Below are positions 1-64,000 of a DNA stretch of 64,000 nt, piece after piece (position 1 is the stretch's first letter; each line of letters begins with the position of its first letter). This DNA comes from Verrucomicrobiota bacterium (lineage in GTDB: Bacteria > Verrucomicrobiota > Verrucomicrobiia > Opitutales > Opitutaceae). The stretch covers positions 62,001 through 126,000 of the forward strand of contig JACRQG010000011.1 of the NCBI GenBank assembly GCA_016222805.1, given 5' to 3'. The notes beneath the pieces were generated by a model. That model ran no database searches and had not been told where the DNA came from. It worked only from the letters and a program-made list of their open reading frames with translations. A program made the position numbers and the translations under genes.

Positions 1-519
1 GGCACGGGCGGACAGTGCCTGGTGGATTTTCCGTGGGAGGTCGGGGTAGTGCAGCGCTTCCTGGTCCGGGCGGAGACGCATGGGGAGAAGACCGCGTATT
101 CAGGGTGGCTGTACGACCCCGCGGCCCGGGGCTGGCGCCACCTCGTCACGTTCCGGACCCGGAATGCCGGCCGGCGGTTGCGCGGGCTTTACTCCTTCGT
201 GGAGGATTTCCGCCGCGACGGCCGGAGTGTGGAGGAAGTGCGACGGGCGCGGTTCCTCGGCGGGGCGGTCCGGAACTCCGCCGGCGAATGGCGTCCGCTG
301 ACGGAGGCGAAGTTCACGGCCTCGCGGGCGGCCTGGGAGGCGCGGGACAACATCAACGCCGGCGTCGAGTCCGGCTCGTTCTTTCTGGCCACCGGAGGAG
401 AGACACGCCGCGGGCCCGAACTGAGTACGTTGCTGGTCGAGCCGGCGGCGGGAGGTACGGGGCCGGCCGATCTTCCGGCGGCGGTCTGGGCCTCGACCGC
501 GGAAGCGAAGCCCAGGTAA
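1..519 (+). CDS. DUF3472 domain protein, C-terminal part (cut by window edge)
   Basis: The reading frame is open from base 1 (GTGGQCLVDFPW) to the TAA at 517-519, so the true start lies upstream. The 172 residues match the DUF3472 pattern: a GGQ..L.FPW entry, RFLVRAE, a YDP-type turn, GLYSFVEDF, then a late glycine-rich strand ending in GSFFLATGG. DUF3472 proteins are mostly secreted and are often found near polysaccharide-degradation genes; no activity is established that I know of. The GTG at 22 is an internal valine, not a convincing start. It converges on the O-methyltransferase gene, with a GC hairpin between them. Confidence 0.8.
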   Translation, partial: GTGGQCLVDFPWEVGVVQRFLVRAETHGEKTAYSGWLYDPAARGWRHLVTFRTRNAGRRLRGLYSFVEDFRRDGRSVEEVRRARFLGGAVRNSAGEWRPLTEAKFTASRAAWEARDNINAGVESGSFFLATGGETRRGPELSTLLVEPAAGGTGPADLPAAVWASTAEAKPR

Positions 520-569
520 GGCGGAGAGTGAGAGGCGGTGGGCCGTGCGGCGAGGCAAGGGTGCCGGGT

Positions 570-586
570 GGCGGGCCGAGCCCGCC
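570..586. terminator. GC hairpin between convergent genes
   Basis: A perfect 7-bp stem (GGCGGGC/GCCCGCC) with a CGA loop sits between two convergent stop codons. No strong T-run follows on either strand, so intrinsic termination is only plausible. Confidence 0.35.
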
Positions 587-606
587 GCTTCTCCGGGTTG
601 CGCCCC

Positions 607-1344
607 CTACCGTTTCTTCATCGTCACGCTGATGCCGGACGTGCCGAGATTGAGGAACACCGTTTCGAGTGCAGGGTTGGTGGTGATGGCCCGGATATAG
701 GCGGGGTCCGCCTGCTGACGGCTGATGTTGTGGGCCACGACCAGGCCTCCCGGGCGCAGGAGCGGCAGGAGTTTGTTCAGGTAGTCGACGTAGCCTTCCT
801 TGTCCGCATCGAGGAACATGAGGTCGATAGGATCCTTGACCTCCTTCACCTTCTCGTGGGCGTCGCCCATGACGAGCGTGACGCGGTGAGCCACCCCGGC
901 GCGCTGGAAGTTCTCGCGAGCGAGGGCGGCCCGGCCCTCATCGATTTCAAAGGTGGTGAGTCGGCCGCCCGTTTTCTGCAGGGCGAGGCACAACCAGGTG
1001 CCGGAGTAACCCACGGAGGTTCCGAGTTCGACGACGTGCTGGGCGTTGAGGGACTCCGCGAGCAGGCGCAGAATCCGGCCATCCTCCTCCGGCACACTCA
1101 TGCTGCCGCGGCGCTGGCGCGCGGAAATGTCGGCCAGGACGTCGAGGATCTTCTTCTCGGCGGCGTCCGCCGGGAGGGTGGTGGCGCTGAAGGCACCGGC
1201 ACTGTCGCCGCCGGGGCCGCGGCCCTTCCCCGGGGGACGGGTCCCTCGCGGTGGAGGTTCACCGGCTGGTTGGGCCGGAAGGAGCGAGCTCAGACTTCCG
1301 AGCATCGCCAGTGAAAGAACGAGGAGGCGGAGCGGAGTTTTCAT
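607..1344 (-). CDS. Exported class I SAM-dependent O-methyltransferase (family 3 type)
   Basis: The 245-residue protein has SAM motif I (VVELGTSVGYSG, about 104-115), an acidic ribose-binding stretch (TFEIDEGRA) and the FLDADKEGYVDYL segment (177-189) typical of the caffeoyl-CoA/catechol O-methyltransferase family, whose members methylate hydroxyls in a Mg-dependent way. I chose the ATG at 1344 because it starts directly on a signal-peptide-like sequence (MKTPLRLLVLSLAMLG, with AQPAG near 25-29). A Pro/Gly-rich linker (28-50) precedes the catalytic fold. A signal peptide is odd for a SAM enzyme, because SAM is cytoplasmic. An upstream in-frame ATG at 1383 would bury the signal. The substrate is unknown. 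Confidence 0.8.
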   Translation of the reverse strand: MKTPLRLLVLSLAMLGSLSSLLPAQPAGEPPPRGTRPPGKGRGPGGDSAGAFSATTLPADAAEKKILDVLADISARQRRGSMSVPEEDGRILRLLAESLNAQHVVELGTSVGYSGTWLCLALQKTGGRLTTFEIDEGRAALARENFQRAGVAHRVTLVMGDAHEKVKEVKDPIDLMFLDADKEGYVDYLNKLLPLLRPGGLVVAHNISRQQADPAYIRAITTNPALETVFLNLGTSGISVTMKKR

Positions 1345-1398
1345 GCGGAAGGAGGAAGTGGCTTGGCAAAGGGCGGGACGCATGGGCGGGAAGGAAGT

Positions 1399-2784
1399 TC
1401 AACCAACGACGGGCGATTTGGCGCCGGAGGCGGAGGGATTCGGCTCGTCGAACTGGAGGGGCCGGGTGAAACCCCGCGTGCGCCACGCGCCGTACACCAG
1501 GCCGGCGGTCATCCAGCCGGCACCGCCCAGAATGGCCGCGGGTCCGAGATTGAGCCAGAGGCCGAGGCAGATGAGGAAGCCGCCCAGCGGGGCGAGGGCA
1601 TCGCGAAGACGCCGGTGGGAGGCGCGGAGGTAGAAACGGGTAAAGGCCGCCGCGTTCACCCCCATGAAGGCGAGCAGGGCACCGAAATTCAGCAACTCGG
1701 CCCCGGTGCCGAACGAGACGAGATGGGAGCCGGTCAGCACGAGCGCGCCGACCAGGAGGACATTCCAGTGCGGCACGCCGGAGGCCGGATGGACCTCGCC
1801 GAAGAAACGGCGCGGAAGGGCGCCGCTGCGGCCCATGCCGTAGAGCAACCGCGCCGCCCCGAGGTGCGCGCCGAGGCCGGAGCCGAGATTGGCGACGAGG
1901 AGCGTGAGCCCCACCACGCCAAGGAGCGGCGCCCACGCTCGGCCGGCGACTGCGACGTAGGCAGTGTCGACGTTGGGGAATGGTTCCGACGCGGGCCAGA
2001 TCAACTGCGCCAGGTAGACCTCGACGGCCGCGAGGAGCCCGATCGCGAAGCACGTGAGCACGGTGGCGAGGAGGACGTTGCGACGCGGGTTCTCGACCTC
2101 CTCCGAGAGCGTCGAAATGCCATCGAATCCGATGTAGGTCAGCACGGCGATCGAGGTGCACCCGAACACGGCGTCGAGGCGAAAGGTCGCCGGATCGTAG
2201 AACGGACGGGTCAGGAAGCCGGCCGGGTGCGGACCCGTTCGCGCCAGGTGGGCGACGCCGGCGCCGAGGATCACGACGACCACGAGGCCCATGCCGGCGG
2301 CGAGGAACGTGTTCAGCCGGGCGGAGGTGTGGACGCCCCGCAGGTTGAGCAGGGTGAAGGTGGCGGCGAAGATCACCTTCCAGCCCCAGAGAGGGATGAC
2401 GGGCAGGAACGTGTGGGCCTGCTGGGAGCACCAGATCGTGCAGATCAGCGGATTAAAGACATAGTCCATCACCATACCCCAGCCGGTCAGCCAGCCGAGG
2501 CCGGGGTGGATCTCCCGCGCCACATAGGTGAAGGCCGAACCGGCGTTGGGGTACGCACTCGCCATGCGACCATAGCTCAGGCCGGTGAGCAGCATCGCGA
2601 CCATGGCGATAAGGAGAGCGGTGACGACGTGACCCTGGCCGCGCTCGCTCAGTACGCCAAACACGGACATCGGCGCGACGGGTTGGATGACGATGATCCC
2701 GTAGAGGACCAGATCCTGAAGGCGGAGCACGCGGCGCAGGCCGGGCGCGGCGGCAGGAGAGGCAGGGGAGGCAGGGGCCTGCAT
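1399..2784 (-). CDS. APC-family amino acid permease
   Basis: A 461-residue polytopic inner-membrane protein with about 12 hydrophobic segments. The early GxxxxxQPVAPMSVFG helix break and the later IGFDGISTLSEEVENPRRN motif are typical of the amino acid-polyamine-organocation (APC) superfamily, which takes up amino acids or amines with a proton or sodium. GSAFTYVAREIHPGLGWLTGW matches the TM3 region of bacterial permeases. The ATG at 2784 gives a short cytoplasmic N-terminus before TM1. The O-methyltransferase lies 54 bp downstream on the same strand, so co-transcription is possible. Substrate cannot be read from sequence. Confidence 0.85.
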   Translation of the reverse strand: MQAPASPASPAAAPGLRRVLRLQDLVLYGIIVIQPVAPMSVFGVLSERGQGHVVTALLIAMVAMLLTGLSYGRMASAYPNAGSAFTYVAREIHPGLGWLTGWGMVMDYVFNPLICTIWCSQQAHTFLPVIPLWGWKVIFAATFTLLNLRGVHTSARLNTFLAAGMGLVVVVILGAGVAHLARTGPHPAGFLTRPFYDPATFRLDAVFGCTSIAVLTYIGFDGISTLSEEVENPRRNVLLATVLTCFAIGLLAAVEVYLAQLIWPASEPFPNVDTAYVAVAGRAWAPLLGVVGLTLLVANLGSGLGAHLGAARLLYGMGRSGALPRRFFGEVHPASGVPHWNVLLVGALVLTGSHLVSFGTGAELLNFGALLAFMGVNAAAFTRFYLRASHRRLRDALAPLGGFLICLGLWLNLGPAAILGGAGWMTAGLVYGAWRTRGFTRPLQFDEPNPSASGAKSPVVG

Positions 2785-2933
2785 GGCAGGGACGGGGCTA
2801 GACTTGCGGCGACGCGGGACTACGGGAAGCAGTTTCGCATCGCGGTCCGGTTCGCCCGTTGGGGTGCAGGAAGCGTTGCACCTTCGGCCCGGGCGGCGTA
2901 GGCGTGCCGGTGGTCGTCGTGACTTCCTGCACC

Positions 2934-4835
2934 ATGCGTGTCCTCTCTTTTCCGGTCCTCCTGGTCGTATTCGCCGTCCGCGGGTTTTCCGTTGCCGCGC
3001 CGGAGCGGCCGAACGTCCTCTGGATCACGGCCGAGGATCTGAGTCCGCACCTCGGATCCTACGGGGATCCGGTGGCCCGCACGCCGCACCTCGACGCTTT
3101 TGCGCGCGAGGCCGTGCGCTACACGCGGGCATTTGCCGCGGCGCCGGTCTGCTCGCCTTCGCGGGCCACGCTGATCTCGGGCGTCTGGGCCAACTCGCTC
3201 GGCAACCCGCATCTCCGGTGCGAAGGCCGGCTGCCGGACGGGTTGGAAGGCTATCCCTCCTACCTGCGCTCGGCGGGTTACTTCACCTCCAACGACGTCA
3301 AGACCGACTACAACCTGCGAGACGAGGCGGCGGCCGTGCGACGCTGGTGGGATCGTTGCGCGGCCGGGGCCAGTTGGCGCCAGCGCGCGGCGGGTCAGTC
3401 TTTTTTCTCGGTGATTAACCTAATGGAGACCCATCAGTCGCGCACCAGCGTCTGGCCGGAGGCGCAGTTTGAACAACAGATTGGCCGCCGGTTGGCCGCC
3501 GCGGAGCGAGCCGACCCGAAGCAGGTGCCGGTGCCGCCGTTTTATCCGGACACCGCGGCCAGCCGCCAGGCGCTCGCGCGCTACTACGACTGCATCGCCG
3601 CGATGGACCGGCGCGTCGGGGAGATCCTTCGCGCCCTCGCGGATGACGGGCTGGCGGAGGACACGATCGTGTTCTTCTACGGCGATCACGGGATGGGGAT
3701 GCCGAGGGGAAAGCGCCTCCTGCACGATTCCGGGATGCGCGTGCCGCTCCTGATTCGCTTTCCGCGCAAGTGGGCGCATCTGGCTCCGGCGGCGCCCGGG
3801 GCTGAGGTCGGCCGGCTGGTGACGTTTGTGGATTTTGCCCCGACGGTGCTGAGCCTCGCGGGCGTGCCGATCCCGCGGCATTACCAGGGCGTGGCCTTTT
3901 TGGGTGCCGCCGCCGGCCTGCCCCGCCGGCTCGTGTACGGGGCGCGCGATCGCGTCGATGAGGTCTTCGACACCGCGCGCTCGGTGCGGGATGGGCGCTG
4001 GCTCTACGTCCGCAATTACCGGCCGCACCTTTCGTGGGCGCCCCCGGAGGGGTACTCCGATGGTTCTCCTTTCCGGCGGGGTCTGACGGAGGCGGCCCGC
4101 CAGGGCCTCGATGGTCTGGGGACCGGGGCGACCGCGTGGCTGGCGGCATCGCGGCCGCGCGAAGAGTTGTACGACGTCGTGGCTGATCCCTTTCAGATCC
4201 ACAACCTGGCGCAGGATCCCGCGCACGCTGCGACGCTGGCTGCGAAGCGGGCCGAACTGCGCCAGTGGCAGGAGGAGATCCGCGATGTTGCCGTCGTGCC
4301 GGAGCAGATTGTGGCGGCGCAGTCGGGCGGGCGGGCACCGTACGACTGGGCGCGGCAATCCGGCTCCTTCGCGCTGGCGAGGATCCTCGCGGCGGCGGAG
4401 GCGGTGGGGGATCCGGGGGCGGCGGGGCGGCAGCGTCAGGGTCTGGCGGATGCCGAGGCCGCGGTCCGGTACTGGTCGGCGGTGGGGCTGCGGGCGAACC
4501 CCGCGGCGGCGCGTGACGCGGTGAGGGAACTGGAGCGGGCGCTGGACGACGGTTCCCCGGCGGTGCGAATCGAAGCGGCGGTGGCGCTGGTGGGGGCGGG
4601 GCAAGGCGAGAAAGGGCTGCCGGTCCTGAGGCGAGCGCTGACCGGGGAAGACCTGGATACGGCGTTGCAGGCGGCCCGAGGGCTGCAAGGGATGGACGAG
4701 GGGGCGCGACCCGTGCTGGGCGCAATGCGCGAGCGGCTCACCTTGGCGAAGCAGCGGCAGGAGCAGGTTTCCCACGAGCTGTATCTCGCCTTCAGCCTGG
4801 GGGCGGCGTGTGCCCGCCTCGAATCGTCGCGCTAG
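2934..4835 (+). CDS. Formylglycine sulfatase with C-terminal HEAT-like extension
   Basis: A 633-residue exported sulfatase. The signal peptide (1-22, ending SVAAPERP) starts at the ATG at 2934 after a C/T-rich leader. The metal site begins ITAEDLSPHLGSYG (31-44). The formylglycine signature is CSPSR with Cys73 as the residue to be oxidised, and FFYGDHGMGMPRGKR supplies the late metal ligands. After about residue 470 the protein carries alanine-rich helical pairs (AAVRYWSAVGL, PAVRIEAAVALVGAG) resembling HEAT repeats. The sulfatase at 28410-30341 has the same layout, including KTDYNLR/KEDYNLR and SATRSVRDGR-like stretches, so the two are relatives. Likely periplasmic removal of sulfate from a carbohydrate; no specific substrate assigned. 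Confidence 0.88.
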   Translation: MRVLSFPVLLVVFAVRGFSVAAPERPNVLWITAEDLSPHLGSYGDPVARTPHLDAFAREAVRYTRAFAAAPVCSPSRATLISGVWANSLGNPHLRCEGRLPDGLEGYPSYLRSAGYFTSNDVKTDYNLRDEAAAVRRWWDRCAAGASWRQRAAGQSFFSVINLMETHQSRTSVWPEAQFEQQIGRRLAAAERADPKQVPVPPFYPDTAASRQALARYYDCIAAMDRRVGEILRALADDGLAEDTIVFFYGDHGMGMPRGKRLLHDSGMRVPLLIRFPRKWAHLAPAAPGAEVGRLVTFVDFAPTVLSLAGVPIPRHYQGVAFLGAAAGLPRRLVYGARDRVDEVFDTARSVRDGRWLYVRNYRPHLSWAPPEGYSDGSPFRRGLTEAARQGLDGLGTGATAWLAASRPREELYDVVADPFQIHNLAQDPAHAATLAAKRAELRQWQEEIRDVAVVPEQIVAAQSGGRAPYDWARQSGSFALARILAAAEAVGDPGAAGRQRQGLADAEAAVRYWSAVGLRANPAAARDAVRELERALDDGSPAVRIEAAVALVGAGQGEKGLPVLRRALTGEDLDTALQAARGLQGMDEGARPVLGAMRERLTLAKQRQEQVSHELYLAFSLGAACARLESSR

Positions 4836-4870
4836 TGCCGGTGCGTTCGCGGTAACTGGCGGGCGTCGCC

Positions 4871-4905
4871 AAAGAAAACCGCCGCACCCCGGAGGAGTGC
4901 GGCGG
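4871..4905 (-). terminator. Rho-independent terminator of the Oar-like TonB receptor gene
   Basis: Read on the minus strand, a 9-bp perfect stem (CCGCCGCAC/GTGCGGCGG, arms 4897-4905 and 4879-4887) with a 9-nt loop is followed at once by TTTTCTTT (4878-4871). It lies 25 bp after the receptor's stop. This is the clearest intrinsic terminator in the window. Confidence 0.8.
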
Positions 4906-4929
4906 CAATGGCGAAAAACGCCTTCGAAC

Positions 4930-7900
4930 TTAGAAGCGCACCGTGGCGCCGAACTGCACCCGCCAGCGGGAAGCGTTGTTGTCGATCACGACACCGGCCG
5001 GGGCGGCCGTGTAGGTCGGGACCAACTGCCCGTTGGCGTTGTACGTCGCGTTGCCCATGATGCGGCGGTAGTACACGGCGTTGTTGGTGTTGGTGAGCAG
5101 CTTGACGTCGCCGAAGTACTGCCGGCTGAGCCAGAAGCCGAAGTTGACGAAGTCCATGAAGATCTCGACCTCGACCGGCTGGTAGATCGGGATCCGCTGG
5201 GTGATCTTCAGATCGAGCTGGTTGATCCAGGGTTGGATGAACGCATTGCGGGGCGCGAAGGTGCCCGCGAACTTGTTCAGGCCGCTGGTGGCCAGGAAGT
5301 CGAAGTAGGCGGCCTGCTGGGCGGAGTTCATGCCGGCGAGGCTGATCTTCGGGTCGGTCGGGCCGGTGGGCACGTAGACCAGGTCGTTGGTCGTGACACC
5401 GTCGCCGTTCACGTCGTTGTTGTACGTGTAGGAGTACGGATTGCCGGAGCGGCCTTCGTAGTACAGCGAGGTCTTCATCTTCCAGCCCTTGGCCCATTCG
5501 AACTGGCGGGAGACCGAGGTCTGCAGGCGATGGCGGATTTCGAAGTCCGAGCGGGCGACCTCGATCGAGTTCTGGTTGAAGACCGCATTGCGGCTCCAGC
5601 CGTCGAGGGCGACCGTCTGGCCGAACGACTGGGCCTCCCGGGAGCGGCCGGTGGTGTAGGAGAGGTTGTAGGCCCAGTTGTTCTTCATCGGGCGGTCGAT
5701 GGTCAGGCTGTAGTAGGCGGTGCGGCCGTCGCCGATGTTGCGCACGCGAATGACCTCGTTGAACAGCGTGCTGGCGGCGCCGGCGCTGTTGGAGGCGCCG
5801 TTGAAGCGCTGGCGGCCGTCGAGGCCCACCGCGGGACCCGAGGTGGCAGTTACGACGAGCGGCTTGATGTTCATATTGTCGGTGAAAAACGACTTGTCGG
5901 TGCGGGTGAACACGGCCTCCGCGGACACGTTGATGCCGATGCCCGGCACCTTGCGATCGACGGCCAGGCTGCCGCGCCAGACGGAGGGAAGCTTGAGGCC
6001 ATCCTGAAGCAGCGCGATGCCGCGGCGGGCGGTGGGATCGCCGTCGGTCGGGGCGACGCCGATCGGGTTGGCGGGATCAAACGTGTTGCGCAGGTAGTTC
6101 GTGAGCGTCGGCGGCGTGTTGTTCGGCGCGCCCAGGATCGAACTCTGGGTGATGGAGAAGCGGCCGACGCCGGAATTGCCATAGGCATTGGAGATGAAGA
6201 CCCACGGGGCGCGGCCGACGAAGTGGCCGAGGCCGCCGCGGAGCTGCATGCTGCGTTCGCTGTCGACCGCCCAGTTGAAGGCGACGCGCGGCGAGAAGGT
6301 CTGGACGCCGTCGATGTTGCCGTCGTTGCGGACGCCGAGGGCCGTGACCAGCGCCTGATTGAGCGGCGGACGCGTGGGGGAATCCACGAGGTCCGTGCGG
6401 ATGCCGCCGGTGAGGGTGAGGCGCGGCGTGATCTCCCATTTGGCCTGGCCGAAGACGCCGGTGTTGGAGAACGACGAGAGGTCGGCGGCCGGTGTACCCT
6501 GCACATAGAAGGCGCGGCTAAAGGCTGCCGGACGATCGGCGACGAAGTCGGCGACCGAGGCGTAATCGAAGATGCCGTAGGACGAGGCGCGGAAGAGGTT
6601 GAAGAAGTCACTCTCCTCCCGGTCGAAGCCGCCCGTGAAGGTGAAGTTCTTCCAGAAGTAGTCGGCATTGCCGGAGTAGCTCTCCGTGTTCACGCGGATG
6701 ATGTTGCCGTGGCGGAACTGCTCCATGCCCCAGGCGAGGACGCCGTTGGTGATGTTGGCGCCGGCGCTGTTGATGCCACTGACGCCCATGATGCGGACTT
6801 CGGGCAGCACGACCGGATTGGTGGTCAGCTGCTCGTACGACGTCTTGGCGTACTTGAACTCGGTCTTGAAGTCCGGGGTCCACTGGCTGTTCAGCGTGCC
6901 GGCATACACCTCCTCGGTGCGGATCTGGGCGTAGAAGTTGGAGCTCAACACGGTGCCGGCGCTGGTGGTCGGGATGGCGGCCGAGAGGATCGGGTTCGCG
7001 AAGGAGCCGAACACGCTGTAGCGGCCGAACTGGGGCAGGGTGCCGACCGTCTCGTTGTAGCGGACGGACAGGCGGTGGTCCTTGGTGATGTTCCAGTCGA
7101 GCTTGTAGAGCTTCTTTTCCTCCTCGGTGACGATAACACCGGCGCCGCCAAAGGTGCCCTGGTCGAAGCTCTTGCCCGAGGCGGTCTTGATGGCGTTGAT
7201 GGCGTTGTTGATCGCGGTGAGGTCGGTCGTGCTCGGCGTGAGGCCGGGCGTGGGAGCGGTCTGCTCCCGGTGGAACTTCTCGTAGTTGCCGAAGAAGAAC
7301 AGGCGATTCTTCAGGATCGGGCCGCCGAGGGTGGCGCCCCAGGTGCGGCGCTCATCGAAAGGCCGGGTGCCGGCGGTGCCGCCCACGAGGTCCTTGGCCG
7401 CGTACTTCTGGTCGGAGTAGTAGCCATAGAGGCTGCCCTTGAACTGGTTCGTGCCGCTACGGGTCACGGCGTTGACGGCGGCGCCCGTGAAGCCGCTCTG
7501 CCGCACGTCGAAGGGCGAGACGGAGATGGAGAATTGTTCGACGGTCTCGATCGAGAGCGGATTGAAGAACGACTGGAGGCCGGAGGCGTTCAGGCCGAAC
7601 TGATCGTTGATGCGCGCGCCGTCGAGCATGACGGAGTTGAAGCGGTTGTTGGTTCCGACTGCCGCGAGCATGCCTTCCTGGCGATCGCCGAAGACGTTGC
7701 GCAGGGTGACCATGGCGTTGGTGCGGGCGAGGTCGGCGAAGGAGCGCTGCGCCGTCGGCTGCAGGAGCAGGCGATCGCGGTCGAGCAGGCTCGCTGCGCC
7801 CATGGCCCCGGCATCAAGCGCCAGGACCTGGTCCTTGACCATGAACTTCTCCATCACGACGACGGAGCTGGGCTCGAGGACGAAAGGAACGTCCACGTCC

Positions 7901-8238
7901 TGGCCCAGCGCGGTCATGACATCCGTGCGCTCCACCCCCTTGAATCCGCCGGCGGTGACGGACACCGTGTAGGGGCCGCCAACCACCAGTCCACGGAAGT
8001 TGTAGCGACCGGACTCCGTCGAGGTGGCGGAGTAGGCCGTGCCCGTGGGGGTGTGGACGGCGTTGACGGTGGCGTTGGCCACCGGCTTGCCGTTGGTGTC
8101 GCGAACCGTGCCGGTGAGGCCGGAGGAGACGACGCCCTGGGCGCCGGCGAAGGGCGCGAGTGCGCAGGCGAGGAAGCACGCAGCGACGCGGAGGAACAGC
8201 GGTCGTGCGGAATGTGTGCTTGGGTGTGGTAGCTTCAT
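4930..8238 (-). CDS. TonB-dependent receptor, Oar-like, with carboxypeptidase-regulatory-like N-domain
   Basis: A 1102-residue outer-membrane receptor. The order is: signal peptide (MKLPHPSTHS... to AGAQG, 1-35); a carboxypeptidase-regulatory-like beta-sandwich (GLTGTVRDTNGKPVANATV..., about 40-122); a TonB-box-like MEKFMV (129-134); a plug (LNASGLQSFFNPLSIETVEQFSISVSPFDVRQSG); and a long beta-barrel ending in phenylalanine (VQFGATVRF). AVNAVTRSGTNQFKGSLYGY and NRLFFFGNYE are typical of the Oar branch, often tied to uptake or display of large substrates. I chose the ATG at 8238 because it begins the signal peptide directly; an in-frame ATG 51 bp upstream does not. It has its own terminator and is divergent from the next gene. 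Confidence 0.88.
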   Translation of the reverse strand: MKLPHPSTHSARPLFLRVAACFLACALAPFAGAQGVVSSGLTGTVRDTNGKPVANATVNAVHTPTGTAYSATSTESGRYNFRGLVVGGPYTVSVTAGGFKGVERTDVMTALGQDVDVPFVLEPSSVVVMEKFMVKDQVLALDAGAMGAASLLDRDRLLLQPTAQRSFADLARTNAMVTLRNVFGDRQEGMLAAVGTNNRFNSVMLDGARINDQFGLNASGLQSFFNPLSIETVEQFSISVSPFDVRQSGFTGAAVNAVTRSGTNQFKGSLYGYYSDQKYAAKDLVGGTAGTRPFDERRTWGATLGGPILKNRLFFFGNYEKFHREQTAPTPGLTPSTTDLTAINNAINAIKTASGKSFDQGTFGGAGVIVTEEEKKLYKLDWNITKDHRLSVRYNETVGTLPQFGRYSVFGSFANPILSAAIPTTSAGTVLSSNFYAQIRTEEVYAGTLNSQWTPDFKTEFKYAKTSYEQLTTNPVVLPEVRIMGVSGINSAGANITNGVLAWGMEQFRHGNIIRVNTESYSGNADYFWKNFTFTGGFDREESDFFNLFRASSYGIFDYASVADFVADRPAAFSRAFYVQGTPAADLSSFSNTGVFGQAKWEITPRLTLTGGIRTDLVDSPTRPPLNQALVTALGVRNDGNIDGVQTFSPRVAFNWAVDSERSMQLRGGLGHFVGRAPWVFISNAYGNSGVGRFSITQSSILGAPNNTPPTLTNYLRNTFDPANPIGVAPTDGDPTARRGIALLQDGLKLPSVWRGSLAVDRKVPGIGINVSAEAVFTRTDKSFFTDNMNIKPLVVTATSGPAVGLDGRQRFNGASNSAGAASTLFNEVIRVRNIGDGRTAYYSLTIDRPMKNNWAYNLSYTTGRSREAQSFGQTVALDGWSRNAVFNQNSIEVARSDFEIRHRLQTSVSRQFEWAKGWKMKTSLYYEGRSGNPYSYTYNNDVNGDGVTTNDLVYVPTGPTDPKISLAGMNSAQQAAYFDFLATSGLNKFAGTFAPRNAFIQPWINQLDLKITQRIPIYQPVEVEIFMDFVNFGFWLSRQYFGDVKLLTNTNNAVYYRRIMGNATYNANGQLVPTYTAAPAGVVIDNNASRWRVQFGATVRF

Positions 8239-8475
8239 GGATGAGGAGCAGACGAGAGAAAGAGCACTAAATGGGGCGGACTTGGCCAAGGGCGTCTAGT
8301 GCGGAGTGCGCACAAGATATTCACAGATCGAGGATCCGGCGCGCCGCGGCAAGCGGGGAATGGTGGAAACGGCGTGACGGGCCAACCGAGTCGCCGGGTG
8401 GCACCGGTACCTGGAGTGGGCCCCTGGGGGGGCCTGCACGTGGGGCTTGAAGGACGTCCGGGCGTCCGGTTTCGT

Positions 8476-9186
8476 GTGCCGGTGAGGTTCTGGAATGCCC
8501 TGTCCACCCTGCTGCGGAAAGGTCGCCTGGTGCGCGATTGCAGCGCGGTATTGCCGACCGGGCGCGGCCTCGCGGTCCTGGCTGTCTTCTGCCTCGCGGG
8601 GGCGCTGGTGGCTGTCCGTGGCGTGTACCCCTTTCTGGCCGTGACGGAGCGGCTGGGCACCGAAGTCTTGGTGGTTGAAGGGTGGGTGCCTGACTTTGCC
8701 TTGCGGGCGGGATGGGAGGAATACCGCCGCGGAGGGTATCGCGAACTGTTGCTGACCGGAGGTCCGCTGGAAAGGGGCTCGCCGCTCTTTGCCTATGGAA
8801 ACCATGCCGAAGTTGCCCGGGAGACGCTCGTGCGGTTCGGGGCTGCGGCCGAGGTCCTGCGCGCGGTGCCGGCGCCCGCCGTGAGGAAGGACCGGACTTA
8901 CGCCTCGGCCCTGGCCCTGCGCGACTGGATGCGGAAACAGGGCAGGCTCCCGCAGGCGATCAATGTCCTGACGACCGACGTGCATGCCCGGCGCACCCGG
9001 CTGCTGTTTGAACGCGCGTTTGGCTCCGAGGTGGGGATCGGCATCGTGGCGACGCCCGATGAACGATTCGATGCCGCCCGCTGGTGGCGGTCCAGCATGG
9101 GTGTTCGTACCGTGCTGGACGAGGTAATCGGCTACGTTTACGCCCGATGCCTGTTTGCGCTCTCGGACGACGCCAAGGGGGAGTGA
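8476..9186 (+). CDS. YdcF/SanA/ElyC-like (DUF218-type) membrane-anchored protein
   Basis: The protein has one N-terminal membrane helix (GRGLAVLAVFCLAGALVAV) and then a DUF218-like alpha/beta domain: TEVLVVEGWVPDFALRAGWEEYRRGGYRELLLTGGP, an AYGNHAEVARE segment, RTYASALALRDWM, and INVLTTDVHARRTRLLFERAFG. DUF218 proteins (SanA, ElyC and YdcF in E. coli) act at the cell envelope, with poorly known chemistry. The start is uncertain: the frame is open from a GTG at 8299, but its first 59 residues look non-coding. I prefer GTG 8476 or 8482, just before the basic stretch preceding the helix. It is divergent from the TonB receptor. Confidence 0.7.
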   Translation: MPVRFWNALSTLLRKGRLVRDCSAVLPTGRGLAVLAVFCLAGALVAVRGVYPFLAVTERLGTEVLVVEGWVPDFALRAGWEEYRRGGYRELLLTGGPLERGSPLFAYGNHAEVARETLVRFGAAAEVLRAVPAPAVRKDRTYASALALRDWMRKQGRLPQAINVLTTDVHARRTRLLFERAFGSEVGIGIVATPDERFDAARWWRSSMGVRTVLDEVIGYVYARCLFALSDDAKGE

Positions 9187-9232
9187 GGAGGCCCGTCTCG
9201 ATTGAGGAGGAGGGGCCCCCTTCCCGAGCGTC

Positions 9233-9694
9233 CTACTTCTTGGCTTTTTCCGCCTTGGCCCGATCGGCTTCGGCCTTCTCGACGCTGGCGGCTTCCTCGT
9301 CGCTGACCAACATGTAGATGTGGGAGCGCTCGATCACCATGGTGTAGTTGCGATCGAGGGAGAATCCGTAGGTCTTCACCATCGTGGCGTTGTTCTCGTT
9401 GAGCTTCGCCATCAGGGTGTCGAGCTGGGTTTTCAGCTCCTTCTTCTTCGTAGCGTCCTTTTCCTTTTCGAGCGCAGCGTTCAACTCGATCGCGGCCTGG
9501 CGCTGCGCCTGGAGCAATTGGACGTTGGCCTGAAACTCGCGATTGGCCTCAACCGTGTTGAGGGTCGAGACCCGCACGAGTTTCTGTTTTTTCTCCGCCG
9601 GGGCGTTCGCCGGAGTGGCGGCGTGACCGCTAAGCAGGCCGGCGGCAAAGATGCCGGCGGAGAGAAGGGAGAGGCCGAGGATCGATTTCTGCAT
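9233..9694 (-). CDS. Small secreted coiled-coil protein, function unknown
   Basis: I do not recognise a characterised family. The 153 residues begin with a clean signal peptide (MQKSILGLSLLSAGIFAAGLLSGHAAT, cleavage near 25). A helical region (50-105) rich in Q, A, E and K (REFQANVQLLQAQRQAAIELNAALEKEKDATKKKEL) should form a coiled coil. A compact segment (KTYGFSLDRNYTMVIERSHIYMLV) and a Lys/Glu/Ala-rich tail follow. Such small exported helical proteins act as periplasmic chaperones or envelope structural proteins in other bacteria; no function is assigned here. The leader is strongly pyrimidine-rich. Confidence 0.7.
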   Translation of the reverse strand: MQKSILGLSLLSAGIFAAGLLSGHAATPANAPAEKKQKLVRVSTLNTVEANREFQANVQLLQAQRQAAIELNAALEKEKDATKKKELKTQLDTLMAKLNENNATMVKTYGFSLDRNYTMVIERSHIYMLVSDEEAASVEKAEADRAKAEKAKK

Positions 9695-10053
9695 GGAACG
9701 AAGGTTGGGACTGAGGAAGGGAAGGCCACGATGGAGTCGCGACCAGGCGTAAGCAGGCCGGGAACGCCGTGGCTTGGCTAGGCTTTTTTCGCCGGAGTTG
9801 GGGGACTGGATCGGCGACGGTTGCTCGCGGCGGAGTTTCCAAGCCGGCCCGCTCCGGCCGACCTGAGAGGGGCGGCGATGGGGAATCGGCGATCCGGGAC
9901 TGCCGCTGGCGCGGTGGCCCTGCAGGTGGCAAAGGGGGGCGATAAGCGACGTTGCAGGCGGCCGAAGCGCTCCTGTCGTTCCCTCGGGTCTAGGGGATGG
10001 CCTTCAGTTGGTGGGTAATCGGCCGATACCACCTGCTGGCTTCTGTCATCACC
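9695..10053. other. Intergenic region upstream of two divergent genes
   Basis: This 359-bp gap separates the minus-strand small secreted protein from the plus-strand chemoreceptor, so it should hold both promoters. I see no clear -35/-10 pair, repeat or RNA. Short open frames here have no start context or protein-like composition. Confidence 0.5.
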
Positions 10054-11715
10054 ATGTCGTTCACGCACCTCACCGTCGGCCGCCAGATCTGGCTCGGTTT
10101 CATTCTATTGCTGGTGATGATTTCGTCCGGGGGTGGAGTGGCCACGTGGAGGCTCTACGAGGGAGCCGAGGCGGACTTTTCCGGAGACACGGCCAAGTTG
10201 CGGAGGGAGCAGAAGTTATGGGCGCTTTTCGTCGGTGGCTCCACTTTGTTTGCCGTGGTGGCGGGGTTGGGGGCCAGTTGGTGGATCTCGGCCAGGGTGC
10301 AGCGGGTTCTCCGCCGTAACGCGGCTCGGCTGCACGACAACGCCGAAGAACTGGCGGCGACGTCCGGCCAGGTGTCGACGGCGGCGGAATCGCTCGCGGA
10401 GGCCACTTCCCGACAGGCAGCTTCGCTCGAGGAGACGAGCGCGTCGGTGGAGGAACTCGCCGGTGGAACGCGTTCCAATTCGGACTCGGCGCGGCAGGCG
10501 AAGGACGCCGCTGCCGAAGCCCGGCAGGCGGCGGAAAGTGGGGCGGAGCGGATGCGAGCGCTGGTTTCGGCGATGCAGGAGATTCAGGCGGCCAGCCAGG
10601 AAATCACCAAGATCCTAAGGACGATCGACGAAATCGCTTTCCAGACCAACGTGCTGGCCCTCAATGCGGCCGTCGAAGCCGCCCGGGCCGGGGAATCTGG
10701 CCGGGGGTTTGCGGTGGTGGCCGAGGAAGTGCGAAAGCTCGCCCAGCGCAGTGCCGGTGCGGCGACAGAGAGCACCCAGAAGATCAACGATACGGTGGCG
10801 CGCTGCACGCACGGGGTGCAACTGAGCGGAGTGGTTGCCGAGAGCTTTGCGGTCATCGAACAACGCATCCGGCATGTGGACGAACTGGTGGGTGGCATCG
10901 CGTCGGCCTCGCGCGAGCAGACCACCGGGATTGGCCAGGTTTCATCTGCCGTGACGGAGATCGACCGGATTACCCAGGGGAATGCGTCCACGGCAGCACA
11001 GACGGCCGGGGTCTCCCAGGAGCTTAACCGCCAGGTAACGGAGATCGGACGCGCAGTCGCGGAGCTGAAGGCTTTGGTGGATGGTTCGACGGAACGGGGA
11101 GGCGAGCTGGGAAGGACGTCCGCTGGCCCGCCGCCGGACCAGGGAACTGCGCCGCGCCCGGCCGGGGCCCATTCCTTCGTCGATGTCGGCCAGACTCCCT
11201 CTTCGCCCCGGAGCGGTGGGACAGTCCTTTCCCGGCCGGTGCGGGGAGGCACGCGCGTGCCGGCGGACGGCGACGGCGTGGCCTCGGGAGCGCTGATCGA
11301 GTGGGATCCGGCCACGATGGCCACCGGGGTGGAGTCGGTGGATGAGCAGCACCAGGAGCTGATTGCCCGCATCAACGAGCTCCATCGGGCCTGCCGGGAA
11401 GGTCGCGGCCGGGACGAACTGATGACCCTGCTCGAGTTTCTCGGCGCGTACGCCAAGGCGCATTTTGCCGAGGAAGAGGAGATCATGGAGCGGCATCGTT
11501 GCCCGGCTCACGGCCGAAACCGGACGGCACATGCCCGCTTCCTCCAACGCTACGGGGAGTTGTGCGAGCTCGTGCAACGGGACGGCGCCTCGACGACGGT
11601 GATCCTCAAGCTGAAGCAGATGCTCGGCGACTGGCTGCAGAACCACATTTGCACGGTGGATCATGAACTGCGCCACTGTCCCCGCCAGGCGCTCCTCCGC
11701 CACGCGGCGACCTGA
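10054..11715 (+). CDS. Methyl-accepting chemotaxis protein with C-terminal hemerythrin domain
   Basis: A 553-residue chemoreceptor. Two membrane helices (about 10-32 and 55-78) enclose only some 25 residues, so there is no periplasmic sensor domain. The methyl-accepting/signalling hairpin follows, with the conserved tip [24 protein letters not shown] and [16 protein letters not shown]. After a Pro/Gly linker, the last 140 residues form a bacteriohemerythrin domain: [22 protein letters not shown], and [12 protein letters not shown] with the terminal His and Asp ligands. By analogy with DcrH of Desulfovibrio it probably senses cytoplasmic oxygen through a di-iron site. One canonical iron ligand, the first His of the HxxxH pair, is Asn here (codon 11518-11520). 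I chose the ATG at 10054 because it starts just before TM1. Confidence 0.9.
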
Positions 11716-11817
11716 ACGGGTCGGGAGCGGTGTTGGCTCCATCCCGGACGGCCGGCGATCTTCGGGCTTTCCAGAGGAACCGCCTTCGGGCATTGGGCAG
11801 AGCTTTCGCTTTGTCCC

Positions 11818-13104
11818 ATGGCCGCTGACGCTCCCGTTCCTGCTCCTTCCCGACCCGCCTGGTGGCACAATGAAGACTGGCTCGCGGTCGTCGCGGCCGT
11901 GCCGCTGATCACCGCCGTGGTGCTCGGCTGGCAAGTGCGCCTGCCGAAGCTCGCGTGGAGCGGGGGCGCGGAACTGGCGGCCCTGGCGAACAGAACCAAC
12001 GCCGCCGCCATCGCCGGGACGTCGCTCGCCCTGATCGCGCTCGCGATGGTCGCCCTCGCGGCCTCCCTGGGGCGCCGCGTCGTGGCCTTTGCCGGCGGGG
12101 CGGTGGTGGTGTTTGCGCTCGCCTGGGCGGCGCAGCTGCTCGCCGAGAACGCGCGTGTGAAGGTGTACGGGCTGGAGTATGTCATCTTCGCCCTGGGCCT
12201 CGGCCTCCTCTGGAGCCACCTGCTGCCGGTTCCGGATTGGCTGCGAAGTGCCGTGCGCACCGAGTTCTACATCAAGATCGGCATCGTCATCCTCGGGGCC
12301 GGCATGCTCTTCACCGATCTTTTGAAGGCGGGTGTGCCGGGGCTCCTGCAGGCCGCCCTGGTGATCCCCGTGGTCTGGCACGTCACCTTCCTCCTCGCGC
12401 GCCGCCTGAAGGTCGATGACGAGTTCGCCGTGATGTTGTCCAGCGCGGTCTCGATTTGCGGGGTATCGGCGGCGATTGCGGCCTGCGGCGCGATCCAGGG
12501 CGACAAGAAGAAACTCTCGTACGTGACGTCGATCGTCCTCCTGTGCGCCGTGCCGATGATGGTGGTCATGCCCTGGATGATCAAGGGACTGGGGTTGAGC
12601 GAGGCGGTGGGGGGCGCCTGGCTCGGGGGGACACTCGACACCAGTGGATCGGTGCTCGCTGCGACCGAGATGGTGGGAGAGGTCGCCTCGAAGACCGGCA
12701 CGGTGGTGAAACTGTCGCAGAACGTGCTGATCGGTTTCGCGGCCTTCCTGATCTCGCTGTGGTGGACGATGCGCGAACGGTCCAACAACCCGGACGCACC
12801 CCGGCCGGGCTTCGGCGTGATTTGGGAGCGCTTTCCGAAGTTCGTCCTTGGCTTCGTCATCGCCTCGCTGGTGTTTTCCTTCCTGATCGCGCCGGAGGTG
12901 GTGAAGGCGACGGCCCGGCCCCTGAAGGGGCTGCGCGAAGTGTGGTTCGCCGCCGCATTCGTGTGCATCGGCCTGGAAACCCGCCTCGGGGATCTGGCCC
13001 GGCTGGGTGGCGGCCGTCCGGCACTCGCCTTTCTCGGCGGCCAGGGGGTGAACGTGCTCTGGACCCTGGTGCTCGCCTGGTGGCTCTTCGGCGGTACCCG
13101 CTGA
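11818..13104 (+). CDS. YeiH-family (UPF0324) putative anion/sulfate exporter
   Basis: A 428-residue polytopic inner-membrane protein. EFYIKIGIVILGAGMLF, then SSAVSICGVSAAIAACGAI and VGGAWLGGTLDTSGSVLAA, match the UPF0324/YeiH (PSE) family, annotated as putative sulfate exporters although transport is weakly proven. Two extra N-terminal helices (about 24-42 and 62-82) precede the core. The ATG at 11818 follows a C/T-rich leader (TTTCGCTTTGTCCC). The gene stands alone between the chemoreceptor and the PHP gene. An anion exporter would fit a sulfatase-rich organism, but nothing links it to the sulfatase genes. Confidence 0.85.
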   Translation: MAADAPVPAPSRPAWWHNEDWLAVVAAVPLITAVVLGWQVRLPKLAWSGGAELAALANRTNAAAIAGTSLALIALAMVALAASLGRRVVAFAGGAVVVFALAWAAQLLAENARVKVYGLEYVIFALGLGLLWSHLLPVPDWLRSAVRTEFYIKIGIVILGAGMLFTDLLKAGVPGLLQAALVIPVVWHVTFLLARRLKVDDEFAVMLSSAVSICGVSAAIAACGAIQGDKKKLSYVTSIVLLCAVPMMVVMPWMIKGLGLSEAVGGAWLGGTLDTSGSVLAATEMVGEVASKTGTVVKLSQNVLIGFAAFLISLWWTMRERSNNPDAPRPGFGVIWERFPKFVLGFVIASLVFSFLIAPEVVKATARPLKGLREVWFAAAFVCIGLETRLGDLARLGGGRPALAFLGGQGVNVLWTLVLAWWLFGGTR

Positions 13105-13210
13105 GGCGCGTCCCATTTGCGGTTGTCACGGCGGCAAAACTCGCGATGCAGGTAGGGCCCGCCGCCGGGGCCTTTGTCCGAGGCCGGTGGCCGCGCCAGC
13201 CCCTTTCCCC

Positions 13211-14569
13211 ATGCTCCCCTCGTCCTTCCCGAAGCCGATCGCGGTGATAGTCTCCGCGCTGTTCCTTGTCCCGGTGGCCGCCACCTCGGCTGACGCCGCC
13301 CGCTGGTACAAGGGCAACCTCCACACTCACTCGCTGTGGAGTGACGGCGACGACTATCCCGAGATGATCGCCGACTGGTACAAGCAACAGGGATACCACT
13401 TCCTGGCGATTTCCGACCACAATGTGATGCAGGTGGGGACGCGGTGGTTCGAAATCAAGCAGCCGGTTTCAATCAAGGGCGAGGTGGTGCAGCGCGGGGG
13501 CGGCGCGGCCATGCAGAAATACCTGGCCCGCTTCGGACCGGAATGGGTGGAGCAGCGCACGACCGGGACGAAGAAGGAAGTCCGGCTGAAGCCGCTGGCG
13601 GAGTACCGGGCGTTGCTCGAGGAGGCGGGGCGGTTTCTCCTGATTCCCAGCGAAGAGATCACCGGGCAGTGGAAGCGGCCAAAGACGCCGACCTCTCCCG
13701 AGGTGACGGGGCCGGTGCACATCAACGTGACGAATCCCCTGGAGTTTCTTTCGGCCCGCGAGGCTCCGACCGCGGTGGAGGTGATGCGCCGCACGCTGGA
13801 CGACGTGCAGGCCCAGCGGGAAAAGACGGGGCAGCCGATGTTCGCCCACATCAACCATCCGAATTTCCGCTGGGCCATCACGGTGGAGGATTTGATGCAG
13901 GTCGAGCGGGAGCGGTTTTTCGAGGTCTACAACGGTCACCCGGGCGTGAACAACGAGGGAGACGCGACGCGGCTTTCGATGGATGCGATGTGGGATGTCA
14001 TGCTGACGTTCCGGCTGGCGGAGCTGCACCTCGACCTCGTGTACGGAGTGGGGGTCGACGATTCGCACCACTACCACAAGATTGGCCTGGGGCAGAGCAA
14101 CGCGGGGCGCGGCTGGGTGATGGTCCGGGCCCGGCATCTCACGCCGGAGGCCATCGTGCGGGCGATGGAGTCGGGCGACTTCTACGCCTCTTCCGGTGTG
14201 ACCTTGGCCGACGTCCGACGGACGCCGGAGGGCATCACGGTGGAGGTCAAGGCGGAGCCGGGTGTGACCTACGTCACGCAGTTCATCGGCACGCGACGGG
14301 GCTTTGATCGCACGAGCGAGGAGATGAAGCCTCCGGCCGACGAGAAAGTGCCGCGGCGGATGCCGCCCCATCGGCGCTATAGCCGGGACATCGGGGCGGT
14401 CCTGGCCGAGGTCAAGGGCACGAAGGCCGAATACCGGTTGCGGGGTGACGAGATTTACGTCCGCGCCAAGGTGGTTGCCTCGAAGCCCAAGGTGAACGGC
14501 AGCGTGGACGGTGAGTTTGAAACCGCGTGGGTGCAACCGGTGGCCGGCCCGCGGGAGCCGGCCCGGTAA
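13211..14569 (+). CDS. Secreted PHP-domain metal-dependent hydrolase
   Basis: A 452-residue protein with a signal peptide (1-29, ending ATSADAARW) from the ATG at 13211, which follows CCCCTTTCCCC. The PHP fold shows YKGNLHTHSLWSDGDDYPEM (motif I, HxH plus Asp), FLAISDHN (motif II), FAHINHPNFRW, and the late GVDDSHHYH metal ligands. PHP proteins are metal-dependent phosphoesterases or related hydrolases; exported members sit in many environmental genomes without a defined substrate. The C-terminal third (about 325-452) is a beta-rich extension. No operon partner is evident. Confidence 0.82.
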   Translation: MLPSSFPKPIAVIVSALFLVPVAATSADAARWYKGNLHTHSLWSDGDDYPEMIADWYKQQGYHFLAISDHNVMQVGTRWFEIKQPVSIKGEVVQRGGGAAMQKYLARFGPEWVEQRTTGTKKEVRLKPLAEYRALLEEAGRFLLIPSEEITGQWKRPKTPTSPEVTGPVHINVTNPLEFLSAREAPTAVEVMRRTLDDVQAQREKTGQPMFAHINHPNFRWAITVEDLMQVERERFFEVYNGHPGVNNEGDATRLSMDAMWDVMLTFRLAELHLDLVYGVGVDDSHHYHKIGLGQSNAGRGWVMVRARHLTPEAIVRAMESGDFYASSGVTLADVRRTPEGITVEVKAEPGVTYVTQFIGTRRGFDRTSEEMKPPADEKVPRRMPPHRRYSRDIGAVLAEVKGTKAEYRLRGDEIYVRAKVVASKPKVNGSVDGEFETAWVQPVAGPREPAR

Positions 14570-14671
14570 ACGGGAAGGCGAGGGCAGTCGACGGCGCCGC
14601 GGGCTGCCCGGCCGTGGTCGCCATTGCCCTTGCCGTGCCGCGGCTCGTCCGCACGCTTCCCCGGCTTTGCC

Positions 14672-15802
14672 ATGGCGGACCCGCGTTTCGAACTCTTTCA
14701 CGGCCTGTCGCCCGAGGTCACGTCGCGGCTGACGCACGCGCTGGTCGCCCGCCAGTTTGCCGCGGGCGAGGTGCTCATTCGCGAGAACCAGCCGAATGAC
14801 CGCCTCTTCCTCGTCGAGACGGGATCCCTCGCCGTCTGGAAGGGCGAACCCGGTTCACCCCGCGGTGTCTGTCTCGCCACGCTCGAGCCCGGTGCCTGCT
14901 TTGGCGAGATGTCCGCGCTCAACGCGGCACCGGCGTCGGCGACGGTGCTCGCTTCCGCGCCCGCGACGGTGCGAGAGCTGAACCTTCGCGATCTGCCGGC
15001 GGAGGGGCCGGTGCGCGAGACCGTCGCCCTCAATCTGGCCCGCACGCTGGTGGCCCGGCTTTCCCAGGCCACGGTGTCCCTCCAGGCCAAGCACGCCGCG
15101 CAGTTGGAGGCCATGCGCCTGCTGGTCTCGGCGTCGTCGTTCCTCACGCGGATGATGATCGCACTGGCGTTCTACATGTTCGCCCTGCCGCTCGTCTCGT
15201 CGGTCCGGCCCCTGCTGTCGTCCGACACCGTCATCTCCTCGTTCTTCGTCGTCGCGTTCTTCGGCGTGTCCTGGAACTTCCTGCGCCGCAGCCAGCTCGA
15301 CCCGGCCGAATTCGGGATGACCCTGCGCGATTGGCCGCGGCAGCTCGGGCGGTCGTTTGCCTGGAGTTCCCCGTTTCTCGTCGGGTTCTTCCTCCTCAAG
15401 TGCCTCCTCGCCTGGTGGCGGCCGGAGGAGATCCGGGTCTTCGAGCCGATGCGTCTCCTCAACAGCATGGGACAGACGAGCTTTTCCCAATGGGTGTTCT
15501 TCTCCGTGGTCTACGTCTCGCTGTGCTTCGCCCAGGAGTTCATCCGCTGCGCCGTCCAGGGATCGCTGGCGATCTTCTACCGCGCGTCGGGGCGGCCCGC
15601 CCGCTGGCGGTCGATTCTCGTGGCCAATGTGGTTTTCGCCTCCCTCCACGTGCACCTGGGCAACAGCTTCGCCCTGCTGGCCTTCGTGCCCGGCCTCTTC
15701 TGGGGCTGGCTCTACGCGCGCGAGAACTCGTTCCTCGCCGTCGCCTTTTCCCACGGCCTGATCGGCCTCTGGATCGTTTGCGTCGTCGGCGTGCCGGCGT
15801 GA
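14672..15802 (+). CDS. Cyclic-nucleotide-binding-like domain fused to CPBP/CAAX-type membrane domain
   Basis: A 376-residue fusion. Residues 1-120 form a CNB (cAMP-receptor-like) beta-roll with FAAGEVLIRENQPNDRLFLVETG and the cassette FGEMSALNAAPASATV (77-92). The Arg that contacts cyclic phosphate in CAP/PKA-type cassettes is Ala88 here. Residues 155-375 are polytopic and resemble the CPBP intramembrane protease (Abi) family: CFAQEFIRCAVQGSL (285-299), FASLHVHLG (His326, His328), and SHGLIGL (His361). The family's EExxxR motif appears as AQEFIR, so the paired glutamates are not in register. Either a regulated membrane protease with a variant site or an inactive regulator. The class III cyclase at 61394 is a conceivable but distant partner. 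Confidence 0.78.
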   Translation: MADPRFELFHGLSPEVTSRLTHALVARQFAAGEVLIRENQPNDRLFLVETGSLAVWKGEPGSPRGVCLATLEPGACFGEMSALNAAPASATVLASAPATVRELNLRDLPAEGPVRETVALNLARTLVARLSQATVSLQAKHAAQLEAMRLLVSASSFLTRMMIALAFYMFALPLVSSVRPLLSSDTVISSFFVVAFFGVSWNFLRRSQLDPAEFGMTLRDWPRQLGRSFAWSSPFLVGFFLLKCLLAWWRPEEIRVFEPMRLLNSMGQTSFSQWVFFSVVYVSLCFAQEFIRCAVQGSLAIFYRASGRPARWRSILVANVVFASLHVHLGNSFALLAFVPGLFWGWLYARENSFLAVAFSHGLIGLWIVCVVGVPA

Positions 15803-15827
15803 CCACCGCCACCAGGTGCTTCGGGTC

Positions 15828-17249
15828 TCAGTAGGCCGTGTCCGGCGGCCGGAGCACCTGCGCCAGCGTCCGCAGGGTGATCTGCACGTCGAGCCAGATG
15901 GACCAGTGCGTGATGTAGTAGACGTCCCAGTACACCCGCTGCCGCAGCATCTCGGGCGCCAGGATCTCGCCTCGCAGGCCGAGGCTCTGGGCCAGGCCGG
16001 TGATGCCGGGCTTGACCAGGTGGCGGGTCCGGTAGCCCCGCGTCTGCTGGCGGAATTCTTCGTCGAGCAGCGGCATGTACGGTCGGGGGCCGACGAGGCT
16101 CATGTCGCCCTTCAGCACGTTCCAGAACTGGGGAAACTCGTCGAGGCTGCGACGGCGCAGAAACCGGCCGAAGGAAAAGATCCGATCGTCCTCGGCCTTG
16201 GCCTGCCGCGACTCCGCCGCCGGATCCTCGGGCGCGACCACCATGGTGCGGAACTTGAGCATGTGAAACAGCTCGCCGCGCTGCCCGCGTCGCTCCCGCA
16301 CGTGGAGGAGGGGACCCGGCGCCTGTCTTTGCTGCATCAGCCACACCCAGAGGCTCAGCGGGGGGAGGATCAGCAGCACCACCGGCAGTGCCAGCGCGAC
16401 GTCGTAGGCGCGCTTCACCAAACGATTCACCGGATCCTCCAGGGGTTCCTCCTGGAGGGTGTAGAAATTCCGTCCCTCCTCGACGGTGGGCACGAGGGGG
16501 TGCGTGTACCGTTCGGCCAGGTTGTCGTGGATCAGGAGCCGGCAGCCATGCTGCTGGCAGATGTCGATGACGGAGCGGGCTTCCTCGTCGGTGTCGGGCA
16601 GTCCCAGGAGCACCACCTGCCCCACCGGACGCTCCGCCACGACCCGGGGCAGATCGGCCACGCGGCCGAGCCACGGCACAAAGGGCGTGGCGGAATCCGC
16701 CGCCCCGGCATCATCCGAGAGCAGTCCCACCGGGTGGATGCCCAGCGGCTCGCGCCGGGCAATCCAGTCGTTGAGGCGCGCAAAGGAACTGACGCGCCCG
16801 ATGAAGAGCGTCGGCAGTCGGTGCCCGCGCTGGAAGAGCATGCGGGCGAGGACGCGGGGCAGCCGGAGGTTCAGCGCCACGAGGCCGAACCACGACCACA
16901 GGAGGAAGGTGCCGAGAAAGAGGCGGCTGATGCTCCGATCGAGCGTCGCGAACATCATCGTGAAGGTCAGGAGGGCCATCAGTGCGACCTGCCGGGCCGC
17001 GAGTCCCGCGGCATCCCCCGCGGTGAGGACGTGAAAACGGGTCGCGAGGATCGTGAGTTCGCGCCGCGACAGCAGCATCCCGCCCACCACGCAGAGGAAG
17101 TAGGGAATCAGGTTCACCTCCCGGCTCAACCGCACGACCGGGACGTAACGCATGATGAACTCCGCATAGACCCAGAAGAAGATGCCCACGCACAGCGTGG
17201 TGGCTCCCGCGTGGAGGTTGGCGAGTCCGCGCGCCCGGGTCGTGATCAT
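15828..17249 (-). CDS. Exopolysaccharide-type polyprenyl glycosylphosphotransferase
   Basis: A 473-residue membrane protein. About four N-terminal helices are followed by a Rossmann-like CoA-binding-3-type domain (LPTLFIGRVSSFARLND..., 145-260). The C-terminal Bac_transf domain (about 280-470) has KRAYDVALALPVVLLILPP, HMLKFRTM, RRRSLDEFPQFWNVLKGDMSLVGPRP and KPGITGLAQ. Enzymes of this family (WcaJ/WbaP type) put the first sugar phosphate on undecaprenyl phosphate to start capsule or exopolysaccharide repeat units. The signature DEFPQ.WNVLKGDMSLVGPRP is intact, so it should be active. No glycosyltransferases or Wzx/Wzy lie next to it, so it is an orphan initiator here. Confidence 0.9.
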   Translation of the reverse strand: MITTRARGLANLHAGATTLCVGIFFWVYAEFIMRYVPVVRLSREVNLIPYFLCVVGGMLLSRRELTILATRFHVLTAGDAAGLAARQVALMALLTFTMMFATLDRSISRLFLGTFLLWSWFGLVALNLRLPRVLARMLFQRGHRLPTLFIGRVSSFARLNDWIARREPLGIHPVGLLSDDAGAADSATPFVPWLGRVADLPRVVAERPVGQVVLLGLPDTDEEARSVIDICQQHGCRLLIHDNLAERYTHPLVPTVEEGRNFYTLQEEPLEDPVNRLVKRAYDVALALPVVLLILPPLSLWVWLMQQRQAPGPLLHVRERRGQRGELFHMLKFRTMVVAPEDPAAESRQAKAEDDRIFSFGRFLRRRSLDEFPQFWNVLKGDMSLVGPRPYMPLLDEEFRQQTRGYRTRHLVKPGITGLAQSLGLRGEILAPEMLRQRVYWDVYYITHWSIWLDVQITLRTLAQVLRPPDTAY

Positions 17250-17369
17250 CGGCGCGAGTTATGGCGGCCCGTTCCCGGGCTGCAAGCCGCGGGACGACCG
17301 GCCGGCAGCGCGCAGATGCGGTGGGCCAACCGGCAGACGCCGGCGTCCGTTCGCTCGCGCCCGGCCGCT

Positions 17370-20054
17370 TCACCGGCCACCGGGGCGCGGAAACTCCGGC
17401 GCCGGCAGGAACGTGGACCCCGGGGCGAGCAATTCCACCGCCCAGATGGCGCTGAGCGAGGCGTACTTCGACGCCGCCAGCGAGTCGCCGTGCTGGGGCT
17501 TGGGATACGCCTCCGCCAGCCGCCGCATCGAACGCTCCGACGATTCCGCCCCAAACGTCCAGGTGTACTTCAGCTGGGCGGCCCGCAGGTCCGGGGTGTC
17601 ATCCACGTGTCGGCGATAGTACAGCAGGGGCAAGGCCCGGAGTGTGCCGCGGGCGCCGAGTTCAAACATCTCGTGCGCGCGGCCCTCCCGGAGCGGGGGC
17701 AGGAAGGTCCGCGCCAGCGTGCCGGCAATGCGCCGCCGGAGGTCTTCATCGGTGGCGTCCCGCCAGGCCCACAATAACGCCTCCGCGTGGAAATACCCGG
17801 CGGCGGCGTAGCCCGCATCGAGGTAGGCGAGCAGGTTGCGATCGGCGATCCGGCGGTGGTTGGAATTCGGGTCGAGATAGGTCAGGAGGAACTGCACGCC
17901 GAGGATGTCTGGCAGCACCCAGGAGGGGCCGTAGCGGTTGCGAACGCCGCGCGAGGAACCGAGACCATAGTGCCCGGCTTTGGCCTGGGCGCGCTGCGCG
18001 TCGGTGGTTGCCGCCGCGCTGAGCTCCCGCGCGGCGTCGGCATCGAGATAAAAGGTCTCCGCCCAGGCGGCAAAGCGCCGACAGAAATCCGCGCAGGCCG
18101 CGCGCCGGGCGGGATCCATCCGGGCGGCGATCTGTCCGATGGCCAGGGCAATCTGTCCTCCGTCCGCGACATTGTAGGTATCCGACGTCTCGCCGTAGCC
18201 CATCGGGATGGAGCCGTCGGGGTTCTGCCGCGCCAGCAGCATGTCCACCCAGCGCAGCCCGCCCGCGCGCAGAGCGGACTCGGAAGTGGCCGCCCACAGG
18301 TCGCGGTGGCGCTGCCGGCGTTCCGGCTCCCTCGCCAGGAGGTCGAGGTAGGCGAAGATCGCCCGGACCCCGTAGGCGTCGCCGAAATAGTGATGGCTGA
18401 TCCGGCCGTCGGGAAACGCGCGCTGGGTCCGGACGAGATGCGCCAGCGCGTGCAGGAGGGCGCGTTCCACGTCCACCTCGTCGTCCCACGCGTCGTGGCC
18501 GCCGTCTTCCCCCGCCCAGGTCACGCGCCAGCGGAAACGATCGAAGCGAAAGTTCTCCGGCACTGCACCCAGGTCGACGGTGGTGTCGGCGTCGGCGCGT
18601 GCCGGCAGGACGAGCCTCACTTCGGCCGACCGCGGCAGGCCCTCGACCTCCACGGCCACTCGTCCGCGCGTCTCGACGGCCCGGGGATTGCGGATCCTGA
18701 GTTCCAGGCGGGGGCGAAGAGTCGTGCCGGCGAGTTCCGGGGTCGTGTTGATCGTGACCCGGGTGATCGCGGGGCGGCGCAGCAGGGCGGCGGCCAGCCG
18801 GGCGACCTGATCCGTGCGTTCGGGGCTCCGACCCAATTCTGCCGCCCCAACCCCGAACATCGCCAGTGCCGAACCGGCGTAGCGGCCTCCGGTCGGATAG
18901 CGAAGTTCGGCCAACGCATCTCCGGCGGCATTTGGCCAAAGGACCTCGCGGCGCTGTTCCCGCTCCGGTTTCGCATCGTGTTCCGCGCGGTGATCCGTGC
19001 CCATTTGCACGCCGGGGTGGAGCACCAGCGGGGCCGGGCAACCCCACGCTTCGTCGAATCCGGGAGGAGGAGCCACCTTCGCTGCGCCGCGGAAGGGATC
19101 GAACAGCCAGGCCGGAACCTCCGTCTTTCGGGTGCGAAAGGGCCAGCGCAGGCCGGTGAGCCGGGAGGTCGGTGCCCCGGGCTGTTCGGCCTTGCACCAC
19201 TCGATTCCGCCCAGCGAAAAGGCCATCGGCTTCTCCCGCCACACGGTGGCGCCGTCGATTCCGATCGCGACGCGTCGCACCCGCGCCAAGTCCAGCCGGG
19301 GCGGCACTGCCTCCGGGTCCGACCAGCCGAGCGGCAGGAAGTCGGCCGCCGGCACCGCCAGTCGTTGCCAGTCGCTGCCGATGGGAGCCAAGGCCAGCCA
19401 GGGGGCGCCGGCGTCGTCCCACGCCTGCACGGAGAGGAGGTCCGCATAGGCGTCTCCCTTCGCCCAGAAGGTCAGCACGTCGGTTTCTTCCGGTGGCTTG
19501 GTCGCGACGTCAAACTCGACGACGACATCGTTCATGCCTCGCTTCCGGGTGCGAAACTCGAGCGCGCTGCGGCCATCCGGAAGGCTGGTCTTCGTCACCT
19601 GCACCGGCTCGTCGCGGGAGCGGGAGAGGTCCTTGGGCAGCTTAGGCTGGAGAATCCGGTAACGCGCGTCGTTCGCCAGGTCCACGGCGCTGAGGCCGGA
19701 GTTCACCCGCGGCTGGTAGTCGAAGGCGTGGGCGCCGATTACGATGATCGGTCGTCGCGAGCGCAGGAACCGATCGATGGCCGGGCGGCTCTCCGGAGGA
19801 CAGGCCGCTTCGGGCCCCAGCACCGCCAGCGCTGCGTCGAGTTCGTCGAGGCGGGCAAGATCCGCCGGTCCGATCACCGTGGGCTCCAGTCCCTGCCGCT
19901 GCAGGGCGGTCACCAGGTGACCGGGACGGACCAGAGCCTCCCCAAAGACGGCCACCCGTTCCGCGGCCCCGGCCGGACTCGCGAGCAAGCCGCCCAGGAT
20001 CGCACCAAGGGCGGCGACCCGGAGCGCGATGTCCCGCCGACGGTCACCTTTCAC
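17370..20054 (-). CDS. Large exported multidomain protein with alpha/alpha-toroid-like C-terminus; unknown activity
   Basis: I do not recognise a defined family. The 894-residue protein starts at GTG 20054, immediately before a signal peptide (DIALRVAALGAILGGLLASPAGA). It then shows a glutamine-amidotransferase-like alpha/beta region (RVAVFGEALVRPGHLVTAL..., about 30-120), a jelly-roll resembling carbohydrate-binding modules (NDVVVEFDVATKPPEETDVLTFWAK..., 160-280), further beta structure (to about 540), and a helical region (550-870) with IFAYLDLLARE, RQNPDGSIPMGY and NVADGGQIALAIGQI suggesting an (alpha/alpha)6 barrel as in many lyases and glycosidases. It begins 17 bp after the TonB receptor's stop on the same strand, so the pair is probably co-transcribed and acts on one ligand. 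Confidence 0.7.
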   Translation of the reverse strand: MKGDRRRDIALRVAALGAILGGLLASPAGAAERVAVFGEALVRPGHLVTALQRQGLEPTVIGPADLARLDELDAALAVLGPEAACPPESRPAIDRFLRSRRPIIVIGAHAFDYQPRVNSGLSAVDLANDARYRILQPKLPKDLSRSRDEPVQVTKTSLPDGRSALEFRTRKRGMNDVVVEFDVATKPPEETDVLTFWAKGDAYADLLSVQAWDDAGAPWLALAPIGSDWQRLAVPAADFLPLGWSDPEAVPPRLDLARVRRVAIGIDGATVWREKPMAFSLGGIEWCKAEQPGAPTSRLTGLRWPFRTRKTEVPAWLFDPFRGAAKVAPPPGFDEAWGCPAPLVLHPGVQMGTDHRAEHDAKPEREQRREVLWPNAAGDALAELRYPTGGRYAGSALAMFGVGAAELGRSPERTDQVARLAAALLRRPAITRVTINTTPELAGTTLRPRLELRIRNPRAVETRGRVAVEVEGLPRSAEVRLVLPARADADTTVDLGAVPENFRFDRFRWRVTWAGEDGGHDAWDDEVDVERALLHALAHLVRTQRAFPDGRISHHYFGDAYGVRAIFAYLDLLAREPERRQRHRDLWAATSESALRAGGLRWVDMLLARQNPDGSIPMGYGETSDTYNVADGGQIALAIGQIAARMDPARRAACADFCRRFAAWAETFYLDADAARELSAAATTDAQRAQAKAGHYGLGSSRGVRNRYGPSWVLPDILGVQFLLTYLDPNSNHRRIADRNLLAYLDAGYAAAGYFHAEALLWAWRDATDEDLRRRIAGTLARTFLPPLREGRAHEMFELGARGTLRALPLLYYRRHVDDTPDLRAAQLKYTWTFGAESSERSMRRLAEAYPKPQHGDSLAASKYASLSAIWAVELLAPGSTFLPAPEFPRPGGR

Positions 20055-20071
20055 CGGAGAACTCTCGCGGC

Positions 20072-22819
20072 TCAGAACTTCACGGTGGCGGTGAAGTCCC
20101 ATTGCGGCGGCATCACGTAGCTCAACCGGTAGGCGATGGTGTCGTTCGCGAGCGTCGTGGTTCCCACGCGGCGGGTTCGGCTGTTTTCGAGGTCGACGAG
20201 GTTCTTCACTCCGAGCCGGAACCGCACCTGCTGCTTGAAGATCTTCTGGTCGCGCATCACGTAGGCGTTCACCAGGTGCTGCTGCCCGCCGAGGATCGAG
20301 CGACCGTCGAGGATCGCGAGGAGGTAGTTGTCGCGCCAGTTGCCGTTGGCGCCGAGGCGAACGCCGCGCAGCGGCGCCCAGGCTTCCCGCGAAAACGCGT
20401 AGTCGATGATCCAACTCGCGGACCAGGGGGCCGCCCGCGCGCCGGTCGGCTTGTCGTCGACGTCGCTCTGGGCGAGCACGTCGCGGGCTTCGGCGAGCAG
20501 CGCCGGGGACTCGTTGCCCCGCGCCACGGCCGCCTCGTACATGGCCCGGAAGGTCGAGAAATCCGGGCGCGTGAGCACGTCAGCCCTCGCGACGGTGAAG
20601 CGGGTTTGCAGGCCCTTGAACGGACGGAACATCAGCGTCAGGTCGAACCCCTTGGAGGTTTCGGTCGAGACGACGTCCCGCCATTGGTTCACGTCGTCCC
20701 AGGGCTGGAAATACCGGGGATCACTCTCGGGCAGGCCGTTCGGGTTGAACAGTTCCTCGACATCGCCGCGGGTGAAGCTGGTCGGCGTCCAGCGGAACTC
20801 CACGTTTTCCCGGTCGATGTGGAAGACACCCGCCTGGAAGGAGCCGCGCTGGCCCCAGAAGTCACCCTTGAGGCCGACCTCCTTGGTTACGCCTACGATG
20901 GGACCGAAGGGCTTGCGGTCGAAGGTGCGGGCGTCCTGGAACCGGAAGGACTCCGAGTAGACGCCGAAGGCATTCAGGTCCTTGGTCAGGCGCACGGTCA
21001 CGCCCGCGGTGTAGCTCGTGTTGCGCTGGTCCAGATTGGGGTTGCGACGGTATTCGCCCGGCAGCGCGTCCTCCGGGTTCGGGGGCGGGATGTCCTCGCC
21101 GTTGGGCTTCAGGCGGCGGCCGACGTAGTCGAGGGTTTTGTTCCAGTCGCGACGCATGCCGAGCACCGTCTGCACGCGTCCGCCGAAGTAGTTGCCGCTG
21201 GCCGAGACCGCGGCGGCGGATTGCTGGCGCCACTCGGTGGCATCCCCGGCGCCGGCCGCCTGGTAGGCGAACAGCCCCGGCTGGAACGTCGGCGTGGTCG
21301 GCAGATTGCGGATCTGGAACTGATCGAAGAAGGCCTGCGAGTAGAACTGCGGATCGTCGAGGTAGGCGCGGAAACGGATCCGGTCGTTCGTGGTGCTCAG
21401 GGCGCGCCCGGCATTCACGCCGGCGAGGTTGTAGAGGAAGTAGCGGTAGTTGTTGGTGAAGTCCTCGCGATAGTCGCCGGAGAGCACGAGCAGCTGCTTC
21501 ATCCAGCGGGTCACCTGCCAGGGATAGACGGCGGTGAAGCGGAAGGCGTCGACGTCGTTGCCAAAGCGCTTCAGGTCGATGCCGACCGACTCGACATAGG
21601 GCCGTCCGTTGACGTCGAGGCTGACCGTGCTGGAGAAGAAGTTGTCGTTCCGGAGCCCCATCTGGTTCTGGTGGTTGTAGGCCAGCTCGAGGCCCAGCTT
21701 GCCGAGGCGCTGCTCGATCGTGATGGAGTAGGTGTCGAAGGGGCGTCCCTGCTCGTCGAAGGTACCGCGGATGTTGTAGCGCTTGGGGTAACCGTACACG
21801 CGCTTCGTCCCCACCACCGCTCCCGCGGCATTGCGCATCGTGACGTCGAAGAAGCTGCCCTCGACGAGGCTGGGGGAGCCGCCCGCGGGGGCGTTGGCGG
21901 TGCTGCGGTCGGCGGCCGGGAGCGTGGATTGGGCGAAGATGTTGTTGGTGTCGTCCGAGGTGAACCACCACCCGGCCCCGGTGAAGGACAGCGAGCGCGC
22001 CGACTGCTCGCGAATCTGCACGCCGGCATAACCGCGGTTGTTGTGGATTTCCCCCTTCTCGGCTTCGACCCGAATCTCGGTGTTCCGGAAGGGCCGCCAG
22101 GTCACCGCCACGTGCTGGGCATCGAGCTTGTAGGCCGAGAAGTCCTGGAAGGTCTTTTCCGCCCGGCGCACGACGTTGACGCGGACGGCGAGGTTGTCGC
22201 GCAGCTTGCGATTGAGATCGAACTGCACGCGGTAGGCGTTCTCGCTGCCGTACTGGGCGAGGAGGCTGCCGTGGTTGCGGAACTGCGCGCGCTTCGTGAA
22301 GACCGCGCCCTGGCCGCCGGGCTCGACGTCGCCGAAGATGAGGGAGTTGGAGCCCTTCCCGAAGTCGATGCGCTCGACGTTGTAGGTGTCGCTGGGGATG
22401 TACCAGCGGAAATAGTTTCGCGAGACGTTGAATCGCTGCGACAGGCCGCGGAACGAGAAGTTGTCGGTGCCCGCGTCGTTTTCCATCGGAGGGGCGGCGT
22501 AGACGTTGGCCACGAACTTCGTGACCTCGTCGGCGGTGAAGAGGCCGAGATCCTCCATGAAGTCGCTGGTGATGGCGTCGATGTTCACCGGCACGTCCTT
22601 GAGTTCCTGCCGCGTGCGCGTGGCGGAGAGCGTGGCGTTGGCCGACCATCCGGACTCGCGCTCGACGTCGACCACGAAGGGCGAGAGCTGGACCAGTTCC
22701 TCCGAGGCCGGGCGGGGACCGGACGCGGGGGCCGGCGCGGACTGCGAACGAAGGGACGGCAGCAGCGCGGCCAAACCCAGGCTACACGTGAGGAGAACGA
22801 AGGGGAGACGCACTTTCAT
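20072..22819 (-). CDS. TonB-dependent receptor
   Basis: A 915-residue outer-membrane receptor. The signal peptide (MKVRLPFVLLTCSLGLAALLPS) starts at the ATG at 22819. A TonB-box-like LSPFVV (45-50) precedes a plug containing DVPVNIDAITSDFMEDLG, NFSFRGLSQR, YNVERIDFGKGSNSLIFGDVEPGGQGAVF. The barrel ends MPPQWDFTATVKF with the usual terminal Phe. No SusD-type lipoprotein is adjacent. It is followed after 17 bp by the large exported protein, and is preceded at 174 bp by the CDP-alcohol phosphotransferase gene. Likely import of an oligosaccharide or metal chelate; I infer a carbohydrate from its partner. Confidence 0.9.
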   Translation of the reverse strand: MKVRLPFVLLTCSLGLAALLPSLRSQSAPAPASGPRPASEELVQLSPFVVDVERESGWSANATLSATRTRQELKDVPVNIDAITSDFMEDLGLFTADEVTKFVANVYAAPPMENDAGTDNFSFRGLSQRFNVSRNYFRWYIPSDTYNVERIDFGKGSNSLIFGDVEPGGQGAVFTKRAQFRNHGSLLAQYGSENAYRVQFDLNRKLRDNLAVRVNVVRRAEKTFQDFSAYKLDAQHVAVTWRPFRNTEIRVEAEKGEIHNNRGYAGVQIREQSARSLSFTGAGWWFTSDDTNNIFAQSTLPAADRSTANAPAGGSPSLVEGSFFDVTMRNAAGAVVGTKRVYGYPKRYNIRGTFDEQGRPFDTYSITIEQRLGKLGLELAYNHQNQMGLRNDNFFSSTVSLDVNGRPYVESVGIDLKRFGNDVDAFRFTAVYPWQVTRWMKQLLVLSGDYREDFTNNYRYFLYNLAGVNAGRALSTTNDRIRFRAYLDDPQFYSQAFFDQFQIRNLPTTPTFQPGLFAYQAAGAGDATEWRQQSAAAVSASGNYFGGRVQTVLGMRRDWNKTLDYVGRRLKPNGEDIPPPNPEDALPGEYRRNPNLDQRNTSYTAGVTVRLTKDLNAFGVYSESFRFQDARTFDRKPFGPIVGVTKEVGLKGDFWGQRGSFQAGVFHIDRENVEFRWTPTSFTRGDVEELFNPNGLPESDPRYFQPWDDVNQWRDVVSTETSKGFDLTLMFRPFKGLQTRFTVARADVLTRPDFSTFRAMYEAAVARGNESPALLAEARDVLAQSDVDDKPTGARAAPWSASWIIDYAFSREAWAPLRGVRLGANGNWRDNYLLAILDGRSILGGQQHLVNAYVMRDQKIFKQQVRFRLGVKNLVDLENSRTRRVGTTTLANDTIAYRLSYVMPPQWDFTATVKF

Positions 22820-22993
22820 GGGCAACAGGGATGACGAATGAGAAGGAAGATCGGCGCGCGGTGCACTCCGAAACCAAATTCACCGGGGGCGTCGGCGGCA
22901 AGGCCGGCACCTCCTTTCGAATGCCGTGGTTTCGGGAGGAGAGGCCCTGCGGCCTTCGGGCACGCGCTTGCTGCAGGCGAGCGCGGCGGCCGC

Positions 22994-23986
22994 TCAGTCC
23001 GGATTGCGCCAGCGCCAGTCGGCGCGCAGGGGAAGGACGACCGTGACCATTCCCCACGCGGTCTTCAGCGCGAGCCAGGCCACCAAGACGAACGGCAGCC
23101 AGGCCGGGCCGAACGGGGCGAGGAGCGCAAGCCCCGGGGCCAGGAAGTCGGGCCAGACCGGCGGCCGGCGCAGCAGGTGGCTGCCGATCACGCGGCCGCC
23201 GTAGTCGCCGCTGTGCAGCAGGAGCGCGGTGATGGCGCACCAGGAAGGGGCCGGCAACCGCGCCAGCGCTCCGGTAAGCAACAGGCTGGTGACGAGGTAG
23301 GCGGCGAACGACGGAGGCAGGCGACCGATCCGGCGCAGGCAGTCGACCGTGGCGCCGAGGCAGCCGCAGCTTCCCCCCACCACCAGCAGGGTGTAGGCGG
23401 GCAGGCCAAAGACCAGCGGCGAGGTCCACCAGGCGCGAACCGCCGGGATCATCCATGAGAGGTAGAAGGCGTTGAACAGGATCATCGCCTCGACCGCGCC
23501 AAACTTTCCGAAGTAGAGGGCGCCGCGTTCCTTCTCCTCGACCATGGTGGCCGCGAAGGCCTGGAGGGTGCACCAGACCACGAAGAGCATCACCAGCGGC
23601 GGCATGCTGCCGATGAGGGCGCAGGCGGCGAAGACCACCAGCGCCCCGTGGTAGACGTCGAGCGAATGATCCAAGTACTCCCCGAGGGCGGAACTCGTGC
23701 CGGTAGCCTTTGCCTGCATGCCGTCGACGTGATCGTAGCCGAGGTAGATCTGGGTCAGGATCAGAAAGGTGGCGGCCAGGGGAACCGGGGCGAAGTCCGC
23801 CGCCCGCAGCGACAGGAGAAACACGACCCACATGCAGGCGCTGGAAGCCAGCGTGATGAAGTTGGCGGGGAGCCACCGCGGCACCGGCGCAAACCAGAGG
23901 GGGGCGAGATGACGCCGGTAGAACGGCAGCAGGAGAGAGTGGTCCTCGCAGACGTAGGCGTAAGGCGGGCGGGGGGCGTCGCTCAT
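22994..23986 (-). CDS. CDP-alcohol phosphotransferase resembling eukaryotic choline/ethanolamine phosphotransferases
   Basis: A 330-residue polytopic membrane protein. The CDP-alcohol signature is complete in spacing: D85-x2-D88-G-x2-A92-K93-x8-G102-x3-D106-x3-D110, with Lys replacing the usual Arg. Its N-terminus (CEDHSLLLPFYRRHLAP..WLPANFITLASS) and GTSSALGEYLDHSLD follow the layout of eukaryotic CPT1/EPT1 more than that of PgsA or PssA. The family moves a phospho-alcohol from a CDP-alcohol to an acceptor such as diacylglycerol. Its ATG (23986-23984) overlaps the TGA of the upstream nucleotidyltransferase as ATGA, implying coupled translation and a two-step headgroup pathway. Headgroup and acceptor are unknown. 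Confidence 0.83.
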   Translation of the reverse strand: MSDAPRPPYAYVCEDHSLLLPFYRRHLAPLWFAPVPRWLPANFITLASSACMWVVFLLSLRAADFAPVPLAATFLILTQIYLGYDHVDGMQAKATGTSSALGEYLDHSLDVYHGALVVFAACALIGSMPPLVMLFVVWCTLQAFAATMVEEKERGALYFGKFGAVEAMILFNAFYLSWMIPAVRAWWTSPLVFGLPAYTLLVVGGSCGCLGATVDCLRRIGRLPPSFAAYLVTSLLLTGALARLPAPSWCAITALLLHSGDYGGRVIGSHLLRRPPVWPDFLAPGLALLAPFGPAWLPFVLVAWLALKTAWGMVTVVLPLRADWRWRNPD

Positions 23987-24744
23987 GCGCGGCGCGGCTG
24001 GGGCGCGGGGAGCTGCTTCAGGCGTGGCAGCGTGTGCTGCAAGGCGCGGGCATGGTGGCTCGGATCGTCGATCTCACACCACACCAGATCCGGCACGACC
24101 ACGAGGTGGAGGGGATGCTCGGCCGCCAGGGCGGTGAGGGCATCGTCGTAATGGTAGTTGCCGGCCTGGAGCGTGCCGAGGTCTTCAAAGTGCCGGCACA
24201 TCCGGTCATAGAACTCCGCCGTGAGTCGCCCCATGCCCACAAATTCGCCGACCGGAGGCGGGCCGGGCCGGCGTTGCTTGGTGAGCGCTCCGAGTCGTCC
24301 GTTCTCGCCGTAGGCGTGCACCTCGTCGCCCTGTTCCGTCGGGCCGGAGAGGAGCACGGCATTCCGGCGCGGCGCCTCGAGCAAAGCCGTCAGTGCCCGC
24401 GGCTCGTAGAGCAAGTCAGACTCGAGAAAGAGGAAGTCGGCGGGCAGTCGCGGACGGGCCAGGTACAGCGAGTGCATCGAGCCCGTGCGGGCGAAGTCGG
24501 GATTGTGGACGCGCTGGACGGACGGAAATTCCCGCGCCAGCACCTCGACGTACGCGTCGGCCTGCCAGCCGGTGACGAGCACCACGTTTGCGATGCCCGC
24601 GGCGTCCAGCAGCCCCAGCGAACGGGGCACGGGGCGCACCCCGTCGAGCGGAATCAGGCCCTTCGGGCGGTTGTTGTGCAGCGCCTGGAGGCGCGTGCCC
24701 ATGCCGGCGGCGAGGATGACAGCGGTGGTGGGTGCGTGGGACAC
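23983..24744 (-). CDS. Nucleotidyltransferase, LicC/phosphocholine-cytidylyltransferase-like
   Basis: A 253-residue soluble NTP-transferase. The GTG at 24744 starts right before the nucleotide-binding loop AVILAAGMGTRL (8-19) and RPKGLIPLDG (26-35); an ATG 135 bp upstream would add a non-protein-like stretch. VLVTGWQADAYVEVLA, NPDFARTGSMHSLYLA, FLFLESDLLYEP and the closing VPDLVWCEIDDPSHHARA fit LicC-like CTP:phosphoalcohol cytidylyltransferases, including PntC-type aminoethylphosphonate enzymes. Inferred reaction: CTP plus a phospho-alcohol gives a CDP-alcohol, which the overlapping downstream gene would use. A sugar-phosphate nucleotidyltransferase is the alternative. Confidence 0.8.
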   Translation of the reverse strand: MSHAPTTAVILAAGMGTRLQALHNNRPKGLIPLDGVRPVPRSLGLLDAAGIANVVLVTGWQADAYVEVLAREFPSVQRVHNPDFARTGSMHSLYLARPRLPADFLFLESDLLYEPRALTALLEAPRRNAVLLSGPTEQGDEVHAYGENGRLGALTKQRRPGPPPVGEFVGMGRLTAEFYDRMCRHFEDLGTLQAGNYHYDDALTALAAEHPLHLVVVPDLVWCEIDDPSHHARALQHTLPRLKQLPAPQPRRA

Positions 24745-24882
24745 GGTCGGCGGGATGGCGCGACAAAACGCGCGCAACCGCCGGTGGCAAGGCAGACCTG
24801 CAGGGACCGGGGCTGCGCGGCGATCGTGCAGATCCGTCACACGTGGCTCCAATCCGCAACCCAACACGACACCGGGCAAGGT

Positions 24883-24955
24883 GTAGCCGGCCGCGCTGAG
24901 GCCGGCCTCGACCAGGAGAAGGAAGGTGGCGGCTGGTTTCGGCGCCCGCGGCTAC
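24883..24955. repeat. GTAGCCGG/CCGGCTAC-type dispersed intergenic element, copy 1
   Basis: Starts GTAGCCGGCCGCGCTGAGG and ends GGCGCCCGCGGCTAC. Its first 24 bases match copy 2 (36935-37008, read on the minus strand) at 22 positions. It is imperfectly palindromic and intergenic, like a REP element. Confidence 0.6.
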
Positions 24956-25037
24956 AACAGAGTCGTCACGATCGGGTGCGAGGTGGATCGATGCCGTTTC
25001 TCCCCGGATGCGTGAGTGTACCTAACGGCGGGCGACG

Positions 25038-25232
25038 TCAACGACCGCGGGAATGAGACAGTCGGCGCGCGGCGTTCGACGAGTGCCGGGTGGAGGACTT
25101 CAGGAAATGGCCGACCTCGCGATTGTGCTGCTTCTCGACTCCGCGCGCGAGCTTGGCGGGGGCGGCGATTGGCGCGACGGGGGCGACGGGAGCGATGGGT
25201 TTCTCAGGTGCCGGGTTCAGGTCTGGATTCAT
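25038..25232 (-). CDS. Possible small Pro/Ala-rich protein, doubtful
   Basis: A 64-residue frame from the ATG at 25232. It has a low-complexity stretch (EKPIAPVAPVAPIAAPAKLA, residues 10-29) and a basic Ser/His/Arg-rich tail. No recognised domain, no clear ribosome-binding site and no neighbour link. It may be a spurious frame in GC-rich DNA; I list it because it is the only candidate in a 659-bp gap. Confidence 0.2.
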   Translation of the reverse strand: MNPDLNPAPEKPIAPVAPVAPIAAPAKLARGVEKQHNREVGHFLKSSTRHSSNAARRLSHSRGR

Positions 25233-25403
25233 GGATTGGGCTCCGGTTGCGGCTGTTCCTTCCGTTCGGTCCGGCCGATGCCTGGTCCCGGCGCGGCGGG
25301 TGCAGCCTTCGGGTAGTGTAGCCAAACCCGGCCGAACGCCAAACCGCAAATGCGGGGTGCTCGCCGCGCCGCGTCCGTGCGGACCGAAGGGGAGGATCCG
25401 GTC

Positions 25404-26840
25404 CTACTTGGCCTTCTCGCGCGAACGGTCGAGGGCGCGCGGGCGATTGGCGGGCCCAGCCTTGGGCAGCGGGCCCTGTTCGAGCAGAGCCGCGGCTTCC
25501 CGGATGGTGACGGCGTGGGCCGGGTCGGCGATGCGGTTGTGGTATTCGCCGGGGTCCGTTTCGCGCCAATAGAACTCCCGCCCGGCCTTCCCACCGTCCC
25601 ACTCCGTGTACCGCCAGTGCGGCGCGATCACGGTGCGGCCGGCGACGTCGCGATCCGCGGCCACATCGTAATGGAAAACGAGGCTGCGCGCATGGCGCCG
25701 AGTCTCCGGCTGGTGGAGGAGCGGGCGCACGCTGCGGCCCTCGAGCCCGGGCGGCGCCTGGTGGCCGGCCAAGTCGACGAGGGTGGGGTAGACATCGAGC
25801 AACTCGACCGGGGCTGAGACGGCGCGGCCGGCGGGCACGCCGGGTCCGGCGAGCAGGAAGGGCACCCGCGTGGAGGCATCGAAGGCGCTCAGCTTGGCCC
25901 AGAGGCCGCCGTGGTCCCCCAGATGGAAACCGTGATCGCTGAAGAGGGCGATCAGCGTCCGATCGGTGAGGCAGCGCCGATCGAGTTCGTCGAGCACGAG
26001 GCCGAGCTGCGCGTCGATGAAGGAAATGCAGGCGTAATAGGCGCGGATGGCGCCGGCGCGGGACTCGGGCTGCTCGAAACCCGAGAGCTCGGTCTGCAGG
26101 GCAATCGCGGGAATGTCGCGCATCGCCGGATCAGTCGGCGCGCGGACGGATCCTTCCGGGTAAAGATCGAAGAACTTCCGGGGGGCGGTCCACGGCAGGT
26201 GGGGTTTGTGGAGGCCCAGCGCGAGGAAGAACGGCGTGCCGGTCCGGGACTTTTCGCCGATGAGCCGCTGGATCGTGCGGGCGTTCAGGCCGTCACGGGT
26301 TTTCGAGCCGTCGCCTTCCAGTACGTGCCAGCGCGGACGTCCGTCCCCGCCGCCGTAGCGGGACTGGATCGCGGCTTTTTCGCCTTCGTCCTCGCCCGGG
26401 CCGTCCTCGTACGAGTCCCACGAGAGTTTGTCGCTGGTCCGGACATTGTGGAAGACCTTGCCCGCCCCCGCGGCGAAGTAGCCTCGCTGGCGAAAGAACT
26501 GCGGCAGCATGATGGCATCGGGCAGCGCGGTGCGCGCCGGGGTGTTCAGGATGTAGATCCCGCTCGTCTCCGGCCGGCGCCCGCTCAGGAACGAGGCGCG
26601 GCTTGGGTTGCAGAGGGTGTATTGGGCGTAGGCGCGATCAAAGCGCACGCCACGCGCGGCGAGACGATCGAAGTTCGGCGACTTGACCACGCGGTTGCCG
26701 TAGCAGCCGAGGTCGGTGTTGAGATCGTCGATGACGATGAGCAGGACGTTCGGTCCTGCCGGAGCCGCGGACGCCGGAGCCGCCGCCAGCGGCGCGATCA
26801 GGGCCGCGGCGACGACCGCAAGGACGAGGAGGCGAAGCAT
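25404..26840 (-). CDS. Sulfatase, iduronate-2-sulfatase-like
   Basis: A 478-residue exported sulfatase; signal peptide to about residue 28 from the ATG at 26840 (leader TTTCCCTTCGCCC). The N-terminal metal site NVLLIVIDDLNTDLGCYGN (31-49) and the formylglycine signature CNPSR (Cys77) are intact. LHKPHLPWTAPRKFFDLYP and FSDHGFHLGDHGGLWAKLSAFDASTRVPFLL are hallmarks of the iduronate-2-sulfatase-like branch, which hydrolyses 2-O-sulfate esters in glycosaminoglycan-type or algal sugars. Last of three consecutive sulfatase genes, only 13 bp after the previous stop. Actual substrate unknown. Confidence 0.88.
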   Translation of the reverse strand: MLRLLVLAVVAAALIAPLAAAPASAAPAGPNVLLIVIDDLNTDLGCYGNRVVKSPNFDRLAARGVRFDRAYAQYTLCNPSRASFLSGRRPETSGIYILNTPARTALPDAIMLPQFFRQRGYFAAGAGKVFHNVRTSDKLSWDSYEDGPGEDEGEKAAIQSRYGGGDGRPRWHVLEGDGSKTRDGLNARTIQRLIGEKSRTGTPFFLALGLHKPHLPWTAPRKFFDLYPEGSVRAPTDPAMRDIPAIALQTELSGFEQPESRAGAIRAYYACISFIDAQLGLVLDELDRRCLTDRTLIALFSDHGFHLGDHGGLWAKLSAFDASTRVPFLLAGPGVPAGRAVSAPVELLDVYPTLVDLAGHQAPPGLEGRSVRPLLHQPETRRHARSLVFHYDVAADRDVAGRTVIAPHWRYTEWDGGKAGREFYWRETDPGEYHNRIADPAHAVTIREAAALLEQGPLPKAGPANRPRALDRSREKAK

Positions 26841-26853
26841 GGGCGAAGGGAAA

Positions 26854-28389
26854 TCAACGGGGACCGGCGGCGCGCCAACCACCGCGCCACTGGGCCATCA
26901 GTTGATCGACCAGGGCGGCGTGAGCCGGGAGCTTGGCCAGGTTGGTGTTTTCCTGCGGGTCGCGCTGGTGGTCGTAGAGCTCGATCGCGTCGATCTTCGA
27001 GGGCTCGTTCCGCCCCGTCCAGACGGTGAACCGGTAGCGTTCGGTGCGCATCGCATAGCCCATGAGCGCGGGGCGTCCGCCGCTCGCGGGACGGGGATAC
27101 TGGCTGAAGGCCGCCTGCTTCCAGGCGCGTTGCGGGTTTTCGAGGAGGGGTTTGAAGCTCATCCCCTCGAGATGGGAGGGCAGCGGCAGGCCGGCCAGAT
27201 CGGCGAGGGTCGGATAGACATCCACGAATTCGACGATGCCGTTGGTCCGGACGCCGGTCTGTTTCAGGCCGGGGGCGGAGAGAAGCAGGGCGACGTTGGT
27301 GTCGTTCTCGCAGTTGCTGTGTTTGCACCAGGCGTCGTGCTCGCCGAGCTTCCAGCCGTGGTCGCCCCAGAGGACGACGATCGTGTTGTCGCGGAGGCCG
27401 AGCCGGTCGAGTTCGTCGAGGACCTTGCCGACCTGAGCATCCATGTAGCTGATCGCGGCATAATACCCGTGCTTCAGCTGGCGGGCGAGGTCGTCGGGAA
27501 TCGAGTCCGCGGGGATGCCGTGGTAGGCCCGGAGTTCGCCACCCGGCAGGATCGCGTAGTCGGGGGCGTCCTTCGGGCGATACTTGTTCGGCGCGAGCTG
27601 GATTTTCGCCGGGTCATAGAGGTCCCAGTATTTCTTTGGGGAGACAAACGGCAGGTGGGGCTTGATGAAGCCCACCGCGAGGAAGAACGGCTCCGACTTG
27701 CGGCTGACTTCCCGCAGGGTGGAGACGGCCAGATCGGCGACCTTGCCATCCTGGTAGAAGTTGTCCGGCACGTCGCCGGCCTCGAAGGCGGGACCGCGCG
27801 GGCCCCGGGCCGCCTCCTTCTTGGCGCGTTTGGAGTTCTTCTTCACTTTGCGATCGCCGTCGGGCTCCGCCTGCACGTTGCGCTGGGTGAGAGCGACGTT
27901 CTCCGGCTTGGCATAGGTGGGGCCCCGGGGGGTCTGCCACGGCACCGACCAGGTCGCGGGATCGTCGAAGCCGCCGTGGTAGATCTTGCCCATGCCCTGC
28001 ACGAAATAGCCGTGGTTCTTGAAGTGCTGGCCGAGCGTGACGACGTTGGGCAGGGCCGTCCGGAAATGCGTCTCGAGGTCCCAGACCTTGGTAGTGTCCG
28101 GCCGCGTCCCAGTCATGAGGCTGGAACGCGTGGGAGAGCACACCGCCTGCTGGCAGTAGGCGCGATTGAACGTGACGCCGGCCCGGGCGATGCGATCGAG
28201 GTGGGGGCTCTTCACGTAGTTCGCCCCGTAGGCGCCGAACTCCGGCCGCAGGTCGTCGACTGCAAAGAAGAGCACATTGGGTCGACGGGCCGGAGCGGCC
28301 GCCGCCAGGGGGGCGGGAGCCGCGAGCGCGGTAAGCAGGGCGAGCGCGGCAAGGGGGGCGAGACGCGATGGAGAAACGGCAGGGTGCAT
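26854..28389 (-). CDS. Sulfatase, iduronate-2-sulfatase-like
   Basis: A 511-residue exported sulfatase. The signal region ends near 34 (PAPLAAAAPARRPNV). Metal site: NVLFFAVDDLRPEFGAYG (38-55). Formylglycine signature: CSPTR (Cys84). IKPHLPFVSPKKYWDLYDP and LWGDHGWKLGEHDAWCKHSNCENDTNVALLL are the paired late-site motifs of iduronate-2-sulfatase relatives. A Lys/Arg-rich insertion (KVKKNSKRAKKEAARGPRG, about 180-198) is not usual in the family and is probably a surface loop. It lies 20 bp downstream of the preceding sulfatase and 13 bp upstream of the next, in one probable operon. Confidence 0.88.
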   Translation of the reverse strand: MHPAVSPSRLAPLAALALLTALAAPAPLAAAAPARRPNVLFFAVDDLRPEFGAYGANYVKSPHLDRIARAGVTFNRAYCQQAVCSPTRSSLMTGTRPDTTKVWDLETHFRTALPNVVTLGQHFKNHGYFVQGMGKIYHGGFDDPATWSVPWQTPRGPTYAKPENVALTQRNVQAEPDGDRKVKKNSKRAKKEAARGPRGPAFEAGDVPDNFYQDGKVADLAVSTLREVSRKSEPFFLAVGFIKPHLPFVSPKKYWDLYDPAKIQLAPNKYRPKDAPDYAILPGGELRAYHGIPADSIPDDLARQLKHGYYAAISYMDAQVGKVLDELDRLGLRDNTIVVLWGDHGWKLGEHDAWCKHSNCENDTNVALLLSAPGLKQTGVRTNGIVEFVDVYPTLADLAGLPLPSHLEGMSFKPLLENPQRAWKQAAFSQYPRPASGGRPALMGYAMRTERYRFTVWTGRNEPSKIDAIELYDHQRDPQENTNLAKLPAHAALVDQLMAQWRGGWRAAGPR

Positions 28390-28409
28390 GGCGGCGAGAG
28401 ATCGAGGTC

Positions 28410-30341
28410 TTACGGGTTGGCTTGCTTGGCGGCCTTGCGCTTGCCGCGGGCCTTGGGGGCGCCCTCGGCGTCGGCTGACGCGGCCTTGCCGGTGATGCTG
28501 GCAATTTGGCGGGGGATGTAGGAGTCGTAGCGGTTGTCGGGCGACGGCCCCTGGGCCTTCATCGTGGCCACGATCGGGTGGAGGCTGGCGGCCTTGGGGC
28601 CGAGGGCCTCGATGGCGCTGAGGGCGGCCATGGCGACGAAGATGCCGTTCTTTTCCGGCGGGGCGAGTTCGCCCAGCACCTGGAGCGAGGGATTCAGATC
28701 GACGGCCGGACCATAGGTGGCGAGCGCCTCGGCGGCGACGACACGCACGTAGGGCGATGCGTCGCCGAGCGCGCGACGGAGTTCGGCCAGCCCAAGGGCG
28801 ACACCCTCGGCCCCGCGCATGTGGAAACCGAGCGCCGCCCAGTAGCGGACCGCGCTGTCGGAATCAGTGATCAGTTCCTTGAGGCGTGGCACGGCGCCGG
28901 GGTGCAGCCGGGAGGCGAGATCCGCGGCATCGTAGATGCGGGCAAAGGGATACTTCGCGTCGTTCCGGGCCATGTCGTAGGGTGAGGAGCCCTGGGAGCG
29001 GGACTGGATTTCGCCCTCCGGCAGGAAGCAGACATCGCGCGTGGTTTCGGCCTGCACGCGCATCGCCGTGCGGAGTTTCTCCAGGATGATGCGATGTTCG
29101 CTGGAACGGGCCAGGTTGCGGACTTCATCCGGGTCGTTCTGCAGATCGTAGAGTTCCTCCGGGGCCTTCGGCGTGCGCCAGAAGATCGACTGGGCCTCGG
29201 TGGCCTTGCCGTCGTCATAGAGTTTGCGCCAGATCCGCGTCGTCGGGGTCTGGAACTGGAAGTCGACCCGCTGTCCCTGCGAGACATGGGGGAAGAAGTT
29301 GCGCAGGTAGACATAGCGGCCATCCGTGACGCTGCGCACGTTGTCCATCCGCTCGTCCATCCGGCCGCGGGCGCCGTAGAGGTACGGCTGGGCAGCGGTC
29401 TGGTACGGACCGGCGAAGGCGTGGCCCTGCAGGTGGGCGGGCGGCTTGGTGCCCGCGATGCTGACTAGGGTGGGGGCAAGGTCGACGAAGCAAACGAGCC
29501 GGTCGGACCGGCCGCCGGGCTTGTACTCCTTGGGGGCGAGGTGCTGCCACTTCGCGGGGAAATGGACGACGAGGGGTACCTCCAGGCCGGAGTTGCAGGG
29601 CCAGCGCTTGCTGCGGGGCATGCCGCTCCCGTGGTCGCCGTAATAGAACACGATGGTGTCATCGGCGAGGCCGGCGGCCGCGAGTTCCTTCAGGCGCGCG
29701 CCGGCGTCGGCGTCGGCCTCGCTCACCTTGTCGTAGTATTGTGCCCAGTCCTGCCGCACCTCGGGGGTGTCGGGGTGGTAGGCGGGCACCCTCACCTTGG
29801 CCGGATCGGTGATGGCCCGGTGGGGCCGCGTGCGAATCTGGCTCTCGTGGCTCTTGGTCGAGTTGAAGATGGCGAAGAACGGCTTGCCCGCGGGACGGTT
29901 GCGCCAGTGCGCCTGCGCGGAGGACTCGTCCCAGGTGCCGTCCGGCTTGCGGAGGTTGTAGTCCTCCTTGCTGTTGTTGGTGCAGTAGTAGCCGGCCTCG
30001 CGCAGGTATTGCGGGTACATCTTGGCACCGGCCGGCATCGCGACCATGGAGCGCATGTGCAGGCCACCGCTGCTCTGGGAATGGAGACCGGTGATGATGG
30101 CGCTCCGGGCCGGGGCGCACACCGGGTGGTTGGACCAGGCGTGGCGGAAGATCATGCCCTTGGCGGCGAGGGCGTCGATGTTCGGCGTCCGGGCGAGCGT
30201 GTCGCCGTAGCAGCCCATCTGCTGGCCATGGTCCTCGCTGGTCAGCCAGAGGATGTTGGGCTTGTCGGCAGCGAGGGCGGCGGCGGAGGCGAGGGCCGCG
30301 GCGAGGACGATTCGGAGCAGGGGAGCAGTTGGCGACGACAT
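28410..30341 (-). CDS. Sulfatase with CAPAR signature and HEAT-like C-terminus
   Basis: A 643-residue exported sulfatase, first in a three-gene operon. The ATG at 30341 gives a signal peptide (MSSPTAPLLRIVLAAALASAAALA). Metal site: NILWLTSEDHGQQMGCYGD (29-47). The formylglycine signature is CAPAR (Cys75): the core CxPxR is kept but the usual Ser/Thr is Ala. FYYGDHGSGMPRSKR provides the late ligands. From about residue 500 alanine-rich helical pairs (SAVRYWAALGFHM, PYVRVVAAEALATYG) resemble HEAT repeats, as in the sulfatase at 2934. The last 25 residues are very basic (GAPKARGKRKAAKQ). The layout recalls N-sulfoglucosamine sulfohydrolase-like bacterial enzymes; substrate unknown. Confidence 0.87.
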   Translation of the reverse strand: MSSPTAPLLRIVLAAALASAAALAADKPNILWLTSEDHGQQMGCYGDTLARTPNIDALAAKGMIFRHAWSNHPVCAPARSAIITGLHSQSSGGLHMRSMVAMPAGAKMYPQYLREAGYYCTNNSKEDYNLRKPDGTWDESSAQAHWRNRPAGKPFFAIFNSTKSHESQIRTRPHRAITDPAKVRVPAYHPDTPEVRQDWAQYYDKVSEADADAGARLKELAAAGLADDTIVFYYGDHGSGMPRSKRWPCNSGLEVPLVVHFPAKWQHLAPKEYKPGGRSDRLVCFVDLAPTLVSIAGTKPPAHLQGHAFAGPYQTAAQPYLYGARGRMDERMDNVRSVTDGRYVYLRNFFPHVSQGQRVDFQFQTPTTRIWRKLYDDGKATEAQSIFWRTPKAPEELYDLQNDPDEVRNLARSSEHRIILEKLRTAMRVQAETTRDVCFLPEGEIQSRSQGSSPYDMARNDAKYPFARIYDAADLASRLHPGAVPRLKELITDSDSAVRYWAALGFHMRGAEGVALGLAELRRALGDASPYVRVVAAEALATYGPAVDLNPSLQVLGELAPPEKNGIFVAMAALSAIEALGPKAASLHPIVATMKAQGPSPDNRYDSYIPRQIASITGKAASADAEGAPKARGKRKAAKQANP

Positions 30342-30537
30342 GGCGAAGGGGGAAGACGGCAGAGACAGCCGGCCGGATGCGACCGACCCGGAGGATCGCC
30401 GCAAAAACCGGCCCGAGGGGCAAGCGGCGTTTCGGTCGCGCGGCCGGCCGAGGCGGTCTCGATGAGAGCCGGGCGAGCCGGCGGGATGCTTACGCAGTGC
30501 GGGCGGGAGGATCCGATGGAAGAGGCAAAACTCGTGG

Positions 30538-31281
30538 ATGGCCAAGGCCGACGGCGCTCGCCACAAGTTCGGCATGGATGCCTTCACACGGTGGCGACGG
30601 GGGATGCGAGCGCTGGTCCGCGGGTGGAGTTGGCGGCCGTCACCCGGGGCACCCCGGACCGGCCGCGTCCGGCTGGAGTGCGATGCTCCGGAACTGGGGC
30701 GATTTGTCTGGCATCGCCTCCTGCCCGTGGTCGAGACCTCCCCGTATCCGCCGCACGAGTTGATGCTGATGTGCGCCGTCGTCGTGCATCTCCGGCCGGA
30801 TGTGATCGTCGAGTGGGGCACCCACCTCGGAGTGTCGGCCCGGGTCTTCCATGAGGTGGCACAGGCCTACGGAGTGGCGACGCAGGTTCACTCGATTGAC
30901 CTGCCACCGGGGGTGGCGCACGCCGAGCATCCCGGCGACCGCCGTGGTCTTCTGGTGCGGCATCTGCCGGTGACTCTCCACGAAGGGGACGGACCCGTGG
31001 TGGCGCAGGCGCTGCTGCGGCACGCCCGGAATCCGCTGGTGTTCATCGATGGCGATCATCGGTACGAAAGTGTGCTCCGGGATGGCCGGCTCGTGCTGCA
31101 GGCGGCGCCAAATGCAGCGTTGCTGTTTCACGATACGTTTTTCCAACCCGGTTCCGGCTACAACCATGGTCCGCACGACTCAATCCGGGTGCTGCTGCGG
31201 GAATTTGGGCGGGAGGACTGCCAGGTCATTGAGGCCGCGCTGGGGTTGCCCGGCCTGATGCTGGTCATGCCGCGGGGCTGA
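30538..31281 (+). CDS. Class I SAM-dependent methyltransferase (CmcI/Methyltransf_24-like)
   Basis: A soluble protein of 247 residues if started at the ATG at 30538; the ATG at 30574 (MDAFTRW) is a good alternative. PDVIVEWGTHLGVSARVFHEVA is SAM motif I with the family's EWGT/ELGT variant, and HSIDLPPGV, NPLVFIDGDHRYESVLRDGRLVLQAAPNAALLFHDTFF is the characteristic IDGDH...HD core that places a divalent metal in CmcI- and rhamnosyl-O-methyltransferase-like enzymes. It could methylate a sugar hydroxyl. The exostosin-like gene follows 101 bp later. It is divergent from the sulfatase operon. Confidence 0.75.
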   Translation: MAKADGARHKFGMDAFTRWRRGMRALVRGWSWRPSPGAPRTGRVRLECDAPELGRFVWHRLLPVVETSPYPPHELMLMCAVVVHLRPDVIVEWGTHLGVSARVFHEVAQAYGVATQVHSIDLPPGVAHAEHPGDRRGLLVRHLPVTLHEGDGPVVAQALLRHARNPLVFIDGDHRYESVLRDGRLVLQAAPNAALLFHDTFFQPGSGYNHGPHDSIRVLLREFGREDCQVIEAALGLPGLMLVMPRG

Positions 31282-31382
31282 GCTTCGCGGTCGGTGCGGG
31301 CGCGCGCGTTCCGATTCCTCCCCCTTTTGAGCGCCGCCGTCGGGATTGCCGCCCGTCCGCGGAGCGGGTATCCTGGGCTTGC

Positions 31383-32444
31383 GTGAATCCCTGGCGTCGC
31401 CTCGTTGAGGTTCCCCGCTTCCTCTGCGCGGTCGTTCGCGACAAACGCAACGAGGAGCGAAAGATCTACCCCTACGACCATTGGGCCCGGCCGCCGGTGC
31501 ACCTCAACGACATCGCTCTGGCGCTGACCTGCGACTGCTACGGAAGCCTGGATACGCTGATGTTCGGCCCGGATCCGGCCCGCGAGCGGGAGGAAATCGA
31601 CCGGTACGTCGATTCCCCGGGGCCGGTGCTCCACGTGCGGACCTGGGAACTCGAGTGGTTCGTGGCGAAGGTGCTGCCGCGGATTCGAAGGAGGTTTATC
31701 CTGGCCACCTTTAACTCCGACCGCACCGTGCCCGACGAGGTGACCGAGGCCGCCGAGGCAATCGCGGCCTCGGGCAAGGTGGTGCACTGGTTTACGCGCA
31801 ACTACAGTGGCCGCCGCTACCGGGATTGGATCACGGGAGTTCCGATTGGTTTGTTTTTCGAGAAGACCCACAACGTGATCCTGGACCAGCAACCCCGCTC
31901 GTTCGCGGCCATGTGGGTGGTGATGCGACCCGTGGTGGAACAGGAGAGGAGGTTGCGGGAGGTGGTGGCGAGGGTTCCGCCGACCTCGCGACGGCTTCCG
32001 CTGGTCTGTGCCGATTTCTGGAAGAGCAATTCCACTCGCGGGAGGCGGTTTGGGGAAACGCGGGCGCAGGTGCGGCAGGCACTCCGCCGCAATCCCAACC
32101 TGGTGTGGCCGTGGCGGCGTTGCAGCCAGGTACAGTTGTTCCGCCTCTGGCAACGGTACGCCTTTGTGATCTCCCCGCACGGGGATGGCCTCGATTGCTA
32201 CCGCACCTGGGAGGCAATGCTGGCGGGCTGCATCGTGATCGTGAAGACGTCGCCGCTCGACTACTTGTACCGGGATCTGCCCGTGGTGATCGTGGGTGAT
32301 TGGGCGGAGATCACCCGCGAGAATTTGGCGGTTTGGGCGGAGAGGTTCGGGGATGGCTTCGACCGCCGCCCGCTCCACGAGCGGCTTTCGCTGGAATACT
32401 GGAGGCGGTTGATTCGTGCCACGGCCACGCAGAAGCTGAACTAG
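31383..32444 (+). CDS. Exostosin-like (GT47-type) putative glycosyltransferase
   Basis: A 353-residue soluble protein starting at GTG 31383. The C-terminal half carries YAFVISPHGDGLDCYRTWEAMLAGCIVIVKTSPLDYLYRDLPVVIV, the pattern seen in exostosin/GT47-like proteins in which the HGxGxD...R.WE.L..GcIPI segment binds the nucleotide sugar. The N-terminal half (LTCDCYGSLDTLMFG, FILATFNSDRTVPDEV, WFTRNYSG) is less conserved. No signal peptide or membrane helix, so it is cytoplasmic. With the preceding methyltransferase it may modify a surface glycan, but donor and acceptor are unknown. Confidence 0.65.
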   Translation: MNPWRRLVEVPRFLCAVVRDKRNEERKIYPYDHWARPPVHLNDIALALTCDCYGSLDTLMFGPDPAREREEIDRYVDSPGPVLHVRTWELEWFVAKVLPRIRRRFILATFNSDRTVPDEVTEAAEAIAASGKVVHWFTRNYSGRRYRDWITGVPIGLFFEKTHNVILDQQPRSFAAMWVVMRPVVEQERRLREVVARVPPTSRRLPLVCADFWKSNSTRGRRFGETRAQVRQALRRNPNLVWPWRRCSQVQLFRLWQRYAFVISPHGDGLDCYRTWEAMLAGCIVIVKTSPLDYLYRDLPVVIVGDWAEITRENLAVWAERFGDGFDRRPLHERLSLEYWRRLIRATATQKLN

Positions 32445-32759
32445 GATTGCCGCGATACCTCGCTTGGCCCGGCCTCGGATTTCTGGTGGAAGGCGCGATC
32501 TCGCCCGATGCCAGGCGGGCTGTGCCACCAACGGTGCAGGGCGAGGGCGCCCTGCCCATCGGAACGTCACCAGGCAAAATCAACGGAAGAAGCGCCTCGC
32601 ACCTTTTCCTCCGCGGTTCTCTGGTCTGGTCCCGAGCCGCAGGAACCACGGCCTCCGAGTAGCCGTGGATCGAGAGAAGCGAGACCGTGATCCTAAACCC
32701 CGTCTTGATCCCCTTCCGACTGGTGCCGGAGCGGACTTTCCGCCACGGTCTGGGCCACG
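32445..32759. other. 315-bp intergenic region upstream of the GH62 gene
   Basis: It holds a copy of the GGGCGAGGGCGCCCTGCC palindromic repeat (32539-32556). I find no convincing gene, promoter or RNA. Confidence 0.5.
32539..32562. repeat. GGGCGAGGGCGCCCTGCC palindromic repeat, copy 1
   Basis: Its 18-base core is identical to 53862-53879 and related to copies at 44917-44940 and 44962-44989. The centre AGGGCGCCCT is a perfect 10-bp palindrome. Confidence 0.6.
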
Positions 32760-33773
32760 ATGAAACGGTTCGGGCGAACCCTGCTTTTCCTGGTCGCCGG
32801 TCTCTCCGGGGTCGGGGGCGCCGAGGGGGCGAGCGCCTGGGAAACCGGCGCCTTCCGGTGGCGGGCCAGCGGGCCGTTGATCGATGTGGCGGGCGGCCGC
32901 GCCGCCGCCGACCCACACGTGGCGCTGAAGGACCCCACGGTCGTCTTTCACGACGGCCGCTGGCACCTGTTTGGCACACTGCGCAAGCGCTCAGGCACGG
33001 TGTGCATGCAGTACTTCGCCTTCGACGACTGGACCGCGGCCAACGCCGCCTCCCGGCAGGAGATTTCCTTCACCGACAAGTATCACTGCGCCCCGCAGGT
33101 GTTCTACTTTCGTCCACACCGGCGTTGGTACCTGATCTACCAGTTGTCGGACCCGGCGCGATCGCCAGTCCTGGCCCCTTATTGCTCGACGACCCAGACC
33201 CTGGGAGACGCGGCCTCGTGGTCGCGTCCGCAGTTGATGGTGACGCCGGCGCCGCCGAAGCCGCGGTGGCTCGATTTCTGGGTGATTTGCGACGAGGTGA
33301 AGGCGCACCTGTTCTACACGACCCTCGACGGCCACCTCTGGCGCCGGGAAACCAGGTTGGCGGAGTTTCCGCTGGGCTGGTCGGAGGCGGTGCTGGCGAT
33401 CAAGGCCGACATCTTCGAGGCCTCCCATACCTACAAGCTCAAGGGGCGACCGGAATACCTCACGATCATCGAGGCGCAGGCGCCGGGGCGGCGTTATTAC
33501 ATGGCCTATCTGGCGGACCGGCTGGAGGGGCCCTGGCGACCGCTGGCGGACTCACTCGCGCGACCGTTTACCGCGCAGGAAAACGTGGAGCAGTCGCCCG
33601 TGTGGACGGCCAGCATCAGCCACGGCGAACTGCTGCGCGCGGGCATCGACGAACGCCTTGAGGTGGACCCTGAAAACCTGCGCTTTCTCTTTCAAGGGGC
33701 GAGCGAGCCGGAGTACCGCGGTTCCGGCTACGGCGGCATTCCGTGGCGCCTCGGCTTGCTCGAACAACGGTAG
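32760..33773 (+). CDS. GH62 alpha-L-arabinofuranosidase
   Basis: A 337-residue exported enzyme; signal peptide 1-23. The five-bladed propeller signature of GH62 is clear: KDPTVVFHDGRWHLFGT (general base Asp58), KYHCAPQVFYFRPHRRWYLIYQ (107-128), LDFWVICDEVKAHLFYTTLDGHLWR (Asp172, pKa modulator), IFEASHTYK (general acid Glu220), then YLTIIEAQ, GPWRPLADS, ISHGELLRAGID and WRLGLLEQR. Spacing of the three acidic residues matches characterised GH62 enzymes. The family removes arabinofuranose side chains from arabinoxylan or arabinan. Length equals a single-domain GH62 with no carbohydrate-binding module. It stands alone, between repeats. Confidence 0.93.
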   Translation: MKRFGRTLLFLVAGLSGVGGAEGASAWETGAFRWRASGPLIDVAGGRAAADPHVALKDPTVVFHDGRWHLFGTLRKRSGTVCMQYFAFDDWTAANAASRQEISFTDKYHCAPQVFYFRPHRRWYLIYQLSDPARSPVLAPYCSTTQTLGDAASWSRPQLMVTPAPPKPRWLDFWVICDEVKAHLFYTTLDGHLWRRETRLAEFPLGWSEAVLAIKADIFEASHTYKLKGRPEYLTIIEAQAPGRRYYMAYLADRLEGPWRPLADSLARPFTAQENVEQSPVWTASISHGELLRAGIDERLEVDPENLRFLFQGASEPEYRGSGYGGIPWRLGLLEQR

Positions 33774-33844
33774 GGCGGGGCGGCGGCCGCTGGTTCGACG
33801 GCGGGGATCGAGTCTGAACGGAAGAAGGTACCGGAGCGGGGCTC

Positions 33845-33868
33845 GCGCCAAGGCGCCAAGGCGCGAAG
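33845..33868. repeat. Three tandem 8-mers, GCGCCAAG type
   Basis: Two perfect GCGCCAAG units and one GCGCGAAG follow the GH62 gene. This is a short tandem repeat in the intergenic space; no function is indicated. Confidence 0.5.
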
Positions 33869-34000
33869 GGGCTGGCTGGGAACCTCTTGGTTGGGTGAAT
33901 CGCCCTGGCCTGCTCGACGGGGTTGGCGGCTTTGCGCGCACCCCGATTGACCCGACGGAATCGTGGCAGGGTTGTCCCCGAACGAAAGATCCTGCGGCAC

Positions 34001-36808
34001 TCAGAAGGTGAGGGTGCTGGTCACACTCCAGCGGCGCGGGGTTTGGTAGACGTAGCGATAGGCGCGCACCTGGTCGGCGTCGGTGACGATCAGGGCGTCC
34101 TCGTCGAGGAGGTTGTCGACATTGAGCTGCAGGCGGAGGCGGTAACGTCCCTTCAATCGGAGGTCGTACGATGCCATGGCGTTGCCGAGAACGTAATCAT
34201 TGCCGTAGAGCGGGGCGTTGTTGCGGGAACTGTCGTAGCCGACGACCGCCTTGCCGCGATAGTTGGCGCCGCCTCCCAGCGTCAGGCCGTGGTACCACTT
34301 GCCGGCCGCCCGCAGCGTGTAGGTCGTGAAGAGGTTTCCGGAGTACTCCCGCAACTGACGCCGGCTCTGGCCCTCCGACTGCTTGAAGCCCGCGTAGAGG
34401 GCGTCGATGGTGGCCACGGTCGAGGCAACGGTGGCCGCGGAAGGCTGGCCAAAACCGGCAGGGATGAGGAGCGAGGGGCTGCGGAGCCATTCGGCGCGGT
34501 TCTGTTCCACATAGGCACCGTTGTTCGGCTGGATGTTGGCGGTCACCTGCCGGGTCTGGGAGAAGTTCAGCGCGAGGCGCCAGTGAGGGGTCGGATTGGC
34601 GGTGAGATCGTACTCCCAGCCCTTGCCTACGGTATCCTGGCCGTCGCGGGAGGCGGTGTCGGCAAAGCGGTCGACGCGGTTCAGCGCCTGCCAGATGCCG
34701 TTGATCGCATTGATGAAGTTGTTGTCCCGACCGACCGAGCGATTGGTCTCGGCGGTTTCGTAGCGGGAGACGGAGGCGCTCAGGCGCCCGTCGAAAAGGG
34801 ACACGCGGACCCCCAGGTCTTCTCCCTCGCCTTTGCGGTTGCCGAGCACGCGATTGAAGATGTCGAGGTCGGACTGCGGGACGAAGTTGTTGGCATTGTT
34901 GTAGAACAGCGCGACCTGCCGGAGCGGGTGGAGGACGATGCCGTAGGTGCGGGTGTCGCCTTCCGAGCGCGAGGCGGTGGCGTTCCGCCGGCGCCGGGGG
35001 AACAGGCGCGAGACCGGATCACGATCGTCATTGAGGTCGCCGTTGCCGTTGACGTCGGCGGTGCTGCCCCAGACCGCCTGGCGGTCGGTGCGGAGCCCGC
35101 CCGTGAAGACGAGGCGGCCGTCAAGGAGGCGGCTTTGGAAGGCCGCCATGCGCGAGTCCGTGCGGCTGAGGTCGTCACGAGAGGCATCCCGCGTGCGGAC
35201 GAGGCCGGAGGTCACACCGTTGGCATTGAGGATCGGATACAGCCGGGGATCGTGCATGCCCCGCAGGTTCGGATTGGGACTCGTGAGATCGATATAGGTG
35301 CGGCGGCGGAGCTGGTTGTTGGCGTTGGTGAGGTCGCGCGGGTAGTTGGCGTCGCCGGTAGGCGTGAGGTTGACCTCGTTGAGGCCGTCGTCGCGGCCGA
35401 GATTCTCACGGCGGGAGAGGAGGCCGGCGACCATGTGCTGGCCCAGCCAGGCATGGGTCTTGCGCAGATCGAGGGAGTAGGAGCCGGTCACGCGGTAGTC
35501 GTCGCGAACCTGGTTGCGGAGGTCGACCTGCAGTTGGCCGTCGGTGTAGAGCTTGCCGGCGTTGGGGTTGGGGCGACCGTCCGGGAGTTGGGCATTGGGA
35601 TCGCCGCGGAGGGCGACGTCGTTGAACACCTGCGGGCGGAACTGCTCGCGCTGCTCCGACTGGCGGTTGAACGCGGCCTCGAGGGCGAGGTTGCCCACCC
35701 GCTGCTCCACGAAGAGACCGTAGTTGTAGTAGTAATAGTCGCCAGTGAAGCCGGGACCGCTGAGCGCGGCCGCGCGGGGCAAGACGGATTCGTCCGTGAT
35801 GGCGACGGTGTTGTTGCCCAGGGCGGGTGAGGTGACGCCGGCGTTGGTCAGCCGGCCGCCAAACCAAGAGATTGGTCCGAGCCCGAGGAAGGGATCAAAG
35901 ATGTACTGTCGCGCGGTGTTGTTGCCCGTGCCGGCGGCGGTCGCGCCTAAGGAGGGAGACAGCGGGCGGCCAGCGTTCAGCCAGGCCTGGTAGCGTTCCT
36001 GGGCCGGCCAGGGCTGGGCGACGACCTGGTTGACGTCGCCGTATTCGCCGTCGAAGCGGATTTCGGTCTGGGCCCACGGACGGTAGGTGACGGCGAGCGC
36101 GCCCCCCTTGCGCTGGTGACGATCAAATTCGCGCCAGCCATGCCGGTTCTGGAACAGCAGGTTGGCGCGGGCGGCAAGCCGCCCCGGCACGAGGGTGCGG
36201 CCAATGTCGTACGAACCGCGGTAGTCGTCCCAACTGCCGACGCGCAGGCGGACCTCGTTGCGATCCCTCCCGATCTGGGCGCGTTTGGTGGTGGTGTTAA
36301 GGATGCCGCCCGGGCCGCCGATGCCGAAGAGGATGGAGTTGGGGCCGCGGGCGAAGTCGAGCCGCTCGATGTTGTAGCTGTCGCTGGAGAGCGACCAGCC
36401 GAAGTAGTTGCGGCCGAGGGAGGCGCCGGTGAAGCCGCGGAACTGCAGGAGGAGGTCGTTCGAGACGATGGCGTTGCCGGTCATGTCGGTGGCGTCGCTC
36501 GAGCCGTTGAGCGCGTACTCGAGGGCCTGGTTCACATTGGTCGCGCCGATGTCGTCGAGAAACTCCTTGGTGAAGACGGAAATTGCAGCGGGAGTGTCGC
36601 GCAGGTCGGTGTTGAGGCGGCTGCCGGCGAGGGTGCTGGTGGCCGTGTATCCGGTGTCCTTGTCCGTGCGGACCTCGAACGGGGAGAGGGTGAGCGGGGC
36701 GTCGTCCGCTTGGGCGGCGGGCGGCGTGGTCTGGGCTGACGCGACCCCAACGATGGAAAGCAGCGCCGCGGAAAGACGTGGGACCATGAGACGGGAGGCA
36801 GGGAACAT
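34001..36808 (-). CDS. TonB-dependent receptor
   Basis: A 935-residue outer-membrane receptor. The signal peptide runs to VASAQ (26) from the ATG at 36808; a second ATG at 36787 is possible. TonB-box-like LSPFEV is at 41-46. The plug contains DTPAAISVFTKEFLDDIG, LLLQFRGFTGASLGRNYF, YNIERLDFARGPNSILFGIGGPGGILNTTTKR. The barrel ends RRWSVTSTLTF. It is the most downstream gene of the long minus-strand run under the GntR/LacI-type regulator at 52516, so it may import that pathway's substrate, although 270 bp of repeat-bearing DNA separates it from the next gene. Closely similar in style to the receptor at 20072. Confidence 0.9.
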   Translation of the reverse strand: MFPASRLMVPRLSAALLSIVGVASAQTTPPAAQADDAPLTLSPFEVRTDKDTGYTATSTLAGSRLNTDLRDTPAAISVFTKEFLDDIGATNVNQALEYALNGSSDATDMTGNAIVSNDLLLQFRGFTGASLGRNYFGWSLSSDSYNIERLDFARGPNSILFGIGGPGGILNTTTKRAQIGRDRNEVRLRVGSWDDYRGSYDIGRTLVPGRLAARANLLFQNRHGWREFDRHQRKGGALAVTYRPWAQTEIRFDGEYGDVNQVVAQPWPAQERYQAWLNAGRPLSPSLGATAAGTGNNTARQYIFDPFLGLGPISWFGGRLTNAGVTSPALGNNTVAITDESVLPRAAALSGPGFTGDYYYYNYGLFVEQRVGNLALEAAFNRQSEQREQFRPQVFNDVALRGDPNAQLPDGRPNPNAGKLYTDGQLQVDLRNQVRDDYRVTGSYSLDLRKTHAWLGQHMVAGLLSRRENLGRDDGLNEVNLTPTGDANYPRDLTNANNQLRRRTYIDLTSPNPNLRGMHDPRLYPILNANGVTSGLVRTRDASRDDLSRTDSRMAAFQSRLLDGRLVFTGGLRTDRQAVWGSTADVNGNGDLNDDRDPVSRLFPRRRRNATASRSEGDTRTYGIVLHPLRQVALFYNNANNFVPQSDLDIFNRVLGNRKGEGEDLGVRVSLFDGRLSASVSRYETAETNRSVGRDNNFINAINGIWQALNRVDRFADTASRDGQDTVGKGWEYDLTANPTPHWRLALNFSQTRQVTANIQPNNGAYVEQNRAEWLRSPSLLIPAGFGQPSAATVASTVATIDALYAGFKQSEGQSRRQLREYSGNLFTTYTLRAAGKWYHGLTLGGGANYRGKAVVGYDSSRNNAPLYGNDYVLGNAMASYDLRLKGRYRLRLQLNVDNLLDEDALIVTDADQVRAYRYVYQTPRRWSVTSTLTF

Positions 36809-36934
36809 GGGGATGGGGTAGAGCGCCGATCGTGACACGGGGCCGGGGGACGGCAACGCCGGAGCGCGCGGCCGAGTCCCGCTGCCAAAGGCGGGACGAT
36901 TCCCTTTTGAACCGTATCGCGACGAGTCTGGTGT

Positions 36935-37008
36935 AGCCGGGGGTCGTTGACCCCGGCCGGCTGCGTCGAGCCACCTGTTGATGCCGGCCTCAACGAGGCC
37001 GGCTACAC
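36935..37008. repeat. GTAGCCGG/CCGGCTAC-type dispersed intergenic element, copy 2
   Basis: Runs from GTAGCCGGGGGTCGTTGACC to GAGGCCGGCTAC, with inverted arms at both ends and two internal palindromes (GGGGTCGTTGACCCC, GCCGGCCTCAACGAGGCCGGC). A further partial unit (GAGGCCGGTTACACC) follows at 37011-37025. Confidence 0.65.
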
Positions 37009-37078
37009 GAGGCCGGTTACACCAGGCCGTGATTCGTCCGGTCGTGGCGGCCTCGAGCTGCGCTGGGAGGCCTCCGGA

Positions 37079-38637
37079 TCAGGAACGACCGGAGCGGACA
37101 AAATCCGGTTTGGTGCGGGTCTCCTTCAGCCGGCGCGAGGGATCGTGGTGGGGGTTCGGGCCGGGAATCTCGGCGCCAACCGACTCGATCCAGCTGCGCA
37201 GGCGCTGCTGCAGGGCCCGGGCCCTGGCCGGTTCGCGCGCCGCCAGGTCCGTGGTCTCGCCGAGGTCGTCGCGCAGGTTGAAAAGCTGTACGCGCGCGCC
37301 GGGGCGGTAGTGCAGGTTGTCGTCGAACGAATCGCCGAACGAGTCGATCAGTTTCCAGTCGCCCTCGCGGATGATGGCGCACGGGGTGACGCCCCACCGC
37401 AGTTCGTAGAACGGTGTGTACCAGTAGAGGGGGCGATCCGGCAGCGAGCGGCCGCGGAAGAGCGGCGCGAGACTCCGGCCGTCGAGGGGATGTCCGGCGG
37501 GGGCGCTGGCCCCGGCGAGGTCAAGGAACGTCGCCGCCCAGTCCACCACGTGGACGGGAGTGGGCGAAGTCGAGCCGGCGACAATCGTGCCCGGCCAGCG
37601 GGCGAGACGCGGATGCCGCCCTCGTAGGCGGACCCCTTGCCGGCGCGGAGCGGGGCGTTGGAAAACTCCTCGGAGGCCACGGTCAGCCGCTCGGCCGTCC
37701 CCGGGCCCTCGGTGAAGGGCTTCATGTCGTAGACCTGGTAAACGCCGCCGTTGTCGGAGACGAAAACCACCAGGGTGCGCTCGCGCAGGCCGAGTTCGTC
37801 GATCGCGGCCACGAGGCGACCCACGGAACGGTCCAGGTGTTCGAGGGCCGCGAGGTAGGTGGCGTGGTGCAGCCCGGTGGCCGGGGCCCCGGCGGCGCGG
37901 TACTTTTCGACGAGCGCGGACGGCGCGCTGACCTTGCCGTGCACGGTGTGGTGGGCGAGGTAGAAGAACCACGGCTGCTCCCGGTGGCGGCGGATGAAGT
38001 CGATCGCCTGGTCGGTCAGGTAGTCGACGTGCTTGTCGCCTTCGTTCTGGGAGCCAGGCCCGGGCGGAGCGCTGTAATCGAAACCGTAATGGGCGGCCGC
38101 CTCGGCCTTGATGGCAACGTAGTTGCCGTCGGCGTTGTTGGTGAGGTGCCACTTGCCGGCGGTGCCGGTGGCATAGCCGGCGGCGCGCAGGCCTTTGGGA
38201 AAGAGGAACGTCTCGCGCGTGAGGCTCTCCCGAAAGGCGGGTTCCCGCACCGGCGCCCAAGGCGTGCCGTACCACGGAATGACGTGCCACATGCCGTGGC
38301 GAGCGGTGTGCTGCCCCGTGAGCAAGGCCGCACGCGTCGGCGTGCACTGGGGCATCACGTAGGCGTCGGTGAAGCGCAGGCCTTCGCGGGCCAGGCGGTC
38401 GAGGTGAGGCGTGGGAACCTGCGTGCCGCCGTAACAGCTCAGGGTCGGATAACCCTGGTCGTCGGTGAGCACGAGCAGGAGGTTGGGTCGGCGCTCCGCC
38501 GCGCCGAGGAGGGTGACAGCCAGGAAGAAGACGGCGGTGCCGCCCCGGAGGCGCAATCCGAGAGAGCGGGGAGGGCGTGGCTCGCCGGCCGAAGGTCCGG
38601 GGGCGGCGAAGGAGGAACGGGCGGCTGGAATGGGCAC
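37079..38637 (-). pseudogene. Sulfatase interrupted by a frameshift near 37600
   Basis: From the ATG at 38637 the protein reads as a normal sulfatase: NLLLVLTDDQGYPTLSCYGG (52-71), formylglycine signature CTPTR (Cys98), GTAGKWHLTNN, FVSDNGGVYQVYD, and GSAYEGGIRV. The expected next block, usually PLIxRWPG, is broken: RWPGTIVAGS continues in another frame, followed by VDWAATFLDLAGASAPAGHPLDGRSLAPLF and a plausible end at 37079. Only five bases lie where about twelve are expected, consistent with a 7-bp loss (or a sequencing error). If left unrepaired, the upstream frame runs on to 37348 as a 429-residue protein without the C-terminal subdomain. It sits 24 bp after an oxidoreductase gene in the catabolic run. 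Confidence 0.8.
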
Positions 38638-38661
38638 GGGATGGAGGTGTCCGGTTCGGAG

Positions 38662-39783
38662 TTAATGGGCGGCGACGCGCCGCACGGAGCCGGGAATCTG
38701 CGGGGCGCCGGTGTCGGCGCTGGCCAGTGCGGCAAAGCAAAGGGCCAGACTGTCGAGGTTGTTGCGCCCGCTGTGGCTCGGCTCGCGGTTCTCTTCGATG
38801 GCGCAGAGCAGTTCCGCCATCGTGCCCTGGAAGCCGTTCGTGAACCAGGTGCCCTCGAGGGCGGCGGTGGCGGTGCCGGCGACGGTGTGGACGGTGACCG
38901 CCTGCTCCGAAAGGCTCGGGCCGGCGCTGCGCAGGGTGCCGGCCGAACCGCAGAGCACGGTGCGGTCCTCCTGGCCATGCAGGACATGCCCGTTAAAGGC
39001 TAGTCGCACCTGTGCGTCCGGAAACTCGATGGCGACCTGCGCGAGCATCGGTGGCCGCGGCTTCTGGAAGGAGGCCCGGGCCACGGAGGCGGTGATCCGC
39101 GAGGGCCGGCGGCCGCGCGTGAGTTCGGCCGCGAGATCGAACCAGTGGATGCCGAAATCAAACAGCACCAGGTGATGGATGGACTCGAAGGGAGTTCCCG
39201 CGGTCCAAGTGTGATCCCACTGGAGCGTGAAGTCGGCACTGGCGAGTTCCCCGATGACGCCGGCGCGAAGCGCAGCCATCAGGTAGGCGAAGTGCGGCGC
39301 CCAGCGGCCGTTTTGGTTGACGGCGAGACGCACCCTCTGCGCCTCGGCCAAATCGGCCAGTCGGGCTCCGTCATCGAGATCGAGCACGAAGGGCTTCTGG
39401 CTGAGCACGTGTTTGCCGGCGCGCAGGGCGGCCTCGATGGCGACGGCCCGCTCGCGCGGGTGGAGGGCCAAGTCGACGACCTCAAGACCGCGGTGGCGCA
39501 GCAGCGCCTGGTAATCCGAATACACGGTCGCGCCCGGATAGAACTCGGCGCGGCGTTTCTCGGCGCGGCCGGCATCGACGTCACAGAGCGCGACCACGTC
39601 GAGTCCCAAGGCCCGGTAGGCGCGGAGGTGGTACTCGGAGATTCCGCCGCAGCCGACCAGGCCGATCGGCGGGCGGTAGGAGCGGGGCAGGCGAGGAAGG
39701 TACGGCAGGGCCGGCGCGGAAGCGATCCCGGCCGCGGAGGTGGAGGCGAGACCGTAGGTGCCGGAAGTGGACGGGGAACTCAT
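38662..39783 (-). CDS. Gfo/Idh/MocA-family oxidoreductase
   Basis: A 373-residue cytoplasmic oxidoreductase. The Rossmann motif IGLVGCGGISEYHLRAYRALG (40-60) comes after an unusual Ala/Ser/Pro-rich lead of about 38 residues. LSQKPFVLD carries the family's KP motif, and GIHWFDLAAELT the catalytic-region His. The family oxidises or reduces sugars, inositols and related compounds with NAD(P). The gene lies 25 bp after the next Gfo/Idh/MocA gene (39809-40879) and 24 bp before the broken sulfatase, in one probable transcript. The substrate is not predictable; the pair may act on related intermediates. Confidence 0.85.
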   Translation of the reverse strand: MSSPSTSGTYGLASTSAAGIASAPALPYLPRLPRSYRPPIGLVGCGGISEYHLRAYRALGLDVVALCDVDAGRAEKRRAEFYPGATVYSDYQALLRHRGLEVVDLALHPRERAVAIEAALRAGKHVLSQKPFVLDLDDGARLADLAEAQRVRLAVNQNGRWAPHFAYLMAALRAGVIGELASADFTLQWDHTWTAGTPFESIHHLVLFDFGIHWFDLAAELTRGRRPSRITASVARASFQKPRPPMLAQVAIEFPDAQVRLAFNGHVLHGQEDRTVLCGSAGTLRSAGPSLSEQAVTVHTVAGTATAALEGTWFTNGFQGTMAELLCAIEENREPSHSGRNNLDSLALCFAALASADTGAPQIPGSVRRVAAH

Positions 39784-39808
39784 CGGGGGAGGTGGGAAAG
39801 GTGCGGGC

Positions 39809-40879
39809 TCAGGGGAGGAGCGGGACCGTCTTTCCGCGTTTCGCGCTCAGCACGGCGGAGTCGACGATCTGCTGGCCGATGCGGGCGATCTTGGGCGATA
39901 GCGGACCTTCGGGCGGCAATCCTTCCCGGATGCAGTGGGCGAAGTACTGGATGGGGTTCTGGAACGGGGCTTGCAGCGCATCGACGGCGATCTCCTCCCC
40001 CCGGGGATGGGCGCGGGTTTGGACGCGAATGGTGGGTTCGTAGTCGTAGGAACTGATCGTGCCGTCCTCGCCCTTGAGGACGAAACCGCACTTCGGCTGC
40101 GGCTGGGTGATCCAGGGATCCGTGAAAGTGCCCCAACGGGTTTCGAATTTCGAGAGACCCGAGGCGTAGCGGGCGATGGTGATGCTGTGTTCATCGACCT
40201 CGAGGCCCCGGGGGCGGTCGACGACGGCGGTGACGTCCAGCGGCTTGCGCCCGTCATGGAACCAGGTCCCGAGGGTCGTGCCGTAGCCGAGATAGTCGAG
40301 CAGGGAGCCTCCTCCCCGGGCCTGCTTGTAGAACCAGCTCGCGCGCTTCATCGCGGGCGTGGGCGTGGTCTCGATCTTGTCGGCGGTGTGCCAGAGGGGC
40401 CCCCGGTTGCCGTCGTAGTAGTGCACTTCCTGCAGCGCGCCGATGCGTCCCTCGCGCACCAACCGATGGGCGGTGACGTGACTGGCGACCCACCGCAGCG
40501 GCCAATTGATGGCCAGGAGGCGCCGGGCTTTCCGGGCGGCGGCGATCATCCGATCCGCTTCGGCGAGGGTCGCGGCGAAGGGTTTCTCCACCAGCAGGTG
40601 CACCCGGTAGGGTGCGACGAGTTCGACGTACTCGGCATGTCGCGCGGTGGCGGGGCAGAGAATGACGAAATCGGGTTCGGTGGCGGCGAGGCAGCGGTGG
40701 GGATCGGTGAAGACGCGGGAGGCGGGAATCCCGAAATTGGCGATTGCCGCCTGCATGCGCCCGGGCTGGTCGTCGCAGATGCCGGCGATCTCGATCTCCG
40801 GGTGCTCGTGGCACTGGCGGAGGAGATCGCCCATGTGCATGTGATCGAAGTTCAGGCCGACGACTTTCAGTTTCTTCAT
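39809..40879 (-). CDS. Gfo/Idh/MocA-family oxidoreductase
   Basis: A 356-residue cytoplasmic protein from the ATG at 40879, preceded by the pyrimidine-rich leader TTTCCCACTGCCCCTCCCC. The nucleotide-binding end is divergent (LKVVGLNFDHMHMGDLLRQC) and lacks the usual GxGxxG glycines, having GLNFDHMH. LLVEKPFAATLAEADRM carries the EKP motif, and SLLDYLGYGTTLGTWF replaces the common G.H..D segment. So either cofactor binding is modified or this is a distinct subfamily. Positioned between the phosphotriesterase-like gene (46 bp) and a second oxidoreductase (25 bp). Confidence 0.82.
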   Translation of the reverse strand: MKKLKVVGLNFDHMHMGDLLRQCHEHPEIEIAGICDDQPGRMQAAIANFGIPASRVFTDPHRCLAATEPDFVILCPATARHAEYVELVAPYRVHLLVEKPFAATLAEADRMIAAARKARRLLAINWPLRWVASHVTAHRLVREGRIGALQEVHYYDGNRGPLWHTADKIETTPTPAMKRASWFYKQARGGGSLLDYLGYGTTLGTWFHDGRKPLDVTAVVDRPRGLEVDEHSITIARYASGLSKFETRWGTFTDPWITQPQPKCGFVLKGEDGTISSYDYEPTIRVQTRAHPRGEEIAVDALQAPFQNPIQYFAHCIREGLPPEGPLSPKIARIGQQIVDSAVLSAKRGKTVPLLP

Positions 40880-40925
40880 GGGGAGGGGCAGTGGGAAATG
40901 GGAGGTGAAGCCGATCCTGGCGGCA

Positions 40926-41882
40926 TCAGGCGGCTCGGGCGAAGGCGTAGGTGCTGGCCGGCGTGGCGAGGAGGACGCGCGACAGCAGCTCGTCGGACAG
41001 GCCGGCGGCCCGCAGCTCGGGCACAAAGGTCTCCAGCAGGAAGACCAGCCCGGGGGCTCCACCGTACGACCGCCAATAGCTGCGCCGGGCGGCGTCCATC
41101 CCGAGCATCAGCTGGTCGGGAAACTCCGGCAGGAGGGCGAGCAGCAGGTCGCGCGTGGGGTTGCCGCGCTCCGCCGGCCAGCGGAAGGCGCTGTCGTATT
41201 CGAGGCGCACGCCGGTGGAGAGCACCTCGCGATGGTAGCCGGGGTCCGGCCGGCGATCGACATGGGAAAGGCAGACATGCCGCAGATCCACCCCGAGTTC
41301 GCGGAGGCGAGTCGCCTGTTCGAGGGCGAGTTCGCCTTGCTCCGTGTGAGTGAGGATGGGGCAGCCGGTGCGGCAATGCGCCTCGGCGGCGGCGGCCAGG
41401 AGCTTCTCGTCGCGCGCCGTGAACTGTCGTTCCGTCGCCACCTTGATCACCCCGGCGCGATGCGGAGTGCGGCGCACCACCGGAGCACCGTAGTCGAAAG
41501 CGTCGACGCCCTCGGTGATGTCGGCGACGAAGAGCGCCGCGAGCTCCGCCGCACCCAGGGTTTCGCCCCAGTGGCCCGGCGGGTAGTATTTCGCGAGGTG
41601 CAGGCCGGTGGGGCAGATCAGGTGCACGCCGCTCCGCCGCGAAACCTCGGCCAGCCGCAGGATGTCGCGCCCACTGTCGCACGGCATGGAGTCGACCATC
41701 GCGCCACCGCCGGCCCGGCGAAAGTCGGCCAGTTCCGCGGCCGCGCGATCGACATCGTCGAGAAGGAACTCCGGGCAGACATGGGTCGTGAAGCTCGGCC
41801 CGATGATCACGTGTTCATGGGCGTAACACCGGCCAAGCTGCGCGGGCGTGATGTCGCTGAGGACGGTGCGAACGAAGGTCAT
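40926..41882 (-). CDS. Phosphotriesterase-family metal-dependent hydrolase (lactonase-like)
   Basis: A 318-residue amidohydrolase-fold protein from the ATG at 41882. All binuclear-metal residues are visible: CYAHEHVII (HxH), AGVIKVATE (carboxylated Lys), ILTHTEQGE (His), CLSHVDRRPD (His), LMLGMDAARR (Asp). Bacterial relatives of phosphotriesterase such as Bh0225 and Lmo2620 are sugar-lactone-phosphate hydrolases, so a lactonase role is a fair inference; phosphotriester cleavage is unlikely to be its natural role. The start overlaps the stop of the UlaG-like gene as ATGA, so the two are translationally coupled and may open related lactones. Confidence 0.83.
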   Translation of the reverse strand: MTFVRTVLSDITPAQLGRCYAHEHVIIGPSFTTHVCPEFLLDDVDRAAAELADFRRAGGGAMVDSMPCDSGRDILRLAEVSRRSGVHLICPTGLHLAKYYPPGHWGETLGAAELAALFVADITEGVDAFDYGAPVVRRTPHRAGVIKVATERQFTARDEKLLAAAAEAHCRTGCPILTHTEQGELALEQATRLRELGVDLRHVCLSHVDRRPDPGYHREVLSTGVRLEYDSAFRWPAERGNPTRDLLLALLPEFPDQLMLGMDAARRSYWRSYGGAPGLVFLLETFVPELRAAGLSDELLSRVLLATPASTYAFARAA

Positions 41883-42718
41883 GACCGCGCGGTGAGCGTG
41901 ACGCGCTCGCCGGCGCGCGGGATGAGGCAGGGCTGGCCGAGGCGCGCACACTCCGCGGCGAACGCAACCGGGGACGCGGTGTTGAACTCGAACATCTCGT
42001 AGTGACAGGGCACGGCGCAACCGGCCCCGATCGCGTAGGCCAGGACGGCGGCTTCGACACCGTCGAGGTTCCCGGCCACGCGGCGCTCGGGGGCGCGGCC
42101 ATTGATCGGGAGGAGCGCCAGGTCGACCATGAAGGGTCGCAGCCGGCCGCTCATCCCTGGAAAAAGCACGGTGTCGCCGCTGTGGTAGATCCTGAACGGA
42201 CCCACCGTGACAACAAAGCCGGCATAGCCCGGAGAGAGTTCCTCGTGGGCGGCGGGGACGGCCTCGAGCGTGAACCGGCCGACCTCGACCCTCGCGTTTT
42301 CCGCCACGGGGACAAGGCGTGGACGGAGGGCTTCCCCCAGCCGCTGGGCGGCGAAATCGAGGTTGGCGGCAGGGAGGACGAGTGGCGCCGTCGGAGCCGC
42401 GGCGAGCAACGGGAGAAGCGTGGCGGCGTCGAGATGGTCGGTGTGGTTGTGGGAGGAGGTGACGATCTTGACGAAGCCGAGGCGCGCCGGATCCACCACC
42501 CGAGCCGTCAGTCGAACATGCGGCTTGTCGGTGCCGGCGTATTTCTCGGTGAGCGAGTCGGAGAGATACGGGTCGAAGAGGAGACAATCTCCCTCGTGGC
42601 AGACCAGGAACCCGCTCTGGCCCAGCCACCAGAAGTCGAGACGCTCCCGGGCGGGATCGGCCCGCACCGCGGCGACATCAGCGAGAAAGAAGTCGTCCTG
42701 AAGGATTGGTTGGATCAT
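41879..42718 (-). CDS. UlaG-like MBL-fold hydrolase
   Basis: A 279-residue cytoplasmic metallo-beta-lactamase-fold protein. WWLGQSGFLVCHEGDCLLFDPYLSDSL opens the fold; SSHNHTDHLD is the HxHxDH metal motif; VPAAHEELS, YHSGDTVLFPGM and VPCHYEMFEFN complete the site. This arrangement is that of the UlaG branch, whose founding member is L-ascorbate-6-phosphate lactonase. The end overlaps the next gene's start by four bases (ATGA). A sugar-lactone hydrolase within an oxidative sugar pathway is the best inference. It lies 84 bp after the MetE-like gene. Confidence 0.85.
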   Translation of the reverse strand: MIQPILQDDFFLADVAAVRADPARERLDFWWLGQSGFLVCHEGDCLLFDPYLSDSLTEKYAGTDKPHVRLTARVVDPARLGFVKIVTSSHNHTDHLDAATLLPLLAAAPTAPLVLPAANLDFAAQRLGEALRPRLVPVAENARVEVGRFTLEAVPAAHEELSPGYAGFVVTVGPFRIYHSGDTVLFPGMSGRLRPFMVDLALLPINGRAPERRVAGNLDGVEAAVLAYAIGAGCAVPCHYEMFEFNTASPVAFAAECARLGQPCLIPRAGERVTLTARS

Positions 42719-42802
42719 CGCCCGGAGTGACGGCGCGGAGTGGGGAAGGATACGCTCCGAAGAGGTGCGGATGGCGGCGGACGGCCCCGGACGGACTTCG
42801 GG

Positions 42803-43840
<1,038 letters not shown>

Positions 43841-43863
43841 GTGCAGAGTGGGAAATCGGTGAG

Positions 43864-44006
43864 CAGTAATCAGTGATCAGTGGTCAGTCATCAGTAGGTC
43901 AGTCAGCAGTGAGGAGCGGTCGAGTGCCGGATCGCGATCAACGTGGGCCGACCGCCGATTACTGATCACTGATTACCGACCACTGATTACTGATTTCCGA
44001 CTGAAG
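43864..44006. repeat. Inverted CAGTNNT heptamer arrays
   Basis: Array one (43864-43910) runs CAGTAAT, CAGTGAT, CAGTGGT, CAGTCAT and degenerates. Array two (43958-44006) is in reverse orientation: ATTACTG, ATCACTG, ATTACCG, ACCACTG, ATTACTG, ATTTCCG, ACTGAAG. Together they could form a long imperfect hairpin with a loop of about 47 nt. The tract is AT-rich for this genome and abuts the stop codon of the isomerase/epimerase-type gene. Confidence 0.8.
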
Positions 44007-44891
44007 TCACACCCGGGCCGGGAAGATCGGCCGCAGGTAGTCGAGGTCGTACTTGATGCTCGGTTCGACGCCGAGGGGGGTTTTGACGCCCTCGATGCCG
44101 AGCCAGCCGCGATAGCTGGCGGCATCGAGCGCGGCGCGGACGCCGGGGAAGTTGATCGAGCCCTTGCCGTAGAGGTCGTCGTAGTCCTTCAGATGAACCT
44201 CGCAGATCCGTTCGTGGCCCAGGCGGCGGATGGCGGCGCCGATGTCCTCGCCCACCTTCTGCATGTTGCCGACATCGTAATAAACCCGGATGGCGGGGGA
44301 GTTGACGGCGTCGAGGATCCGTTCGAGGACCGGGGCCTTCAGCCAGGATTCGATGCCGTAGACGACTCCCGCGGCTTCGGCGTGCGGCGCGAGCTTCTTC
44401 AGCCGCCGGATCACCTCGGTAATGCCGGGTTCGTCATCGACGAGATCGCCCTTGCTGAAGAACGCGAGCAAGGTGACGCGCTGCTTCAGCCGTTGCATCA
44501 CCCGCACGCTGTCGAGCACCCACTGCTCGGTGGCGGGATCGCTCTTGTAGGGGACGGAGTTGAGCACGCCCATCGCCAGGGAGGCGATCGCGACCTTCTG
44601 CTCGGCCGCCGCGGCCAGGATCTTCTCCTGGTGAGCCTCATCGAAGAGCGGCAGGCGGGTTTCTCCGGGCTTGAGCCGGCCAAAGTCGACCTGCACGCCG
44701 TCGAGACCGATGCGGCGGGCCACGGAAAAGGAATCGGGGTGGCACGTTTTCTGAAGGGTCCAGTCGCAGGCGAAGATCTGGAAACCGGCCGGCGACGCCT
44801 TGGGTGCCGCCCGAAGCGACCGCCAGGCGGTCGCCGTGGAGGCGAGCAGGCAGGAGGTTTTGAGGAACGAACGGCGGGAGGGGAGGTGCAT
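44007..44891 (-). CDS. Tat-exported sugar phosphate isomerase/epimerase-type (AP_endonuc_2-like) TIM barrel
   Basis: A 294-residue protein. The N-terminus SRRSFLKTSCLLASTATAW is a twin-arginine signal, so the folded protein is probably exported. The barrel shows LDGVQVDFGRLKPG, VLNSVPYKSDP, VVYGIESWLK (metal Glu), VYYDVGNM, ICEVHLKDYD (His/Asp), and GWLGIEGVKTP (Glu), the xylose-isomerase-like TIM metal site of the sugar phosphate isomerase/epimerase family. Periplasmic members are common in Verrucomicrobia and Planctomycetes; substrates unknown. Flanked downstream by the heptamer arrays and upstream by GC-rich palindromic repeats. Confidence 0.83.
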   Translation of the reverse strand: MHLPSRRSFLKTSCLLASTATAWRSLRAAPKASPAGFQIFACDWTLQKTCHPDSFSVARRIGLDGVQVDFGRLKPGETRLPLFDEAHQEKILAAAAEQKVAIASLAMGVLNSVPYKSDPATEQWVLDSVRVMQRLKQRVTLLAFFSKGDLVDDEPGITEVIRRLKKLAPHAEAAGVVYGIESWLKAPVLERILDAVNSPAIRVYYDVGNMQKVGEDIGAAIRRLGHERICEVHLKDYDDLYGKGSINFPGVRAALDAASYRGWLGIEGVKTPLGVEPSIKYDLDYLRPIFPARV

Positions 44892-44916
44892 GGGGGAAAT
44901 TCTAGGGGTTCATGTC

Positions 44917-44989
44917 GGCGGGGCGCCCTCGCCCCGCGGGAATCGGGCGCCGATGCGAAGAGGCGGGGCGGGGGTGCCCCGCCCACCGG
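44917..44989. repeat. GGGCGAGGGCGCCC-type palindromic repeats, inverted pair
   Basis: Two copies lie 21 bp apart in opposite orientation: 44917-44940 (GGCGGGGCGCCCTCGCCCCG) and 44962-44989 (GGCGGGGCGGGGGTGCCCCG, then CCCACCGG). The second continues into CCCACCGG, matching the CCCATCGG flank of the copy at 32539. CGGTGGGCGG near 45035-45044 is complementary to CCGCCCACCG at 44979-44988, giving another possible hairpin. Confidence 0.55.
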
Positions 44990-45060
44990 GAAATCGCGGT
45001 GCGGCAACGCAAGGTCGCACGGACTTCTCGGTGGGCGGATCGGGCGACTCGCCCCGGAGA

Positions 45061-46293
45061 TCAGGTTTGCAGGCCGGAGAGATCGACCTGGAGTTTCTTC
45101 TTGGAGGAAAGGACGTCGTTCCAGGTTATGGTGCGTTTTTCATAGGCGGCCATGCGACCCATGATTGCGACGAGGTTGCTGGTGATGCTGGGTTCGAGGG
45201 TCGGATTCCGGGTGTCCTTGGCGAGGACCTGCTCGTGGAACGCCTTGATGTTGGCGACGGCGCCGTCCTTGTAGATCGAGGTGGTCATGCCGCCGCGGTA
45301 GAAGTCGTCCGCCTTGGCGCGGACCATCACCTGCCCGCCGTACTTGCTGGAAAACACGCCCTTGGTGCCGAACATCCGGTTGATGATGCCACCGGGTTCG
45401 CCGAAGGAGTCGTACTGGCGGGAGCTGAAGGTGATGCCGACATTGTTCGGGTACTCGTACATCAGCGCGAAGTGGTCCCAGCAGTCGCCGACATCGATCC
45501 GGGAGCGCCGGCCGCCCGTGCCACTGCAACGGACGGGAGGGCTGTCCTTCATCACCCAGCTCATCACGTCGAGGGTGTGGATGTTCTGCTCGACGATGAT
45601 GTCGCCGGACAGCACCTGATCGAAGACCCAGTTGTAGAGCAGCGTTTCCTTCGCCGAGAGTCCGGCCGGGGCCTTGGCCTTGAGGCGGTCGGAATGGTAC
45701 ACGGCCTCGCCGAAGCAATATTCGCCGAGCTGGCCGGCGTGGAGGCGGCGCAGCGCCTCGATGTAGAACTCGTTCGCGCGCGTCTGGAAGTCGACCAGGA
45801 AGACCCGCCCCTGCTTGCCGGACAGGCGCCCGTCGGCGGCGATGGAATTGACGCTGGGCACGTCCACGGCCGGCGGCTTGGCGAGGTAGACGTGCAGCTT
45901 CGCGGCGACGGCCGCCTTCACCTGTTGGGGATGGAAATAGGGCGGACTGATGATGGCGACGGCGTCGACGCCGCCCGCGGCGACCAGCTTCTCGCCGCAC
46001 TGAAGGCCAGTGAAGCCGCGCACGCCGGTCAGCTTGTTCTTCGTGATCGACTCCTGGATCCGCGCGTCGAAGTAATCGGCCAGGGCGACGATCTCGTAGC
46101 CGCCGTGAGCCTTGAACAAATCCGTGATCCAGGAACCACGGCCGCCGCAACCGATGACGCCGAGGCGAATCCGGGAGTTGGCGGCCGAGCCCTGGGCGGT
46201 GGCCCGGCGGAGCGTGGCGGCGCTGGCGACGCCGAGACCGGCGGTGGCGAGGAAACGCCGGCGCGAGGTGGAGGGAGCTTGGGGAGTTTTCAT
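45061..46293 (-). CDS. Tat-exported Gfo/Idh/MocA-family oxidoreductase
   Basis: A 410-residue protein with a twin-arginine signal (SRRRFLATAGLGVASAATL). Rossmann motif IRLGVIGCGGRGSWITDLF (42-60), VYLAKPPAVDVPSV with the KP motif, and IIVEQNIHTLDVMSWVM with the family's N.H..D segment. Tat export allows NAD(P) to be bound before translocation, as in glucose-fructose oxidoreductase. Exported members of this family include alpha-N-acetylgalactosaminidase GH109-like enzymes, so a glycosidase-like redox mechanism is possible. It follows the FAD oxidoreductase gene by 57 bp. Confidence 0.85.
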   Translation of the reverse strand: MKTPQAPSTSRRRFLATAGLGVASAATLRRATAQGSAANSRIRLGVIGCGGRGSWITDLFKAHGGYEIVALADYFDARIQESITKNKLTGVRGFTGLQCGEKLVAAGGVDAVAIISPPYFHPQQVKAAVAAKLHVYLAKPPAVDVPSVNSIAADGRLSGKQGRVFLVDFQTRANEFYIEALRRLHAGQLGEYCFGEAVYHSDRLKAKAPAGLSAKETLLYNWVFDQVLSGDIIVEQNIHTLDVMSWVMKDSPPVRCSGTGGRRSRIDVGDCWDHFALMYEYPNNVGITFSSRQYDSFGEPGGIINRMFGTKGVFSSKYGGQVMVRAKADDFYRGGMTTSIYKDGAVANIKAFHEQVLAKDTRNPTLEPSITSNLVAIMGRMAAYEKRTITWNDVLSSKKKLQVDLSGLQT

Positions 46294-46350
46294 TTGGAGC
46301 GAGTGGTCAGGGACAAGAAAGGGCGGGGGCGGGCGAACGGAGGGCGGCGA

Positions 46351-47760
46351 TCATGGCACGGTGGAGGCGCCGCGGGAATTCGGAAGTGGCGACGCCCGCC
46401 AGTCATCGCGGCCGGTTGGGGCGGGGCCTTCCGGCGTTTCCAGCACCGCGCCCTCCGACCGCAGGCAATCCTGCAGTGTCCCGATGGGCACCTCACGCGC
46501 GCCGCAGTTTGCGGTCAGGGAAAGCGCCGCGGCGGTGCCGGCGGCCTGACCCATCGCCATCGTCTGGGCCATCGAACGGCAGGAGGCGTGGGCATCGTGC
46601 GTGGCGCTGAAACAGCGGCCGGCCACCCAGAGTTCGTCCCGGCCGCGTGGCACCAGGGTGCGATAGGGGACATCGTACGCCGCGCCACCGGGGACGTAGG
46701 CCCAGGCGGTTTCCTCCCCTCCGGTCGGAGCCTCGCGGTGGTCCTCGATCGGGGCTCCGCAGAGGAGCACGCGATCGGGAAAGCGCGCCACGCCGAGGCA
46801 ATCCTCCCGCGTCAGGCGGTACTCACCGTGCACGCGCCGCGTCTCGCGCACGCCGATCTGGTGCGACAGCCCGATCAGCCCGGCCTCGCGGAAGCCGGGC
46901 ACCTGCTCGCGGAAGAACTGCTCGTAGACGAAAGCCTGGCGCCGCCCTTCCTGTTCGGCCCGGGTGAGGCCACGCGCGTCGGTCGCGTCGATTCCGGCCA
47001 CGCGCACGGCCACCGTGGAAACGCAGCCGGGGACGTTCATCGCGTGCAGACTGCCGGATCGGCGGGGCAGCGGATGGGTGCCCGCTTCGACGACGGCCGT
47101 CATGCACTCCCGCAACCGGCGGTTGCCGCCGGCGGCGGCGTACGCCGCGAGGTCGACGTTGGCGAGGCGGAAGGTGGTGGTAAGCGTCTGGGCCGGCTCC
47201 CGTTCGCCGGCGCGCTCATACGGGACGTCGGCCCAGTGGCAGAGGTCGGCGTCGCCGGAGGCGTCGATGAAGCGGCGGGCACGCAGGCGGAAGAAGCCCT
47301 GCTTGGAAAAACAGACCGCGGCCGTGAGCCGCCCGGCGGCATCGGCATCGACGCCGACGAGGATCGTGTGCAGCAGCAGGTCGACCCCGGCCTCGGCGAG
47401 CAGCTCATCCCAGACCAGCTTCAGGCGCTCCGGCTGGTAGTTGACCCCGGTGCCGGCGCCGTAGGTGTTGGGCCGCAGGAAGACCGCACCGGCGGCGTGC
47501 AGGCGATCGACCACGCGGTCGGGGAGGCCGCCGACCACCTTCCGCGGCGTCTGGCCCGGGGTGAAGAAACCGTAGAAGGTGTCGAGCATCTGCGTCGACG
47601 TGCCGCCGGCGAAGCCATAGCGCTCCACGAGCAGGACGCGCTCCGCGCCGTGCCGGCGGGCGGCGAGCGCGGCGCAGCAGCCGGCGCTGCCGGCGCCGAC
47701 GACCAGCACGTCGGCCTCGGCCAGGACGGGTACCCGCTCGAGCAGCAAGGGTGCCTTCAT
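46351..47760 (-). CDS. FAD-dependent oxidoreductase (FAD_oxidored type)
   Basis: A 469-residue cytoplasmic flavoprotein. ADVLVVGAGSAGCCAALAARRHGAERVLLVER (16-47) is the dinucleotide fold, with GGTST next. FIDASGDADLCHWADVPYE and CRSMAQTMAMGQAAGTAAALS close the FAD site. PF12831-type enzymes oxidise diverse small molecules and are frequent in sugar loci without a known reaction. The ATG (47760-47758) overlaps the stop of the SIS gene as ATGA; it is the last of five chained genes. Electron acceptor and substrate unknown. Confidence 0.84.
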   Translation of the reverse strand: MKAPLLLERVPVLAEADVLVVGAGSAGCCAALAARRHGAERVLLVERYGFAGGTSTQMLDTFYGFFTPGQTPRKVVGGLPDRVVDRLHAAGAVFLRPNTYGAGTGVNYQPERLKLVWDELLAEAGVDLLLHTILVGVDADAAGRLTAAVCFSKQGFFRLRARRFIDASGDADLCHWADVPYERAGEREPAQTLTTTFRLANVDLAAYAAAGGNRRLRECMTAVVEAGTHPLPRRSGSLHAMNVPGCVSTVAVRVAGIDATDARGLTRAEQEGRRQAFVYEQFFREQVPGFREAGLIGLSHQIGVRETRRVHGEYRLTREDCLGVARFPDRVLLCGAPIEDHREAPTGGEETAWAYVPGGAAYDVPYRTLVPRGRDELWVAGRCFSATHDAHASCRSMAQTMAMGQAAGTAAALSLTANCGAREVPIGTLQDCLRSEGAVLETPEGPAPTGRDDWRASPLPNSRGASTVP

Positions 47761-48557
47761 GAACCGGACGAACCCTGCTCCGGGCCCACCGTCGCATACA
47801 GCCGCGCGAGACGATGGGCGTGTTCGTCGTAGGCGGACTCGAAGAGCGAGTTGGCGCGCGCGGAGCCGACGATCACTCCCGCCGTGAGCACCTTGGGCGG
47901 ATGGCCGGCTGCCGTGAGCCGGGCGGCCACCTCGGCCTTGAGCGCGTTGACCACCAGGCAACCGCCGACGGTCGAGCCGGGGGAGACCGGCGTATCCAGG
48001 CCGTCGATCGTCACCATCGCGTCACCGATCGGGGCCCCGGTGTCCAGGACGAGGTCGGCGAAGTCCGTGAGTTTGCGCCCGTCGCTGCGGCGGGAGGTCG
48101 AGGCGGCGGCGTGGGCCTGGCTCACGAGGGCGACGACCCGCACCCCGCGCCGGCGGAACTGCTCCGCCATTTCGATCGGCACGACGTTGCACCCGCTGGA
48201 GGAAATGACGAGGGCGGTGTCGCGGGGATCGAGCGCGTAGTTGCGGAGGATGCGTTCGGCGAGGCCGGGGACGTTTTCCAGGAACATCGCCTGGCGCTGG
48301 CCGTTGGCGCCGACGACCAGGTTGTGGAACGAGAGGGAGAGCTCGACGATGGGGTTGAAACCCGGGAAGGACCCGTAGCGGGGCCACATTTCCTCCACCA
48401 TGATGCGCGAGTGGCCGGAGCCGAAGACATGCACCATGCGCCCGGCGAGAATCGTGGCGGCGAACCAATCGGCGGCCTGGGCGACGGAGTCGAGTTGCTG
48501 CGCGGTGCGGTCGAGGAGGGCGCGGGCGCGGGCGAAGTACGTTTCGGCAGGTGTCAT
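47757..48557 (-). CDS. SIS-domain sugar isomerase-like protein (second of two in operon)
   Basis: A 266-residue cytoplasmic protein. VHVFGSGHSRIMVEEMWPRYGSF (43-65) and ALVISSSGCNVVPIEMAEQFRRRGVRVVALVS (115-146) form the sugar-phosphate-binding SIS fold, with the GxGHS loop and the Ser-rich phosphate loop. SDGRKLTDFADLVLDTGAP is shared with the paralogue at 50685. It resembles the sugar isomerase domain (UPF0309-type) proteins that bind phosphosugars. Both its ends overlap neighbours by ATGA, linking UROD-family and FAD genes. Probably isomerises or senses a phosphorylated amino or keto sugar. Confidence 0.84.
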   Translation of the reverse strand: MTPAETYFARARALLDRTAQQLDSVAQAADWFAATILAGRMVHVFGSGHSRIMVEEMWPRYGSFPGFNPIVELSLSFHNLVVGANGQRQAMFLENVPGLAERILRNYALDPRDTALVISSSGCNVVPIEMAEQFRRRGVRVVALVSQAHAAASTSRRSDGRKLTDFADLVLDTGAPIGDAMVTIDGLDTPVSPGSTVGGCLVVNALKAEVAARLTAAGHPPKVLTAGVIVGSARANSLFESAYDEHAHRLARLYATVGPEQGSSGS

Positions 48558-49792
48558 GTGGGAAGGGGATGGGCGAGGGCGGTGTCGAAGAGCGCCATGA
48601 TGTTCTCAGGCGGCACGTTGGCCTGGAGATTGTGCACGGAGGCGAAGACGTGCCCGCTGCCGCGCTGGAAGCAGTCGAGGTTGGCGCGCACCTCGGCCGC
48701 GACCTGCGCCGGCGTGCCGCGGGTGAGGGTGCCCTGGCAGTCGCAACTGCCGCCCCAGAAGACGAGCCGATCGCCGAACTCGGCCTTGAGGCGGCGCGGG
48801 TCCATGCCGGCGGCCGTCGTCTGCACCGGGTTGAGCAGATCCACCCCCATTTCGATGATCGACGGCAGGAGCGGCACGAGCGCGCCGTCGGAGTGCAGCA
48901 GGACTTTCCAGGAGGTCCGCGCGTGCACCCAGTCGAGGCCGCGTTTGTAGGCCGGCAGGAGCAGCTCGCGAAACGCCCGCACGGAGAGAAACGGGGCGTG
49001 CTGGGTGCCGAAGTCATCCGCGATCTGCAGCACCTGGATGCGGTCCCCGACCGCGCCGTGAAACGCCTCGAGGTTCTCGATCCACGCGTCGGTCAGCTTG
49101 CGATAGAGCGCCGCCACATACTCGGGCTCGCTTGCGAACGTGACCATCCAGTCTTCGAAGCCACCCTGGCCGATGCCGTTGAACAGTTCATACGGAGGCC
49201 CGAGGGCGGCGATTACCGCCCGGTCCGTCGTGCGGTGGAGGCGTTCGGCCTCGGTGCGGTAGTACGCGAGTTCGGAGGAGGAAAGCCGCGGGGGCTCCCA
49301 GGCGTCGAGGTCGGGATGCAGGGCGCCCGGGTATTTTTCGAGGCGGTCGAAATAATACCCGCGCGCGGGCATCTGCGCGATGATCTCGCCGCCGCGACGC
49401 AGGACGAGATCACCGTCCGGAAGGGTCTCGGGCGCGAAGGCGCCCGGCACCTCCACCGCGGTGCCGTCGTGCAGCCGCCAGGGCTTCCACTGTTCGTTGG
49501 GAATCCCAAAGGCCACGGCCCGACGGTTGAGCCCGACACAGTCGGAGCCGAAGCGCGCCGCGATCTCCGGTTCGATTTCCGCCAGCATTTGGAAAAGGTC
49601 GAAGATGCGGGGTGGCGGGAGGGGAGCGGGCGGGGCGGCCGGTTCGCGGGCAGCGAGCGCGGCCAGGTGCGCGCGGAGCGGCGCATAGGCAAAGACGGAG
49701 ATGCCGCTCTGGCGGGTGCCTCCGAAGTCGATCGGGACGCGGTCGACCGGTTCGTGGTGAATCGCGGCCAGGATGCGTTCGCGGGAGGTCAT
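48554..49792 (-). CDS. Uroporphyrinogen-decarboxylase-family protein (methyltransferase-like)
   Basis: A 412-residue TIM-barrel protein from the ATG at 49792. MTSRERILAAIHHEPVDRVPIDFGG is the classic start of URO-D superfamily proteins; QIADDFGTQHAPFLS and FRELLLPAYKRGLDWVHA follow. WKVLLHSDGALVPLLPSIIEMGVDLLNPVQTTAAGMD corresponds to the HSCGN zinc segment of MtaA/CmuA methyltransferases, but the Cys is Asp. GGSCDCQGTL follows. Heme synthesis is unlikely given the context and the missing decarboxylase signature. Members of this group in sugar operons have no known reaction; corrinoid-linked methyl transfer is a possibility. ATGA overlaps at both ends. Confidence 0.82.
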   Translation of the reverse strand: MTSRERILAAIHHEPVDRVPIDFGGTRQSGISVFAYAPLRAHLAALAAREPAAPPAPLPPPRIFDLFQMLAEIEPEIAARFGSDCVGLNRRAVAFGIPNEQWKPWRLHDGTAVEVPGAFAPETLPDGDLVLRRGGEIIAQMPARGYYFDRLEKYPGALHPDLDAWEPPRLSSSELAYYRTEAERLHRTTDRAVIAALGPPYELFNGIGQGGFEDWMVTFASEPEYVAALYRKLTDAWIENLEAFHGAVGDRIQVLQIADDFGTQHAPFLSVRAFRELLLPAYKRGLDWVHARTSWKVLLHSDGALVPLLPSIIEMGVDLLNPVQTTAAGMDPRRLKAEFGDRLVFWGGSCDCQGTLTRGTPAQVAAEVRANLDCFQRGSGHVFASVHNLQANVPPENIMALFDTALAHPLPT

Positions 49793-50688
49793 GCGATTAC
49801 GCCGGCCGCATGGGCGGCGGCGCCGAGGGCGCCGGCCCCGTCCCCGAGGGTGGCGGGCACGACCGGTACGCGGTGGCCACCCGGCCGCCACTCGATGCGA
49901 TCGAGTTCGGCCACGAGCGGCACGAAAAGGGCGTCGCCGGCCTGGGCGATGCCTCCGCCCAACACGATGACCTCGGGATCGAGGATGTTGATCGCGGAAC
50001 CGAGCGCGAAGGCGAGGGCGCGGACGGAATCGAGCCAGAGGCGGGTGGCCCCGGCGTCGCCCGCGCGGTGGGCGGCGACCAGGTCGGCGGTGCGGGTGAA
50101 ACGGCCCGCACTGCGGGCGGCCAGCGTGCACTCGCCGATCATCGTCTCGATGGCCCCCGGCATGCCGACGATGCTCGCGGGGCCATCGGGGTTGAGGGAC
50201 AGGTGCCCGAGGTGTCCGGCGCGTCCAATGGCGCCACGCAAGAGGCGGCCATCCGCCAGCACGGCACCACCGACGCCGGTGCCCAGCGTGAGCATGACGA
50301 CATGGCGCCGGCCGCGGGCCGCTCCCACCCAGACCTCGCCAAGCAGGGCGGCGTGGGCGTCGTTGAGCACCGGGACGAGCGCGGATCGACCGAGGGCATG
50401 GGTCCAGTCGATCCCGGCGAGGCCGGCGAGTTTGCCGGGCAGATGGGCGATGCTGCGCCCGTCGGCAGCGGCCAGTCCCGGGGCGCAGACGCCGACCGCG
50501 GTGGGCGCGGAGCCAAGGCGCACGGAGAAGTCGTCAAGCGTGGCACGCGCCAGCCGCACCCAGTCGGCGGGAGTCGCCGTGCCATCGCCGGTGGCCGCGG
50601 AAAGCCGGTGCAACACCGCCCCGTCGGGCGTCACCGCGACGGCCTTGACGTTGGTGCCGCCGATGTCGATGCCGGCGGACCAGGTCAT
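49789..50688 (-). CDS. ROK-family sugar kinase-like protein lacking the zinc cysteines
   Basis: A 299-residue protein from the ATG at 50688. WSAGIDIGGTNVKAVAV (phosphate 1), VPVLNDAHAALLGE (catalytic Asp region), MLTLGTGVGGAVL (phosphate 2) and PEVIVLGGGIAQAGDALF (adenosine) are present. The ROK zinc motif, GH followed by CxCGxxGCxE, is GHLSLNPDGPASIVGMPGAIE: the His and terminal Glu stay, but the three cysteines are Ser, Val and Ala. It should still phosphorylate a sugar or amino sugar with ATP. Both ends overlap neighbours by ATGA, so product and substrate are probably shared with the SIS proteins. Confidence 0.86.
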   Translation of the reverse strand: MTWSAGIDIGGTNVKAVAVTPDGAVLHRLSAATGDGTATPADWVRLARATLDDFSVRLGSAPTAVGVCAPGLAAADGRSIAHLPGKLAGLAGIDWTHALGRSALVPVLNDAHAALLGEVWVGAARGRRHVVMLTLGTGVGGAVLADGRLLRGAIGRAGHLGHLSLNPDGPASIVGMPGAIETMIGECTLAARSAGRFTRTADLVAAHRAGDAGATRLWLDSVRALAFALGSAINILDPEVIVLGGGIAQAGDALFVPLVAELDRIEWRPGGHRVPVVPATLGDGAGALGAAAHAAGVIA

Positions 50689-51464
50689 TGATAAAGATGC
50701 GCCAGGCTGCGCCGGTAACCTTCGTAGTAGGCCTCGAGCTGCTCCTCGGCGGCGTGCGCGGTCGGGGTGCCGACAAACTGGTGGCTCGGCAGCATCACGG
50801 GAGTGTGGCCGCGCTGGAGGAGGCGCGCCGCGGTCTCGCAGCGCAGCATGTTGATCAGCATGCCGCCGGTGACGGTGGACGTGGGGCCGGTGCGCCAGGC
50901 GAGGCCGGGCAACTCCACCACGCAGTCGCCCGGCGGGCACTGGTTGTCGAGGACGATGTCGGCGAGATCGATCAGCTTCCGTCCGGAGGAGTGGTTGGGT
51001 TTGGACTGCGAGCAGTGGGCGACCGACACGACGCCGATCACCGGCAGGCCGCGGGCCTTGGCCCCGGCGGCCATCTCCACAATCAGCGGGCGGATGCCCG
51101 AGGTCGAAATCAGGATGAACGCGTCGTGGGGACCGAACTTGAATCCTGAGAGCAACTGCTCGGCGTAGCCTTCGACCTTCTCGAGGAAGAGCGGCCCGCG
51201 GAGACCGTTCATGCCGAGGGTCGCGCAATGCTGCGAGATGGCGGCCTCGGCCCACGCATAGAAGCCCACAAAGCAGCCCTGCCGCGGCGTCATTTCCTCG
51301 CACATCATCCGCGAGTGGCCGGCCCCGAAGAGGAAGATCAGGCCGCCTTGGGCGATGCGATCGGCGCACAGGTCCGCGGCGCGCTCGATGGCGGGAAGCT
51401 GGGTCTCCCGCAGGCGGGCGAGCAGTTGCTGGGTGCGGTCGTAGTAATCGGCGGCGGCGGACAT
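50685..51464 (-). CDS. SIS-domain sugar isomerase-like protein (first gene of five-gene chain)
   Basis: A 259-residue cytoplasmic protein. LIFLFGAGHSRMMCEEMTPRQGCF (42-65), AFILISTSGIRPLIVEMAAGAKARGLPVIGVVS (115-147) and SSGRKLIDLADIVLDNQCPPGD match the UPF0309-type SIS proteins. It is a paralogue of the gene at 47757, sharing the same segments in the same order. The leader before the ATG at 51464 is almost pure pyrimidine. It opens the chain SIS-ROK-UROD-SIS-FAD joined by four ATGA overlaps. The 148-bp space upstream contains a heptamer array next to the SDR stop. Confidence 0.85.
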   Translation of the reverse strand: MSAAADYYDRTQQLLARLRETQLPAIERAADLCADRIAQGGLIFLFGAGHSRMMCEEMTPRQGCFVGFYAWAEAAISQHCATLGMNGLRGPLFLEKVEGYAEQLLSGFKFGPHDAFILISTSGIRPLIVEMAAGAKARGLPVIGVVSVAHCSQSKPNHSSGRKLIDLADIVLDNQCPPGDCVVELPGLAWRTGPTSTVTGGMLINMLRCETAARLLQRGHTPVMLPSHQFVGTPTAHAAEEQLEAYYEGYRRSLAHLYQ

Positions 51465-51543
51465 GGAGCGGAGTGGACGGGAGAGAAGGGAGGGGGAAAG
51501 GGAGATGGGGAGTGGGGGACGGAGGGTGCCGGCGGGCCGGAGT

Positions 51544-51620
51544 CGGTGATCAGTAGTCAGTTTCCAGTAATCAGTGTTCAGTAATCAGTGATCAGTGGGC
51601 GGTGAGCGGTGGTCAGCCGG
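51544..51620. repeat. CAGTNNT heptamer array at the 3' end of the SDR gene
   Basis: Eleven consecutive 7-mers in register: CGGTGAT, CAGTAGT, CAGTTTC, CAGTAAT, CAGTGTT, CAGTAAT, CAGTGAT, CAGTGGG, CGGTGAG, CGGTGGT, CAGCCGG. The SDR stop codon (51613-51615) lies inside the array, so the repeat has reached coding sequence. Confidence 0.8.
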
Positions 51621-52434
51621 GGGGCTGGGCGGGTTTCGGGATTTGGCCCTCGCTGACGCACCAGCCGCCGTCGATGGCCAGCACCTGGCCGGTGACGAAG
51701 CGGGCGGCATCGGAGAGGAAGTAAACCGCCGCGGCGTCGCAGTCCTCCGGTTGGCCGATCCGGCCGCCGTCGAGGGGTTGCTTGGTGGCGGTGAACTGCT
51801 GGATCGTCGCATCGCCCGCGGCGCGCCGGGCCATGGGAGTTTCCACCAGGGCGGGGGCGAGGACGTTGAACCGGATGTTGTGCGGGGCGTAGTAGGCGGC
51901 GGCCGACTTGGTGAAGCCGATGATGGCGGCCTTGGCGGCGGCATAGGCGTGCGTCGCGAAGAACGCCGGGGACGGCGACCAGCCCAGCACGGAGCCCATG
52001 TTCAGTATCGAGCCGCCGCCGCCCCGGGCCAGCAAGGTGCGCACCGCGGCGCGATTGGAGAGGATGACGGAGTGGAGGTTGAGCTCGAGCGTCGCGCGCA
52101 GCCCGTGATCGGTGAGTTCGTGCAGCGGGCCGTCGCCCATCCGGCGGCCGCTGCCGCCCGCCACGTGGTAGAGGCCGTCGAAGCCGCCGAAGCGCTCCTG
52201 CGCCAGCGCGATGGCCGCAGGCGCGTGGGCGGGATCCGTGGCATCCCCGGCCAGCGTGCCGCCGCTCGCTCCCAGGGCGGACGCGGCTTCCGCGGCGTGG
52301 TCCGGGTTGCGCCCGGTGACAATGACCCGGGCGCCGGCGGCGACAGCGGCCTGGGCGGCGGACCAGCCCAGCCCGGTGGTGCCGCCGATGATGACGATGA
52401 CCTTGCCGTCGAGAACCGCGCCGATGCGACTCAT
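51613..52434 (-). CDS. SDR-family short-chain dehydrogenase/reductase
   Basis: A 273-residue classical SDR from the ATG at 52434, which is the start closest to the divergent promoter. KVIVIIGGTTGLGWSAA is the TGxxxGxG-type NAD(P) motif, ILNMGSVLG carries the catalytic Ser, HAYAAAKAAI the YxxxK pair, and FNVLAPALVETPMA the usual loop. The C-terminus (FVTGQVLAIDGGWCV) is standard. First gene of the minus-strand catabolic run, divergent from the GntR/LacI-type regulator with 81 bp between start codons, so it is the likeliest direct target. Oxidises or reduces a sugar or sugar acid; substrate unknown. Confidence 0.88.
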   Translation of the reverse strand: MSRIGAVLDGKVIVIIGGTTGLGWSAAQAAVAAGARVIVTGRNPDHAAEAASALGASGGTLAGDATDPAHAPAAIALAQERFGGFDGLYHVAGGSGRRMGDGPLHELTDHGLRATLELNLHSVILSNRAAVRTLLARGGGGSILNMGSVLGWSPSPAFFATHAYAAAKAAIIGFTKSAAAYYAPHNIRFNVLAPALVETPMARRAAGDATIQQFTATKQPLDGGRIGQPEDCDAAAVYFLSDAARFVTGQVLAIDGGWCVSEGQIPKPAQPPG

Positions 52435-52467
52435 GCCCGGATCGTGACGCCGGCGGGAGGACGCGGC

Positions 52468-52508
52468 AACCATTATTCAATCGCTTTTGCGCAGAAGTGA
52501 TATGATAA
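52468..52508. promoter_or_regulatory. Divergent promoter region
   Basis: AT-rich by local standards. TATGAT (52501-52506) could be the -10 of the regulator gene on the plus strand, only about 10 bp before its ATG, suggesting a very short leader. TTGAATAATGG on the minus strand (52480-52470) offers a -10 for the SDR gene. No strong -35 is visible. Confidence 0.4.
52480..52501. promoter_or_regulatory. 22-bp palindromic operator candidate
   Basis: ATCGCTTTTGCG followed by CAGAAGTGAT is an inverted repeat with 9 of 11 symmetric pairs matching, centred on TGCGCA. Even symmetry around CG, and its place between the divergent regulator and SDR starts, suit a LacI/GntR-type dimer. It overlaps both candidate promoters, which predicts autoregulation and repression of the catabolic genes. 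Confidence 0.6.
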
Positions 52509-52515
52509 CGCGACC

Positions 52516-53523
52516 ATGGCCCGACCCCGCAGCCCCAAGGTCCAGGAAGCGAAGGAGCGCATGATCGCGCGACTTCGGGAGGGCTTTCACCGTCCGGGCC
52601 AGCGATTCCTCTCCAACCGGGCGGTGGCCGAAGCCTTCGGAGTGAGCTACCAGACGGCGCATCGACTGATGGGGGAACTGCAGGCGGAAGGGTGGCTGGC
52701 GCGGGCACCCGGCTCCGGCAGCTTTGTGCCGGGACCGGCGCCGCGGATGCGCGGGGTGGCCCTGGTGTTGCACGAGCGGGCGCGCCGGCGCGGGAGCTTT
52801 GGCGCGCAGTTGCGGGATGTCGTGCGCGAGGCCTTGGAGGAGGCGGGAGTGGAGTGGACCGAGCCGGTGCCGGGGACCGTGGCGGTGGGAACGGAGTGGC
52901 TTCCGGTGTTGTGGGAACAGCCCGAGGCGCTGGCGGCCGTGGCGCGGGAGCGGCGGTTCGCGATCCTGGTGAACGACCGGCCGCCGCCGGGGCTGGCGGC
53001 GACCGTCGTGGACGGACTCGCGGTCGACGATTATTCCGGCGGCGCGGCGGCGGCGGAGATCCTGCGGGCGCGAGGTGCCCGGCTCCGGCTTGCCGTGCTG
53101 GCGGGCCCGGCGGGAGATCCCCGCAGCGAGGCCCGGGTCCAGGGGTTTTGCGCGCACGCCCCGAAGTGCGACGTCATCCCGGCGGGGACCTGGTATGCCG
53201 AGGAGGCCGGTCCCGTCGCGCGACGGCTGGCGCGTCGAGAGTACGAGGCGGTCTTCTGCTGCAACGACCGGCTGGCGGCGGCGGTGGTGGCAGCCGCTGA
53301 CGAACTGGGCTGCCGGCGCCCGGCCCTGGTTGGCTTCGATGATGCGCCTGTGGCGGAGGAACTGGATCTGACCACGATTGCGATCCCCTGGGAACGCCTC
53401 GCCGGGGAGTTGGTGGAGTTGGCGCGGCGACGGCTGGCCGGCGACCTGATGTCGGCCAGCCAGCGGATCTTTTCCCCGCATCCCGTCATGCGGCGCAGTC
53501 ACCTGGCGGTCGGCGATGTGTAA
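52516..53523 (+). CDS. GntR-type HTH fused to LacI-type ligand-binding domain, transcriptional regulator
   Basis: A 335-residue regulator. Residues 10-75 are a winged helix of the GntR type (RFLSNRAVAEAFGVSYQTAHRLMGELQAEGWLARAPGSGSFV). From about 78 onward is a periplasmic-binding-protein-like LacI effector domain: GVALVLHERARRRGSFGAQL, AILVNDRPPPGLAATVVDGLAVDDYSGG, EAVFCCNDRLAAAVVAAADELGCRRPALVGFDDAPVAEELDLTTIAIPWERL. This AraR/GntR-LacI architecture regulates sugar genes in several phyla. It is divergent from the SDR gene with a palindrome between them. It probably represses the 34-52 kb run and is relieved by a sugar or sugar acid. Confidence 0.87.
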   Translation: MARPRSPKVQEAKERMIARLREGFHRPGQRFLSNRAVAEAFGVSYQTAHRLMGELQAEGWLARAPGSGSFVPGPAPRMRGVALVLHERARRRGSFGAQLRDVVREALEEAGVEWTEPVPGTVAVGTEWLPVLWEQPEALAAVARERRFAILVNDRPPPGLAATVVDGLAVDDYSGGAAAAEILRARGARLRLAVLAGPAGDPRSEARVQGFCAHAPKCDVIPAGTWYAEEAGPVARRLARREYEAVFCCNDRLAAAVVAAADELGCRRPALVGFDDAPVAEELDLTTIAIPWERLAGELVELARRRLAGDLMSASQRIFSPHPVMRRSHLAVGDV

Positions 53524-53565
53524 CTTTTCGGCGCCGCGAGGGTTCTTGGAGCGGAGAGATCACCG

Positions 53566-53772
53566 ATGAAATTCCTGCTCGTGTTGCTGCTCTGGGCCCT
53601 GCTGCTGGTGCTCTGCTGGCCCCTGGCCCTTTTGCTGGTCGTGGTGTGGCCGCTGCTCTGGCTACTTTCGATTCCCTTCCGGGTTGTGGGCGTGGCGGTC
53701 GAGGCGGTGCTGGCGCTGGTCAAGGCGGTGTTGTTCCTGCCCAGCCGGTTGCTGGGCGGCGGGCGCGGGTGA
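53566..53772 (+). CDS. Small Leu/Trp-rich membrane protein
   Basis: A 68-residue protein with two hydrophobic stretches (3-30 and about 33-57) rich in Leu, Val and Trp, and a short basic, glycine-rich end. Unlike most starts in the window it has a GGAGCGGAGAG purine tract before the ATG at 53566. No family recognised. It follows the regulator gene by 42 bp and may be co-transcribed with it; a membrane-anchoring or stress-type microprotein is possible, but no function is evident. Confidence 0.6.
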   Translation: MKFLLVLLLWALLLVLCWPLALLLVVVWPLLWLLSIPFRVVGVAVEAVLALVKAVLFLPSRLLGGGRG

Positions 53773-54107
53773 AGCGAAGGAACCCGGGGCGGTTGACATC
53801 ACAGCTTGGCGTTGAGGCGGGCGGGGTGACGCACGAGAAACGTTGGCGGCGGCTCTGGGCGGGGCGAGGGCGCCCTGCCTACAGGGATGGCTCCGGCGAG
53901 GGATGACTCCGCGAAACGTGGGGCCGTCCCAGAAACTCTGCGGTGCCTTCGGCCTCCAAACGCCTCTGGCAACCGGTTTGGCCGGTCTTGGCGTGGCAGC
54001 AGTTGGGCGTTGCTTTGCCGTCGGGTCGTGCGTTTGAGCTACGGGGTTCGATTTCATCGCCGGCCCGACCGCCGGCGGCAAAGACACCAACCGTAAACCA
54101 GAGATTT
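53773..54107. other. 335-bp region upstream of the fourth TonB receptor
   Basis: It contains a GGGCGAGGGCGCCCTGCC repeat (53862-53885) and a TTGACA hexamer (53793-53798) without a matching -10. No convincing gene. The receptor's frame stays open into this region (an in-frame start exists at 53943), but that stretch is not signal-peptide-like. Confidence 0.5.
53862..53885. repeat. GGGCGAGGGCGCCCTGCC palindromic repeat, copy 2
   Basis: Its 18-base core (53862-53879) is identical to 32539-32556 and is followed by TACAGG, where copy 1 has CATCGG. Confidence 0.6.
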
Positions 54108-56819
54108 ATGAAGAACCATCGTTCGGCGGCCGCGCGTGCGGCGGTACGCCTGGGAGTCGCGGCCCTGCTCGTCACCGGAGTCCTCGTGGCCCAGCAACCT
54201 AAGACGCAGGAGAACAAGTCTGAATCCACGGGACCGCAGCAACTCGAGGCCTACGAGGTCACGGGCTCGCGGATTCGCCGCCTCGACTACGAGACGCCGT
54301 CGCCGGTGGTCACCTTCTCGGCCGCCACCATCGAGGAAAAGGGGTACGCCACCTTCGGGGAGTTCATGCAGAGCCTGTCGTACAACAATTCCACCGGGGT
54401 CTCCGAGTTCACGACGGGCAGTTTCATCACCGGCGCCGCCACGATCAACCCGCGCGGTCTCGGGTCCAATCGCGTCCTCTCCCTGGTCAACGGCCGCCGC
54501 GCCATCCCCTATGCGCTGACCAACAGCGCCAGCGGCACGCCGCAGACCGTCTTCAACTTCAACAGCATTCCCGCGGCGGCAATCCAGCGCGTCGAGTACC
54601 TGAAGGACGGCGCCTCGGCCATCTACGGCTCCGACGCAATCACGGGCGTGTTCAACATGATCCTGAAGAAGAACTACGAAGGGTCCTCGATCGACATCAC
54701 CCTCGCGAACACCCTGAAGCACGACACGCTCCGCCGGACGGTCAGCATCTTCACCGGTCTCTCCAAGGACGGCTGGGAAATCACCGGCGGCGTCACGCTG
54801 CAGAGCCGGCATTCCAGTTTCATCAAGGATTACGGGGTGACCACCACGGACTACCGCTATCTCGGTCAGAAGGGCATCAACCAGAACAGCACGATCTATC
54901 ACCCGACGTACCTCTCGTTGACGGCCGCGCAGGCGCAGGCCTCGGGCCTCGGTACGGCGGCAGGCTTCTACATCGTGCAGGGGCCGAACGGCACGGCCAA
55001 TCCGACCAAGTCGAGCTTCACCTACGTCGGCACCTCGACCGCGGCCTTCACCAACGACAACCGGCAGGACTTCGCCAATGTCACGCAGCTCTATCCTTCG
55101 AGCGAGAGCGGCGGCGGCTACGCCAGCCTGCAGCGCGTGATCAACCCCCACGTCACCGCCTTCGCCAATGTCCTCTTCAGCCGCAGCCTCACGCACTACG
55201 AACTGCAACCCTACGGGTATACCAACTCCCTCGCGGGCATCACGCTGCCGGCCACCAACCCCTACAACCCCACCGGTCTGTCGCTGACCAACACCACGAC
55301 GACGTTTCCCTATACCTTCCGCGGGCGCTACCTGCCCAAACGCGAGGTCGCCAGCACCACCGTTTCCACGGTCGCGGGCTTGCGCGGCACGGTGCAGCGG
55401 ATCTGGAACTGGGAAACCGGAGTCAGCTACGCGCAAAACGAGACGGTGCGCGACACCGACCTGATCGCGGCAGCCGACCTGCAGGCCGCCCTCAACGGCA
55501 CCACGCGGGCGACCGCCTGGAATCCGTTCGGCCCCTCCGACAACCCCGACATCGAGAAGAACCTCTACACGCGCTCCCGCGGCCTCGACGGCAAGATCAA
55601 CAGCCTGAGCTACGACGCCTCCGTCAACGGGACGTTCTACCAACTGCCGTGGAGGGGGGCGGGGGAACTGGGGATCGCCGGCGGCTATGAGTTCCGGCAC
55701 GACGAGCTCCGCTCCAATCCCGAGCCCAACAACTTCATCGGTTTCACCGCCACCACCCCCTTCAAGGGGACCCGCGACATTCACTCGGCCTACGTCGAGC
55801 TGACGGCCCCGGTTCAGAAGTGGCTCGATTTTCAATTCGCCGGCCGCCACGAGCACTACAGCGACTTCGGCAACACCACCAAACCGAAGGTCGCCGCGAA
55901 GCTCCGCCTGCCGTCCAACCGCCTGCTCAATGTGGTTCTCCGCGGCTCGTACTCCGAGTCGTTCAAGGCACCGGACCTCGGCCAGCTCTACCAGCCGCGC
56001 TCCAACGCCACCTCCACGACCAGCTTCCTCGATCCGCTGCGTCCGCAGGACGCAGCGCGGCAGATGCCGACGACCGTCGGCGGCAACCCGGACCTCAAGC
56101 CGGAGGAGGGCAAGGTGCAGTATTCCGGCGCGGTCTTCGAGGTGCCGCGGTTCAAGGGCCTCAGCTTCAGCGTGGACTTCTTCGACGTGCAGATCACCAA
56201 CGTCATCAGTTCCCTGAGTGCGAGCTACATGCTTTCGGCCGAAGGCCGTCGCCTCTTCCCCAATGCGATTACGCGCGAGCCCACGGCCGACGGCTCCCCT
56301 GGCCGCATCACCCGGATCACGGCGGTGTCAAACAACCTTGGGCTCCAGCTTTACCGGGGCCTCGACTACGGCCTGCGCTACGGGCTGCGCAACACCCGGT
56401 GGGGCAGCTTCACCTTCGACGCCATGGCCAGCCAGGTGATCAAGAAGGGCTCCGATGCCGGCACCGGCGCCGGTTTCTTCAACAACACCGGCCTGGCCTT
56501 CGACGTGGAGTGGCGGTACAACTACAGCGTCAACTGGTTCTACAAGGACTTCGGCGTGCGCATCGCCGCTGACGTGGTTGGAAAGTACTTCAACGACAAT
56601 TGGACGACCGCCGGCTGGGGCGAGAACGTCTTCACCCTCGTGAACCCGTCCATCACCTACCGCGGCTTCCGGAAGACCACCCTCACCCTGGGGGTGACGA
56701 ATGTCTTCGACGCCCGTCCGCCCGCCATGGGCCACCGGGCCCTGGGCTTCGACGATCGCGTCTATGGCGCCGGCGCTCTCGGCATCGCCGGTTCCCTGCG
56801 GGTGCGGCGCGAGTTCTGA
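54108..56819 (+). CDS. TonB-dependent receptor
   Basis: A 903-residue outer-membrane receptor from the ATG at 54108. The signal peptide runs to about LVAQQ (30). TonB-box-like LEAYEV (46-51) runs into TGSRIRR, as in many proteobacterial sugar receptors. The plug has PSPVVTFSAATIEEKG, INPRGLGSNRVLSLVNGRR, IPAAAIQRVEYLKDGASAIYGSDAITGVFNMILKK. The barrel shows SYSESFKAPDLGQLYQPRS and ends IAGSLRVRREF. It is on the strand opposite the catabolic run but close to its regulator, with an MFS transporter 103 bp downstream. This plug type is common in receptors for oligosaccharides; ligand unknown. Confidence 0.9.
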   Translation: MKNHRSAAARAAVRLGVAALLVTGVLVAQQPKTQENKSESTGPQQLEAYEVTGSRIRRLDYETPSPVVTFSAATIEEKGYATFGEFMQSLSYNNSTGVSEFTTGSFITGAATINPRGLGSNRVLSLVNGRRAIPYALTNSASGTPQTVFNFNSIPAAAIQRVEYLKDGASAIYGSDAITGVFNMILKKNYEGSSIDITLANTLKHDTLRRTVSIFTGLSKDGWEITGGVTLQSRHSSFIKDYGVTTTDYRYLGQKGINQNSTIYHPTYLSLTAAQAQASGLGTAAGFYIVQGPNGTANPTKSSFTYVGTSTAAFTNDNRQDFANVTQLYPSSESGGGYASLQRVINPHVTAFANVLFSRSLTHYELQPYGYTNSLAGITLPATNPYNPTGLSLTNTTTTFPYTFRGRYLPKREVASTTVSTVAGLRGTVQRIWNWETGVSYAQNETVRDTDLIAAADLQAALNGTTRATAWNPFGPSDNPDIEKNLYTRSRGLDGKINSLSYDASVNGTFYQLPWRGAGELGIAGGYEFRHDELRSNPEPNNFIGFTATTPFKGTRDIHSAYVELTAPVQKWLDFQFAGRHEHYSDFGNTTKPKVAAKLRLPSNRLLNVVLRGSYSESFKAPDLGQLYQPRSNATSTTSFLDPLRPQDAARQMPTTVGGNPDLKPEEGKVQYSGAVFEVPRFKGLSFSVDFFDVQITNVISSLSASYMLSAEGRRLFPNAITREPTADGSPGRITRITAVSNNLGLQLYRGLDYGLRYGLRNTRWGSFTFDAMASQVIKKGSDAGTGAGFFNNTGLAFDVEWRYNYSVNWFYKDFGVRIAADVVGKYFNDNWTTAGWGENVFTLVNPSITYRGFRKTTLTLGVTNVFDARPPAMGHRALGFDDRVYGAGALGIAGSLRVRREF

Positions 56820-56922
56820 TCCCGCTGGGGAGCGAGTGGAAGAAACCCGTGGGTTTTCCACGGACGGGCGATTGACAACCTCGCGGGGGTTCGTGGGCTT
56901 CAGGTTCCCCACGTCCCCGCGC

Positions 56923-58455
56923 ATGACTGTTCCGTCCTCCTCCGCGCCTGCGTCCTCCTCCCGCGCCAGGTACATGACCCTGATCGCCGCCTTCCTCGGG
57001 TGGGCGTTCGATGGTTTCGAGATGGGGCTGTTTCCTCTCGTGGGGCAGGCGGCGTTGAAGGACCTCCTCGGCCCGGGGGCCACGTCCGGGGAAGCGGCAC
57101 AGTGGTTCGGGGCGATCATCGCAGTGTTTCTCGTCGGCGCGGCCAGCGGCGGGGTGCTCTTTGGCTGGCTGGGGGACAAGATTGGGCGGGTGCGGGCGAT
57201 GTCGCTGAGCATCTTCACCTACGCGATCTTCACGGGGCTGTGCGGATTTGCGACCGAGGCCTGGCACGTCGCGGCGCTGCGGTTCGTCGCCTCGCTGGGC
57301 ATGGGTGGGGAGTGGTCGCTTGGCGTGGCACTGGTGAACGAAGTCTGGCCGGGCAAGGGCCGGGCTTTGATCGCGGGCCTGATCGGAGCGGCGGCGAATG
57401 TCGGTTATCTCCTGGTGGCGGCCTTGAGCATGGGACTGGTCGGCTTCATCGGCCACGTGGAGGAGATGCTGAGGGCCATCGGATTCTCCGAAGGCATCAC
57501 GCAGAGCCTGCTGGCGAACTCGGCGTGGCGGTTCCTGATGATCAGTGGAGCCTTCCCGGCCTTCCTGATTCTGTTCATCCGCCTGTCGGTCCCGGAGTCG
57601 GAGCGCTGGCAGGAGGAAAAGGCGAAGGGCTCCACTTCGCACTGGAGCAACCCGGATCTCATCGGCGTGTTCGTGGCGTGTGCGGCGGCCCTGGTGGTGA
57701 TCGGGGTGTGGTCGCCCGCGATGACAGGGCTGCACCCCGGGATCGCAGTGGCGGTGACGGTGGTGGGGGTGGGGATCGCGCTCCTCGGCTATCTGCACCC
57801 GGTGCGGAGGTACCTGGCCCGGGCAATCGCGGCCGGCAGCCTTTCGGAGGAATCCCGGACCCGCGTGCTGCGCCGCATGCTGTTTGGCGCCGGCCTCGCC
57901 GGGGTGGCGTTGCTCGGCACGTGGGGCTCGATCCAGTGGGCCCCGCGCTGGGCGGCGGAACTGCAGCCGGACACCGCCACCGTAAAGTATTTCGCCAAGG
58001 AAAAGACCCAGCTGGCGACCGCCTTCGGGGCGATCGTCGGCACGATTGCGGCCGCCCTGACCGCCGGGATCCTCGGCCGCCGTCTCACGTATGCGGGGAT
58101 GTGTGTCGGTTCGATCGGGGCCGCGCTGTATTTTTACCAGGGACACGCGACCTTTGACGGCGGATTCCTGTTTGCCGCCTTTCTCGCCGGGGCCATGACC
58201 GCGGCGTTCTACGGCTTCTTCCCGCTGTACTTCCCGGAGTTGTTCCCGACGGCCGTGCGGGCGACAGGGCAGGGGTTCGCCTTCAACTTCGGCCGAATCG
58301 TGGCGGCGGTCGGCGGCCTGCACACCGCGACCCTGATGCAGGCCTTCGGCGGGAGTTTCGCGCAGGCGGGATCGACGATGGCCGCAATCTACCTCGTAGG
58401 GGCGGTCTTGATTTGGTTCGGACCCGAGACGAAGGAAACGGACCTGCCTGGCTGA
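56923..58455 (+). CDS. MFS transporter (metabolite:H+ symporter type)
   Basis: A 510-residue inner-membrane transporter. The ATG at 56923 follows a C-rich leader. FLGWAFDGFEMGLFPLVGQ (TM1 with the D.FD.G motif), GWLGDKIGRVRAM (loop 2-3 signature), RFVASLGMGGEWSLGVALVNEVWPGKGR (TM4-5), and PLYFPELFPTAVRATGQGFAFNFGR identify the sugar/metabolite-H+ symporter branch. About 12 helices. The order receptor-MFS suggests the outer receptor and this protein move the same ligand in sequence. Substrates in this branch range from sugars to aromatic acids. Confidence 0.86.
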   Translation: MTVPSSSAPASSSRARYMTLIAAFLGWAFDGFEMGLFPLVGQAALKDLLGPGATSGEAAQWFGAIIAVFLVGAASGGVLFGWLGDKIGRVRAMSLSIFTYAIFTGLCGFATEAWHVAALRFVASLGMGGEWSLGVALVNEVWPGKGRALIAGLIGAAANVGYLLVAALSMGLVGFIGHVEEMLRAIGFSEGITQSLLANSAWRFLMISGAFPAFLILFIRLSVPESERWQEEKAKGSTSHWSNPDLIGVFVACAAALVVIGVWSPAMTGLHPGIAVAVTVVGVGIALLGYLHPVRRYLARAIAAGSLSEESRTRVLRRMLFGAGLAGVALLGTWGSIQWAPRWAAELQPDTATVKYFAKEKTQLATAFGAIVGTIAAALTAGILGRRLTYAGMCVGSIGAALYFYQGHATFDGGFLFAAFLAGAMTAAFYGFFPLYFPELFPTAVRATGQGFAFNFGRIVAAVGGLHTATLMQAFGGSFAQAGSTMAAIYLVGAVLIWFGPETKETDLPG

Positions 58456-58660
58456 AGCGCGGCCAACGATTCTTTAGCCGCACCCGAGCCGAAGGCGAAC
58501 GCGTGGGCGGCCGAGGAAGGCGTGGGCGCTTGCCGCCGCCGGGACGTCATGGCGCGCGAGTCCGATCTGGCGGGCGACTTTCGGTTGGCGTGTGGCGGCC
58601 GGGACTGTTGTGGTCGGGGCGTGCGGCCGGATGCTGTTTCCGGCTGGCTCACCCCAACTC

Positions 58661-60856
58661 ATGCGCCTGCCCCTCCTGCTTCGTTCTGCCCTCGTCAGCC
58701 TTGTCGGGCTCGCCGCGCCCGTGTTGTCCGCGGCCGGTCCCCGGGTTCTCCCGGCGGGCACGCGGCCCGACGATGTGCGGCTGCAACCCCTGAAGGACCT
58801 CAACGGCTACTTCCCGTTCACGCCTTCCCGGACGCGGGAGGACTGGACGCAGCGGGCGGCGTGGGTGCGCCGGCAGATCCTGGTGTCCCAGGGGCTCTGG
58901 CCGATGCCGACGAAGACCCCGCTGAACGCCGTGATCCACGGGCGGATCGATCGCGGCGAGTACACGGTGGAAAAGGTCTATTTCGAAAGTGCGCCGGGCT
59001 TCTTTGTGACGGGCAACCTGTATCGGCCGAAGCAGGCGGCCGGGCGGGTGCCGGCGGTGCTCTTCGCCCACGGCCACTGGAAGGATGCGCGGCTCTCCGA
59101 GGAGACCGAGGTGAAGCTGCGCCAGGAGATCGCCACCGGCCAGGAACGCTTCGAGCAGGGCGGGCGGAGCCGCTTCCAGTCGATGTGCGTGCAACTCGCC
59201 CGGATGGGCTGTGTGGTGTGGCAGTGGGACATGCTCAGCGACTCGGACGCCCTGCAGTTTACGGCCGAGGTGATTCACCGGTTTGCCAAGCAGCGTCCCG
59301 AGATGAACGCGGCCGAGAACTGGGGGCTGTTCAGCCCCCAGGCGGAGTCCCACCTGCAGAGCGTGATGGGGTTGCAGACGTGGAACGCGGTGCGCTCGCT
59401 GGACTTCGTGCTCGGCCTTCCGGAGGTGGATCCGGCGCGGGTGGCGATCACCGGGGCGAGCGGCGGCGGCACGCAGACGATGCTGCTCGCGGCGATCGAC
59501 CCGCGGATCACGCTCGCGTTTCCCGCGGTGATGGTAAGCACGGCGATGCAGGGCGGGTGCACCTGCGAGAACTCGTCGCTGCTGCGCGTGAACACCGGCA
59601 ACGTGGAGTTCGCGGCGCTGTTTGCTCCGAAGCCGCAGGGGATGACGACGGCCAACGACTGGACCAAGGAGATGGCGACGAAGGGGTTTCCCGAACTGCA
59701 GAAACACTATGAGCTGATGGGTGCACCCAAGAACGTGATGCTGCACCGCGGGGAGCATTTTCCCCACAACTACAACGCCGTGTCGCGTTCGGCGTTCTTC
59801 ACCTGGCTGAACCGCCATTTCCAGCTCGGCGGGAAGGAGCCGGTGATCGAACGGGATTTCGAACCGCTGTCCCGGGAGCAGCTGACCGTCTGGGATGCGG
59901 CCCATCCGGCGCCCAAGGCGTCCGGACCGGACTTCGAACGCGCCCTGTTGCGCTGGTTCACCACGGATGCCGAGGGGCAGCTGCGCCGCCTGGCGGGCGA
60001 GCCGGAGAAGTTCCGGGAGGTTGCGGGCGGCGGAATCGAGGCGGTGATCGGGCGAAACGTCGCGCGGGCCGGGGACGTGGCCTGGCGGAAGAGCGGGAGC
60101 CGGGATCGCGAGACGCACCGGGAGTTGACGGGGATGGTGCGAAACGCGACGCACCGGGAGGAGATTCCGGTGGTGATTCTGCGACCCCGGCGGGACGCGG
60201 GACGCGTCGTGATCTGGCTGGAGGACGCGGGCAAGGCGGGGCTTTTCGGCGGAGACGACACGTTGCGACCGGCGGTACGACGGCTGGTCGACGCGGGGGT
60301 GACGGTGGTGGGGGCCGACCTGTTGGGGCAGGGGGAGTTTCTCGCGACGGGTGAGGCCGAGACCCGCACCCGGGTGGTGGCGAATCCCCGGGAGGCGCCG
60401 GCCTACACGCACGGTTACAACCACGCGCTCATCGCCCAGCAGGCGCACGATGTCCTGACCGTGGTGCAGGCACTGCAGGCGGGACGGCTGGAAGGAGGCA
60501 AGCGCGAGGGCGGAGTGGCGATCGCCGGGCGCGGCCGGGCCGGTGTGGTCGCAGCGCTGGCGCGGGCGGTGGCGGGGCCGAGCGTCGGTCGTGCCGCCAT
60601 CGATACGGGCGGCTTCCGCTTTGGCCAGGTGCGTGATTACCGCGATCCGAGTTTTCTGCCCGGCGGTGCGAAGTACCTGGATCTGCCGGGAATCCTGGCC
60701 GCCGCGGCGCCGCAGCCGCTCTGGCTGGCCGGGGAGGGAACGGCGGCGCTGGTGGCGGACCAATACCGGGCCCGCGGGGCCTCCGACCGCCTGGTGGCTG
60801 CCGACGGGCCGCGGTCGGACGTCGAAACCAGGATGGCGGAGTGGCTGGCGCGGTGA
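58661..60856 (+). CDS. Exported tandem alpha/beta hydrolase, acetylxylan-esterase-like
   Basis: A 731-residue protein. The signal peptide (MRLPLLLRSALVSLVGLAAPVLSAAG) begins at the ATG at 58661. The first alpha/beta hydrolase domain (about 100-400) has PAVLFAHGHWKDARLS, VVWQWDMLSDSD and the nucleophile elbow ITGASGGGTQTMLLAAID; GEHFPHNYN supplies the His. The second half (480-731) has a hydrolase-like core (EIPVVILRPRRDAGRVVIWLEDAGK, VAIAGRGRAGVVAALA) in which the elbow Ser is Arg (GRGRAG), so it is probably inactive. Such tandem proteins are annotated as acetylxylan esterase-like; carbohydrate deacylation in the periplasm is likely but unproven. Confidence 0.78.
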   Translation: MRLPLLLRSALVSLVGLAAPVLSAAGPRVLPAGTRPDDVRLQPLKDLNGYFPFTPSRTREDWTQRAAWVRRQILVSQGLWPMPTKTPLNAVIHGRIDRGEYTVEKVYFESAPGFFVTGNLYRPKQAAGRVPAVLFAHGHWKDARLSEETEVKLRQEIATGQERFEQGGRSRFQSMCVQLARMGCVVWQWDMLSDSDALQFTAEVIHRFAKQRPEMNAAENWGLFSPQAESHLQSVMGLQTWNAVRSLDFVLGLPEVDPARVAITGASGGGTQTMLLAAIDPRITLAFPAVMVSTAMQGGCTCENSSLLRVNTGNVEFAALFAPKPQGMTTANDWTKEMATKGFPELQKHYELMGAPKNVMLHRGEHFPHNYNAVSRSAFFTWLNRHFQLGGKEPVIERDFEPLSREQLTVWDAAHPAPKASGPDFERALLRWFTTDAEGQLRRLAGEPEKFREVAGGGIEAVIGRNVARAGDVAWRKSGSRDRETHRELTGMVRNATHREEIPVVILRPRRDAGRVVIWLEDAGKAGLFGGDDTLRPAVRRLVDAGVTVVGADLLGQGEFLATGEAETRTRVVANPREAPAYTHGYNHALIAQQAHDVLTVVQALQAGRLEGGKREGGVAIAGRGRAGVVAALARAVAGPSVGRAAIDTGGFRFGQVRDYRDPSFLPGGAKYLDLPGILAAAAPQPLWLAGEGTAALVADQYRARGASDRLVAADGPRSDVETRMAEWLAR

Positions 60857-60933
60857 GGGCCGGTTGGGCGTCAGTCGCCGGTACCGCGGCGATTCGGCTT
60901 GCGGGTGCCGCGCGGGATCCGGAGAACAACGAC

Positions 60934-61404
60934 GTGTCGAGTCGGATGATACCTGAATCCAGCGCGGTGGGGACGCTGATCACCGCGGAGGAGGAGGTGC
61001 GGCGGGAACACGAGCTGCGGCACCTGCGGGAGACCGTGACGGCGCTCCGGAGCCGCCTGGAGGAGGTGCAGGCCAACCAGGAGGCGGCGGTGCAGCAGGC
61101 GGTGGCGGCGGCGCAGGAGGAATTGCGGCAGCTGCGCGATACGGCGCAGGCGTTGCGCGCGGAGTTGCAGGCTGCGGTCACCGAGCGGGAACAGGCGCTG
61201 CAGGCCGCCCAGGCGACGGGGCGGGAGGAGGCGAAGCAGTTGCAGGCCACAATCGCCGCAATGCGAAGCGAACTGGAGGCCGCGATGGCGCGCGGGCAGG
61301 CCGACCTGGACGCGGCGGAGCGACGGCACCTGGACGAGGTACGGCAACTGCGCGACGCGATTGCGGCGTTGCGCACCGAGCTGGAGCGAAGCCATGGACG
61401 CTGA
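60934..61404 (+). CDS. Coiled-coil protein built of 36-residue repeats
   Basis: A 156-residue protein from GTG 60934, which has GGAG nine bases upstream; ATG 60946 is the alternative. After 27 residues it consists of three full 36-residue units and a partial fourth (61015, 61123, 61231, 61339), each starting near xRQLRDTxxALRxEL and ending in an acidic pair. All helical, with no signal or membrane segment. It ends 11 bp inside the start of the cyclase gene, so the two are co-translated; it may dimerise with or scaffold the cyclase. No family recognised. Confidence 0.7.
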   Translation: MSSRMIPESSAVGTLITAEEEVRREHELRHLRETVTALRSRLEEVQANQEAAVQQAVAAAQEELRQLRDTAQALRAELQAAVTEREQALQAAQATGREEAKQLQATIAAMRSELEAAMARGQADLDAAERRHLDEVRQLRDAIAALRTELERSHGR

Positions 61405-63706
61405 ACCGCAGGTGCCGGCACCGGCCGCCGTCCGCCGGACGAAGGGAGCGCGGGAGACGCGCTCCGTGCTGCAGGCGCGCCTCCGCCGCAGCGAAATGCT
61501 GCTGCAACTTTCGCGCAAGGTATCGGCGATCGAGGATCTCGATGAATTACTGGCGACCCTGGTGGAGATTGTCGCGAACGAGACGAACGCCGAGCGCGGC
61601 ACCCTGTTCCTGAATGATCCGGCGACCGGTGAGCTCTATTCCCGGATCGCGCAGGGCACGTTCAACCGCGAGCTGCGCGTGATGAACAACTCCGGCATCG
61701 CCGGCGCGGTGTTCCACTCGGGCGCGGGTGTGATCGTGAACGACGCCTACGCCGATGCGCGGTTCAACCCGGAGATCGACCAGAAGACCGGCTTCACCAC
61801 GCGCTCGATCCTGTGCGCGCCGGTGAAGACGGCGCGCGACGAAGTGATCGGCGTGGTGCAGACCCTGAACAAGCGCGAGGGGCACTTCACCCCGGAGGAT
61901 CTCTCGCTCCTCGAGGCGATGGCGGGCCAGGCGGCCGCGGCGCTGCAGAGCACGCAGTTCGTCGAGCGAATGAAGAAGACCCGCCAGGCGGAGATGGAGT
62001 TTCTCGACCTGGTGTCGGACATCACGAGTTCCCTCAACCTTTCGGTGCTGCTGCGGCGGGTGATGAGCGAGGCCACGCGGATGCTGAAGGCGGATCGCTC
62101 GACGCTGTTCCTCAACAACGAGAAGACCAACGAACTCTGGTCGGAAGTGGGCGAGGGACTGAACGCGGTGCAGATCCGGCTGCCGAACCATGTCGGGATC
62201 GCGGGGGCGGTGTTCCAGTCGGGGAAGACGATCAACATCCCGCACGCGTATGCGGATCTCCGGTTCAACCCGGCGTTCGACAAGAAGACCGGCTATTTCA
62301 CCCGGTCGATCCTGTGCGTGCCGGTGGTGAACAAGAACGGGAAGATCATCGGGGTGACCCAGGCGCTGAACAAGCGTGGCGGGCCGTTCACGGCCGAGGA
62401 TGAGGCGCGGTTGCGGGCGTTCACGGCACAGGTCTCGATCGCGCTGGAGAACGCGCGGCTCTTCGAGGACGTGCAGAACATGCGCAACTACAACCAGTCG
62501 GTGCTGGAGAGCATGTCGAGCGGCGTGATCACGCTGGGCGAGGAGGGCCGGGTGCACACGTGCAACGCCGCGGGGCTGCGCATCCTCGGAGTGACGGAGG
62601 CCGAAATCCTGAACCGGACGGCGGCGGAGTTCTTCCGCGGTCCGAATGCCTGGGTGGCGGAGCGGTTGAAGGAGGTGGCGGAGTCCGGGAAGAGCGCGAC
62701 GCTGGTGGACGCCGGGCTGCAGGTGGGCGGCGAGAACCTGAGCGTCAACCTGACGCTGCAGCCGCTGCTGAATCTCAAGGGCGCACGTCTCGGCTCGATG
62801 CTGATGATCGAGGACATTAGCAACGAGAAGCGGATGAAGTCGACGATGGCGCGCTACATGGATCCGGGACTGGCGGATCGGTTGCTGGCAGGGGGAAGCG
62901 AGGTGCTGGGGGGCCAGAGCATCGAGGCGACGATGCTGTTCTCGGACATCCGTTCCTTCACCACGCTCACCGAGGAACTGGGGGCGCAGGGCACCGTGGC
63001 GCTGCTGAACGAGTACTTCACCGTGATGGTCAACTGCATCACGCAGGAGGGCGGGATGCTCGACAAGTTCATCGGCGACGCGATCATGGCGGAGTTCGGC
63101 ATCCCGGTCTCCCACGGGGACGACACGGATCGGGCGATGCGCGCGGCGGTGGCGATGATCGGCGAACTGCGTTCCCTGAACCGCCGTCGGCAGGAGCGCG
63201 GCCAGAAGCCGATCCACATGGGCATCGGGCTGAACACCGACACGGTGGTGTCCGGCAACATCGGCTCGCCGAAGCGGATGGACTACACGGTCATCGGCGA
63301 CGGCGTGAACCTCGCGTCGCGCCTCGAGGGCGCGTGCAAGGAATACAGCGCGCAGATCCTCGCCAGTGAGTTTACGTACCGGAAGCTGAAGGGCACGTAC
63401 CGGGCGCGGGAGGTGGATCGGGTGGTGGTGAAGGGCAAGACGGAGCCGGTGGGCGTGTACGAAATCCTCGACTACCACAACGAGGAGAGTTTCCCGAACA
63501 TGCCGGAGGTGTTGAACTTCTTCCGGGGCGGGCTCGGGTACTATCGCAAAGGCGAGTTTGATCGGGCGATCGCGCAGTTCCGCGAGGCCCTGGCCTTGCA
63601 TCCGGGCGATCGGCTGAGCGAGACCTACGTCCAGAGATGCGAGTACCTGAAGGCACATTCGCCTGGTCCGGGATGGAATGGCGTCTGGGTAATGAAGTCG
63701 AAGTAG
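61394..63706 (+). CDS. Class III adenylate/guanylate cyclase with GAF-GAF-PAS sensor domains
   Basis: A 770-residue soluble cyclase. GAF1 (about 45-195) and GAF2 (220-375) both have the N-K-x-F-x-x-E-D segment (NKREGHFTPED, NKRGGPFTAED) seen in cyclic-nucleotide-binding GAF domains. A PAS-like domain (390-495: SMSSGVITLGEEGRVHTCNAAGLRILGVTEAEI) follows. The catalytic domain (515-690) has MLFSDIRSFTTLTEEL (metal Asp), MLDKFIGDAIMAEFG (second Asp, adenine-specific Lys), and MDYTVIGDGVNLASRLEG. The tail resembles one TPR unit. Probably makes cAMP in response to a small ligand. The ATG at 61394 overlaps the coiled-coil gene. Confidence 0.9.
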   Translation: MDAEPQVPAPAAVRRTKGARETRSVLQARLRRSEMLLQLSRKVSAIEDLDELLATLVEIVANETNAERGTLFLNDPATGELYSRIAQGTFNRELRVMNNSGIAGAVFHSGAGVIVNDAYADARFNPEIDQKTGFTTRSILCAPVKTARDEVIGVVQTLNKREGHFTPEDLSLLEAMAGQAAAALQSTQFVERMKKTRQAEMEFLDLVSDITSSLNLSVLLRRVMSEATRMLKADRSTLFLNNEKTNELWSEVGEGLNAVQIRLPNHVGIAGAVFQSGKTINIPHAYADLRFNPAFDKKTGYFTRSILCVPVVNKNGKIIGVTQALNKRGGPFTAEDEARLRAFTAQVSIALENARLFEDVQNMRNYNQSVLESMSSGVITLGEEGRVHTCNAAGLRILGVTEAEILNRTAAEFFRGPNAWVAERLKEVAESGKSATLVDAGLQVGGENLSVNLTLQPLLNLKGARLGSMLMIEDISNEKRMKSTMARYMDPGLADRLLAGGSEVLGGQSIEATMLFSDIRSFTTLTEELGAQGTVALLNEYFTVMVNCITQEGGMLDKFIGDAIMAEFGIPVSHGDDTDRAMRAAVAMIGELRSLNRRRQERGQKPIHMGIGLNTDTVVSGNIGSPKRMDYTVIGDGVNLASRLEGACKEYSAQILASEFTYRKLKGTYRAREVDRVVVKGKTEPVGVYEILDYHNEESFPNMPEVLNFFRGGLGYYRKGEFDRAIAQFREALALHPGDRLSETYVQRCEYLKAHSPGPGWNGVWVMKSK

Positions 63707-63732
63707 GGGCCTGAGGCGGCCGTAAGGCAGTG

Positions 63733-63780
63733 GTAGCCGGCCCGCGTTGAGAACAGGCCGGGGTCGGCGCCCCCGGCTAC
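63733..63780. repeat. GTAGCCGG/CCGGCTAC-type dispersed intergenic element, copy 3
   Basis: A 48-bp element: GTAGCCGGCCCGCGTTGAG, a short spacer, then GGGGTCGGCGCCCCCGGCTAC. Both ends match the longer copies at 24883 and 36935. Lies just after the cyclase gene. Confidence 0.6.
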
Positions 63781-63850
63781 ATCTGAATCAGGTTTTCGCC
63801 AGCCGGGACCGGTGTCGGCGAAGCTGGACGGTCGCCGCTCGGGATTGGCC

Positions 63851-64000
63851 TTACCGCGGTCCTGAAGCCTGCGACCAGCGCTGATAGTCCGCCTGCAATT
63901 CGCGCGGGGCGGTGGAAGTCGGGGCGAACTTCTTCTTGAGATGCTCGAGCTGGCGGGCGTTGAGGCCTCGGGCGGCCCACCAGTTGGCATGGGTGAAATC
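63851..64000 (-). CDS. C-terminal 49 residues of a protein cut by the window edge
   Basis: On the minus strand the frame is open from base 64000 to a TAA at 63853-63851. It encodes a helical end with HANWWAARGLNARQLEHLKKK and QADYQRWSQASGPR. Codon composition looks coding, and the convergent arrangement with the cyclase gene is sensible. I do not recognise the family; the start lies outside the window. Confidence 0.5.
   Translation of the reverse strand, partial: DFTHANWWAARGLNARQLEHLKKKFAPTSTAPRELQADYQRWSQASGPR

What the first reader, a model, noticed from the sequence alone, without database searches (positions are those of the whole stretch)
38662..53523. Candidate undescribed catabolic locus for an unusual sugar or glycoside
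From 52434 down to 38662 thirteen intact genes in a row lie on the minus strand, followed by a broken sulfatase and a TonB receptor, and the run ends at a divergent GntR/LacI-type regulator. Seen: SDR, SIS, ROK, UROD-family, SIS, FAD oxidoreductase, exported Gfo/Idh/MocA, exported isomerase/epimerase type, MetE-like, UlaG-like, phosphotriesterase-like, and two more Gfo/Idh/MocA genes. Known: the families act in sugar oxidation, lactone hydrolysis, phosphorylation and isomerisation. Inferred: one pathway. I know of no characterised pathway with this set of enzymes.
Basis: partly seen in the sequence, partly recalled or inferred. Interest (0 to 1): 0.78.

Follow-up and report, generated by a model that had tools for sequence, protein, structure and literature searches.

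The report
Widespread uncharacterised sugar-breakdown gene cluster
A run of thirteen genes in a bacterium of the Verrucomicrobiota is a real gene cluster, found in part in several other bacterial phyla, that most likely breaks down an unidentified modified sugar and oddly carries a methyl-transfer-type enzyme that goes with it in most genomes we checked.

Summary
In detail: thirteen intact minus-strand genes (38662-52434), a frameshifted sulfatase, a TonB receptor and a divergent GntR/periplasmic-binding-type regulator. Parts of a smaller core (SIS, MetE-like, SDR, ROK kinase, UlaG-like, Gfo2/Gfo3) lie beside SIS1 orthologues in other phyla. UROD, FAD, PTE and the exported Gfo1/epimerase pair come and go; the sulfatase and TonB receptor have no close counterpart in those 19 loci. 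The SIS proteins are of the NagS/UPF0309 family and keep its four essential residues, but SIS1 lacks two substrate contacts. The MetE-like protein keeps the zinc and homocysteine site of methionine synthases. Among 288 phylum genomes it and SIS2 occur in the same 7, unlinked in three; MetH is present in 13 of 13 genomes tested. Best reading: a patchily spread, apparently undescribed oxidative phosphosugar pathway with a dedicated zinc methyltransferase. The substrate is unknown; a methylated sugar is the boldest reading left open.

The parts
52516..53523 (+). divergent GntR-type regulator with periplasmic-binding-protein domain
   Evidence: Pfam PF00392 + PF13377; counterpart in 7 of 19 related loci at 46-70% identity
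52498..52508 (+). conserved site TGATATGATAA in the divergent promoter region (operator or extended -10)
   Evidence: invariant in the 7 regulator/SDR intergenic regions aligned; the 10-mer occurs in 10 of 161 loci held, at or next to the regulator start, some being duplicates of one contig; one match in the window, where 0.29 is expected at up to 2 mismatches, so the window alone proves nothing
51613..52434 (-). SDR oxidoreductase
   Evidence: PF13561/PF00106; Tyr 45/45, Lys 45/45, Ser 43/45
50685..51464 (-). SIS1, PRK02947/UPF0309 sugar-phosphate SIS enzyme
   Evidence: NF002805 248 bits, cut-off 135; H50 R61 E95 D180 each 83/83
49789..50688 (-). ROK sugar kinase with altered sugar motif (HxGH for ExGH)
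   Evidence: PF00480; motif alignment of 51 rows
48554..49792 (-). URO-D/MtaA-like protein (accessory)
   Evidence: PF01208; in 3 of 19 related loci
47757..48557 (-). SIS2, second PRK02947 SIS enzyme
   Evidence: NF002805 277 bits; the same four residues, located by motif, 17/17
46351..47760 (-). FAD-dependent oxidoreductase (accessory)
   Evidence: PF12831; 5 of 19 related loci
45061..46293 (-). Gfo1, exported Gfo/Idh/MocA oxidoreductase (accessory)
   Evidence: PF01408/PF22725; twin-arginine N-terminus; 6 of 19; AKP in 11 and EKP in 3 of 14 rows
44007..44891 (-). exported ketose-3-epimerase-like TIM barrel (accessory)
   Evidence: PF01261; Foldseek best matches UlaE and tagatose 3-epimerase, model pLDDT 75.5; metal ligands E181 D206 H233 E267 6/6; 5 of 19
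42803..43840 (-). core MetE-like zinc homocysteine methyltransferase candidate
   Evidence: PF01717; H219 C221 E253 C314 and S13 E62 D183 each 48/48
41879..42718 (-). UlaG-like metallo-beta-lactamase-fold hydrolase
   Evidence: PF12706/PF13483; seven metal-site residues each 26/26
40926..41882 (-). phosphotriesterase-family lactonase candidate (accessory)
   Evidence: PF02126; closest solved 3pnz and 3msr; metal ligands 13/13; 5 of 19
39809..40879 (-). Gfo2 oxidoreductase
   Evidence: PF01408; EKP motif 15/15; 9 of 19
38662..39783 (-). Gfo3 oxidoreductase, QKP in place of EKP
   Evidence: PF01408; QKP 13/13; 9 of 19

Best explanation
The thirteen genes are a conserved catabolic module for a modified sugar. 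Shown: gene content, order, co-occurrence, intact catalytic sites, one conserved divergent promoter region. Inferred: the sugar is oxidised (SDR, Gfo2/Gfo3; in some strains also outside the cytoplasm by the exported Gfo1 and ketose-epimerase-like protein, and by the FAD enzyme), lactones formed are opened by the UlaG-like and PTE-like hydrolases, the product is phosphorylated by the ROK kinase, and the SIS enzymes then carry out an aldose/ketose isomerisation or NagS/MurQ-like dehydration on the phosphosugar. The MetE-like zinc enzyme is a dedicated partner of that chemistry and most likely moves a one-carbon (methyl) group from an intermediate to homocysteine or another thiol. The order of the steps and the substrate are not shown.
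For: Synteny in 19 related loci, none at 45% identity or more in 14 control loci. SIS1 orthologues in records titled as six or seven phyla; in these 80 loci (flanks up to 10 kb) MetE is present in 45, SDR in 50, ROK in 25 and UlaG in 22 at over 100 bits. MetE-like and SIS2-type in exactly the same 7 of 288 genomes, unlinked in three; 12 of 12 sampled SIS1 genomes outside Verrucomicrobiota have a MetE relative. Distances of SIS1 correlate with those of SDR 0.72, ROK 0.84, Gfo2 0.75, UlaG 0.45, and only weakly with MetE 0.30 (no permutation of 999 reached any of these). Catalytic residues kept. PTE closest to 3pnz/3msr. A ketohexokinase-type kinase (PF25270) stands in the kinase slot in L145, so a kinase step is kept though the family changes. 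Other lactonase families lie a few genes from SIS1 (PF10282, L076) or from MetE (PF08450, L148).
Against: No enzyme of the set has a characterised orthologue close enough to fix the substrate. No aldolase, enolase-type dehydratase or other C-C cleaving family was hit among the thirteen genes, so the route to central metabolism is open (an enolase-family gene lies about 8 kb from SIS1-ROK in L050). In two Rhodothermales genomes the MetE relative (47%) lies away from SIS1-ROK, beside a UlaG-like gene in one. A MetE orthologue is absent from 3 of 16 relatives with SIS1 or SIS2 (G002, G014, G032; G014 is 86% complete). The MetE/SIS1 distance correlation is the weakest of the eight computed. Of the 7 co-occurring genomes five are one family and three one genus, so independent cases are nearer four.
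Confidence: 0.6

Rival explanations
1. Amino-sugar route: the SIS enzymes are NagS/MurQ-like and handle an N-acetylhexosamine 6-phosphate, with ROK as N-acetylhexosamine kinase.
For: Solved relatives of SIS1/SIS2 include NagS SCO4393; the four essential NagS residues are kept; the second-best NCBIfam match of ROK is N-acetylmannosamine kinase, though far below cut-off (98 of 283 bits); a third PRK02947 copy in this genome lies by a BcrAD/BadF-type kinase; an amidohydrolase-family gene follows SIS1-ROK in L060; the broken sulfatase matches SGSH_C.
Against: NagS Ser91 corresponds to Leu in 83/83 and Asn228 to Gln in 81/83 SIS1; the NagS paper found homologues of 25.7, 33.2 and 35.7% identity inactive or nearly so on GlcNAc-6P (PMC12680351, passages); no NagA-type deacetylase family among the thirteen genes, and a NagB-like gene seen by one related locus only (L035; neighbours of the others were not all scanned); MetE is left unexplained.
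Confidence: 0.15
2. Two pathways side by side: a conserved SIS-kinase-SDR-MetE-UlaG-Gfo core, and an unrelated exported keto-glycoside unit (Gfo1, epimerase-like, FAD, UROD) inserted into it.
For: Gfo1 in 6, epimerase in 5, FAD in 5 and UROD in 3 of 19 related loci, against SIS2 17, ROK 15, SDR 13, MetE 12; gaps of 57-169 bases flank Gfo1 and the epimerase, while five other junctions overlap by 4.
Against: UROD overlaps ROK and SIS2, and FAD overlaps SIS2, by four bases here; no second regulator inside the run; accessory genes sit in the same slots in the relatives that have them; FAD and PTE relatives also lie by SIS1 in other phyla (9 of 80 loci each).
Confidence: 0.2
3. Ordinary known oxidative sugar pathway (fucose, rhamnose or arabinose type) with an unusual set of paralogues; MetE-like is a housekeeping methionine synthase that happens to be next to it.
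For: In one relative (L046) an alpha-L-fucosidase-family gene, a sodium symporter, a small protein that looks like a mutarotase (not scanned) and an SDR lie downstream of the cluster.
Against: MetH over its cut-off in 13 of 13 genomes tested, so no gap to fill; exact co-occurrence with SIS2 in 288 genomes even when unlinked; no sugar-acid dehydratase or aldolase family among the thirteen genes.
Confidence: 0.05

Closest known systems
NagS (SCO4393) GlcNAc-6P dehydratase, UPF0309/PRK02947 SIS family
   Same: Family and the four residues essential in NagS (His, Arg, Glu, Asp)
   Different: Two NagS substrate-contact residues differ in SIS1; different gene neighbourhood; NagS is described as limited to Streptomycetaceae (PMC12680351 abstract)
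Core (folate-independent) methionine synthases MesA-MesD
   Same: Single catalytic domain, zinc ligands H-C-E-C and homocysteine-binding Ser/Glu/Asp
   Different: Well below the NCBIfam methionine synthase models it hits (NF003317 188 of 406 bits; NF006589 121 of 392); tied to a sugar cluster; MetH also present; no corrinoid-protein family among the thirteen genes. The paper's own family cut-offs were not applied
PTE-family phosphosugar lactonases (3pnz; 3msr/3ovg)
   Same: Best solved matches of the PTE gene (159 and 157 bits, next 117); metal ligands kept
   Different: Substrate pocket not tested; the activity of those entries is recalled, not read here
L-ascorbate (Ula) pathway, UlaG and UlaE
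   Same: UlaG-like fold with full metal site; UlaE is the best fold match of the exported epimerase-like protein
   Different: UlaG model NF008688 25 of 306 bits; no UlaD/UlaF-type gene among the thirteen; epimerase-like protein has a twin-arginine signal
Gfo/Idh/MocA plus TIM-barrel C-glycoside enzymes (DgpA, DgpB-C)
   Same: Gfo/Idh/MocA next to xylose-isomerase-like barrel; DgpB-C at rank 9 of fold matches; DgpA among the Gfo2 matches
   Different: 12% identity to DgpB-C; ketose epimerases match better; the pair is accessory here. The Dgp role is recalled

Membership tests
PRK02947/UPF0309 SIS family | score over curated cut-off | tested here: met
   248 and 277 bits against 135
NagS GlcNAc-6P dehydratase | essential His53, Arg64, Glu94, Asp179 | tested here: met
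   83/83 SIS1 and 17/17 SIS2; SIS1 positions from the alignment, SIS2 by motif; essentiality from PMC12680351 sections 9 and 13
NagS GlcNAc-6P dehydratase | Ser91 and Asn228 substrate contacts | tested here: not met
   Leu 83/83 and Gln 81/83 in SIS1
NagS GlcNAc-6P dehydratase | activity on GlcNAc-6P | not testable with these tools
   needs purified enzyme
MurNAc-6P etherase MurQ | score over curated cut-off | tested here: not met
   SIS1 27.7 of 168 bits; SIS2 not listed
Core methionine synthase (MesA-D) | zinc ligands HCEC and Hcy-binding Ser/Glu/Asp | tested here: met
   48/48 each, placed by motif and spacing; residues as given in PMC7857596 (passages)
Core methionine synthase (MesA-D) | falls in one of the described families by score | tested here: inconclusive
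   0 of 8 NCBIfam models listed reached its cut-off; the MesA-D definitions of the paper were not applied
MesD with MesX partner | MesX (PF08908) in the genome | tested here: inconclusive
   0 of 13 genomes, but the control rang nowhere
ROK sugar kinase | family score and catalytic Asp | tested here: met
   PF00480 151 bits, cut-off 22.9; Asn-Asp in 51/51 rows
ROK sugar kinase | ExGH sugar motif (recalled) | tested here: not met
   Glu in 0 of 51 rows: HxGH in 23 (window group, most Acidobacteriota), TQxSH in 26 and TQxGH in 2
UlaG L-ascorbate-6-P lactonase | metallo-beta-lactamase metal ligands | tested here: met
   7 residues 26/26
UlaG L-ascorbate-6-P lactonase | curated score NF008688 | tested here: not met
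   25.1 of 306
PTE family | HxH, Lys, His, His, Asp metal site | tested here: met
   13/13 each
PTE phosphosugar lactonase | phosphate-binding pocket and activity | not tested
   only nearest solved relatives known

The most novel reading that the evidence does not exclude
The module breaks down an O-methylated (or other C1-bearing) sugar without oxygen-dependent or corrinoid demethylation: oxidation and SIS-catalysed isomerisation or dehydration turn the methyl ether into an activated enol ether (a vinylogous ester, as in ascorbate-like reductone lactones), and a new family of core MetE passes its methyl group straight to zinc-bound homocysteine, giving methionine; the UlaG/PTE enzymes then open the lactone. 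That would be a fifth core-MetE family with a sugar as methyl donor, shared by several phyla.
Probability: 0.2. Interest if true: 0.87.

Novelty: new variant of a known kind. Interest (0 to 1): 0.6.

Why it matters
It gives a testable gene set for a sugar pathway shared by several phyla known here mostly from metagenome-assembled genomes, and it ties an orphan methionine-synthase-like zinc enzyme to carbohydrate breakdown. The methyl source of MesD was asked as a question in PMC7857596 (passages seen, answer not read); a sugar-linked core MetE would be a direct new test case. It also adds contexts outside Streptomyces for SIS enzymes of the NagS family.

Tried and rejected
A first reading of the ROK motif as ExGH to RxGH was a misalignment; one search shows HxGH (note 2 has the error; note 3, the correction). 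A sugar-acid substrate argued from that Arg was dropped. 4-O-methylglucuronate was considered (a BD-FAE-type esterase by one cluster and an AXE1-like protein some 5 kb beyond the regulator here; MFS genes by SIS2 in three genomes); no glucuronidase family turned up among the proteins scanned, none was searched for, and the 20 of 177 papers listed did not contain the compound; it stays a candidate only. AlphaFold2 of the URO-D protein failed (pLDDT 40) and was not searched further. The epimerase model rests on 4 sequences. Sulfatase and TonB receptor as cluster members: not supported, 0 of 19 related loci at 45% identity; weaker relatives do lie near (sulfatase 25-33% in L042, L046, L050 and 28% in L145; TonB 27-35% in L035, L040, L041, L044), and sulfatase relatives reach 100 bits in 3 of the 80 SIS1 loci. 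A Pfam scan of all neighbours was planned and not done. Literature: searches aimed at the gene set found no description of it. That covers only the held open-access library. PMC12680351: outline with abstract, sections 9, 12, 13 and passages read; PMC7857596: start of abstract in the listing and passages; the rest listings only.
Full report
What is there. The window is bases 62001-126000 of contig C49 of a 7.9 Mb genome in 51 contigs, nearest in SIS1 to records titled Opitutaceae/Opitutae. Five junctions overlap by four bases; the widest gaps are 148-169 bases. Gfo1 and the epimerase-like protein have twin-arginine-type N-termini. The sulfatase is split over two frames; I cannot tell a real frameshift from an assembly error.

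Is it more than chance. A search of 57 genomes (own plus 56 relatives) with SIS2 found a match at E up to 1e-10 in 34, and one of at least 70% identity in 15, own included. Stretches around the other 14 and around two genomes with only the SIS1 type, and around three further genomes found through MetE, make 19 related loci. At 45% identity or more they hold SIS2 in 17, ROK 15, SDR 13, MetE 12, SIS1 10, UlaG 10, Gfo2 9, Gfo3 9, regulator 7, Gfo1 6, FAD 5, PTE 5, epimerase 5, UROD 3, and the sulfatase, both TonB receptors and the MFS gene of the window in 0. Several contigs end inside the cluster, so these are lower bounds. Order and strand agree in the loci as printed, read by eye. Fourteen control loci around other SIS paralogues, thirteen of about 3.7 kb and one of 19.9 kb, hold none; they are mostly shorter than the related loci (4.9-19.9 kb). 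Of the six MetE-bearing genomes found besides the own, three (G258, G265, G282) are among the 19; the other three, with unlinked genes, are not.

How far it reaches. SIS1 as query in one genome for each of 84,980 species gave 127 relatives, of which the best 80 were kept; seven of them are contigs already fetched for the relatives. Identity is 65-90% across records titled Verrucomicrobia/Opitutae, Acidobacteria, Gemmatimonadetes, Latescibacterota, Rhodothermales/Bacteroidetes and Planctomycetota. At over 100 bits, SDR is in 50 of 80 loci, MetE in 45 (six of these 45 are Opitutaceae-type loci L052-L058), ROK in 25, UlaG in 22, SIS2 in 11, Gfo2 in 10, PTE and FAD in 9 each, Gfo1 8, Gfo3 7, regulator 6, UROD, epimerase and sulfatase 3 each. 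With about one MetE orthologue per genome of some 6 Mb, random placement would give about 0.3 of 80 (my arithmetic). A clustering of ORFs in these loci, labelled with window genes only afterwards, again put ROK (50 loci), SDR (43), MetE (38), an extra Gfo family (19) and UlaG (18) next after SIS. In the loci from Rhodothermales only SIS1 and ROK stand together. The SIS1 tree mixes phylum labels: thirteen label changes where six is the least possible. Nearly identical proteins under Latescibacterota and Gemmatimonadota titles suggest that some labels are wrong, so I claim patchy spread, not proven transfer.

Co-occurrence without linkage. In the same draw of 288 phylum genomes the MetE-like protein (E up to 1e-80) and the SIS2-type protein (E up to 1e-40, all 71% or more), at cut-offs that I chose, each hit 7 genomes, and they are the same 7. 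In G235 and G238 the two genes are on different contigs, and in G247 about 134 kb apart, so this is not only linkage. Five of the seven are one family and three one genus, so independent cases are nearer four. Of 12 SIS1 genomes outside Verrucomicrobiota that I chose by hand from the 80, 12 have a MetE relative: ten at 70-77% identity, two Rhodothermales at 47%. Of 22 relatives chosen by hand, 13 of 16 with SIS1 or SIS2 have a MetE orthologue (66% or more) and 0 of 6 without do; the other genomes were not asked. The three exceptions are G002, G032 and the 86% complete G014. Distance correlations with SIS1 over shared loci were ROK 0.84 (17), Gfo2 0.75 (11), SDR 0.72 (41), SIS2 0.70 (11), FAD 0.70 (9), PTE 0.58 (10), UlaG 0.45 (24), MetE 0.30 (46); permutations as high were 0 of 999 except SIS2 2, FAD 2, PTE 7. 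MetE, the partner I stress most, is thus the least tightly co-evolving of the eight, perhaps because it is so conserved.

Regulation. The divergent region between regulator and SDR carries TGATATGATAA in 7 of 7 aligned loci, though the regulators are only 46-48% identical to the window's in five of the six others. The 10-mer occurs in 10 of 161 loci held, at or next to the regulator start, some of them duplicates of one contig. In the window it occurs once. It could be an operator or an extended -10. No copy upstream of the later genes fits one main promoter but does not prove it.

What the enzymes can do. SIS1 and SIS2 are PRK02947 proteins over the curated cut-off. Their solved relatives include 3cvj (putative phosphoheptose isomerase) and NagS. 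NagS dehydrates GlcNAc-6P; His53, Arg64, Glu94 and Asp179 are essential (PMC12680351 sections 9, 13). All four are kept in 83/83 SIS1 and 17/17 SIS2, while Ser91 is Leu (83/83) and Asn228 is Gln (81/83) in SIS1. So the chemistry is probably of the NagS or isomerase kind on another phosphosugar. SIS1-only and SIS2-only clusters both occur with the same partners, so the two may do the same step. The ROK kinase keeps the catalytic Asp, but in 0 of 51 rows is the Glu of ExGH (motif recalled) present: 23 have HxGH, 26 TQxSH, 2 TQxGH. In L145 a ketohexokinase-type kinase stands in the slot. The PTE is closest to 3pnz and 3msr, which I recall as phosphosugar lactonases. The UlaG-like protein has a full metal site. 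Other lactonase families lie a few genes from SIS1 or MetE elsewhere. The exported barrel has the ketose-3-epimerase metal ligands (ligand set recalled) and UlaE as best fold match; its model has mean pLDDT 75.5 from 4 sequences.

The odd member. The MetE-like protein is about as conserved as SIS1 (mean distance 0.27 for both over 46 loci). It keeps zinc ligands H219, C221, E253, C314 and homocysteine-site S13, E62, D183 in 48/48, matching by motif the core methionine synthases of PMC7857596 (passages). Its closest solved relative is 3rpd, named there as MesD. It is below the cut-off of all 8 NCBIfam models it hits. MetH is over its cut-off in 13 of 13 genomes tested, so it does not fill a gap in methionine synthesis. 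MesX was not found in 13 genomes, but that search had no positive control.

Verdict. A real and conserved catabolic module, not found described in the gene-set searches of the held library, with a well-supported core and variable extras. Steps and substrate are inference. The tie between a NagS-type SIS enzyme and an orphan MetE is the most informative lead.

Noticed in passing
G000:C38:72263-72979 (L135:9752-10480): Third PRK02947 SIS gene beside a BcrAD/BadF-type kinase (PF01869) and an N-formylglutamate-amidohydrolase-like protein; relatives at 29-39% identity are common in the family. May be a separate amino-sugar salvage pair.
   Followed up: partly
window 25404-30341 and L137:2496-11023: Sulfatase-rich contig: three sulfatase-like genes in the window (by sequence look) and five more just beyond it (27-37% to the window's sulfatase), besides the frameshifted one.
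   Followed up: no
G000:C47:84617-88209: MetH appears split here and in several relatives: the N-terminal domain matches a separate adjacent stretch.
   Followed up: no
G000:C50:640237-644353: Extra MetH-like methyltransferase and B12-binding domains, looking like a separate corrinoid methyltransferase system.
   Followed up: no
L038:7356-8615: A nucleoside-H+-symporter-family transporter (PF03825) sits inside the cluster between UlaG and PTE; a similar N-terminus follows Gfo3 in L145 (not scanned).
   Followed up: partly
L145:15629-16705: A glycoside hydrolase family 26 gene and a sulfatase relative follow the cluster in this relative.
   Followed up: no
L146, L147, L148, L151-L153: MetE-like gene near a sugar-type periplasmic binding protein (Pfam checked in L147) and a permease-like protein (by look), and in L148 an SGL-lactonase-domain protein, in three genomes where SIS2 lies elsewhere.
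   Followed up: partly
L154, L155, L156: SIS2 is followed by two MFS-like transporter genes in three genomes; in L154 one also matches the organic-anion transporter model PF03137 (only L154 was scanned).
   Followed up: partly
L120, L122 near 8273-9157: Gene resembling pseudouridine-phosphate glycosidase (by sequence look only) divergent from the SIS1 cluster in Acidobacteria.
   Followed up: no
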